NCBI GenBank assembly: GCA_947643665.1
Contig: CANRWW010000025.1
Coordinates: forward strand, 1-36,374
From: an uncultured Porphyromonadaceae bacterium
GTDB taxonomy: Bacteria > Bacteroidota > Bacteroidia > Bacteroidales > Muribaculaceae
DNA: 36,374 bases
Direction of reading: 5' to 3'
Position 1 is the stretch's first letter, and each line of letters starts with the position of its first letter. The notes beneath the pieces were generated by a model. That model searched no databases. It was not told the DNA's origin and was given only the letters and a program-made list of their open reading frames with translations. A program made the translations under genes and the position numbers. This document shows positions 1 to 36,374 of the stretch, one piece after another.

Positions 1-1213
1 CCCATGCGTCCTTGGCTGGACTCCCGTCAAGCTCAGGAACACCGAAAGCGGCCTCAAAGCCTTTGCGAGGCATACCTTTTACAAGACCTAGGCCGGGCGT
101 CTGTCCACCGCCGTAGGTATTAGCCAGCGCATAGACATAACCGTCATCAGCCACACCGACCGAAGCCCAGTTGGCACATCCGCCTTCCGGCACATAAAAT
201 GACTGGTTGACACTCTTGAAATTGCGGGCATCGGCATCGCCTACGGCCACAAACATTGGGTACAGATCAAGAGGCACTCCTGTCAGGCCCTCCTTCTCAC
301 CCATCCATGAGGCGACAGTCTCACCATTGGGCATCTTGCGCAGATATGGGGCGGCGGAAGCATATTTCTTATCGGCTTCGTTGGCAAAAATCATATTGCG
401 GTTGGGACTCCCGCCATCCACCCAGTAGCTCCAGTTTTCTTCAAGGGTGCAGCGGAACGTTGTGGCACGGAAACCGGAATAACCACCGTGGCCGAAATCC
501 TCAATTATCACTACAATCTCCCCGGCATTGGTAATAATTGCCGACGGCATACCGTCTCTACAGCCGCCACGGAAACTTACGCGTTGAGGAGTACTCCACG
601 TGAGACCGTTGTCAAACGAACGGCTTACTTTTATATCCTGCTCGCCGGAACTGGTGAATGTCCCCTCATCCGAAAAATAGCAGTGCACCTCACCGGAAGG
701 AAGCTGGAGGAACGACGGCTCCCATACGCCGTCGCCAAAAAGATGCTGTGCGTCATACACGAAAATCGGTTCGCTCCATGTCTTGCCAAGATCGGTGCTT
801 CTGGTGACACGTATGCCGAATTTGCGATCCTCGGTGTATGGTTCCGTGGGACGCGGATTCAGACCCAGCAGCAGGGTGCCGTCGGCAAGCTGGGTAAAAT
901 CGGGCGAGCCGTAGCCGAACCCCTCGGGATTACGGATAGCAAGTTCGGGGGGAGTCCATGTCTTGCCGTAATCGGAACTGAATGTAAAAGCCACTCCGCC
1001 GGCATATCCACCCATTACCATCAGCCTGCCATCCTGCAGCTGGATCATACGCCCATAGCCTCCGCTGTTAGGAAGCGGCAGGCACCGTGTTGACTGATCC
1101 CAATAAATACGCGACCTGTCGTACGGCTCATGCCTTGCCGCCTGGGTTACGAACGCAAACGCACCAGCACCGATAACTGCCGCAGCGACAAATCTGTTTA
1201 TAATCTTTGACAT
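1..1213 (-). CDS. Secreted sialidase-fold (Asp-box) glycoside hydrolase, paralog 1, 3' end cut by the window edge
   Basis: This reading frame is open from the ATG at 1213 to the window edge, giving 404 codons, so the C-terminus is missing. It has a signal peptide (MSKIINRFVAAAVIGAGAFAF) and then a propeller domain with three Asp boxes: SSDYGKTW, STDLGKTW and SFDNGLTW. It shares with its two upstream paralogs the segments GRMIQLQDGRLM, VWEPSFL, RDGMPSAII and EIVVIIED. At the very edge FGVPELDGSPAKDAW marks the start of the second domain (CBM9/DOMON-like), which is complete in the paralogs. The start lies 16 bp after the stop of the next gene upstream, so the two are probably co-transcribed. 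Automatic annotation would probably say exo-alpha-sialidase. The WEP, RDGM and late Glu pattern reminds me more of GH93 exo-arabinanases, so substrate is open. Confidence 0.85.
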   Translation of the reverse strand, partial: MSKIINRFVAAAVIGAGAFAFVTQAARHEPYDRSRIYWDQSTRCLPLPNSGGYGRMIQLQDGRLMVMGGYAGGVAFTFSSDYGKTWTPPELAIRNPEGFGYGSPDFTQLADGTLLLGLNPRPTEPYTEDRKFGIRVTRSTDLGKTWSEPIFVYDAQHLFGDGVWEPSFLQLPSGEVHCYFSDEGTFTSSGEQDIKVSRSFDNGLTWSTPQRVSFRGGCRDGMPSAIITNAGEIVVIIEDFGHGGYSGFRATTFRCTLEENWSYWVDGGSPNRNMIFANEADKKYASAAPYLRKMPNGETVASWMGEKEGLTGVPLDLYPMFVAVGDADARNFKSVNQSFYVPEGGCANWASVGVADDGYVYALANTYGGGQTPGLGLVKGMPRKGFEAAFGVPELDGSPAKDAW

Positions 1214-1229
1214 AAATGACAATCGAAAT

Positions 1230-3092
1230 TTACTTTATCAATTCTTTTGTTACAACAGCGCCCTGACGGCGGATGTATACCCCGCCACGTGGATTCTTCA
1301 CACGCATCCCCTGCAAATTGTAATATTCAACCGGCCCTGCATTTCCGGCATCTACAACGGGAGCATCAACACCTACCAATTCGCTCGGTACAAGCCGGAA
1401 CTCCGGCCAAGTCCACGACTGGTTGGCTTTTGTATCGGGAATGGCTTCCTTGCGGTGCTCGTTGGCACGGCGGTCTGAAATCTCCACGTTCACACGCATC
1501 GTCTGCTCCACGTTCGGCCCCGACACCCCGAGCGCTTTCCATGGTATGGCTATCTCAAGCATGTAATATGAACGTCCCTGGTTCACCGCATACTGTATCC
1601 CCTCGGGAAGCACATCCACGGCCTTCCACTTGTTGCTCTCACCGGTGGTGAACGTAATTGTGCCGTCCACGTTCAGGAAAAGCCTGTACATGCCAGCCTG
1701 AGGATAGGTGTCGGGGGTATTCTTCATGTCAAGCGTGAGGTATACTCCGTCCTTCTCTATCTGGTCTGTCATTATGGCGTTGTCCTGCACGTAGCTGAAG
1801 AAATAGAGGTTGTCATTGTCATACAGGAAGTCGTGCGTGGAACGGGTGCGGCACTCCTGCCCGAGCACTATCTGCTCGCACTTCTCGGCCGTCCATGTCT
1901 CGCCGGTAAAGGCACCGTCGATTACCGGCGTGCCGAATTCCGCCTTGACATGATCCAGCATGGAGCCTGCAAGCAGGGTGATCTGTGCGCCCTGGTTGGG
2001 GCCGCTCAGCGATCCGAGAGCGAACACCTTGTTGTCAAAGCCCACATTTATGGAGTTCCACAGCGAACGGCTGTCAAGATCGCGCTTGAACGGACGCGTC
2101 ACCTGCATGAAACTGCGGGCATCCTTGCTTCCGACCGCCACGAACATATCCTCGTTGCCTCCGGCGCGTCCACCGGCAAGCCCTTGCCACGATGCAAGCG
2201 TGTATCCCGAGGGGAGCTTGCGGATATAGGGAGCCGCTGACAGCGCACCCTTGTCGGTCTCGTTGGCGAAAATCATATTCCTTTTTGGGCTGCTGCCGCT
2301 TACCCAGCAGTCATGCCAGTTCTCCTCCACGCTGCATCGCATGGTTGTGGCACGGAAACCGTGGTATCCCGGATGGCCGTTGTCCTCCACGATTACCACG
2401 ATCTCCCCGGCATCGGTGATTATGGCCGACGGCATGCCGTCGCGCGAGTTGGCACGGAAAGTCACACGCTCCGGATCACCCCACGTCAATCCTTTGTCAA
2501 AGGAACGGCACATGGAGATCTCCTGCTCGCCGCTTGTCGTATAAGGGTGCTCGTTTGCGAAGTAGCAGTGCACCTCGCCGTCGGGCATCTCAAGGAACGA
2601 TGGTTCCCAACAACCGTCCTCCCCCTTGTGGCTCGCATCGTAGATGTATATGGGGCCTTCCCAAGTCTCGCCGTTGTCGGTGGAACGCATGGCGCGGATG
2701 CCGAACTTGCGGTCTTCGCTGTAGGGAGAACCCGGACGCGGGTTGTATCCTACCAGAATAGTCCCGTCCGACAACTGTACCAAGTCCGGCACGGCATTCC
2801 CCACCTTGTCGGGATTGGGAGCGATCAGCTGCGGGGATGTCCAGTTTTTTCCGTTGTCGCTGCTATAGCACACCTTTATGCCCGACGGGCCGTAGGATTC
2901 CGCCGCCGCCATAAGACGGCCGTCCTGCAATGTGATAAGACGCGAATAGTTGCCCGATTGGAAAATTACTTTCTGCGTGGCGACATCCCACAGCAGACGC
3001 GGATATTCATAAGGAGCATGATAGCGCGCACCGGCTCCGAACGCAACCGACATAACAGCCGCCAGACCTAATATTTTTTTCAATCCTTTCAT
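1230..3092 (-). CDS. Secreted sialidase-fold glycoside hydrolase, paralog 2, with CBM9-like domain and C-terminal tag
   Basis: The 620-aa product has a signal peptide at about 1-22 and a six-bladed propeller at about 25-385. Asp boxes lie at 77-84 (SSDNGKNW), 137-144 (STDNGETW) and 197-204 (SFDKGLTW). Candidate acidic catalytic residues, conserved in all three paralogs, are E163 (CWEP), E181 (FANE) and E236 (VIVED). R51 sits where sialidases carry the RIP motif. Residues about 395-575 form a beta-sandwich resembling CBM9/DOMON domains (GTPVIDGAF...W, then FLYDNDNLYFFSYV). The last 30 residues form a tag (YYNLQGMRV, GGVYIRRQG) that may be a sorting or anchoring signal. It is second of a three-gene tandem series, 48 bp after paralog 3. 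The family is GH33-like by fold and GH93-like by motif pattern; substrate specificity is not shown by the sequence. Confidence 0.87.
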   Translation of the reverse strand: MKGLKKILGLAAVMSVAFGAGARYHAPYEYPRLLWDVATQKVIFQSGNYSRLITLQDGRLMAAAESYGPSGIKVCYSSDNGKNWTSPQLIAPNPDKVGNAVPDLVQLSDGTILVGYNPRPGSPYSEDRKFGIRAMRSTDNGETWEGPIYIYDASHKGEDGCWEPSFLEMPDGEVHCYFANEHPYTTSGEQEISMCRSFDKGLTWGDPERVTFRANSRDGMPSAIITDAGEIVVIVEDNGHPGYHGFRATTMRCSVEENWHDCWVSGSSPKRNMIFANETDKGALSAAPYIRKLPSGYTLASWQGLAGGRAGGNEDMFVAVGSKDARSFMQVTRPFKRDLDSRSLWNSINVGFDNKVFALGSLSGPNQGAQITLLAGSMLDHVKAEFGTPVIDGAFTGETWTAEKCEQIVLGQECRTRSTHDFLYDNDNLYFFSYVQDNAIMTDQIEKDGVYLTLDMKNTPDTYPQAGMYRLFLNVDGTITFTTGESNKWKAVDVLPEGIQYAVNQGRSYYMLEIAIPWKALGVSGPNVEQTMRVNVEISDRRANEHRKEAIPDTKANQSWTWPEFRLVPSELVGVDAPVVDAGNAGPVEYYNLQGMRVKNPRGGVYIRRQGAVVTKELIK

Positions 3093-3140
3093 ATTTCAGA
3101 TTTTTGTTGCTTTATACAGACATAATACCGTGAACACCAT

Positions 3141-5006
3141 TTAGGGGATCACCACCTTCTCGGCAACATTGCCTTTCCGGCGCACGAAGATCCCACCTTT
3201 GGGATTGTTCACCTTCATTCCCTGAAGATTAAAATACTCCTCGGGCATGTCTACAGAACCCGCCGGAGTCATCTCCACACCTTCTATGCCACCGGTCTCC
3301 TTCGGCACGAGATTGAACAGCGGCCATGTATATGACGAATATGAATGCGCCTCGGGAATGACCTCGAAACGGTAACCGTCGGGACGTATGTCGCGAACCT
3401 CCACATTCACACGCATGTCGCGTCCCACGGGAGCGCTGTCCAAACCAAGCACTTTCCAGGGTATCGCCACCTCAAGCATGTAATAGTTCTTCTGCACCTT
3501 GGCGACATACTCCACTCCCTCTGCGGTCGCTTCATGGAATTCGCCACCTTCACCATAAGCGAATTCAGCCTTTCCGTTGGTATTGAGGAAAAACGTATAT
3601 ATGCCTTTCTGAGGAGACGTATCGCTCACATTGTCAACGTCTATGCTCAGCTGCACCCCGTCGTTCACCTCCGCGTCGGAGACCAGCGTGCGGTCTATGA
3701 CGTAGCTTACGAAATACAGGTTGTCCTCGTCGTAAAGGAAGTCGTGGTTGGAACGGTTCCGGAAATACTGCCCCATAAGCACCTGTGTGGCATTCTTGCA
3801 TGTCCACTCCTCCTTGGTGAAACTACCGTTGATCACCGGAGTGCCGTAGTTGGCCTTGAACCCGCGCACCGCATTGCCCCGCATTATGTTTATGCTGTTG
3901 GAGCCGCCGATGGAAGCCACAGCGAACACCGTGTTGTCAAACCCCACAGCCACTGAGTTCCAATGGGCATGCTCGTCGGCATTCACATTGAAAGGCTGGG
4001 ACAATTGACCTATGTTCCTGCCATCCCTGTCGCCCACACCCACATACATGTCATATCTGTCCTGAGGCCAGTTCTTGCGCCCCCAGAAATCGCCCATCCA
4101 TGAAGCAAGTATCTCTCCAGATGGGAGCTTGCGCATGTAGGGTGCAGCAGACACGTAATTCTTGTCATCGTCGTTGGCAAAGATCATGTCGCGACGGTCG
4201 CTGTCGCCGCTCACCCAGCAATCCTCCCAGTTCTGTTCAAGCGTGCACCGCATGGTAGTGGCACGGAAACCGTGGTATCCCGGATGGCCGTTGTCCTCCA
4301 CAATGACCACTATCTCACCGTTGTCGGTAAGCACCGGCACCGGCATGCCGTCGCGCGAGCCCTCGCGGTACGACACCCTTACAGGATCCGTCCATGTAAG
4401 CCCCTTGTCAAACGAGCGGCACATGGAAATCTCCTGGTCGCCGTTGTCCCCCGTATACGGATGCTCGTTAGCGAAATAGCAATGAAGCTCCCCCGATGGA
4501 AGCTCAAGGAAAGCAGGTTCCCAGCATCCCTCATACCCGCGATGACCCGCATCGTATATGTATATGGGATCGCTCCAGCTCTCGCCGTTGTCGGTGGAAC
4601 GCACGCAGCGTATGCCGAAATGCCTCTCCTCGCTCCAAGGCTCGCTCGGGCGCGGATTGTAGCACACAAGGATAGTCCCGTCGGCAAGCTGTATCATGTC
4701 GGGCACCGCAACCGGCACCCCGTTGCCATGCCCAGCCACAGTCTCATAGTCTAGCCAGGTATAGCCGTTGTCGCTGCTGTAAGCCACGGTTATTCCACTG
4801 TATGCGCCGTAGGTCTCTGCGACAGCCATCAGACGACCGTCCTGCAAAGGGATTATGCGGCCATAGTTGCCGGCCTCGAATATTGTCTTGCGACTGGTAA
4901 GATCCCACATGATACGCGTCACATCCAACGGTTCATGATATTCCGCCACTGCGGACAATGGCATTACACCCAACGCCGCCGCAATGATGATATTGTTTGA
5001 TTTCAT
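3141..5006 (-). CDS. Secreted sialidase-fold glycoside hydrolase, paralog 3, first gene of the trio
   Basis: The 621-aa product shares its whole architecture with the neighbouring paralog. It has a signal peptide at 1-21 and Asp boxes at 77-84 (SSDNGYTW), 137-144 (STDNGESW) and about 198-205 (SFDKGLTW). The conserved acids are E163 in CWEP, E181 in FANE and E237 in VIVED. A CBM9/DOMON-like sandwich starts near NYGTPVINGSF, and the C-terminal tag contains YFNLQGMKV and GGIFVRRKG. Its N-terminal motif GRIIPLQDGRLM is the closest of the three to a sialidase RIP motif but has an extra residue. It opens the trio behind its own putative promoter (5063-5093) and after a hairpin that may end the susCD transcript. 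Tandem duplication inside a PUL usually reflects splitting of linkage specificity; that is inference here. Confidence 0.87.
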   Translation of the reverse strand: MKSNNIIIAAALGVMPLSAVAEYHEPLDVTRIMWDLTSRKTIFEAGNYGRIIPLQDGRLMAVAETYGAYSGITVAYSSDNGYTWLDYETVAGHGNGVPVAVPDMIQLADGTILVCYNPRPSEPWSEERHFGIRCVRSTDNGESWSDPIYIYDAGHRGYEGCWEPAFLELPSGELHCYFANEHPYTGDNGDQEISMCRSFDKGLTWTDPVRVSYREGSRDGMPVPVLTDNGEIVVIVEDNGHPGYHGFRATTMRCTLEQNWEDCWVSGDSDRRDMIFANDDDKNYVSAAPYMRKLPSGEILASWMGDFWGRKNWPQDRYDMYVGVGDRDGRNIGQLSQPFNVNADEHAHWNSVAVGFDNTVFAVASIGGSNSINIMRGNAVRGFKANYGTPVINGSFTKEEWTCKNATQVLMGQYFRNRSNHDFLYDEDNLYFVSYVIDRTLVSDAEVNDGVQLSIDVDNVSDTSPQKGIYTFFLNTNGKAEFAYGEGGEFHEATAEGVEYVAKVQKNYYMLEVAIPWKVLGLDSAPVGRDMRVNVEVRDIRPDGYRFEVIPEAHSYSSYTWPLFNLVPKETGGIEGVEMTPAGSVDMPEEYFNLQGMKVNNPKGGIFVRRKGNVAEKVVIP

Positions 5007-5062
5007 GGTTTGTTATCGTATTTGCACACGCATGCATCTGTTGCCTGTGCGTCATTTCAAAT

Positions 5063-5093
5063 CAAAGTTAGCTAAAAGACCGGAAACTGCGAA
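5063..5093 (-). promoter_or_regulatory. Putative Bacteroidetes promoter for the hydrolase trio
   Basis: On the minus strand TTCG (5093-5090), a 19-nt spacer and TAACTTTG (5070-5063) match the Bacteroides pattern TTTG-N19-21-TAnnTTTG, with the -7 box perfect and the -33 box three of four. Transcription would start about 50 nt before the ATG at 5006. It lies downstream of the hairpin at 5184-5231, so the trio could be expressed independently of susCD. Confidence 0.55.
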
Positions 5094-5183
5094 CTGATCC
5101 GCACGGTTTATGATATTGTCTTAAATTTTTCCAAAAAGGATTTAGAGGAGAATACGGACAAATGGCCATACGTAAGGATACAG

Positions 5184-5231
5184 CGAGGGTGTTGCAGAGC
5201 GGGCCACAGCCTTTACCCTGCAACACCCTCG
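5184..5231 (-). terminator. 13-bp perfect hairpin between the surface lipoprotein gene and the hydrolase trio
   Basis: The arms 5184-5196 (cgagggtgttgca) and 5219-5231 are perfect complements around a 22-nt loop. The hairpin starts 33 bp after the stop at 5264. No T-run follows on the minus strand, so it may be a weak terminator or an RNA-stabilising 3' end that favours susCD message over the downstream hydrolase genes. Confidence 0.6.
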
Positions 5232-5263
5232 TAGTTTATCGGAAATTTCCTGTCAGGAGTGAA

Positions 5264-6271
5264 TTATTTCACCGTGACAGTCACCTTGCAGATAGCCTCC
5301 ACAGTAATTGCGGGATTGTCAGCATGGGAGGTCACGAAACGGTAGGTTACGGGGGAAGTGAAGTCAACCGGAGTACCAGATACCTGCTCCTCGTCGCCGA
5401 TGAATACCTTCTCAGTAGCGGGATCATTGAGTGTGAACTCCGGAGCCACTGCAGTCAGATCGGTACCCGCCGGCACCTCCATGTCAATGACGTATGTCGA
5501 ATAATCATATTCGTTTCTCTCTACCTTTCCGGTAACACCCGCAAGTTTGAAAGATTTGAACTCACCGTAATATAGGGTATACAGACGATAATCCCGCACA
5601 CCTCCCGATCCTGCCGTGGAACGGATATCAAAAACTTTGGCAAGGTCATACTTCGTGGTAGAGGTATTTTGCTTATACTCGTCGTCAGAAGCACCTGCCT
5701 CTTTCAATTTCACCGTGGCAGAAGGAGAGTCCTGGTAAATTGCAAGACGCTGGTTGCGGAGAGACAGGTTGACATCTTTCTTATTATAACGCACCTTACG
5801 GGGCAACGCTATTCTCCAGTCGGTCTCGTTCATCAGCTCCGCATATACCTCGTTGATATTAAGCACACTGACAGTCACATCCTTTATGGTGTTCACATCA
5901 TCCGTAACAGTCACCCATACAGATGTCGTATCACTCAGTATGGAATTTCCCGCATCCTCATGGTTGGTCGCCACACATACCACATGGTAAACACCCGGTT
6001 TGGGATATGCATAAGTCAGAAGGCCTTTATTTACAACCAGACCGGAATTTGCCTCAGTCCGCAATTCATAATCATGGTTCTCGTCGCCGGGATATACCAC
6101 CACATTGTCTGCATTGCCGATAAAACGCAATTGCATGGACTCGTTCACTTCATAATGGTATTTGTCCACAGAGATCGCCGCTGTAGGCTGTGTCGCCTCC
6201 TTGTCATCGCATGACGCGAACATCGCAGCAACACCTGCCAGCAGCATTATGGGATATTTTGTTATCTTCAT
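5264..6271 (-). CDS. Surface lipoprotein in SusE/SusF position (PKD-like plus DUF5018-like domains)
   Basis: I chose the ATG at 6271 because it gives a clean lipoprotein signal (MKITKYPIMLLAGVAAMFASC, lipobox FASC, Cys21). An ATG at 6301 would add ten residues. The 335-aa product has an N-terminal PKD-like beta-sandwich (about 30-125, ending SVWVTVTDD) and a C-terminal segment of DUF5018 style (VPAGTDLTAVAPEFTLNDPA...VDFTSPVTYRFVTSHAD). Its place directly after SusD is typical of surface glycan-binding proteins, which hold the polysaccharide at the outer membrane and pass it to the SusCD complex. No sequence motif identifies the ligand. The gap to the SusD-like gene is 48 bp from this start, which suggests one transcript. 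Confidence 0.8.
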   Translation of the reverse strand: MKITKYPIMLLAGVAAMFASCDDKEATQPTAAISVDKYHYEVNESMQLRFIGNADNVVVYPGDENHDYELRTEANSGLVVNKGLLTYAYPKPGVYHVVCVATNHEDAGNSILSDTTSVWVTVTDDVNTIKDVTVSVLNINEVYAELMNETDWRIALPRKVRYNKKDVNLSLRNQRLAIYQDSPSATVKLKEAGASDDEYKQNTSTTKYDLAKVFDIRSTAGSGGVRDYRLYTLYYGEFKSFKLAGVTGKVERNEYDYSTYVIDMEVPAGTDLTAVAPEFTLNDPATEKVFIGDEEQVSGTPVDFTSPVTYRFVTSHADNPAITVEAICKVTVTVK

Positions 6272-6319
6272 TGTCTGAATTTCGAAATTAACAATTGTCA
6301 ATTACTAATCGCTCATTGA

Positions 6320-8038
6320 TTAATAGCCGGGGTTCTGTGTCACTACACCGTTGGATATGTCGATCTCGGTCTGAGGTATGGGGAAGATCTCGTTCACACC
6401 CTCGCGGAACAGCTGCCCGCGGTGATTGATCACATCGCTCGCATAAGCATGGATCATAGCCGCCGCACGACCCTGGCGCACGATATCAAAGAACCGATCC
6501 CACTCAAAGGCCAATTCCATGCGGCGCTCTTTCCATATAGCATCGCGGAGATAACCGTAGCCGCCGGCCGGGGTATTGAAATTGCGATTGTTGATCTTGC
6601 CTACCTGGGTCTGGTTCGCATTGAGCTGTACAAGAGCTTCCTGAGGACGGCCGCTCTCATTCAGGGCTTCTGCATACGTCAGGACTGCCTCCGCATAACG
6701 GAGCACACGGCGGTTTTTGCCGGAGTCATCGGTGTAGGTAGGCTGATCCATCTTCGGAGTCCACCATTTCAGAGGAGACCAGTTGCCGGGACCGTTTGCC
6801 ACGCCCGATCCGTCGGGCGTCTGGTCATTATGCGTTTTTACGAAAGTGCGGCGCACATCGGTGCCGAAAATCACCTCAAGACGTTTTTCCGTGGTCTTGA
6901 GCGCCGGATTCCAATCGGCCCCGAAAAGTTTCCAGTATATTCCTGTACCTTCGTTTGTATCTCCTCCGGTACCGTCGCCGCTCTCTTTGAACACTATTTC
7001 CCATACTGATCCGGAACAGAACTCGCCTGCAATGTAGAACTGTTCGTAATATTCAATCGGATTGCCATAAGAATCCTCATAATCCAAGCGGTATGCATTA
7101 CCCATGGCAGGGCATTGATCGTCAAGAGTTTCCGGTGTCTCATTCTCGGCCATAGCCCATAATGGCTTGAACCACAATTTCTCACGAAGTGTTTCCCAAT
7201 CTGTGTCGGGATAACGTTCGTCAAATTTCAGCATCTGGCCGAATGTCATGGATTTTTTTGCTACAAAATAGTCGCCTATTTCGGCACATTGCTGCCATTT
7301 GACGGAACCGTCGCCCGGTTTGGCCTGATACATCAGGACCTTCATCAGAAGAGCCGCGCACGCGCCTGCACCCACCTTGCCGGCATTGCCGTCGGTAAAA
7401 CGCACCGGAAGCATGATCAGCGCCTCACGGAGATCTTTCTCTATATAGGCATAGCAATCCTCAATAGAGGAACGGGGCACTACAAGTTTGTCTACGCTCT
7501 CAACCTCAGGACGGATAGGCACACCTCCGAACGTACGCACCAAATTGAAATAGAAATAGGCACGGAGGAATTTAGCCTGTCCATAGATATAACGCACGTT
7601 ACGGAAATCATCCGTCTCATGATTGGAAAGGCGCACACGGTCCACATTGGCGATCACCTGGTTCACACGGTGGATAGCCTTATAATATATCTCCCAGCGG
7701 TTAAGTATATAGGGGTTTGAAGTGTTGAACTGGAAGTTCACCAGCTGCCCCATATGCGAGGTAAGCCCTTCGTCGTTGCCGACCATATCGTCGCCGCAAG
7801 CCTCCCCGAACCGCCAATCGGTATCCTGCATTGCATCTGACTGGAGAATGTCATAAGTTGCATTGAGAGCTGCCTGCAATTTGTAAGTAGTGTCGTAATA
7901 ATTCTTGTCGATGCTGTTTCCCTTAACTGGCTCATCAAGGAAATCGTTGCAGCCGGTAAGCGCAAGCGAACTTGCTGCCAAAGCCACTGCCGACATGAAG
8001 CCGAGAGCTTTGCGGGTTGATTTCTTATATATGTTCAT
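6320..8038 (-). CDS. RagB/SusD family outer-membrane lipoprotein
   Basis: The 572-aa product starts with a lipoprotein signal ending SSLALTGC (Cys30), followed by NDFLDEPVKGNSIDKNYYDT, the usual start of a SusD N-terminal domain. Helical TPR-like segments follow, including YGQAKFLRAYFYFNLVRTFGGVPI. The C-terminal SusD domain ends with the characteristic EGVNEIFPIPQTEIDISNG and closes in QNPGY. SusD proteins form the hinged lid over the SusC channel and capture oligosaccharide at the cell surface. The gene lies 21 bp or slightly more after the SusC-like gene on the same strand, so the two are surely one operon. Confidence 0.96.
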   Translation of the reverse strand: MNIYKKSTRKALGFMSAVALAASSLALTGCNDFLDEPVKGNSIDKNYYDTTYKLQAALNATYDILQSDAMQDTDWRFGEACGDDMVGNDEGLTSHMGQLVNFQFNTSNPYILNRWEIYYKAIHRVNQVIANVDRVRLSNHETDDFRNVRYIYGQAKFLRAYFYFNLVRTFGGVPIRPEVESVDKLVVPRSSIEDCYAYIEKDLREALIMLPVRFTDGNAGKVGAGACAALLMKVLMYQAKPGDGSVKWQQCAEIGDYFVAKKSMTFGQMLKFDERYPDTDWETLREKLWFKPLWAMAENETPETLDDQCPAMGNAYRLDYEDSYGNPIEYYEQFYIAGEFCSGSVWEIVFKESGDGTGGDTNEGTGIYWKLFGADWNPALKTTEKRLEVIFGTDVRRTFVKTHNDQTPDGSGVANGPGNWSPLKWWTPKMDQPTYTDDSGKNRRVLRYAEAVLTYAEALNESGRPQEALVQLNANQTQVGKINNRNFNTPAGGYGYLRDAIWKERRMELAFEWDRFFDIVRQGRAAAMIHAYASDVINHRGQLFREGVNEIFPIPQTEIDISNGVVTQNPGY

Positions 8039-8059
8039 AACAGTGATGTCTTTGATGGA

Positions 8060-11000
8060 TTAGATGCCGAATTTTATACCGAAAGTAAACGAGCGTGCCT
8101 GCGGATAGTTACCGTGGTCGACACCCATGGCAGTATTGGTGGATTCCGTACCTTCCATACGTCCTACTTCCGGGTCGAATCCGTCATACTTTGTCCAGGT
8201 GCAAAGGTTGTAGGCTGTGGCCGAAAGGGTCAGGCTTGACAGGCCTATACGCTTGATAAGCTCAGGTTTGAACGAGTAGCTCAGACGCAACTCTTTCAAA
8301 CGGCAATAGCTGCCATCTTTTACGAAGAAGTTTGATGCACGGAAATTGCGGTTGGTATCGCTGGTACGTGCCGCCGGAATTTCAGCATTCGGATTAGGCG
8401 TGAACCAAGGACGCTGCTCGTCGTTTACCGCACTCCAGTGCTTGCTGTGGAAATCGGCTGCCACATTGCCGGCTGCTGCATTGTAAAGATAGTAATCCAT
8501 TACATTAAACAGTTTGTTGCCGGTCTGTCCCTGGAAGAAAGCGCTAAGCTCAAATCCGTTCCACATAAGATTGACAGGCACACCAAATACAAAATTCGGC
8601 AGGGGTGAGCCAAGATATGTGCGGTCCTCGGCAGTGATCTGGCCGTCGCCATTGAGATCCTTGAAACGGAAGTCGCCGGGCTTTGTAGTCTGGTCCGCGT
8701 CGTTCTTTCCGGGATCATACTGCGCGGAAGCCTTGATCTCATCCATATTCTGGAAAATACCGTCGGTCACATAACCGTAGAAAGAGCCGATAGGACGACC
8801 TACAGCGGTCTTGGTCACATAGTCCACAATAGATCCTTCATTTATGTAGGCGCCATAGATAGGTTCATTGCCTGAACCGAGAGAAGTGACCTCATTCTTT
8901 ATCCACGACAGATTCAGACCTACGTCGAACGAGAACTTGCCGAAACTGCGACGGTATGTGACGCTTCCCTCCACACCATAGTTCTTGACTGCACCGGCAT
9001 TGGTCATCGGATTGGAGTTGAGACCTGCCGATCCAACTGTAGGCACAGCGATAAGCATGTCGGTGGTGCGCTTGTCGAAATACTCGATACCGAACAAGAT
9101 CGTATTGTTCATGAAAGCCATGTCAAGACCCACGTTATATGTCTCGGTCTTCTCCCATTTGATATTGTCGTTGCCGAGAGTGAGCGCTGATGCACCAGGC
9201 TGGAGCACATGGTTGCCGTTGCCGTAAGGATAGTTCAGCTGGGTGGTCAGATAGGTGTATCGTGCAAGTTCGTCAATACGGTTGTTACCGAGTTTACCCC
9301 ATCCCAGACGCAGTTTGCCGAGTGTAAGCCATGTCTGGTCACGCAAGAAAGATTCCGAGCTGAATTTCCAGCCGAGAGACACCGATGGGAAATATCCCCA
9401 ACGGTTATCCTTGTTGAATTTTGAGGAACCGTCAATACGGATGTTTGCCTGAAGCAGGTAACGGTCAAGGACATTGTAGTTCACGCGACCGATAAAACCT
9501 ACAGCAGTCCATGTGCGGTCAAGGCCGTAAGTCTTGTCACCGGTAAAGCCACTGGAAAGATACCACTGGTCATCGTCATTGGTTGGTGTGCCTCTTTTGG
9601 TCGATTCCTGGAAAGAGCTTTTGTAACCTTCGGCAGTCTGGCCTACGAGAGCCGTGATATTATTGATTTTATCCTTGTCGCTCCAATTGAAAGTCAACAG
9701 GTTGTTGATCTCCCACTTATTGGTATTGAACTTGTATTGGTAAATGGTTGAAAGATCCGACATTGAGAAATCCTCCACAAGTTTGCCGACTTCTGAAAAC
9801 TCCTTGGTTGTCTCGGGCTGCAGGTAATAAGAAGCCTTGAACTGGTAATTGAAGAATTTCAGGAAGTTTGCAGACAAAGTGATATTTGCGTCAAAACGGT
9901 CACTCTTGATATCACGATGATACCGGTCTATACGTGCTATAGGGTGATTGGAATCCCAATATCCCTTGTCGTTGTACACGCGGGTCAGGGGGTTGATATT
10001 AAGAGCGTCTTTGAGCACAGAGCCTGAGCCACCTGGCACCAGATCGCGGTCTTCGTTGGCATAGCTCATGTTCACAATAAGGTCAAGCCATGAAGAGAGT
10101 TTCTGGGTAAGGTTCATACGTGCGTTGAAACGCTTATAGTCGGAACCTTTGATGATACCTTTCTCATCAAAATAGCTCGCGCTGACCATAAATTTGGTAT
10201 TGTCGTTACCGCCGCTTACAGAAGCTGCATACTGCTGCTTGACACCGGTCTGGGAAATGGCATCATACCAGTTTTCCTTGCCGCGCTGATGGTAAAGATT
10301 CATTGCATCCACTTTGGCAGGGTCTAATTCAAGGGTGCCGTCAGGCTGCTTTGTCATGTTCAGCTGGCCATCGGCCGAATAACGGGTAGATCCGCTGATA
10401 TAGTCCATCAGGAGTGCATAGTCCTCCATCCCCATCATGTCAATTTTCTTCCATGGGTTGGAGAAACCGGCATAACCGTCGAAAGTCACTGTAACTTTCC
10501 CTTTCTCGCCACCCTTTGTGGTGATGCTGACAACGCCGTTTGCCGCACGGGCACCATAAACGGCAGATGAAGCTGCATCTTTGAAAATTTCGATATTGGC
10601 GATATCGTTAGGATTGATATGGTCTATATTGTCAACGATGAAACCGTCCACCACATATAGGGGATCGGCATCGTTCACAGTACCTGTACCACGGATCTTT
10701 ATGGTTGTGGCTCCACCGGGAGCACCGCTGTTCTGGATAATATTGACGCCGGAGGCTTTGCCCTGAAGAGCCTGGAGGGCTGAACTTACAGGCACGTCAT
10801 TCACATCTTTTCCGCTTACGGAAGAGATAGACCCGGTGATATCGCTCTTGCGCTGCACACCGTAGCCGATAACCACTACTTCGTCAAGCACCGCGGTGGT
10901 CTGTTTCATATCCACGTCAATGGTCTTGCGGCCGTCCACTTTTATCTCCACTGGTTCAAAACCAACGCTTGAAAAAACAAGAGTGGCGTTGGAGGGGACG

Positions 11001-11203
11001 GAAATTGTATATCTGCCATCAATGTCGGTAGCGACACCGTTGGCCTTGGAGCCCTTCTGCATTACGGTAGCTCCGATCATAGGCTCGTTTTCAGCCGTAT
11101 CAATTACGGTACCGGACACAGTTATATTCTGTGCCGCGAGTGTCAGGTTGACGGTTGCCAATATGAATAATATCAGCAGCCTTTGAAATTTTGTCTTTAA
11201 CAT
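8060..11203 (-). CDS. SusC/RagA family TonB-dependent outer-membrane transporter
   Basis: The product is 1047 aa from the ATG at 11203, preferred because MLKTKFQRLLILFILATVNLTL makes a compact signal peptide; an ATG at 11221 would add six residues. After the signal come a carboxypeptidase-regulatory-like domain (about 25-105, ITVSGTVIDTAENEPMIGAT), the TonB-box region (LDEVVVIGYGVQRK), a plug domain with GTGTVNDADPLYVVDG and NDIANIEIFKDAASSAVYGA, and a 22-strand barrel ending in FTFGIKFGI with the usual terminal aromatic pattern. It imports oligosaccharides into the periplasm using TonB energy, paired with the SusD-like gene. It is the first gene of the block. I found no convincing TAnnTTTG box in the short upstream gap. 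Confidence 0.96.
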   Translation of the reverse strand: MLKTKFQRLLILFILATVNLTLAAQNITVSGTVIDTAENEPMIGATVMQKGSKANGVATDIDGRYTISVPSNATLVFSSVGFEPVEIKVDGRKTIDVDMKQTTAVLDEVVVIGYGVQRKSDITGSISSVSGKDVNDVPVSSALQALQGKASGVNIIQNSGAPGGATTIKIRGTGTVNDADPLYVVDGFIVDNIDHINPNDIANIEIFKDAASSAVYGARAANGVVSITTKGGEKGKVTVTFDGYAGFSNPWKKIDMMGMEDYALLMDYISGSTRYSADGQLNMTKQPDGTLELDPAKVDAMNLYHQRGKENWYDAISQTGVKQQYAASVSGGNDNTKFMVSASYFDEKGIIKGSDYKRFNARMNLTQKLSSWLDLIVNMSYANEDRDLVPGGSGSVLKDALNINPLTRVYNDKGYWDSNHPIARIDRYHRDIKSDRFDANITLSANFLKFFNYQFKASYYLQPETTKEFSEVGKLVEDFSMSDLSTIYQYKFNTNKWEINNLLTFNWSDKDKINNITALVGQTAEGYKSSFQESTKRGTPTNDDDQWYLSSGFTGDKTYGLDRTWTAVGFIGRVNYNVLDRYLLQANIRIDGSSKFNKDNRWGYFPSVSLGWKFSSESFLRDQTWLTLGKLRLGWGKLGNNRIDELARYTYLTTQLNYPYGNGNHVLQPGASALTLGNDNIKWEKTETYNVGLDMAFMNNTILFGIEYFDKRTTDMLIAVPTVGSAGLNSNPMTNAGAVKNYGVEGSVTYRRSFGKFSFDVGLNLSWIKNEVTSLGSGNEPIYGAYINEGSIVDYVTKTAVGRPIGSFYGYVTDGIFQNMDEIKASAQYDPGKNDADQTTKPGDFRFKDLNGDGQITAEDRTYLGSPLPNFVFGVPVNLMWNGFELSAFFQGQTGNKLFNVMDYYLYNAAAGNVAADFHSKHWSAVNDEQRPWFTPNPNAEIPAARTSDTNRNFRASNFFVKDGSYCRLKELRLSYSFKPELIKRIGLSSLTLSATAYNLCTWTKYDGFDPEVGRMEGTESTNTAMGVDHGNYPQARSFTFGIKFGI

Positions 11204-11318
11204 ACTTGCACTGCTAAGCAATGGTAAAACATTGCGTTGAATGTGAAAATAGGAGGAGGTTGCGATTTAAGGATGTGTATGGAGTGATAATGGGGATCGG
11301 TTCGATATTCAAAGAAGG

Positions 11319-11369
11319 AAAAGCGGGTGTGCCATCGTATCTGTGTGTCCGACGGGCACACCCGCTTTT
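11319..11369 (-). terminator. 15-bp perfect hairpin terminator of the ELWxxDGT-repeat gene
   Basis: The arms 11319-11333 (aaaagcgggtgtgcc) and 11355-11369 are perfectly complementary, with a 21-nt loop. The stem has A/T ends, and on the minus strand it runs into CTTTTCCTTCTTT. It sits 22 bp after the stop codon at 11392, so it should end that transcript and insulate the susC operon. Confidence 0.75.
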
Positions 11370-11391
11370 GACGTTTTAAGTCAGGTATCTG

Positions 11392-13194
11392 TTATTTTAT
11401 AATAACTTTGGTAGCCTTGTCACCCTGGCGGCGGATATACATGCCGGGAGTATTGGCGTTCACGCGCATACCTTGTACGTTGAAGTATTCAACAGGAGCA
11501 TCGGCATCCATGTCTGTCACGATATTGTCTACACCACCAGTACCGTCTTCGATCTCCTTGCGTGTGCGGTATTCGATCTCCATGCGGTCAGGGTTCTGCT
11601 TCAGGTCGGCATCAGGACTTGTGTATTCGTAGCAATAGATGTTCTTTGTAGAATTTGCAAAGAATATCAGCTTGCCATCAAGGTTACGGAGTGTCCATAC
11701 GCCGTCATCGGTAGGATGCAAGTTGGAAATAGTCACAGGCACACCACCGTCTACTTTGTCAAGACGTGTAAGCGTCCAGTTATGGCCGTCTTTATTGCCG
11801 GAGTTGCTCCAGTAAAGCGAACCGTTTACTACGGTAAGCTCGCGGGTCCATGTGCTATTCTTGCCGGGGTTGAAGTCATACTGCACCCATGTCTTCTGGC
11901 CGTCGCATACATTAAGTTCGCCGCCATACTGTACGGGGTCGGTAACACCGTCGCGAGAGCCACGGTTGCAGCAGAATACATAATAGTTGTCAAATTCAAC
12001 GCCGTCGTCAGGGTATGAGCTTGCGTCCTGTGTAGGAGCGTATGTATCGCAGTCAAATACTGTATAGTTGCCCTTCTCGCAGTTGGTCATGCCAAGCTCG
12101 TTGCCTGTCTCGGGAGTATAGGAACGGAAGAAAATATATCCCAGTGCGGGGAAGCCTACCTTTGTCACACCGCCGCCGTTGCCCATAGGCACGCCGTTGC
12201 CATCAACTACATTGGGGTTGGAAGTGGGATTGGTATCGAAAATCTCATATGTACCCTCCTCTGTGCCGTCGGTTGCCCAAGGCTCGTTGCCGGAGTTCCA
12301 AGACCATGCCTTGAAGAAAAGTTTCTCGTTGTAGAAGTTGCAGAGGTGGGCGATTGCGGCACCGTTGGTGGAACCTTCGTAAGCAGAATTTTTATTTACC
12401 TCAAGGTTGATGTCTTTGACCATGTGTGTGCCTTCTGCGGTACCGTCGGTCACCCAGAGTTCGTCACCATAAGTCACACCTTCTTTATCTGCCACGTCAC
12501 CGATAAAGAATACCTGGCGTTTAACACGTACGATCGGACCGAAACGGTTGTCAAGAGGCTCGCGGCCGGGGAACATGGTCTCCACCTCTTTTACAAGTGA
12601 AGTGCCTTCTTCCGTACCATCGGAAACCCACAGCCAGCGCTGGCCGTCTTTGCCGTAAGTTTCGGAATCCATATCTTTTGCAAAGAATACGAACTGGTTC
12701 TCGTTGAGCTGGCAGAAACCGAGAGGATCGGAATCGCTGATCATATGTATGTCAGCCACCATGTATGTGCCCTCTTCAGTTCCGTCTGAAATCCATAGTT
12801 CCTGGCCGTTCTCGCCGTCATCGGCAGAGAACACGCACTTGTCATTGAAACGGGTGGGGTACTGGATGTTGGAGGTCGCCATACCGGGATTGATATCCTT
12901 TACCATATGGGTGCCTTCCGGGGTGCCGTCGGTCACCCAGAGTTCTTCGCCGTGAACGCCGTCGTCTGCACAGAAAAATGCCTTATAGCCCTTTTCGGGA
13001 GAACCTGCGATAGCAATATTCTTCTGGCCGTACTCCCTCTCTTCATGAGAGACGTTTGCAGTTACACCGTCGGGAAGAAGCGATGTCATTTTACCTCCTG
13101 CTCCTTCAGGGAGTGTGACGTCGGCTGCTGAAACATTCATTCCTGCGGCACATGCAAGAGCTGCGGCTGATAGGAGTAAAGATTTCTTTTTCAT
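11392..13194 (-). CDS. Secreted ELWxxDGTxxGT-repeat protein with the same C-terminal tag as the PUL hydrolases
   Basis: The 600-aa product has a signal peptide (about 1-23, cut after NVSA). It then carries repeats of the pattern ELWVTDGTxEGTxMVKDI at about 84-101, 132-149, 188-204, 245-262 and 304-320, with a degenerate one near 366-381. The 50-60 residue spacing suits beta-propeller blades. Each blade also carries an FFxADDG-like strand. The last 30 residues (YFNVQGMRV, GMYIRRQG) match the tag on the neighbouring hydrolases. The function is unknown to me; ELWxxDGT repeats occur in large secreted proteins of Bacteroidetes and myxobacteria without a clear activity. Its place beside susC suggests a surface glycan-binding or accessory role. 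It has its own terminator, so it is probably not in the susC operon despite lying upstream of it. Confidence 0.82.
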   Translation of the reverse strand: MKKKSLLLSAAALACAAGMNVSAADVTLPEGAGGKMTSLLPDGVTANVSHEEREYGQKNIAIAGSPEKGYKAFFCADDGVHGEELWVTDGTPEGTHMVKDINPGMATSNIQYPTRFNDKCVFSADDGENGQELWISDGTEEGTYMVADIHMISDSDPLGFCQLNENQFVFFAKDMDSETYGKDGQRWLWVSDGTEEGTSLVKEVETMFPGREPLDNRFGPIVRVKRQVFFIGDVADKEGVTYGDELWVTDGTAEGTHMVKDINLEVNKNSAYEGSTNGAAIAHLCNFYNEKLFFKAWSWNSGNEPWATDGTEEGTYEIFDTNPTSNPNVVDGNGVPMGNGGGVTKVGFPALGYIFFRSYTPETGNELGMTNCEKGNYTVFDCDTYAPTQDASSYPDDGVEFDNYYVFCCNRGSRDGVTDPVQYGGELNVCDGQKTWVQYDFNPGKNSTWTRELTVVNGSLYWSNSGNKDGHNWTLTRLDKVDGGVPVTISNLHPTDDGVWTLRNLDGKLIFFANSTKNIYCYEYTSPDADLKQNPDRMEIEYRTRKEIEDGTGGVDNIVTDMDADAPVEYFNVQGMRVNANTPGMYIRRQGDKATKVIIK

Positions 13195-13355
13195 GTTAAA
13201 AAGTTAAAGATGAATTAAATAGATAGGTTAACTATTGTATGGGTTATAATCACCGACCGGTTGATGCCGATCGGAATAGTTTGTATTATCAGATTTATGG
13301 GGAAACAATATCAATTGACCGGTTTAAATACGTGGTATTATATCTTCGATAATTC

Positions 13356-13388
13356 GCTTTGTGTGCAAACAGGGTTTGCACACAAAGC
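13356..13388. repeat. 15-bp perfect inverted repeat with 3-nt loop
   Basis: The arms 13356-13370 (gctttgtgtgcaaac) and 13374-13388 are exact complements around AGG. There is no T-run on either side. It lies 162 bp upstream of the ELWxxDGT-repeat gene and far upstream of the GH43 gene, so it could be an operator, a leader hairpin or a DNA cruciform. Confidence 0.7.
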
Positions 13389-13899
13389 CCCATGGGGCTG
13401 ATTCTTTAGGAAATCAAATTTTCGGAATCCTGCACTCTTGCCGGAACCGGCGAAAACTCCAAAAAGTTTCCAAAAACGGCTCGCTCCGCGTCCGGATATA
13501 TCCGGGCGCGGAACGGCACTATGATATTATTGAAAACCCATCGGAAATTTGACAGGACCATTTTCTACTTTCAGCAACAGGCATCACCAACTCCTTGGCA
13601 ACGGACCGGAAGAAGGCAATGAGGAAAAGCGCGAATGGTATCAGACGGTAATCCATGACTTTGTTAAAAATAGGTTGCATTTAAGGTGCGGCACTCTGCC
13701 AAATGGGGATTCCAAAATGGCTGGCCTGTCAGTTTTTCGTTGGCAAATATACAACACTCTTTCCAGCATTTATGAGTAAGATTGTGTTTTTGATTAGAAA
13801 AAACGTGCAAAACGGCTCTAAAACGGCGTTTTAACACTTTTATAAACATTCTTACCCGTATTCGGGACATAAGCCCCCGTCGGCTTGCCGGCTGCTGCC

Positions 13900-13907
13900 T
13901 ATTTTTG
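13900..13907 (+). promoter_or_regulatory. Candidate -7 box of the GH43 operon
   Basis: TATTTTTG fits TAnnTTTG. No TTTG stands at the expected -33 position, so support is partial. The predicted start would leave a leader of about 100 nt before the ATG at 14014. Confidence 0.35.
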
Positions 13908-14013
13908 CACCATAAATAAAAAATACCCATAAACGCAAAATTTTAAGTATTGTAAAAATACTCTTTTCACACTTCCACCACCAGCATTAACCATACATTT
14001 TTTATAAAAGACC

Positions 14014-15012
14014 ATGAACCGATTTTTATCACCTATGGCATGTGCAGCAGCCATGCTGGCACTCATCTCCTGCAACAAAACTGCAAAACAGGCTACGGAA
14101 ACCGAAGATGCCACCCAAGGATTGGAAATATTTTTCGCCGATCCTACCATCTATACAGAAAACGGCAAATACTACCTGACAGGTACACGCAATGCCGAAC
14201 CTCTCGGATTCACAATGCTTGAAAGTACCGACCTGGAAAACTGGACACTCGCACGTCCCGACTCCATGATTCTCGCAAAAGGGAAAAACGCATATGGAGA
14301 CAAAGGATTCTGGGCGCCGCAGATATTCAAGGACGGTGACAAATACCTCTATTTATATACCGCCAACGAACAAGTGGCCCTTGCCAAGGGAGACAGTGTC
14401 AACGCACTTTACACCCAGCAGGCGATGGAACCCATTGATGCATCGGAAAAGAACATAGACCCGTTCCTCTTCCGCGACAACGACGGCAAATACTATCTTT
14501 ACCACGTACGCTTCGACAACGGCAACTTCCTGTGGGTAGGGGAATTCAATCCTGAAACCGGCAAGATCGTGGAAGGCACACTCAAACCGTGCTTCCGCAA
14601 CGACCAGGCATGGGAGGCTACAGACGCATATCCCAGCGCACCGATCATGGAAGGGCCGACCGTATTGAAAATCGATGACCTTTACTACCTCTTCTATTCT
14701 GCCAACCACTTCATGAGCGATGACTACGCGGTAGGTTATGCCACTGCTTCATCACCGGAAGGCCCATGGACAAAGAACCCCGCCAACCCAATCATCCACC
14801 GCAACATAGTAGGCGAAAAAGGCTCTGGACACGGCGACGTATTCACCGACAACAACGGAAACATGCGCTATGTATACCACGTGCATCACAACGACTCGGT
14901 TGTAAGCCCGCGCCGCACCCGCATCATCTCGCTTAATGTGGACAAGAGCAAAGGACAGCCATATGCCATAACCGCCGATACAACAACCATCATAAAACCT
15001 CTTCGTAAATAA
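14014..15012 (+). CDS. GH43 family glycoside hydrolase lipoprotein
   Basis: The 332-aa product is a lipoprotein (signal ending LALISC, Cys20) followed directly by a five-bladed GH43 propeller. The catalytic triad is visible: D43 in FADPTIY (base), D149 in NIDPFLF (pKa modulator) and E213 in IMEGPTVLK (acid). Further GH43 marks are GFWAPQIF at 98-105 and SGHGDVF near 272. GH43 enzymes mostly cleave alpha-L-arabinofuranosyl or beta-D-xylosyl linkages. The single-domain size and lipid anchor suggest a cell-surface or periplasmic exo-acting enzyme, but I cannot assign the subfamily. It is first in a plus-strand operon with the next gene 36 bp away. Confidence 0.92.
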   Translation: MNRFLSPMACAAAMLALISCNKTAKQATETEDATQGLEIFFADPTIYTENGKYYLTGTRNAEPLGFTMLESTDLENWTLARPDSMILAKGKNAYGDKGFWAPQIFKDGDKYLYLYTANEQVALAKGDSVNALYTQQAMEPIDASEKNIDPFLFRDNDGKYYLYHVRFDNGNFLWVGEFNPETGKIVEGTLKPCFRNDQAWEATDAYPSAPIMEGPTVLKIDDLYYLFYSANHFMSDDYAVGYATASSPEGPWTKNPANPIIHRNIVGEKGSGHGDVFTDNNGNMRYVYHVHHNDSVVSPRRTRIISLNVDKSKGQPYAITADTTTIIKPLRK

Positions 15013-15048
15013 CCGTCACAGGAGAATATGACATAAATCCCGATTACC

Positions 15049-17058
15049 ATGAAATATTATCTTTTAGGAGCAACTGTACTTCTGGCATTGCAGGCACAGG
15101 GAGCGACAGAGCTCGCACTCAAAACCCCTGGGGGCGCCACCACCACATATACACTCAAAAGCATGGCAGACGGGGCGCAAATGCGCCCCGCCAACGGCGC
15201 CAGCCTGCCTCTGAGGATCTCACGAACCGCAACCACCGACCCCGCCGGAGAAATCACCACCGTGACCTTCAGCATAAAGGCCGACGATACCTGCTGGTTC
15301 AATATCAGCGAGACAGAGATGCTGGAAACAGCAGCCGGCCACAACAGTTGCGAATTTTACATGCCCGGTTTCTGGTACCACCACAACCTGAGGTCACCGG
15401 AAAAAGCCCCGTCATTCCACACATCAGACAGCTGGGAAGTACGCGAAGACCGTCTCAGTTCTCCTCTGACAGGCATCTATGAGCCGGTTTCAGGTAAAGC
15501 CATCACCGTGCTACGTCTCAACAACGACGACCATGCAGACTGCATATTGCAAAACCTCTCAGGCGATGTGATCCTGCCACGGCACACCTCAGTAGGTTCA
15601 ACGGGATTCCGGAATATCAACGGCAAACCTGCACTCGTATACAGTTATCCCTATGTGGAAGCACCACGCCGCTACATCCGCAAACTCACGCTCATAGATC
15701 CCGTGCGCACATTCGAACGAATGGACAAGGGAGACACCCGCACTGTAACATGGCAGATACGCCACTCAAATGCCAAAGACTACAGCGACTTTGTGGCCGA
15801 TGTATGGAACTATACCTACGACACACTCTCCCCTGCTACCGTGCAGACCGGCATTGACACACCTAAGGCTAAAGAACATCTTGCGAGCTATTTCACAAAC
15901 AGCTACGTTGACAAATACGACCTCAAATACTACTCTGGAGCCGGCATGCGCACCGATGACTGTGCCAATACCGACGAGTACCAGATCGGATTTGTAGGAC
16001 GCATATTGCTCAATGCCTTCAACGCACACGAATATGGCCTTGAAAACGGACGCGAAGACCTGACCGCCAACGCAGAGGCCATATTCAGCAGCACCCTTGA
16101 ACACGGATTCACAGACAACGGATTCTTCAAAGAAGCCATGCGCCTGCGCGACAACAAAGCCAAAGGACCCCACAGCATCCGCCGCCAAAGCGAAGGTGTG
16201 TTCGCCATGCTCAACTGGCTTGAAGCCGAACGCAAACAGGGGCGCAAGCATCCCGAATGGGACGCACGCCTGCGCACCACCCTTGACAAAATGCTGACCC
16301 TCCAGAAGCCCGACGGTTCATTCCCACGCAAATTCACCGACAATCTTGAAGTCGTGGATCCGACAGGCGGAAGCACCCCATGCGCCACTCTCCCTTTGAC
16401 GATGGCATATAAATATTTCAATGACAAGCGCTATCTGGAAAGCGCCCGCGCCACCGCAAAATATCTTGAAACAGAACTTATAGACAAAGCCGACTACTTC
16501 TCTTCCACCCTTGATGCGAACTGCGAGGACAAAGAGGCGTCATTCTACGCATCCACAGCACTTTACTACCTTACACATTGCACCAAAGGGAAAGAAAAGG
16601 AACATTATATGGATCTATGTAAAAAGTCGGCATACTTCTGCCTGTCTTGGTATTACATGTGGGATGTGCCATTCGCACCGGGCCAGATGCTGGGAGACGT
16701 GGATTTCAAATCGCGCGGATGGGGCAACGTGTCTGTAGAAAACAACCACATAGATGTATATATCTTTGAATTCGCAGCCGTTCTTGACCGCCTTGCCGAA
16801 CACTACTCCGAAGCCCGTTTGTCTGGTTTCTCTGAAGTCATAAAGACCTCCATGCTCCAGCTTATGCCCACTGAAGACAACATGTTCGATATCGGCAAAC
16901 GCGGATACTACCCTGAGGTAGTGCAACACACCACCTGGGACTATGGCCGCAATGGCAAGGGTTTCTACAATGATATCTTCGCACCGGGCTGGACCGTGGC
17001 ATCCCTCTGGCAAATGCTCTCGCCTGACCGTGTTGACCGTTTTTTTGCAAAGAAATAG
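15049..17058 (+). CDS. Secreted protein with probable (alpha/alpha)-barrel domain, unassigned PUL enzyme
   Basis: The 669-aa product has a signal peptide (about 1-18). A beta-rich N-terminal half follows (about 20-250), with YMPGFWYHH and SWEVREDRLSSPLTGIYEP. After it comes a helical half (about 260-665) with repeating helix pairs such as EGVFAMLNWLEAERKQG, LDKMLTLQKPDGSFPRKF and LPLTMAYKYFNDKRYLESA. That layout, a beta-sandwich followed by a six-hairpin toroid, is seen in several glycoside hydrolase and polysaccharide lyase families (for example GH127/GH146-like and GH88/105-like folds). I do not recognise the specific family. Conserved-looking acids lie in ANTDEYQIGFVG and NNHIDVYIFEFAA. 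It sits between GH43 and an aldose epimerase, so a role in glycan breakdown is likely but inferred. It lacks the C-terminal tag of the other PUL enzymes. Confidence 0.8.
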   Translation: MKYYLLGATVLLALQAQGATELALKTPGGATTTYTLKSMADGAQMRPANGASLPLRISRTATTDPAGEITTVTFSIKADDTCWFNISETEMLETAAGHNSCEFYMPGFWYHHNLRSPEKAPSFHTSDSWEVREDRLSSPLTGIYEPVSGKAITVLRLNNDDHADCILQNLSGDVILPRHTSVGSTGFRNINGKPALVYSYPYVEAPRRYIRKLTLIDPVRTFERMDKGDTRTVTWQIRHSNAKDYSDFVADVWNYTYDTLSPATVQTGIDTPKAKEHLASYFTNSYVDKYDLKYYSGAGMRTDDCANTDEYQIGFVGRILLNAFNAHEYGLENGREDLTANAEAIFSSTLEHGFTDNGFFKEAMRLRDNKAKGPHSIRRQSEGVFAMLNWLEAERKQGRKHPEWDARLRTTLDKMLTLQKPDGSFPRKFTDNLEVVDPTGGSTPCATLPLTMAYKYFNDKRYLESARATAKYLETELIDKADYFSSTLDANCEDKEASFYASTALYYLTHCTKGKEKEHYMDLCKKSAYFCLSWYYMWDVPFAPGQMLGDVDFKSRGWGNVSVENNHIDVYIFEFAAVLDRLAEHYSEARLSGFSEVIKTSMLQLMPTEDNMFDIGKRGYYPEVVQHTTWDYGRNGKGFYNDIFAPGWTVASLWQMLSPDRVDRFFAKK

Positions 17059-17225
17059 AAGGGTTCAACAAGAGAAATTGAGAAATTAAGAAATTGAGAA
17101 ACAAGAAATCGCCTGATGGCTCTGATTCCTCTGATATCTCTGATGACTCTGATTCCTATCATCCTCCTCCTTGATTTTCCCAATTCCTTAATTTCTCCAA
17201 ATACTCTTATTTCTGATATTTTTCA
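17059..17225 (+). repeat. Bipartite intergenic repeat, copy A (purine arm plus CTCTGAT array)
   Basis: The element starts at the stop codon of the 669-aa gene. A purine-rich arm at 17071-17109 repeats gaaatt with an 8-bp period (positions 74, 82, 90). It is followed by CTCTGAT at 17120, 17129, 17138 and 17147, an exact 9-bp period. A pyrimidine arm at 17181-17197 pairs with 17080-17096 at 16 of 17 positions. Sister copies lie near 19006, 26741 and 31850. Confidence 0.75.
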
Positions 17226-17226
17226 T

Positions 17227-17234
17227 TACCTTTG
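17227..17234 (+). promoter_or_regulatory. Candidate -7 box of the aldose epimerase gene
   Basis: TACCTTTG followed by C matches the common Bacteroidetes -7 form TAnnTTTG. It lies 26 bp before the ATG at 17261, directly after repeat copy A. The epimerase could thus be transcribed on its own as well as by readthrough. No -33 TTTG is visible. Confidence 0.5.
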
Positions 17235-17260
17235 CCGAACAAAACTAACCAAAAATATAC

Positions 17261-18433
17261 ATGAAAACCAATCTGCTCATTGCCGCAGGAGCCTTGATGG
17301 CCCTCTCTGCTTGTACCGGTGGCAAAACCGAAACCAACAATTTGACAGCCTCCGGTCTTGACCCACAGAAATTCGTTGACGAATATCGTGGCGATTCCAC
17401 CGCACTTTACGTGCTCAAAAATGCCAACGGCATGGAAGCATGCATCACAAACTTCGGCGGACGCGTTGTCACCCTTATGGTACCAGACCGCGAAGGGAAA
17501 ATGACTGATGTAGTGCTCGGTTTTGACAGCATCCAGGCATACTACCCCGAAACCAACGGCACCGACTTCGGAGCCACTATCGGACGCTATGCCAACCGTA
17601 TCAACCAGGGACGTTTCGAACTTGACGGCAAAACATACCAGCTCCCACAGAACAACTACGGGCACTGCCTTCACGGAGGCGGCGACATGGGTACCCGCGG
17701 ATGGCAATACCGCGTATTCCAGGCCGACCAGCCCAATGACACCACCCTGGTGCTGACACTCAATTCGCCCGACGGAGACAACGGTTTCCCCGGCAACATG
17801 GTCGCATCTGTCACATATACGCTTAGTGCGGACAACGCCCTGAACATCGCTTACGAGGCCACTACCGACGCTCCCACCATCATCAACATGACCAACCACT
17901 CATACTTCAACCTGTCGGGCGACGGAAGCAAACCTGTGGTTGACGATGTGCTCTGGATCAATGCGTCAAACTACACCCCGGTGGACAGCACATTCATGAC
18001 TTCAGGCGAAATCGCGACAGTAGAAGGCACACCGATGGACTTCCGCACTCCAAAAACCATCGGGAAAGACATCAATGCCGACAACGAACAGATACACAAC
18101 GCAAACGGATTTGACCACAACTGGGTTCTTGACACCAAAGGCGACATGGCAGCATGCGCCGCCACCCTCGAAAACACCACCAACGGCATCCGCATGGAAG
18201 TTTACACCGACGAACCCGGAGTACAGGTATATACCGGCAACTTCCTTGACGGCACCGTTACCGGCAAAGGTGGCATCGCACATCCGCAGCGTTCAGCTAT
18301 CTGCCTTGAGACACAGCACTATCCCGACAGCCCCAACAAACCCGAATGGCCTTCTGTCGTGCTCCGTCCTGGCGAAAAATATACCGGACACTGCACATAC
18401 CGCTTCACTGTCATACCAGAAGCTGCAGAATAA
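17261..18433 (+). CDS. galM: Aldose 1-epimerase (mutarotase) lipoprotein
   Basis: The 390-aa product interconverts alpha and beta anomers of free aldoses such as galactose, glucose or arabinose. It carries a lipoprotein signal ending ALSAC (Cys18), so it acts outside the cytoplasm, as is usual for Bacteroidetes PUL epimerases. Galactose mutarotase motifs are clear: TIGRYANRINQGRF near 108-120, H139 in CLHGGG, H214 in MTNHSYFNLSG (proposed acid), and E351 in CLETQHYPDSPN (proposed base). It follows GH43 and the 669-aa protein on the same strand after a 202-bp gap that holds repeat copy A and a promoter. A strong terminator follows, closing the PUL. It fits processing of sugars released by the locus. 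Confidence 0.95.
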   Translation: MKTNLLIAAGALMALSACTGGKTETNNLTASGLDPQKFVDEYRGDSTALYVLKNANGMEACITNFGGRVVTLMVPDREGKMTDVVLGFDSIQAYYPETNGTDFGATIGRYANRINQGRFELDGKTYQLPQNNYGHCLHGGGDMGTRGWQYRVFQADQPNDTTLVLTLNSPDGDNGFPGNMVASVTYTLSADNALNIAYEATTDAPTIINMTNHSYFNLSGDGSKPVVDDVLWINASNYTPVDSTFMTSGEIATVEGTPMDFRTPKTIGKDINADNEQIHNANGFDHNWVLDTKGDMAACAATLENTTNGIRMEVYTDEPGVQVYTGNFLDGTVTGKGGIAHPQRSAICLETQHYPDSPNKPEWPSVVLRPGEKYTGHCTYRFTVIPEAAE

Positions 18434-18470
18434 GATATACCGACAGGCATATCAAAAACTTATTTTAACA

Positions 18471-18498
18471 AAAAAGCACTCCAAATGGAGTGCTTTTT
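18471..18498 (+). terminator. Intrinsic terminator after the aldose epimerase gene
   Basis: The arms aaaaagcactcca (18471-18483) and 18486-18498 are perfect complements, and the right arm ends in a T-run. This is a classic rho-independent terminator 37 bp after the stop. The A-rich left arm could also serve the other strand. Confidence 0.9.
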
Positions 18499-18561
18499 TG
18501 CGTTTCAGTATGTTATGAATATAATAGGACAACAATGATTAATAAGAAAACTATTTGAATT

Positions 18562-19005
18562 ATGACAAAGAAACTAATCGCGGCACTTGTGCTCACTATC
18601 GCCGGTGCTTCTATGGCATATGCCGATAAATACACCCTCAAACGCGACGCGCTGCCCCAACAGGCACAGGAAATGTTACTTGAATACTTCCCAAAAGCTA
18701 AAGTCGCCATGATAAAGGTTGACAAGCATTTGCTGAAAAAGACCGATTATGATGTAAAGCTCACCAACGGCACGAAACTTGAGTTTAACAATGCAGGCAA
18801 ATGGACATCAGTAGACTGTAAAACACGTGCCGTACCGGAAAACCTCATCCCCAAGGCAATACGCCGCCACGTTGGCAAAAACTACGCAGATGCCAAAATC
18901 GTATCCATTGAAAAGAAAGCCTACGGCTACAAGATAGAGCTGTCAGACGGAATCGAACTAAAATACGACCATATCGGCACATTCAAAGGCGCTGATATTG
19001 ATTAA
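18562..19005 (+). CDS. PepSY-like (DUF2874-type) periplasmic protein
   Basis: The 147-aa product has a signal peptide (cut near MAYA-DK, about residue 21) and two PepSY-like repeats. The first is about 30-85 (LPQQAQEMLLEYFPKAKVAMIKV ... YDVKLTNGTKLEFNNAGKWTSVD) and the second about 90-147 (IPKAIRRHVG ... YKIELSDGIELKYDHIGTFKG). This duplicated form is common in Bacteroidales and is known as a BLIP-like fold. The molecular role is not established; putative peptidase inhibition or envelope binding has been proposed for PepSY domains. It stands alone between the epimerase terminator and repeat copy B. Confidence 0.85.
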   Translation: MTKKLIAALVLTIAGASMAYADKYTLKRDALPQQAQEMLLEYFPKAKVAMIKVDKHLLKKTDYDVKLTNGTKLEFNNAGKWTSVDCKTRAVPENLIPKAIRRHVGKNYADAKIVSIEKKAYGYKIELSDGIELKYDHIGTFKGADID

Positions 19006-19138
19006 AGTTAGAAGTTGAGAAGTTCAGAAGTTGAGAAGTTCAGAATATCAAGAAGTCCAAGAATTGATATTGTTGATATCTCTGATTCCTCTGCTATTCT
19101 CTCCTCTTATCTCTTCTCCCGCTCTTACACCTTGCGTC
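19006..19138 (+). repeat. Bipartite intergenic repeat, copy B
   Basis: It begins immediately after the stop of the PepSY-like gene. The unit gaagttgagaagttca is repeated exactly at 19011-19026 and 19027-19042, itself made of two 8-mers. An 8-bp inverted repeat (19044-19051 with 19064-19071) follows. Then comes a 9-bp-period series at 19062, 19071, 19080 (CTCTGAT) and 19089, and a C/T-rich tail to the end of the convergent rnhA gene. It fills the space between two converging genes. Confidence 0.7.
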
Positions 19139-19795
19139 CTACTTTCTCCCGAAATCGGCAGGTATCTCGCCCCACCGGTCAGTATCCCATCTCAGGATGG
19201 GATTTTCTATCGTATGCGTCTGGATCCAGGTGTCGGCACGCCTGATCAAATCGAAAATGGGTGCATTGCGCGATGTATGCTCCAGCTTTGATCGCTGCCC
19301 CTTGTTGCGTATCCATGAGCGGGCTGTACGCGAATCTGAATATATAGGGGTGACGCGGTCACCCTTCTGATACAGATATGCCAGAGCATGGACAAGCGCG
19401 AGATATTCCGCCACATTATTAGTACCATCCTGAAAAGGCCCGACATGAAACAGGCATTCGCCCGTGGCAATCTTTACCCCACGGTATTCCATCAGACCGG
19501 GGTTTCCGGCACAGGCACCATCCACCGCGATTGCGTCCTTGTTTATCTCCGGAATATCAACAAGTGACACAGAACGCTCACGGGCTACATCCGCATTATG
19601 GCGGGCTATCTCCTCTATGATCGCAGCCGCATCCTGCGGGTCTCCACGAAAAGCTATCGTGGCTGCTGTCTGGTCAGAAAAAGCCTTGTATTTAGCACCC
19701 GGGAAACCATCTACCTGGGCAAGACAGTCATCCCAGTCCTCATAGATGCCAGGTTCACGGCCTGCCCATACCACATAGAATTTTCTTTTTGCCAT
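19139..19795 (-). CDS. rnhA: Ribonuclease H with N-terminal viroplasmin-like domain
   Basis: The 218-aa product removes RNA from RNA-DNA hybrids in the cytoplasm. Residues about 4-48 form the caulimovirus viroplasmin/RNase H1 N-terminal domain (FYVVWAGREPGIYEDWDDC, FPGAKYKAFSD), which binds hybrids. The catalytic domain shows D92 (AVDGACAGNPG), E130 (NNVAEYLAL) and D154 (IYSDSRTA), with the late Asp probably D214 in the family ending WGEIPADFGRK. Length and domain order are normal for Bacteroidetes RNase HI. It is the last gene of a five-gene operon, 10 bp after the alanine dehydrogenase-like gene. Confidence 0.95.
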   Translation of the reverse strand: MAKRKFYVVWAGREPGIYEDWDDCLAQVDGFPGAKYKAFSDQTAATIAFRGDPQDAAAIIEEIARHNADVARERSVSLVDIPEINKDAIAVDGACAGNPGLMEYRGVKIATGECLFHVGPFQDGTNNVAEYLALVHALAYLYQKGDRVTPIYSDSRTARSWIRNKGQRSKLEHTSRNAPIFDLIRRADTWIQTHTIENPILRWDTDRWGEIPADFGRK

Positions 19796-19805
19796 TGCAG
19801 GTTTG

Positions 19806-21062
19806 TCAGCTTAAGGATAATAATATACGTATGTCTGTATGCCGCACTCCCGCCAGACGGGCCACATCTTCGTTGACTGCTTTACCCATAAAAGTAAGTG
19901 TGGCTTCCTGAAGGCCGGGGGTAAGTGGCAACATGGCTCCGGTTTCCTCGCAGTCGGAAATATGATTGAGAAGCGTGATGAACGTATCGCTCAAAGCCAT
20001 GGCGGTAGTGCGTGGAACGGCACTACCTGAATTGACCAGGCATGCACGCCGGCGATACGACCCGGTACAGTCGGCGGGATCTTCACGACACGCATCGTTG
20101 AACAACGCAAACGAAGTCCTTTTTCCTGCCTCATCCTCACCAAATTCGCCAAGGTCAACAAGCCTCATGCCCTGAAACGCCGAACCAGGATTGCATGACA
20201 GGTCAAAAACCAGCACTTTCCGTTTCAGTATGCAATCCATGTTTCCCTCCAGGGGGAGCGCCCCGCCTTTACCAGTGATTATAATCACATCTGCACTGCG
20301 CAACGCATTTTCAAGAGCATGGGGATGCACGGAAGAACCGATAACTCCACCTCCCAGCTGCCGTAAAGCCGTGCGCAGACGGTACACATCGTCATCAAAC
20401 ATACGCACCACCGCTCCCAGGCCGAGTGCCGAACGGGCTGCGGCACAGGCCGCCAGACACGAACCTATGATAGTCACCTCACACGGGATAACTCCGGCTA
20501 TACCTCCAAGCAATATCCCCTTGCCGTTTACCGGATCGGCAAGCATGGCAGCTGCAAGCGTCATGGCACTACGTCCGTCAAGTTCCGATATTATATCGCC
20601 GAACGGCTTGTTTCCTGCGTTGTCACGGATTAGGTCTATGGCTATATTTATGACCCTGCGGTGCAACAGTTCCGTGATTACTTCCCGCGCATTGCCACGC
20701 GAAAGATTCGCCAGACTGAGCAGAAGCGCACCCCGCCGCAACTGTTTTATGTCTGTCACCGGCAATGGCGCAAGGTGTATCACTATATCTGCCTGGAGCG
20801 TCTCATGTCGCGAGGCGCGATGTCCCCCTGCTTTTATATAGGCATTGTCAGTATAGTGTATCGATACTGCGGCGCCCTCCTCTATGAGAACCCTGAAACC
20901 ATTGCGGGTAAGCGCGGCAACAGCCTCCGGGGTAAGGGGGAAACGTTTCTCAGCCCTGTTCACACACTTTGGCAATCCTATGGTGGCACGCCGGCGCTGC
21001 ACGGCAGTCTCTACCGGCGCTTCCATTGGCGTTTTCCCGTAATCGGTCTCTATTGTCATCAT
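19806..21062 (-). CDS. Alanine dehydrogenase-like protein with altered catalytic and nucleotide-binding motifs
   Basis: The 418-aa product aligns along its length with Bacteroidetes alanine dehydrogenase/PNT proteins: AEKRFPLTPEAVAAL near 38-52, NGKGILLGGIAGVIP, ALGLGAVVRMFDDD and SADVIII. Key positions differ. The NAD-binding glycine loop, GxGxxG in the family, reads IIGSCLAACAA. The Lys expected in the KVAP-type motif reads IVIHLAP. The catalytic Asp region, usually DxGG, reads SCNPGS. The protein may therefore be inactive on alanine or have a new ligand; this is inference from motif memory. It is in an operon 3 bp after aroK and 10 bp before rnhA. The N-terminal 25 residues look extended, and a later start is possible. 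Confidence 0.8.
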   Translation of the reverse strand: MMTIETDYGKTPMEAPVETAVQRRRATIGLPKCVNRAEKRFPLTPEAVAALTRNGFRVLIEEGAAVSIHYTDNAYIKAGGHRASRHETLQADIVIHLAPLPVTDIKQLRRGALLLSLANLSRGNAREVITELLHRRVINIAIDLIRDNAGNKPFGDIISELDGRSAMTLAAAMLADPVNGKGILLGGIAGVIPCEVTIIGSCLAACAAARSALGLGAVVRMFDDDVYRLRTALRQLGGGVIGSSVHPHALENALRSADVIIITGKGGALPLEGNMDCILKRKVLVFDLSCNPGSAFQGMRLVDLGEFGEDEAGKRTSFALFNDACREDPADCTGSYRRRACLVNSGSAVPRTTAMALSDTFITLLNHISDCEETGAMLPLTPGLQEATLTFMGKAVNEDVARLAGVRHTDIRILLSLS

Positions 21063-21065
21063 ATG

Positions 21066-21647
21066 TCAACGATTAAAGTTTTCAAACATGCCACTGCGGT
21101 TGATCATCCTGCAAAACTCCTCCACCGTATCTGCAATTTCACCGGGAGATTCAAGTCTGTCTGAATCAAGACGCATTTGTGCCATACCGTACCATCGCTT
21201 ACGTTCTCGCAACTTCGCAGAAATAAAAGCAGCCAGCTCATCGGGGGTAAATCCTGCAAGAAGCGGACGCTGTTCCTGTCCCTCAAGCAGACGACGCAGC
21301 AGCACACTCTCAGAAGCATCAAGAAACACAGTCACCCCATGGGCATTCATCCAGTCCATATTGCCGCTATGGCAGGGAGTGCCCCCTCCGCACCCTATGA
21401 TTATATCATCCGAAACTCCCAGTTCGCGGATAATCTCAGCCTCCAGGCGGCGGAATTCGCGTTCTCCCCTTTCCTGAAAAAACTGCCGCACGCTCATCCC
21501 CACCCTTTGCTCTATGCAATCATCAAGGTCAATATACCGGCAACCAATAGGAAGAAAAGACGAGACATCCCCGGCGACGCGGCCAAGCGCTTCACCGAGG
21601 GTGGTCTTTCCCGAGCCCATAAAGCCGATAAGGAATATCGGTTTCAA
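21066..21647 (-). CDS. aroK: Shikimate kinase
   Basis: The 193-aa product phosphorylates shikimate to shikimate 3-phosphate, a step in aromatic amino-acid synthesis. Visible motifs are Walker A at about 8-16 (GFMGSGKTT), the shikimate-binding YIDLDD, the Arg motif RGEREFRRLE, the glycine motif GCGGGTP, and the lid Arg in QRPLL. Length is a little above the usual 170-175 because of an insertion between Walker A and DLDD (GRVAGDVSSFLPIG). It lies 7 bp after mscL and 3 bp before the alanine dehydrogenase-like gene. Confidence 0.95.
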   Translation of the reverse strand: MKPIFLIGFMGSGKTTLGEALGRVAGDVSSFLPIGCRYIDLDDCIEQRVGMSVRQFFQERGEREFRRLEAEIIRELGVSDDIIIGCGGGTPCHSGNMDWMNAHGVTVFLDASESVLLRRLLEGQEQRPLLAGFTPDELAAFISAKLRERKRWYGMAQMRLDSDRLESPGEIADTVEEFCRMINRSGMFENFNR

Positions 21648-21654
21648 GGCCTGA

Positions 21655-22107
21655 CTATTGTTTTTTTTCCTGGTTTTCTTTCAGAAGGTCACGGATCTCG
21701 GTAAGAAGTTGCTCCTCCTTGGTTGGTTCGGCCGGAGCAGCCGCGGCCACCTCCTCAGCCTGTTGCTTTTCCATATGCTTGCGCACATTGTTTATGAATT
21801 TGATCATCACGAATATGCAGAACGCCACAATAAGGAAATCAACTACAGTCTGCACCCATGCGCCCCAGTTCATGGTAACTTCCGGTTTGATCACCTCCTG
21901 ACCGTCCATCACGGCTTTTTGAATTACCCATTTGTAATCGGTAAAATTCATTCCGCCTGTGACTACACCTATCAACGGCATTATAATGTCGTTTACAAGT
22001 GAAGTCACTATTTTTCCGAAAGCCGCACCGATAATAATACCGACCGCCATATCGACCACATTGCCTTTCATGGCAAATTCCTTGAATTCACTGACGAATT
22101 TTTTCAT
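21655..22107 (-). CDS. mscL: Large-conductance mechanosensitive channel MscL
   Basis: The 150-aa inner-membrane protein opens under membrane tension to release solutes during hypo-osmotic shock. The N-terminal amphipathic helix ([20 protein letters not shown]) leads into TM1, the pore helix ([19 protein letters not shown]). A periplasmic loop (about 45-80), TM2 ([19 protein letters not shown]) and a C-terminal charged helix ([15 protein letters not shown]) follow. The pore glycines and length fit the family. It lies 29 bp after the DUF4190 gene in the same operon. Confidence 0.97.
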
Positions 22108-22136
22108 ATCTCACAACATCTAGTCTATTACGTAAT

Positions 22137-22607
22137 TCATATAAACTCTATCAACTCATCGGCATGGAACGTCGCACCCACAAAAAACAGCACGGCCAGA
22201 ATTATAAATATCCCGACAAGTGATATTATAAGACCGGCAATCGCCAGCCCGCGTGGCTGACGGTTCAACCCGATGATGGAAAATATCAGGCCCAGCAGCC
22301 AGATTGGACCGCTCAAATAAGGCACAGTACACCCGAAAAACGCTACAAGCGACAGTACGAAGCCTGCCACCCCCATCCCATTTGTTTGCTGAGGGGGGGC
22401 CATGTATGGTTCCTGCCATTGTCTTCCCTGTCGCATGTCCACATGGCCAGGCCTAAAAGGCTGTCCCTGATACTGGGGTTGCCGGAAATTAGGATCATGG
22501 CAACCAGATCCGTAGGGATGTCCTGGACCATACTGATTCTGAGATCCTTGTATCGGAGGCGGTGGAGGATACGGAGGTTTGGGATTGTTGTAGTTTTTCG
22601 GTTCCAT
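22137..22607 (-). CDS. DUF4190 domain membrane protein with Pro/Gln/Gly-rich N-terminus
   Basis: The 156-aa product has a low-complexity N-terminus (about 1-70) rich in Pro, Gln, Gly and Tyr, with PPYPPPPPIQGSQ. Two hydrophobic segments follow (about 79-112 and 122-148, GLAIAGLIISLVGIFIILAV), matching DUF4190, a family usually found behind disordered proline-rich heads. The function is unknown. It opens the operon that continues with mscL, aroK, the alanine dehydrogenase-like gene and rnhA. Confidence 0.82.
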   Translation of the reverse strand: MEPKNYNNPKPPYPPPPPIQGSQNQYGPGHPYGSGCHDPNFRQPQYQGQPFRPGHVDMRQGRQWQEPYMAPPQQTNGMGVAGFVLSLVAFFGCTVPYLSGPIWLLGLIFSIIGLNRQPRGLAIAGLIISLVGIFIILAVLFFVGATFHADELIEFI

Positions 22608-22652
22608 AATCTATCTGTTTCAAACGCGTCGTTTTTTGACACGCACTCCTTG

Positions 22653-22660
22653 CAAAGATA
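22653..22660 (-). promoter_or_regulatory. Candidate promoter of the DUF4190-mscL-aroK-rnhA operon
   Basis: On the minus strand TATCTTTG followed by CA is the most typical form of the Bacteroidetes -7 box. It lies 45 bp before the ATG at 22607. No TTTG is found 19-21 bp upstream. Confidence 0.55.
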
Positions 22661-22744
22661 CAAATAAACCTCCTAAAATGTTGTTTCAAGACTGAAAAAA
22701 CGATTTTTTTGCCCGGAATCGGGTAAATTTCAAATTATTGTTAT

Positions 22745-22752
22745 TATATTTG
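22745..22752 (+). promoter_or_regulatory. Candidate -7 box of the DUF349 gene
   Basis: TATATTTG matches TAnnTTTG on the plus strand and is divergent from the operon promoter 85 bp away. The leader to the ATG at 22845 would be about 85 nt and would contain two hairpins. Confidence 0.45.
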
Positions 22753-22774
22753 GCGGAAAATTTCAGAATGGCCT

Positions 22775-22817
22775 CCGGCAGGGTGGTTTAAAATCGCTCT
22801 GCCGGGGCATGTGCCCC
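22775..22817 (+). promoter_or_regulatory. Two consecutive leader hairpins before the DUF349 gene
   Basis: The first pairs ccggcag (22775-22781) with 22799-22805. The second is the palindrome ggggca-tg-tgcccc (22804-22817), which shares two bases with the first, so they are partly exclusive. They end 27 bp before the start codon and could affect translation or message stability. Confidence 0.45.
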
Positions 22818-22844
22818 TAATTCCCTAACCATTCAATTATCTTT

Positions 22845-24725
22845 ATGGAAACGCGTGAAACGGCTGCCGCACCTGAAAAACTGTCGGAAAGCCAAGACCT
22901 TAACACTGTTACCGCTACAGAGGAAACTGCAGGCACCTCAGAAGCGATGAAAGACAATGCAGCCGCAGCAGACGAGGCGGCATCGGAAAGCGATGCTCCA
23001 GAAACTGCCGCTACTGTACGTGTGCCTGAAGCCACCTCAAAGGAGGAAGTGCTGGAGATACTCACACGTCTTGCAGCTGAAGAGACTGCAGAAATAACCC
23101 GTGAGGAGATAGTACGCCTCAAACAGCAATTTTACGCGTTCAGAAAAGCAGAACTCGAAGCGGAACTGGCAGACTTCATTTCACAAGGAAATGACGAATC
23201 GGCCTTCATGCCCGCTACAGACGAAACGGAAGAGCGCTTCAAAGAACTGATGAATGCCGTCAAAGACCGCAAGGCTGCCATTGCAGCAGCTCTTGAAGAG
23301 GAGCGCCGCCATAACTATGAACTCAAACAAGCCCTCATTGACGAGCTCCTGTCACTCGCTACAGACACCGACAATGTGAACCGCACATATCCCCGTGTCA
23401 AAGAGATCCAGGCCGAATTCAAACTCATCGGTGAAGTGCCGGCCACAGAGGCCACAGACCAGTGGAAATCATACCAGGGTGCAGTGGAACAATTCTACGA
23501 CCAGCTCAAGGTAAACAAAGACCTGAGGGATTACGACTTCCGCAAGAATCTAGAAATCAAGACACTCCTTTGCGAAGAAGCCGAGAAACTTGATGCGGAG
23601 GAAGATATAATACTCGCGTTCAAACGCCTGCAGAACCTGCACGACGAATGGCGCCAGGCAGGTCCGGTGGCAAAAGAGGTCCGCGAGAGCATCTGGATCC
23701 GCTTCAAGGACGCATCTGCCGTAATAAACAAGAAATACCAGACATTCTTTGAAGAACGTAAAGCACGCGAGGCAGCAAACGAAACAGCAAAAACTGCCCT
23801 TTGCGAAAAAGTGGAGGCCCTTGACTTCTCTACCCTGAAAAATTTCAACGCATGGGAAGAGATGACCAAAACCATCCTAGCCGCACAGGAAGAATGGAAA
23901 ACAATCGGTTTCGCGTCTCGTAAACAGAACAACGCCCTGTTCGCCCGTTTCCGCGCAGTATGCGATAAGTTCTTTACCGAAAAAGCGGAATATTACCGCA
24001 CGGTAAAAGACGAGCTCGCTGCCAATCTCGCCAAAAAGATTGCCCTTTGCGAAAAAGCGGAAGCACTCAAAGACTCAACCGACTGGCGAAAGACAGCAGA
24101 TACGCTTGTAGCGCTCCAAAAAGAATGGAAAACCGTTGGGACTGTTGCCAAAAAGCACTCCGACGCCGTATGGAAACGCTTCCAGACCGCTTGCGACAGC
24201 TTCTTTGAACGCCGCAAGAAAAACCTCAACGAAAACCGCTCGGAAGAACAAGCCAACCTACAGGCAAAGCGCGACATAATAGCAGAGCTGAAAGCGATCC
24301 CCGCCGACACCCCCCGTGCCGAAGCCATGCCAAAAGTAAAAGAGCTTCAGGCAAAATGGCAGGAGATAGGCCACGTGCCATTCCGCGAAAAAGACAAGCT
24401 GTATGACGAATACCGCGCAGTATGCGATGTGTTCTATTCCCGCGGACGTGAAGGACGCGGATCCATGAGCCGCTTCGAGGACGTAATCAAAGAGATGGGT
24501 TCCGACGAAAACAAGCTCTATCGTGAACGCGAGCGCGTGTTACGTTCATACGAGATCAAGCGCAACGAGTTGAAGACCTACGAAAACAACCTCGGCTTCC
24601 TCACCTCCAAGAGCAAATCGGGTGATTCAATGGTGCGCGAGATGGAACGCCGCATCCAGCACATAAAGGATGACCTGGCAGCCATTGAGGAAAAGATCAA
24701 ACTCATTGACGCCAAACTCAAGTAA
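22845..24725 (+). CDS. DUF349 repeat coiled-coil protein
   Basis: The 626-aa cytoplasmic, highly charged protein has an acidic Ala/Glu/Thr-rich N-terminus (about 1-75), then five DUF349 repeats of about 70 residues. Each centres on a W/L-x-x-x-G core followed by a phenylalanine motif: KLIGEVPATEATDQW, EWRQAGPVAKEVRES, EWKTIGFASRKQNNA, EWKTVGTVAKKHSDA and KWQEIGHVPFREKDK, each ending near F-F or V-F-Y. A terminal coiled coil follows (YENNLGFLTSKSKSG and onward). DUF349 proteins are widespread in Bacteroidetes and their function is not settled. It is a single-gene unit between a promoter and a strong hairpin terminator. Confidence 0.93.
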   Translation: METRETAAAPEKLSESQDLNTVTATEETAGTSEAMKDNAAAADEAASESDAPETAATVRVPEATSKEEVLEILTRLAAEETAEITREEIVRLKQQFYAFRKAELEAELADFISQGNDESAFMPATDETEERFKELMNAVKDRKAAIAAALEEERRHNYELKQALIDELLSLATDTDNVNRTYPRVKEIQAEFKLIGEVPATEATDQWKSYQGAVEQFYDQLKVNKDLRDYDFRKNLEIKTLLCEEAEKLDAEEDIILAFKRLQNLHDEWRQAGPVAKEVRESIWIRFKDASAVINKKYQTFFEERKAREAANETAKTALCEKVEALDFSTLKNFNAWEEMTKTILAAQEEWKTIGFASRKQNNALFARFRAVCDKFFTEKAEYYRTVKDELAANLAKKIALCEKAEALKDSTDWRKTADTLVALQKEWKTVGTVAKKHSDAVWKRFQTACDSFFERRKKNLNENRSEEQANLQAKRDIIAELKAIPADTPRAEAMPKVKELQAKWQEIGHVPFREKDKLYDEYRAVCDVFYSRGREGRGSMSRFEDVIKEMGSDENKLYRERERVLRSYEIKRNELKTYENNLGFLTSKSKSGDSMVREMERRIQHIKDDLAAIEEKIKLIDAKLK

Positions 24726-24757
24726 GCCACACAATCCAGCTACCCCATAACCGATTG

Positions 24758-24791
24758 CGGCGTGTCAAAATTCATAAATTTTGACACGCCG
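24758..24791. terminator. Bidirectional terminator hairpin between convergent genes
   Basis: The arms 24758-24772 (cggcgtgtcaaaatt) and 24777-24791 are perfect 15-bp complements with a 4-nt loop (CATA). It sits 33 bp after the DUF349 stop and 60 bp after the stop of the convergent gene at 24851. The run of T on each arm suits both strands. Confidence 0.85.
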
Positions 24792-24850
24792 ACTTGTTTC
24801 TGTCCGGATAGAGAGGGTGCTGTCATATTAAAATCTTCCGGAAAGCGCCG

Positions 24851-25261
24851 TCATACCGTTGTACTGATCAGCCACGCCCCCAACCCGATTATCGCCATGC
24901 AAAAAGCGACGCTTACATATGCCCCTTGCTTGTCGTTCTCCCTGAAACCGGCTATGGCGGCTCTCAGGTTCTTATAAATCATGATGCAGCATACCAACGA
25001 AATGAACAGGATATTGAGCACCCTCAATACACCGGCGATATTCGAACTGTCATAATCCGAAGTAAGCGCCCACACTACCACCCCGATACATGCCGCATAG
25101 ACAAGCCATCTGCCTAGGCTTCGACCCCTCGAATTGTATTTCTTTTGAGCCACACCGTCCTCCTTTCGCGACATGGCATCACGCAACAATGCATATATCA
25201 CCCCGACAATGCCTAAAGACACCACAGCAAGGACAAACAAATCACATATTGGCATACTCAT
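24851..25261 (-). CDS. Small four-helix inner-membrane protein, function unknown
   Basis: The 136-aa product is predicted to have four membrane segments: about 7-27 (LFVLAVVSLGIVGVIYALL), 51-67 (WLVYAACIGVVVWALT), 77-98 (GVLRVLNILFISLVCCIMIY) and 114-134 (AYVSVAFCMAIIGLGAWLI). A basic cytoplasmic loop (MSRKEDGVAQKKYNSRGRS) separates the first two. I recognise no family. A near-consensus promoter precedes it, which supports a real gene. Confidence 0.7.
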   Translation of the reverse strand: MSMPICDLFVLAVVSLGIVGVIYALLRDAMSRKEDGVAQKKYNSRGRSLGRWLVYAACIGVVVWALTSDYDSSNIAGVLRVLNILFISLVCCIMIYKNLRAAIAGFRENDKQGAYVSVAFCMAIIGLGAWLISTTV

Positions 25262-25292
25262 ATCATATACAAACCTACAATTATAACCACCA

Positions 25293-25324
25293 CAAAGCTA
25301 CAATAACAAATCAAACCCACCAAA
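25293..25324 (-). promoter_or_regulatory. Near-perfect Bacteroidetes promoter of the small membrane protein gene
   Basis: On the minus strand TTTG (25324-25321), a 20-nt spacer and TAGCTTTG (25300-25293) match the consensus at every fixed position. It lies about 30 bp before the ATG at 25261. A second -7-like box (TAGGTTTG) occurs at 25277-25270, too close to the ATG to be the main one. Confidence 0.65.
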
Positions 25325-25367
25325 TATATAAGAAAAACAAAAATCAACTTTTTGACCAAGAGATAAG

Positions 25368-25625
25368 TCATATATTTTTCTTAATAGCGTATTTTTTTGA
25401 CTTCTTCCCGTTCAGACAGGATCTTTCAAGCAAAGCCCGCCTAAGGAGTATCCGCTCCATTTCAGGTGTCATCGGCTTTTCCTCATCGCCTGGCGCATAG
25501 CCGATAAAAGCGTCCAGACGTTCCTCTAATTCATCTTCCGGAATCCGGGCGTAATCCTCACCGTTATCGGGAACAGAGACGTCATATACCCTGGTTTCTT
25601 CGGGCTGTTCATCATCCTTTTTCAT
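25368..25625 (-). CDS. Small hypothetical protein with acidic N-terminus and basic tail
   Basis: The 85-aa product is strongly acidic over its first 50 residues (DDEQPEETRVYDVSVPDNGE), has a short helix (MTPEMERILLRRALLERS) and ends in a basic lysine-rich tail (GKKSKKYAIKKN). I know no family for it. The start is supported by a TATATTTG box (25661-25654 on the minus strand) about 30 bp upstream, and there is no overlapping alternative frame. It is probably soluble and cytoplasmic. Confidence 0.65.
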   Translation of the reverse strand: MKKDDEQPEETRVYDVSVPDNGEDYARIPEDELEERLDAFIGYAPGDEEKPMTPEMERILLRRALLERSCLNGKKSKKYAIKKNI

Positions 25626-25653
25626 AATGTTTACTTATACGAATTACCTCCTG

Positions 25654-25661
25654 CAAATATA
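25654..25661 (-). promoter_or_regulatory. Candidate -7 box of the 85-aa hypothetical gene
   Basis: TATATTTG followed by CAGGAGG on the minus strand fits TAnnTTTG, 28 bp before the ATG at 25625. No -33 TTTG is seen. The AGGAGG that follows could double as a ribosome-binding sequence, though it lies far from the ATG. Confidence 0.4.
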
Positions 25662-25738
25662 CATTTTTTGGGGAAACTTTTGACAGCCTCCGGATGTTAT
25701 CATATAACTATAGTTACCTAATATCTAAAATCAACGAT

Positions 25739-26740
25739 ATGAACTATCTGACAACTGACAAACTTGTAATCGTGGGAGCCGCAGGCATGATCGGCTCAAA
25801 CATGGCACAGACAGCAATAATGATGGGGCTGACCCCAAATATCTGCCTGTATGATCCCTACGGCCCCGCATTGGAGGGAGTCGCCGAAGAACTGCGCCAT
25901 TGTGGTTTCGAGGGGTTGAACCTCACATACACAACCGACGTAAAAGAAGCGCTCACAGACGCCAAATATATAGTGAACTCAGGGGGTGCCGCCCGTAAGG
26001 CCGGCATGACCCGCGAGGATCTTCTCAAAGGGAACGCCGCTATCGCAGAGCAATTCGGCAAAGATGTGCGCGCATACTGTCCCGACGTGCGCCATATCGT
26101 AGTGGTGTTCAATCCGGCAGATATCACCGGCCTTGTGACCCTGCTGTATTCCGGATTGAAGCCGTCGCAAGTGACAACACTCGCGGCACTTGACAGCACC
26201 CGCCTTCGCAGCGAACTGTCAAAATATTTCGGCATCCCTGCCGATGAGATCGTGAACAGCCGCACATACGGTGGCCACGGCGAGCAGATGGCAGTATTCG
26301 CATCCACCACCATGATGAACGGCAAACCGCTTACCGAGATCATCGGCACCGAGAAACTCCCCGACAAAGACTGGGAGGAAATAAAACTCAAAGTGGTACA
26401 AGGAGGCAAGAATATCATTGACCTGCGCGGCCGCTCCTCATTCCAAAGCCCGGCATATCTAAGCATCGAAATGATCGGGGCTGCCATGGGAGGCACACCG
26501 TTCCGCTGGCCTGCCGGCGTATATGTAAACAACGACCGCTACCAGCACATAATGATGGCGATGGAAACCACCATCACCAAAGACGGCGTGAAAGTAATGC
26601 CGGTAAAAGGCACGCCTGCCGAAGAGGAAGCCCTTGACAAGAGCTACCGCCACCTCTGCGCTCTACGCGACGAAGTGATCTCCCTCGGCATCATGCCCCC
26701 CATTGACCAATGGGGCAAACTTAACAGCAATCTTGGATAA
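25739..26740 (+). CDS. mdh: Malate dehydrogenase
   Basis: The product is 333 aa from the ATG at 25739, chosen because MNYLTTDKLVIVGAAGMIGS fits the family start; an upstream ATG at 25694 would add 15 residues of no family character. It oxidises malate to oxaloacetate with NAD, in the cytoplasm. The sequence shows the NAD glycine motif GAAGMIG (13-19), D39 for NADH preference, the substrate loop arginines R86 and R92 (ARKAGMTRED), D152 and R155 (LDSTRLRSE), and the catalytic H180 (TYGGHGEQM). Length is normal. It is a single-gene unit, followed by repeat copy C. Confidence 0.95.
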   Translation: MNYLTTDKLVIVGAAGMIGSNMAQTAIMMGLTPNICLYDPYGPALEGVAEELRHCGFEGLNLTYTTDVKEALTDAKYIVNSGGAARKAGMTREDLLKGNAAIAEQFGKDVRAYCPDVRHIVVVFNPADITGLVTLLYSGLKPSQVTTLAALDSTRLRSELSKYFGIPADEIVNSRTYGGHGEQMAVFASTTMMNGKPLTEIIGTEKLPDKDWEEIKLKVVQGGKNIIDLRGRSSFQSPAYLSIEMIGAAMGGTPFRWPAGVYVNNDRYQHIMMAMETTITKDGVKVMPVKGTPAEEEALDKSYRHLCALRDEVISLGIMPPIDQWGKLNSNLG

Positions 26741-26880
26741 GAAAGAAGTAAAAAATAAGAAATAAGAAGTAAGAGCATCAGAAGCCTAGCAAGAATAGTT
26801 TTGCTTATGGCTCTGATTGCTGAAATAAAACTATCCTTGCTAGACTTCTGATGGTCTTGCTTCTTCCGCTCTTTAAATTC
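26741..26880 (+). repeat. Bipartite intergenic repeat, copy C, with a 39-bp near-perfect hairpin
   Basis: It starts right after the mdh stop and ends just before the stop of the convergent kinase gene. A purine stretch (26741-26775) is followed by arms 26764-26802 and 26827-26865, which match at 35 of 39 positions. The 24-nt loop holds atggctctgatt, a 12-mer also present in copy A. It could act as a terminator for both genes. Confidence 0.78.
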
Positions 26881-26884
26881 ACCA

Positions 26885-28087
26885 TTACCCTGCCAACGGC
26901 AGTGTAATGGTGAATTTCGTACCCTCTCCCGGCTCGCTCCAGCTTACGAAGATCTTACCAAGATGATATTGTTCTATGATGCGCTTGGCCAATGTAAGCC
27001 CCAAGCCCCAACCGCGCTTCTTGGTCGTATATCCGGGATTGAACACTGTTTTATGGTTTTTGCGTGGAATCCCTTTTCCCGTATCGGTCACATTTATTAC
27101 CGCCCTTTTCCCCTCACAGGATGTTTCGATAGTAATTTTACCGGAACCTTCCATAGCGTCCACCGCATTTTTAATAAGGTTCTCCATAACCCACTCAAAC
27201 AGCGGGGCGCTCAGACGCACTGGCAGCTCTTCTTCACAGAGGCGCACAGTAAGCTCTATGCGGGAGGATATGCGGGTTGCCATATAAGATGCGGCGTGCC
27301 CCACCACCGTATTCACATTCTCCACGTCCATCTTAGGGCGTGAACCTATTTTTGAAAAACGGCTTGCTATGGTGCTAAGACGATTCACATCCTTGTTCAT
27401 CTCACGCACAGTCTCTTCATCCACACCCATCGCCTGCAATAATTCCATCCACGCCATGAGGGAACTTATCGGGGTGCCAAGCTGATGGGCCGTCTCTTTG
27501 GAAAGGCCGACCCAGACCTTGTTCTGCTCGGCACGCCGCGTGGAGTTGACGGCATAATACACCACCAAAATAAACGCCAGCATTATCCCCAACTGTATAT
27601 AAGGGTAATAACTCAACCGTTTAAGCAACTTTGAGTCATCATAGTAAAGATGTTGAAGGTTATCAGGCGATATTATGATATGGATCACATTTGCACTTTC
27701 CCGGAGCCTTTCAAGCCTCTGATGCAGAAAAGCCTCATTCACCTCCGACAGAAAATAGGGAGCAAGTGAATCTATCTCTTCAGGCAGATCGAAATTTCGA
27801 TGCAGAAGTATATGCCCTTCATCATCGGTAAGAAGTACAGGGATCGTATGATTCCGTTCTATGATGCTGAAAAGGAAGTCTATGTTTTCAGCGGAAGTGG
27901 CGTCATCCGTCTGTCCGATGTCAGCGATCTGTTTGGTGGCATCAGCCCAGATCTGCATGCGTTCACGTTCCTGCACAGCCAGATCATTGACAAGGCTGTT
28001 TGAGACATATATGAAAAATGCCACAAGAGCCACCGACACGATAAGGAAAGCTACAAGACCGAAACGCCTTATTTCATAAATATTCAT
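26885..28087 (-). CDS. Sensor histidine kinase, orphan
   Basis: The 400-aa membrane kinase has TM1 (about 8-30), a periplasmic sensor region of about 130 residues (31-163), and TM2 (about 164-182). A dimerisation domain with the H-box ETAHQLGTPISSL (phospho-acceptor H201) follows, then an ATPase domain with N-box NLIKNAVD (N307), G1 DTGKGI (335-340) and G2 GWGLGL (359-364). It would sense an envelope signal and phosphorylate a response regulator. No regulator gene lies beside it in this window. It follows the HAD phosphatase gene by 18 bp on the same strand and is probably co-transcribed. The HQLGTPIS form of the H-box occurs in a Bacteroidetes kinase subgroup. Confidence 0.93.
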   Translation of the reverse strand: MNIYEIRRFGLVAFLIVSVALVAFFIYVSNSLVNDLAVQERERMQIWADATKQIADIGQTDDATSAENIDFLFSIIERNHTIPVLLTDDEGHILLHRNFDLPEEIDSLAPYFLSEVNEAFLHQRLERLRESANVIHIIISPDNLQHLYYDDSKLLKRLSYYPYIQLGIMLAFILVVYYAVNSTRRAEQNKVWVGLSKETAHQLGTPISSLMAWMELLQAMGVDEETVREMNKDVNRLSTIASRFSKIGSRPKMDVENVNTVVGHAASYMATRISSRIELTVRLCEEELPVRLSAPLFEWVMENLIKNAVDAMEGSGKITIETSCEGKRAVINVTDTGKGIPRKNHKTVFNPGYTTKKRGWGLGLTLAKRIIEQYHLGKIFVSWSEPGEGTKFTITLPLAG

Positions 28088-28105
28088 AATCCCGATTTCT
28101 GATTT

Positions 28106-28981
28106 TCAATCTCTTTCGCGATCCTCTATCCATCGGGCCACGGCATCGTCTGTGTTCGGCCCTATGACCACATCCGCCTTGGCTTTCACCTCCGGAAGCG
28201 CATTCTCCACCGCCACGGCAACATCGGCTACTGCCATCATCGGCAAATCATTAAGGTTGTCGCCGAACACCACAATCTCGTCTGCTCCTACTTTTTGCGC
28301 CAACGACCTCACTGCCGAAGCCTTTGATACACCGGGGGCATAAATATCTATCAGACCGGTTTCAGGAATAAAAACATCAGGATACCATGCCGCAGCGCAG
28401 GAAGTTGCGCTATCCAGTTCCTCAACCATGCCCTCTACCATCTTAACCGGCCCTATGGCAAAAAACAATGCCACTTTATCCCAACGCGCCGGTCGCTGGT
28501 CAAGATGGAAACGCTTAAGCGCCAGATGTCTCCTATCCTGGTAAAAACCGTTTTCACGGGAAGTCATAGCCGCCGGATGATAAACGTTCAGAAAACTGTT
28601 TCCACTGAGGCAATACACAAAAGGATGCAAAGCATGGGATGCAAACACATCACGGATTTTCAATGCATCCGCCTCAGGAATGGTTATACAGCTTTCAAAA
28701 GAGCATGTCTGCCGGTTCCACTCACCGGCGCCGGTCATGACTATAGCCGGAATCGGATGCATCACTCCCGACTCATCCATATATACCGACTGATTCACAT
28801 TCCCAAACAACGGCTGTACAGTGGCGGGGGTGCGTGCCGTAGCAGAAGTAAACATCACCCCACGGTCTACCAGACCATTCAGTATCTTTACAGACCGTTC
28901 ACTTATACGGCTGTTGTTATCAAGCAAAGTACCGTCAAGATCAGTCACATAAAGTGTCCGCTTCTCTCTACATATGTTCAT
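28106..28981 (-). CDS. HAD-superfamily (Cof-type) phosphatase
   Basis: The 291-aa cytoplasmic protein has HAD motif I with D14 and D16 (VTDLDGTLLDN), motif II in TSATARTP, motif III Lys in GVSKASAV, and motif IV FGDNLNDLPMM. A large cap between about 85 and 200 makes it a type IIB (Cof-like) member. These enzymes dephosphorylate sugar phosphates, flavin or cofactor phosphates; the substrate cannot be read from sequence. It precedes the orphan histidine kinase by 18 bp. Confidence 0.9.
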   Translation of the reverse strand: MNICREKRTLYVTDLDGTLLDNNSRISERSVKILNGLVDRGVMFTSATARTPATVQPLFGNVNQSVYMDESGVMHPIPAIVMTGAGEWNRQTCSFESCITIPEADALKIRDVFASHALHPFVYCLSGNSFLNVYHPAAMTSRENGFYQDRRHLALKRFHLDQRPARWDKVALFFAIGPVKMVEGMVEELDSATSCAAAWYPDVFIPETGLIDIYAPGVSKASAVRSLAQKVGADEIVVFGDNLNDLPMMAVADVAVAVENALPEVKAKADVVIGPNTDDAVARWIEDRERD

Positions 28982-29113
28982 ATCCTTATGTTTTTCTCCA
29001 TTTTAAACTCTATTTTTGACGGCAATGCAAGCAGGCAAGATGGTTAAGACCGGAATATCAAATTTCCAATCGCCACACATCATAATCGTTTTCAATACTT
29101 ACTTATATGCTTA

Positions 29114-29144
29114 CAAATTTACTCAAATTTATTCAAACATCAAA
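29114..29144 (-). promoter_or_regulatory. Candidate promoter of the HAD-kinase operon
   Basis: On the minus strand TTTG (29144-29141), a 19-nt spacer and TAAATTTG (29121-29114) match the consensus. It implies a leader of about 125 nt. The area is very A/T-rich and a second TAAATTTG lies 10 bp away, so chance is a real possibility. Confidence 0.35.
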
Positions 29145-29275
29145 ACAAGCCTCTTATTACTGAAAAATGATCGTAAAGATGGCAATCCTATCCCAAACGG
29201 GCTCCGGATACCTTAAATTAACTAAATATTTAAAAATAGGATGAACTAAAGAGGGACAGATAGGATTTTTATTAG

Positions 29276-29307
29276 TAGCTTTGTCGGCTAAAGCCGGATC
29301 GTCCGGC
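29276..29307 (+). promoter_or_regulatory. Candidate -7 box and competing leader hairpins of the DEAD-box helicase gene
   Basis: TAGCTTTG (29276-29283) fits the -7 box, 46 bp before the ATG. Just downstream cggct-aa-agccg (29285-29296) and gccgga-tcg-tccggc (29293-29307) share the bases 29293-29296, so they cannot form together. They could be a small leader switch or simply part of the initially transcribed region. Confidence 0.4.
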
Positions 29308-29329
29308 ACAAAATACTTTATATTATTTT

Positions 29330-31102
29330 ATGACATTTGAAGAATTAGGGGTCAACGAACCTCTCAGGCGGGCAATCGCCGAACTAGGATTTGAAAACCC
29401 CATGCCGGTACAGGAAAAGGTTATACCTCACCTGCTTAACCAGGAAGGAGATGTGGTGGCACTGGCACAGACAGGCACCGGAAAAACCGCAGCTTTCGGT
29501 CTTCCGGTAATTCAGCGTATTAATGCAAATATGGCTGAACCACAGGCTCTCATCCTATCACCGACACGCGAACTTTGTCTACAGATCGCATCAGATCTGG
29601 CAGACTTTTCGAAATATATCCAAGGTCTGGCCGTACTTCCAGTATATGGCGGCTCCAGCATAGAAAGCCAGATACGTTCCCTGAAAAAGGGGGTACAAAT
29701 CATTGTGGCGACACCCGGTCGTCTTCTGGATCTTATCAACAGAGGGGTGGTAAAACTCGGACGGGTGCATACCGTGATCCTTGACGAAGCCGACGAAATG
29801 CTGAACATGGGTTTCCTTGACTCCATAAACGACATTCTCAGCAATGTGCCGGACGATCGCAAGATGCTCCTTTTCTCGGCAACAATGCCACCTGAGATTG
29901 CGAAAATCGCCAAAAACTACATGCATGACCCTGTGGAGTTCGTGATCGGCACACGCAACGAGGGCGCCGCAAACGTGCGGCACATATACTACATGGTCAA
30001 TGCCCGCGACAAATACCTGACGCTCAAACGCATAGCCGACAACAGCCCGAACATCTACGCTATCATCTTCTGCCGCACACGACGCGACACCCAGGAGGTG
30101 GCAGACAACCTGATCCACGACGGCTACAACGCCGACGCGCTCCACGGCGACCTCTCCCAGCAGCAACGCGACATTGTCATGAAAAAGTTCCGCGACCGCG
30201 TGATCACACTTCTTGTGGCTACAGATGTGGCTGCCCGAGGACTTGACGTGAATGACCTTACCCATGTCATAAACTATGGGATGCCCGATGATACCGCCGT
30301 ATACACCCACCGCTCAGGGCGCACCGGACGTGCCGGAAAAACCGGAGTGTCAATAGCTATAATACATTCGCGCGAAAAAGGCAAACTCCGCGAAATAGAA
30401 CGTATAATCGGAAAGACTTTCGAGCGTAAAGAGGTGCCGACACCTGAACACATAATCGAAAAACAGCTTTTCTCGCTTGCAGACCGCATAGAGCGTGTTG
30501 AGGTCAACGATACGGAGATGGCCAAATATCTCCCTGCCGTAATGAAGAAACTTGGCTGGCTCACAGAGGAGGATCTGATAAAACGGGTGCTGTCTCTTGA
30601 ATTCAACCGCCTGCTTGATTATTACAAAGACGCCCCGAAAATTGACCTGATTGAAGAAAAGCCGAAAAAAGACAAGGAAAAGAAATCCAGACGCGGTGCC
30701 GAGGATGACAACCACGACAAAGACAGACGCACCGCGGCAAGGGGTATGGAACGCGTATATATCAGCGCCGGAAAGCGCGACGGATTTTTTGCCGGCAACC
30801 TTATTGAGATGCTGAACACATTTGTCGGAGGGCACCGAGTGGATGTAGGCCGCATTGACCTCATGCCGTCATACTCGCTGTTTGATGTCAAGAAGTCTGA
30901 CGCAAAACGCGTGGTAGCTTCCCTGAAAGGCGCGGAATTCATGGGGAAACGCATCTATTCCGAAATCGCAAAAGCCGACAAGGACTACGCAAAGGCATCG
31001 AACCGCCGCAGCAAACAGGCACAACACGCCGACGAGCCAGTAGACGCATACGATGCATTTGAAAAATTCAAGCGGAACAGCCGTAAGAAAGGGCGCCGCT
31101 GA
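29330..31102 (+). CDS. DEAD-box ATP-dependent RNA helicase with DbpA-type RNA-binding domain
   Basis: The 590-aa cytoplasmic enzyme unwinds structured RNA, probably in ribosome assembly, cold adaptation or RNA decay. Motifs in order are the Q motif (MPVQEKVIP), motif I AQTGTGKT (46-53), Ia PTREL, TPGR (128-131), II DEAD (152-155), III SAT near 184, IV FCRTRRDTQE, V ATDVAARGLDV and VI HRSGRTGRAGKTG. A linker and a highly charged stretch (KPKKDKEKKSRRGAEDDNHD) precede the DbpA-like RNA-binding domain (about 473-547, VYISAGKRDGFFAGN ... MPSYSLFDVKKSDA), and a basic tail ends GRR. It resembles the DeaD/CshA group. It heads a plus-strand run, 21 bp before the next gene. Confidence 0.95.
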   Translation: MTFEELGVNEPLRRAIAELGFENPMPVQEKVIPHLLNQEGDVVALAQTGTGKTAAFGLPVIQRINANMAEPQALILSPTRELCLQIASDLADFSKYIQGLAVLPVYGGSSIESQIRSLKKGVQIIVATPGRLLDLINRGVVKLGRVHTVILDEADEMLNMGFLDSINDILSNVPDDRKMLLFSATMPPEIAKIAKNYMHDPVEFVIGTRNEGAANVRHIYYMVNARDKYLTLKRIADNSPNIYAIIFCRTRRDTQEVADNLIHDGYNADALHGDLSQQQRDIVMKKFRDRVITLLVATDVAARGLDVNDLTHVINYGMPDDTAVYTHRSGRTGRAGKTGVSIAIIHSREKGKLREIERIIGKTFERKEVPTPEHIIEKQLFSLADRIERVEVNDTEMAKYLPAVMKKLGWLTEEDLIKRVLSLEFNRLLDYYKDAPKIDLIEEKPKKDKEKKSRRGAEDDNHDKDRRTAARGMERVYISAGKRDGFFAGNLIEMLNTFVGGHRVDVGRIDLMPSYSLFDVKKSDAKRVVASLKGAEFMGKRIYSEIAKADKDYAKASNRRSKQAQHADEPVDAYDAFEKFKRNSRKKGRR

Positions 31103-31123
31103 TAATTGCCATAAACTAAGAGA

Positions 31124-31849
31124 TTGAACGTGTTTAGAAAACTATTTTTAGCCATAGGTTTAGCTTCGGCAATCAACGCTTCGGCACAGGCACAGCTGGA
31201 AGTCCCGGATTTCACAGCTGGAAGCCTGGCCGCGGACACTGCCGAAGCTGAAAATGCCGACACATACACCCGGTATACCGGAAACCCTGCCATAGATGCG
31301 TTTATAAACGCGCCACAGGTGGTGTTTCCGACAATTGACCATATGACACGGATGGATATGGCAGACTATTTCAACTCAGGATCGCCAAAGCCCTCGAAAA
31401 ACAGCCTGAACGGAGAATGCCGTATCAATTCCGCCTCAGACAGCCAGGTGACATTGTCCACATCTGACGTTTCTTCGGTAGAGCTGTCGCTCCTGCCGAT
31501 GAAATCAGACACGATAATCATGGTGATAACCACGCTCAATACCCCTGTGCCGGACAGCAGCGTCAAATTCTATACATACCCGCAATGGAAACCTGTATCC
31601 AAAGGGCTGTTTATGGTTCCCGGCCTTGATGAATGGACTGACAAAGATGCAAAAATCAAACGGGAGGATCTCGAAAACGCCGTTCCTTTCATACTTGCCA
31701 AGCTAAGTTATACTCCTGAAAGCAGGCAGCTGGTACTTGAGAATAACCTCGGTGACTATCTCCCCCAGGAAGCGAACAAACTCATTGACGGCGCACTCAA
31801 ACAACGCCTTGTCTACCACTGGAACGGCTCACGCATGGTGAAAAATTAG
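31124..31849 (+). CDS. DUF3256 family secreted protein
   Basis: The 241-aa product has a signal peptide (about 1-22, FRKLFLAIGLASAINASAQA). It shows the DUF3256 pattern: a conserved VVFPTIDHMTRMDMADYFNSG, then DSQVTLSTSDVSSVELSLLP, a strand pair DTIIMVITTLNTPVPDSSVKFY and QWKPVS. The family is limited to Bacteroidetes and has no known function. No ATG exists between the upstream stop and the signal peptide. Translation must start at TTG (31124) or GTG (31130). It follows the helicase by 21 bp, so the two are probably co-transcribed, and repeat copy D follows directly. Confidence 0.85.
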   Translation: MNVFRKLFLAIGLASAINASAQAQLEVPDFTAGSLAADTAEAENADTYTRYTGNPAIDAFINAPQVVFPTIDHMTRMDMADYFNSGSPKPSKNSLNGECRINSASDSQVTLSTSDVSSVELSLLPMKSDTIIMVITTLNTPVPDSSVKFYTYPQWKPVSKGLFMVPGLDEWTDKDAKIKREDLENAVPFILAKLSYTPESRQLVLENNLGDYLPQEANKLIDGALKQRLVYHWNGSRMVKN

Positions 31850-31980
31850 AATTTCAGAAACTAGGAATTAAAAAATCAGAACTTCCCCGATCCCTCCGAT
31901 ATCTCTGATCCCTCTGATTCATCTGATATCCCTCTCATCCCCTCCTCCCCGGGCCATCGCCGAACCCCAAACTCCCAAAA
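31850..31980 (+). repeat. Bipartite intergenic repeat, copy D
   Basis: It starts at the DUF3256 stop with an A/G-rich stretch (31850-31880). It continues with 9-bp-period units at 31885, 31894, 31903, 31912 and 31921 (ccccgat, ctccgat, ctctgat, ctctgat, atctgat) and a C/T-rich tail up to xseA. It shares gatatctctgat with copy B. The xseA start codon follows within a few bases. Confidence 0.7.
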
Positions 31981-31983
31981 GAC

Positions 31984-33285
31984 TTGTCAACCTTATCACT
32001 TCTGGAACTTACGCGCCTTGTGTCGTCGCTGGTACAGCAGCCACAGACACAAAATGTATGGGTCACCGCAGAACTGTCCGACGTGGCAGTACGCGGCGGC
32101 CATTGCTATATGGAGCTGCTGCAGAAGGATGACCGCGGACTGCAAGTGGCAAAAGCACGCGGAGTGATATGGGCAAACGCCTATCCACGCATTGACGCGC
32201 AATTTTTCTCGGCTACAGGCCAGCGCTTTGCAAGCGGACTTAAGGTAATGCTATGCGTATCGGTATCATTCCACCCTGTCTACGGATTTTCACTGGTGGT
32301 AAATGCCGTAAACCCGGAATATACCATGGGCGACCTCCTCAGGAGAAGGCGTGAGATACTTGAACGCCTCAGATCGGAAGGGATACTCAATCTCAACCGC
32401 GAGCTTACATGGCGATGTGCAGTGCCTCAACGCATTGCCATAATATCAGCCCCCGGTGCGGCAGGATACGGCGACTTCATGAACCAGATACACACCAATC
32501 CTTCGCATCTGCGGTTCGTAACACGGTTGTATCCGGCCATCATGCAGGGGACGTCGGCACCGCAGTCAATCATACGCGCCCTTGAACAGGTGGCAGCGGA
32601 CTGCCATATGTGGGATTGTGTGGCTATCATACGAGGTGGAGGCGCCACATCTGACCTGCAGGCATTTGAAGACTATGCCCTGGCTGCAAATGTGGCGCAG
32701 TTCCCGTTGCCGGTGGTGATAGGCATAGGCCATGAACGCGACATCACTGTGCTTGATTACGTAGCGAACACCCGCCTGAAAACCCCCACGGCAGTAGCCG
32801 AGTGGCTCATAGCCCAGGGTGAAAATGCCTTGGCATGGCTGATGAACACCGGCAACCGCATACTGCAGATAGCGTCGCAACGCATTGCCGGCAACAAAGA
32901 GCAGCTTGCACATGCCGAGGGGCTCCTTCCTGTACTTGCAAAAGGTGCCGTGGAAAGGGGACTGGCAAAAATGCGCGATGCTGCCGCCACCCTGCAGACC
33001 ATAGGAGCACGCAGGCTGCAACCACAGATCACACGCCTGCAAATGATGAACGAAAATATCTCCATGGCAGCTGCAAGCCGTATAGAGCGTGAACGCAAAC
33101 GGATTGATGCCACCGCCACACTTCTGGCTGCGCTCTCCCCCGCCGCCACATTAGCCCGGGGATACTCGATAACCCGTTTCGGGGGAAAGGCAGTGACAGA
33201 TCCTGCATCGCTCCCTCCTGACGCCATACTTACCACTATCCTCTCTAAAGGTACGGTGGAAAGCGTAGTGAAAGAGAAAAAGTAA
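31984..33285 (+). CDS. xseA: Exodeoxyribonuclease VII large subunit
   Basis: The 433-aa catalytic subunit degrades single-stranded DNA in both directions, in repair and removal of ssDNA, in complex with XseB. It has an OB-fold nucleic-acid-binding domain (about 1-105, NVWVTAELSDVAVRGGHCYMEL), the catalytic domain with IIRGGGATSDLQAFED (near 217-232), GIGHERDITVLDYVANTR and LKTPTAVAEWL, then a long coiled coil and a short C-terminal beta segment (ARGYSITRFGGKAV). Start is TTG at 31984: there is no upstream ATG in frame and LSLLELTRLV is the expected N-terminal motif. It comes directly after repeat copy D. Confidence 0.95.
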   Translation: MSTLSLLELTRLVSSLVQQPQTQNVWVTAELSDVAVRGGHCYMELLQKDDRGLQVAKARGVIWANAYPRIDAQFFSATGQRFASGLKVMLCVSVSFHPVYGFSLVVNAVNPEYTMGDLLRRRREILERLRSEGILNLNRELTWRCAVPQRIAIISAPGAAGYGDFMNQIHTNPSHLRFVTRLYPAIMQGTSAPQSIIRALEQVAADCHMWDCVAIIRGGGATSDLQAFEDYALAANVAQFPLPVVIGIGHERDITVLDYVANTRLKTPTAVAEWLIAQGENALAWLMNTGNRILQIASQRIAGNKEQLAHAEGLLPVLAKGAVERGLAKMRDAAATLQTIGARRLQPQITRLQMMNENISMAAASRIERERKRIDATATLLAALSPAATLARGYSITRFGGKAVTDPASLPPDAILTTILSKGTVESVVKEKK

Positions 33286-33340
33286 ACCGGCGCCTACATG
33301 GCATACCCCTTTTGAACTGAAAACCATTAAACAATACACA

Positions 33341-33538
33341 ATGTCTGAAGTCAAAGATCTCACATACAACCAGGCTGTCGCCGAACTTGAACAGATACTG
33401 CGCCTCATGCAGAGCGACGAATGTGACATTGACCGCCTTGCGGCACTCACACGCCGTGCCACAGAACTGATAGCAGAATGCAGGAGCCGGCTTACAGCCA
33501 CGGAAGAGGAACTGCGCGCCATTCTGGAGCAAAACTGA
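33341..33538 (+). CDS. xseB: Exodeoxyribonuclease VII small subunit
   Basis: The 65-aa helical protein binds the XseA coiled coil and is needed for activity. It shows the family pattern LTYNQAVAELEQILRLMQS, then DECDIDRLAALTRRATELIAECRSRL, and is the usual length. It lies 55 bp after xseA. The ATG at 33341 is clear. Confidence 0.94.
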   Translation: MSEVKDLTYNQAVAELEQILRLMQSDECDIDRLAALTRRATELIAECRSRLTATEEELRAILEQN

Positions 33539-33632
33539 CGGCTGCATGTCAAAACCGGGCACATCCGGCACATCCAAATTCAAGAAATTATCCAAAAAGG
33601 CGCCACAGGTTCTACAGTTACAAAAAAATTGC

Positions 33633-33640
33633 TAATTTTG
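33633..33640 (+). promoter_or_regulatory. Candidate -7 box before the 126-aa hypothetical gene
   Basis: TAATTTTG followed by TCGG matches TAnnTTTG, 22 bp before the ATG at 33663. The -33 position shows only TTCT. A gap of 124 bp after xseB supports a separate start. Confidence 0.45.
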
Positions 33641-33662
33641 TCGGAATCAAAATCGCGCAGAC

Positions 33663-34043
33663 ATGATTGACGAAACATTGAAAAAACGGCTTGAAGCCGA
33701 CCAGGACGGCCTCGCTACATACGAATATATTGCCAACCATATAGAAACATGCACCGAAGATATGGATTTCCTTATCGACAACATGGCGCGTGTTGATCTT
33801 ACAGGACAGTTTGTAATCTCTGCGGCACGTTACCTCTATGCCATAGATCCGGTGGCTTTCGCCGCACCTATAGAGCGTCTGGTGGCGCTCGGAATAGACA
33901 AAGACCGCGAACGGCGTTACCTTGGAGCGCTGATGGAGCAGTTCTACGGGGCGGATTTCGCCTCCAGGGCACACGAACTGTCTGCCATTGACAACAATTT
34001 CCGGCGCATATACAAGCGCCTCTATCCCCAAAGCGCAATCTGA
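33663..34043 (+). CDS. Conserved-looking helical hypothetical protein
   Basis: The 126-aa product is predicted to be soluble and all-helical, with no signal peptide: MIDETLKKRLEADQDGLATY, YIANHIETCTEDMDFLIDNM, AARYLYAIDPVAFAAPIERL, DRERRYLGALMEQFYG and NNFRRIYKRLYPQ. I do not recognise a family. A promoter-like box precedes it, and the next gene begins only 4 bp after its stop, so it is coupled to the cyclophilin. This suggests a real conserved gene, perhaps acting in the same envelope process. Confidence 0.75.
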   Translation: MIDETLKKRLEADQDGLATYEYIANHIETCTEDMDFLIDNMARVDLTGQFVISAARYLYAIDPVAFAAPIERLVALGIDKDRERRYLGALMEQFYGADFASRAHELSAIDNNFRRIYKRLYPQSAI

Positions 34044-34047
34044 GAAA

Positions 34048-34932
34048 ATGAACAAAAAGAAAATCATACCATTGGCATTGTTTCTGGCAACAGCGATAAT
34101 CGTCGCCGGCGCCATCACATTGTCCAACCGCAAAACAACAAAAAAAATGACCGGAAACACCACCAATACCGAAACCACTGCAAACAACTCAGACGCCACG
34201 GTAGAATTTACCACCACAGCCGGCAACTTCACCGTACGCCTTTTCGACGACACACCCAAACATCGCGACAACTTCCTGAAACTCGTGCGCGAGGGATATT
34301 ATGACGGAGTACTGTTCCACCGCGTCATAAACGAATTCATGATACAGACCGGCGATCCAGAGTCCAAAGAAGCCCCCGCGGGCAAAATGCTCGGATCAGG
34401 AGGCCCCGGCTACGACATTGAAGCGGAGATCGTATATCCCGCCCATTTCCATAAACGCGGGGCGCTTGCCGCGGCACGCCAGGGCGACCAGGTAAATCCC
34501 GAGCGCCGTTCGTCCGGCTCGCAATTCTACATAGTGACAGGAAAGGCCTACAACGATTCCACCATCGGCATGCTGGAGCGCCAGATGCAGATGATGCAGC
34601 AAAAACAGATATTCAACGAACTGGCAAAACAGCATAAGGACACCATAATGGCATTGCGCCGCAACCGCGACAGTGCCGGCCTGAATGCGTTGCAGGAAGA
34701 ACTGGTGGCACTGACCGAGAAAAAAGCCGCAGAAAATCCCGCCACACTCACCCCCGCGCAGCGTGAGGCATACACCACCGTTGGCGGTACACCGCATCTT
34801 GACAACCAGTACACCGTATTCGGTGAAGTGGTCAGCGGCATGGATGTGGTAGACAAAATTGAAAAAGCGGAAACCGACGGCCATGACCGCCCGGTAGCCG
34901 ACATAAAGATACTCTCGGCAAAAATCTTGTAA
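34048..34932 (+). CDS. Membrane-anchored cyclophilin-type peptidyl-prolyl isomerase
   Basis: The product is 294 aa from the ATG at 34048, the start of MNKKKIIPLALFLATAIIVAG, a single N-terminal membrane anchor (an upstream in-frame ATG overlaps the previous gene and is unlikely). After a Thr/Asn-rich linker the cyclophilin fold shows VEFTTTAGNFTVRLFDDTPK, the active-site motif LFHRVINEFMIQTGDP, and GALAAARQGDQVNPERRSSG, then SQFYIVTG. A helical insertion of about 75 residues (QMQMMQQKQIFNELAKQHKD onward) separates SQFYIV from HLDNQYTVFGEVVSGMDVVD. It should act in the periplasm on prolyl bonds. Its stop is followed by the M16 protease gene in the same frame, only 3 bp away. Confidence 0.92.
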   Translation: MNKKKIIPLALFLATAIIVAGAITLSNRKTTKKMTGNTTNTETTANNSDATVEFTTTAGNFTVRLFDDTPKHRDNFLKLVREGYYDGVLFHRVINEFMIQTGDPESKEAPAGKMLGSGGPGYDIEAEIVYPAHFHKRGALAAARQGDQVNPERRSSGSQFYIVTGKAYNDSTIGMLERQMQMMQQKQIFNELAKQHKDTIMALRRNRDSAGLNALQEELVALTEKKAAENPATLTPAQREAYTTVGGTPHLDNQYTVFGEVVSGMDVVDKIEKAETDGHDRPVADIKILSAKIL

Positions 34933-34935
34933 AAA

Positions 34936-36168
34936 TTGATAGTAAACCGCCACATATTGCCTAACGGCCTGCGCATGGTACATGTGCAGGATACCTCCAC
35001 GACGATGGTGGCTGTAAACACACTTTACAACGTGGGGGCACGCGACGAACACCCCCACCTTACCGGCATGGCACATCTCTTCGAACACCTGATGTTCGGG
35101 GGATCTGCCAATATCGCCGACTTCGACGGACGCCTCTCTGCCGCCGGCGGCAACTCCAATGCCTGGACATCGTCTGATTTCACAAACTTCTACTGTGTGC
35201 TCCCGGCAGTGAACCTTTCAACCGCCCTCTGGCTTGAAAGCGACCGCATGCTCCGGCTCGCATTTTCCGACCGTGCGCTTGAAGTGCAGCGGAGTGTGGT
35301 GATAGAAGAGTTCAAACAGGTATGCCTGAACCGTCCTTACGGCGACATGGAGCATGCCTTCCGCTCCCTGGCATATACAGTGCACCCCTACCGCACCCCT
35401 GTAATCGGCAAAGACTTCTCACATATCGAAAAAGTCACCCAAGAGGACGTGCGCCAATGGTTCTATTCACATTATTCCCCCGGCAATGCCGTGCTCGCCA
35501 TAAGCGGCAATGTGACCTTTGAAGAAGCTGTGGAACTGGTGGAGCACTATTATTCCTCAATCCCTTCACGCCATACAGCACCACGCGAATACGGGCAGGA
35601 GCCTCCACAGACTACTCCGCGCACACATATAATGAGCGGAGATGTGCCACAGACAGCCATCCGCATAGGCTTTCCAATGGAGCGGTATGGCACTCGCGGA
35701 TACTTCGAGGCCGATACCATAAGCGACATACTCAGCAACGGACTGTCATCGCGCTTCTACCGCAAGCTCCTGCTCGGCACAGGGATGTTCACGGAACTTG
35801 ACGCCAGCATAATGGGTTCAGAGGAGCCGGGACTGTTTCTAATATCCGCCAAACTAACCGGCCGTGGCGAGGAGGCCGAACAAAGAGCCATAGACGCCAT
35901 TATGGAAGAACTGGCACTACTCGGCACAGAAGAACCTGCCCCGCGCGAACTGCGACGGTGTGTCAACCTCCTTGAAAGCAACCGCACTTTCTCCAACCTC
36001 AACTGCCTTGCCGTGGCAAACACCATAGCCATGGCTGAAATGCATGGCGAGCACCCCGATGATTTCATTCTCCCATACCGTGCACACACGCCGTCATCAA
36101 TTTCCTCTGCTGCCGGAACCCTATTCAACCCCTCCCGCGCCAATACGCTGATCTACCGTCCCAGATAA
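34936..36168 (+). CDS. M16 family zinc metalloprotease
   Basis: The 410-aa product carries the inverted zinc motif HLFEH (47-51) with the third ligand Glu in VVIEEF (124-125), the following PVIGKDFSHIEKVTQEDV, and the substrate-domain motif GNVTFEEAVELVEHYYSS. The length fits single-unit M16B (processing-peptidase-like) members. No signal peptide is visible, so it may be cytoplasmic, or act with a partner. The only usable start is TTG at 34936: a TAA of the previous gene lies two codons earlier and the first ATG (14th codon) would remove the conserved NRHILPNGLR strand. The short C-terminus (TLIYRPR) looks complete. Confidence 0.9.
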   Translation: MIVNRHILPNGLRMVHVQDTSTTMVAVNTLYNVGARDEHPHLTGMAHLFEHLMFGGSANIADFDGRLSAAGGNSNAWTSSDFTNFYCVLPAVNLSTALWLESDRMLRLAFSDRALEVQRSVVIEEFKQVCLNRPYGDMEHAFRSLAYTVHPYRTPVIGKDFSHIEKVTQEDVRQWFYSHYSPGNAVLAISGNVTFEEAVELVEHYYSSIPSRHTAPREYGQEPPQTTPRTHIMSGDVPQTAIRIGFPMERYGTRGYFEADTISDILSNGLSSRFYRKLLLGTGMFTELDASIMGSEEPGLFLISAKLTGRGEEAEQRAIDAIMEELALLGTEEPAPRELRRCVNLLESNRTFSNLNCLAVANTIAMAEMHGEHPDDFILPYRAHTPSSISSAAGTLFNPSRANTLIYRPR

Positions 36169-36190
36169 ACAGGCAGGCTGTCTGGAAAAT

Positions 36191-36224
36191 GCCTTGACGG
36201 CCGGCTCCCGCAAGCCGTCAAGGC
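36191..36224 (+). terminator. 11-bp perfect hairpin after the M16 protease gene
   Basis: The arms 36191-36201 (gccttgacggc) and 36214-36224 are exact complements around 12 nt. It lies 23 bp after the stop codon. No T-run follows, so termination by this hairpin alone is uncertain. Confidence 0.6.
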
Positions 36225-36299
36225 GGTGAATTGCCTGCTATGGCAGAGGTATGCTTAAAAACACATAAGCTCCGGAGACAATTTTTAATCTTTTTTATG

Positions 36300-36307
36300 T
36301 ATATTTG
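36300..36307 (+). promoter_or_regulatory. Possible -7 box for a gene beyond the right edge
   Basis: TATATTTG at 36300-36307 fits TAnnTTTG in an A/T-rich stretch. No coding region is visible in 36225-36374, so the gene it might serve lies outside the window. Confidence 0.25.
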
Positions 36308-36374
36308 ATGTAGTCTTGAGCTAATATTTTGACTACAAAATTATTCTTGAGAATTCGCGTGAGGATGGGCAATG

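Follow-up and report, generated by a model that had tools for sequence, protein, structure and literature searches.

What are the four look-alike gaps that follow genes in this stretch of DNA, and do they serve the genes they follow? In the 36,374-nt window, the whole stretch analysed from an uncultured Porphyromonadaceae bacterium, an earlier note had pointed to four gaps that combine a purine-rich arm with CTCTGAT-type units, repeated every 9 bp in three of them. All four lie directly 3' of plus-strand stop codons, as it had claimed, and the pattern belongs to a genuine repeat family that is present genome-wide. The best reading is that of an intergenic repeat of composite build whose copies have increased within a single lineage, comprising the host genome and a sister species.

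The four window copies, all on the plus strand, share a general design, but vary in their arrays. Element A (17059..17225) follows a plus-strand gene for a 669-aa protein (15049..17058) without a Pfam match at E 0.001. It consists of a purine array of period 8, termed beta (17072-17109), a 9-nt array, termed gamma (17120-17153), with four exact CTCTGAT units at 17120, 17129, 17138 and 17147, and a pyrimidine arm (17176-17197) that is 91% complementary to 17080-17101. Element B (19006..19138) occupies the convergent gap after a plus-strand PepSY-like gene (PF11396; 18562..19005) and contains an 8-nt purine array (19005-19045), a gamma pair (19080-19095), in which the unit at 19080 is exact and that at 19089 reads CTCTGCT, and a pyrimidine-rich tail. 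Element C (26741..26884), also in a convergent gap, follows a plus-strand lactate/malate dehydrogenase gene (mdh; 25694..26740). It has a 7-nt purine array (26743-26774) and two 39-nt palindromic arms, termed alpha (26764-26802 and 26827-26865), which are 90% complementary; its one gamma unit (26811-26817) lies in the loop. Element D (31850..31983) separates a plus-strand DUF3256 gene (31124..31849) from the gene for the exonuclease VII large subunit and comprises a purine-rich stretch (31850-31881), gamma (31894-31927), with exact units at 31903 and 31912 and one mismatch each at 31894 and 31921, and a C-rich pyrimidine tail. Elements A and D have orthologous elements in the sister species, where the ortholog of C carries four units. 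The units of A stand exactly where the earlier note placed them, and C has its single exact CTCTGAT at 26811; the purine period of about 8 holds in A and B, but is 7 in C and absent from D according to Tandem Repeats Finder, which reported periods of 7, 8 and 9 nt and multiples across the four copies. A known structured RNA family was rejected, as the window has no Rfam match at the gathering score.

The exact gamma pair, CTCTGATNNCTCTGAT, occurs at 28 places in the host genome and its reversed pattern at none. Among 420 heptamers of the same letters in the host sample, the runner-up reached 2 and the median 0, which puts the pattern far above chance. The alpha word gave 18 matches in the host genome with up to 3 mismatches, compared with 1 for the reversed word; with up to 2 mismatches across 149 family genomes, it gave 13 in the host, 6 in the congener G063 and 0-2 in the others, about the level of the reversed control. 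The sister species (G152), which lies outside this set, has 110 matches to CTCTGATNNCTCTGAT and more than 20 places resembling copy C. The exact gamma pair is absent from 127 of the 149 genomes and is thus dispensable.

On one strand, a full element starts with a purine-rich 7-nt array and an alpha arm, (AGAAGTA)n AGAGCATTAGAAGTCAAGCAAGAATA, often continues with the 8-nt purine beta and then with gamma, (CTCTGAT N2)n, and often ends in the reverse complement of alpha or beta. Variable 7-nt arrays form its outer ends. Alpha arms that pair were seen at 16 candidate places (2 doubtful), and several copies carry a single arm.

Gaps were compared in 824,939 of the 2,603,727 host bases and in 20 sister contigs picked for having matches. 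The host bases cover all stretches that hold an exact gamma pair, together with parts of C3-C7 chosen irrespective of matches, which makes elements look more frequent among gaps than they are. An element was defined by a gamma pair with at most 1 mismatch, an alpha with at most 7 mismatches in 26, or a beta. Shuffled-alpha controls gave 0-3 matches against 16 real ones in the host sample and 0-1 against 26 in the sister, and a few alpha-only rows, such as C6:26773-29971, may therefore be chance. Genes were called with a home-made codon scorer that misses some (for example at 22137-22607 of the window), so that genes may go unnoticed in long gaps such as C1:164218-165196; the terminator scan, likewise home-made, requires a T run, and hairpins lacking one escape it. 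Terminator and strand counts refer to gaps of 80-300 bases unless other limits are stated. Arrays at contig ends (host C2, C16, C27 and C59; sister C108) have one flanking gene and were excluded. The four host contig starts resemble the end of a 5S rRNA with a terminator behind it; Rfam found no 5S at these loci at the gathering score, nor in the first 500 bases of one of them by E-value, and an association of gamma with rRNA operons was set aside as a mere impression.

No exact CTCTGATNNCTCTGAT array falls within a called gene: 28 of 28 are outside in the host and 73 of 73 in the sampled sister contigs. Just 1 of 45 element gaps is divergent, though divergent gaps make up 24,485 of the 135,376 bases in gaps (binomial p 0.003). 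The earlier note had staked its pattern on a comparison with shuffled and coding sequence and on a bias to positions after stop codons: exact arrays were missing from called genes, rearranged motifs were rare and divergent gaps were avoided, so that the pattern stood. The single orientation it described is confined to the window. Elsewhere gamma shows a modest sense bias, with 19 sense, 8 antisense and 2 mixed co-directional gaps (19 versus 8, p 0.052, the mixed gaps lying outside this count). The promoter-type motif TAnnTTTG lies near the next gene in 9 of 30 co-directional element gaps and 66 of 154 others (p 0.23), with no indication that more of the downstream genes have promoters of their own; a scan of the D gap found none.

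Gene ends with elements are poor in intrinsic terminators. The scan found one at 3 of 40 element gene ends (0 of 16 in the host, 3 of 24 in the sister sample), compared with 87 of 208 others (p 1e-5), and none, as GC-rich hairpin plus T run, at the six gene ends of A-D. Divergent gaps, our yardstick for false positives, scored in 2 of 27, so the element ends stand at about background. Convergent gaps alone gave 1 of 10 with elements versus 39 of 54 without, and other length limits agree. In two or more element gaps, a strong hairpin stands right at a gene end but lacks an immediate T run; these include the kinase side of C (26875-26917) and C1:140735-140975 with its ortholog.

The same genes were sought in 12 congeners, which yielded mdh in 10, the kinase in 12, DUF3256 in 10 and the other three in one each. 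At site C, where the host and sister carry the element after mdh, the congeners carry a hairpin: the terminator scan was passed in 7 of the 10 with the gene, and the 100 nt after the mdh stop fold with z of -3.4 or lower in 9 of 10 (z -1.6 in the tenth). The kinase end has a terminator in 1 of 12 congeners, and sites A and B, with one informative congener each, showed none.

The sense strand of these gaps also has a base bias. In co-directional element gaps, C minus G is 0.239 on the sense strand and 0.111 on the antisense strand (sense higher in 26 of 30, p 0.0002), compared with 0.117 and 0.081 in gaps without elements (83 of 154, p 0.05). In element gaps, YC is 15.2 on the sense strand versus 9.9 on the antisense strand, and the sense strand has about 1.7 times as many YC dinucleotides as in other gaps. 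Since gamma is itself pyrimidine-rich, part of the C-over-G signal follows from the choice of elements, and the informative part is the difference between sense and antisense. The idea that 3' gaps generally drift from purine to pyrimidine was rejected, as element-free gaps stay at about 0.4-0.6 purine throughout. The triplex-forming purine tracts suggested earlier are not supported: pure purine runs in the A-D gaps reach just 6-8 nt, too short for triplex or H-DNA.

Within gamma, the 7-mer core is exact in 56 of 61 middle units and every position is at least 97% conserved, whereas neighbouring 2-nt spacers are identical in 8 of 56 cases, compared with 6.2 expected under independence. Intact cores beside unrelated spacers argue against plain slippage and towards sequence-specific recognition; such a pattern needs selection or templating. 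Neither this contrast between core and spacer nor the scarcity of intrinsic terminators had been remarked on in the earlier note.

Tentatively, we favour the reading that a lineage-specific, MITE-like composite repeat replaces intrinsic terminators and probably serves as a factor-dependent 3'-end signal. The element would take over 3'-end formation of the upstream gene: the nascent RNA would present CUCUGAU N2 units in series, one every 9 nt, as a platform for a factor that ends or trims the transcript. Rho leads the candidates, given that its rut sites show a C-over-G bias and are rich in YC; the sense RNA after the stop codon has these properties, in part through the element definition. Because Rho alone is not known to need an exact heptamer, the factor could instead be a dedicated RNA-binding protein. 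The arms would keep part of their complementarity through the copying of one from the other. We think it unlikely, if worth stating, that CTCTGAT(N2) arrays are what a sequence-specific 3'-end factor, either some RNA-binding protein or a specialised form of Rho, recognises unit by unit, and that the repeat is a mobile terminator that replaces intrinsic ones gene by gene and thereby rewires transcript ends across a lineage. The terminator role proposed earlier gains indirect support from terminator scarcity, site C and the sense C-over-G, whereas pairing into hairpins is not borne out as a trait of all copies.

It is also quite possible that the family is a selfish or neutral MITE-like repeat without host function, which spreads by some transposase or copying process, persists after genes, where it does least harm, and incidentally destroys or displaces terminators. 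This agrees with its restriction to one lineage, with the roughly fourfold difference in gamma-pair number between host and sister, with the fast turnover of element content at orthologous sites in relatives and with a gene flanked by two elements that is inverted between the two species. Site D points the same way. DUF3256 was found in 10 of 12 congeners, and in these neither a terminator nor an element was detected after it; the distance to the exonuclease VII start is about -1 to 43 nt in nine of them and about 85 nt in G063, compared with 134-137 nt in the host and sister, which carry the element. Functionless spread into a gene pair that is close in relatives therefore remains a strong rival, and as a terminator, D would need to act inside a likely operon. 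Such spread does not account for near-perfect cores beside free spacers, for the few terminators even in convergent element gaps or for the sense-specific C-over-G. As for mobility, the earlier proposal of a non-autonomous mobile repeat is supported in so far as the host and sister copy numbers show a dispersed, apparently non-autonomous family. A search of the host genome (95.84% complete) with the Y1_Tnp profile, the sole transposase type sought, gave no match, which also speaks against functionless spread and led to the rejection of RAYT mobilisation; no clean insertion boundary or target duplication was found, and orthologous gaps in the sister and G063, inspected by eye, were too diverged to show an exact boundary.

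Arrays could instead act at the DNA level, binding a nucleoid, supercoiling or segregation protein and lying 3' of genes to spare promoters, much as gyrase binds BIMEs. The rigid 7+2 spacing with its conserved core, the occurrence of both orientations relative to transcription and the inverted arrays inside single elements at C1:83233 and C1:84028 would suit such a role. We consider it rather improbable, as a step of 9 bp does not match a turn of the helix, the pair is missing from 127 of the 149 family genomes, base composition has a sense bias, and the terminator scarcity is not predicted.

Classical 3'-end stabilisers or terminators formed by pairing of purine and pyrimidine arms are very unlikely. 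Against shuffles, A and C fold well (z -3.2 and -6.6), as the earlier note had proposed for all four, but B and D do not (-1.1 and +0.6). Host co-directional gaps fold better with elements (median z -4.03, 10 gaps) than without (-2.09, 133 gaps), whereas sister gaps fold less well (-1.34, 21 gaps, versus -2.43, 36 gaps), and the hairpin was rejected as a general rule; single-armed copies also speak against it. The G063 alpha palindrome passes the terminator scan, and arms match better within elements than between them (3.50 versus 4.47 mismatches per 26 nt; 14 pairs, p 0.005; 16 pairs with the two doubtful ones kept, p 0.0005). It is extremely improbable that the arrays are ordinary tandem repeats arising from unselected replication slippage: unit numbers do differ by whole units between related copies, and slippage may explain the 7- and 8-nt arrays of the arms, but it was rejected for gamma, where it would copy the spacer along with the core.

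Several known systems share parts of this design. Like Rho utilisation sites, the elements form a C-over-G, YC-rich sense stretch after a stop codon; unlike them, they are dispersed repeats with a conserved 7-mer, features not known from rut sites. TRAP-type RNA sites iterate (G/U)AG with 2-3 nt spacers and resemble gamma in a fixed short core with free short spacers, but differ in core sequence and length. Among published designs, the closest that we found is the BrickBuilt MITE of Porphyromonas gingivalis, described as always intergenic, limited in hosts and built of tandem direct repeats with inverted-repeat ends, with partial copies that have one flank or none (PMC4596501). Our family is similar in these features, with paired alpha arms as candidate inverted-repeat ends. 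BrickBuilt units are given there as 23 nt without spacers, with TIRs like those of known insertion sequences and with promoter activity (PMC4596501); our family has 9-nt units (7-nt core, free 2-nt spacer), no 23-nt unit in the four copies and terminator-poor gene ends. The TAACTGA heptamer repeats of Beggiatoaceae, Cyanobacteria and some Bacteroidetes are likewise short intergenic tandems of patchy taxonomic spread and obscure function, sometimes between stop codons, but they are direct 7-nt repeats that in a Beggiatoaceae genome lie mostly just 5' of start codons (PMC4679880), unlike the 7+2 spacing and 3' location seen here. REP palindromes, too, are dispersed, with many downstream of coding regions and plausibly transcribed; they are 20-40 bp long with a terminal GTAG or CGTC, the GTAG types accompanying RAYTs (PMC3733652), unlike our host genome without a Y1_Tnp match. 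Titles and abstract openings among the top matches in the openly licensed PMC literature described neither CTCTGAT arrays nor such a family, and the literature searched yielded no sequence-specific partner or templated copying process for such arrays.

Small intergenic repeats are common in bacterial genomes and their function is disputed. This family offers sharp handles on the question: a core that is kept while its spacer drifts, terminator-poor gene ends, and relatives with and without an element at the same gene. If the terminator reading is true, a spreading repeat would have come to govern a basic step in gene expression; if it is false, the conservation of the core would still demand a sequence-specific partner or templated copying.

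The four intergenic gaps lie where the earlier note placed them (copy A, 17059–17225; copy B, 19006–19138; copy C, 26741–26880; copy D, 31850–31980), and a plus-strand stop codon opens each. CTCTGAT units are found at 17120, 17129, 17138, and 17147 in copy A, at 19080 in copy B, at 26811 in copy C, and at 31903 and 31912, together with one-mismatch neighbours, in copy D. The 8-nt purine period claimed for all copies is present in A and B, whereas C has a 7-nt period and D has none. Hairpin formation by the two arms holds for two of the four copies, A and C, since RNA folding against shuffles gave z values of −3.2, −1.1, −6.6, and +0.6 for A to D; the arms pair over 22 nt (91%) in copy A and 39 nt (90%) in copy C.

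The elements are securely identified as a lineage-specific composite repeat family. Side-by-side reading of copies from the host and its sister species, G152, defined three modules: alpha, a 26-nt palindromic arm with 7-nt repeats upstream; beta, an 8-nt purine array; and gamma, a 9-nt array with a CTCTGAT core and 2-nt spacer. Module orders include alpha–gamma, alpha–beta–gamma–alpha′, beta–gamma–beta′, and alpha–alpha′ (primes mark reverse complements). Alpha arms are more alike within than between elements (3.50 vs. 4.47 mismatches, P = 0.005, 14 pairs; P = 0.0005 for 16 pairs, two doubtful ones included). Gamma comes and goes between species, as some orthologous gaps carry it in either host or sister only. 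The nearest published design found was BrickBuilt of P. gingivalis (PMC4596501), and the nearest published puzzle the TAACTGA repeats (PMC4679880).

Searching the 2.6-Mb host genome for exact CTCTGATNNCTCTGAT gave 28 matches, against none for the reversed control. An 825-kb host sample takes in all 28 occurrences, every one outside called genes, and the runner-up among 420 rearranged heptamers reached two there, which puts the pattern far above chance. G152 has 110 exact occurrences, and all 73 in a 234-kb sample lie outside called genes; nine consecutive exact CTCTGATNN units form a single run near a contig end (G152:C108:11294–11372, in locus L271). The CTCTGATNNCTCTGAT pattern is present in 22 of 149 family genomes (47 copies in G006, 24 in G080) and missing from 127, with one reversed-control match in total. 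The alpha word, at up to two mismatches, was found at 13 host places, six in G063, and zero to two in the others, similar to the reversed control; G152, outside this set, has copy C look-alikes at more than 20 places. In G080, (TCTGATNNC)n arrays (loci L077, L078, and L083) fall within open frames (134, 170, and 326 aa), where they read as Ser-Asp-X repeats, in contrast to the host, whose exact arrays sit outside called genes.

Some further observations concern repeats. Positions 24757–24826 form part of another dispersed family, one containing a terminator-like palindrome; 11 more host places at 88–98% appear among the matches listed, and the sister has nine or more. Locus L284:1–93 and about 190 bases near G000:C1:196500–196700 in the host match the same places and so probably belong to it. 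The repeat at L275:7083–7246, about 165 bp long and partly palindromic, has 13 near-full host copies at 81–92% and looks like another MITE family. At the starts of contigs C2, C16, C27, and C59 (L012, L019, L024, and L027), gamma arrays mixed with small hairpins adjoin sequence resembling the end of an rRNA operon; Rfam did not confirm 5S at these starts.

The proposed position bias is evident in the avoidance of divergent gaps: of 45 element gaps (those holding alpha, beta, or gamma) one is of this kind, whereas the full set of 478 includes 61, covering 18% of gap bases. Purine content in element gaps is 0.62–0.85 in the first tenth and drops to 0.11–0.31; it is about 0.4–0.6 throughout gaps without elements. 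The common orientation seen within the window is elsewhere only a bias, gamma being sense in 19, antisense in eight, and mixed in two co-directional gaps. Host and sister differ in the orientation of one gene flanked by two gamma elements (G000:C1:83476–84009; L278:4384–4917): relative to its neighbours it is inverted, the outcome expected of recombination between inverted repeats.

Our home-made scan for a hairpin plus T run detected terminators at three of 40 element-bearing gene ends vs. 87 of 208 lacking one (P = 1e-5); in divergent gaps, the false-positive yardstick, the rate was 2/27. This scarcity is stable under other length limits, in gamma-bearing gaps, and among convergent gaps (1/10 vs. 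39/54). Sense-strand C minus G exceeds the antisense value in 26 of 30 co-directional element gaps (P = 0.0002), and YC is also higher on the sense strand (15.2 vs. 9.9); in gaps without elements, C minus G is 0.117 vs. 0.081, with sense higher in 83 of 154.

The same gene ends were compared in relatives. Malate dehydrogenase, upstream of copy C, was located in 10 of 12 congeners; the scan is positive 3′ of the gene in seven of these, and a strong fold follows it in nine (z of −3.4 or lower; −1.6 in the tenth). Host and sister carry the element in place of the hairpin. At the opposite, kinase end, one of 12 congeners has a terminator; in the host, this gene end coincides partly with a strong hairpin that lacks a T run (26875–26917), and a comparable hairpin lies ahead of the element at C1:140735–140975. 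Sites A and B showed no terminator in the one informative congener of each; in G063, the RNase H end at site B carries an alpha palindrome. Site D lies between the DUF3256 and exonuclease VII large subunit genes, with no scanned terminator after the former in the 10 congeners in which it was located (12 searched). Spacing to the exonuclease gene is about −1 to 43 nt in nine congeners and about 85 nt in G063, vs. 134 nt in the host and about 137 nt in the sister; the element has thus pushed apart two closely spaced genes, a likely operon. The motif TAnnTTTG is absent from this gap and no commoner ahead of genes following elements (9/30 vs. 66/154, P = 0.23).

With the middle 7-mer left free in CTCTGAT-N2-(7)-N2-CTCTGAT, host and G152 samples gave the exact heptamer in 56 of 61 cases, with a consensus of at least 97% at every position, while adjacent spacers were identical in eight of 56 (6.2 expected under independence). 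Fetched loci of G080 and G006 have less varied spacers and exact middle units in 12 of 16 cases each. Two G152 loci with a coding flank identical across 60 aligned bases, which may be duplicates or strain variants within the MAG, differ along their alignment by a 13-nt indel, a 9-nt indel, and 12 substitutions, yet their three and four CTCTGAT units are all intact. Slippage is rejected for gamma, as it would duplicate the spacer along with the core, whereas cores are intact and neighbouring spacers unrelated. Since spacers vary while the core stays, either selection preserves the heptamer or some process writes it without the spacer.

Functionless spread of the repeat is a close second among the readings of these elements, and the location of the element at D within a likely operon speaks for it and against a terminator role. 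We tentatively prefer a factor-dependent 3′-end signal, possible though short of an even chance, as the best joint account, because it unites the scarce terminators, the sense-strand excess of C over G, and the conserved heptamer.
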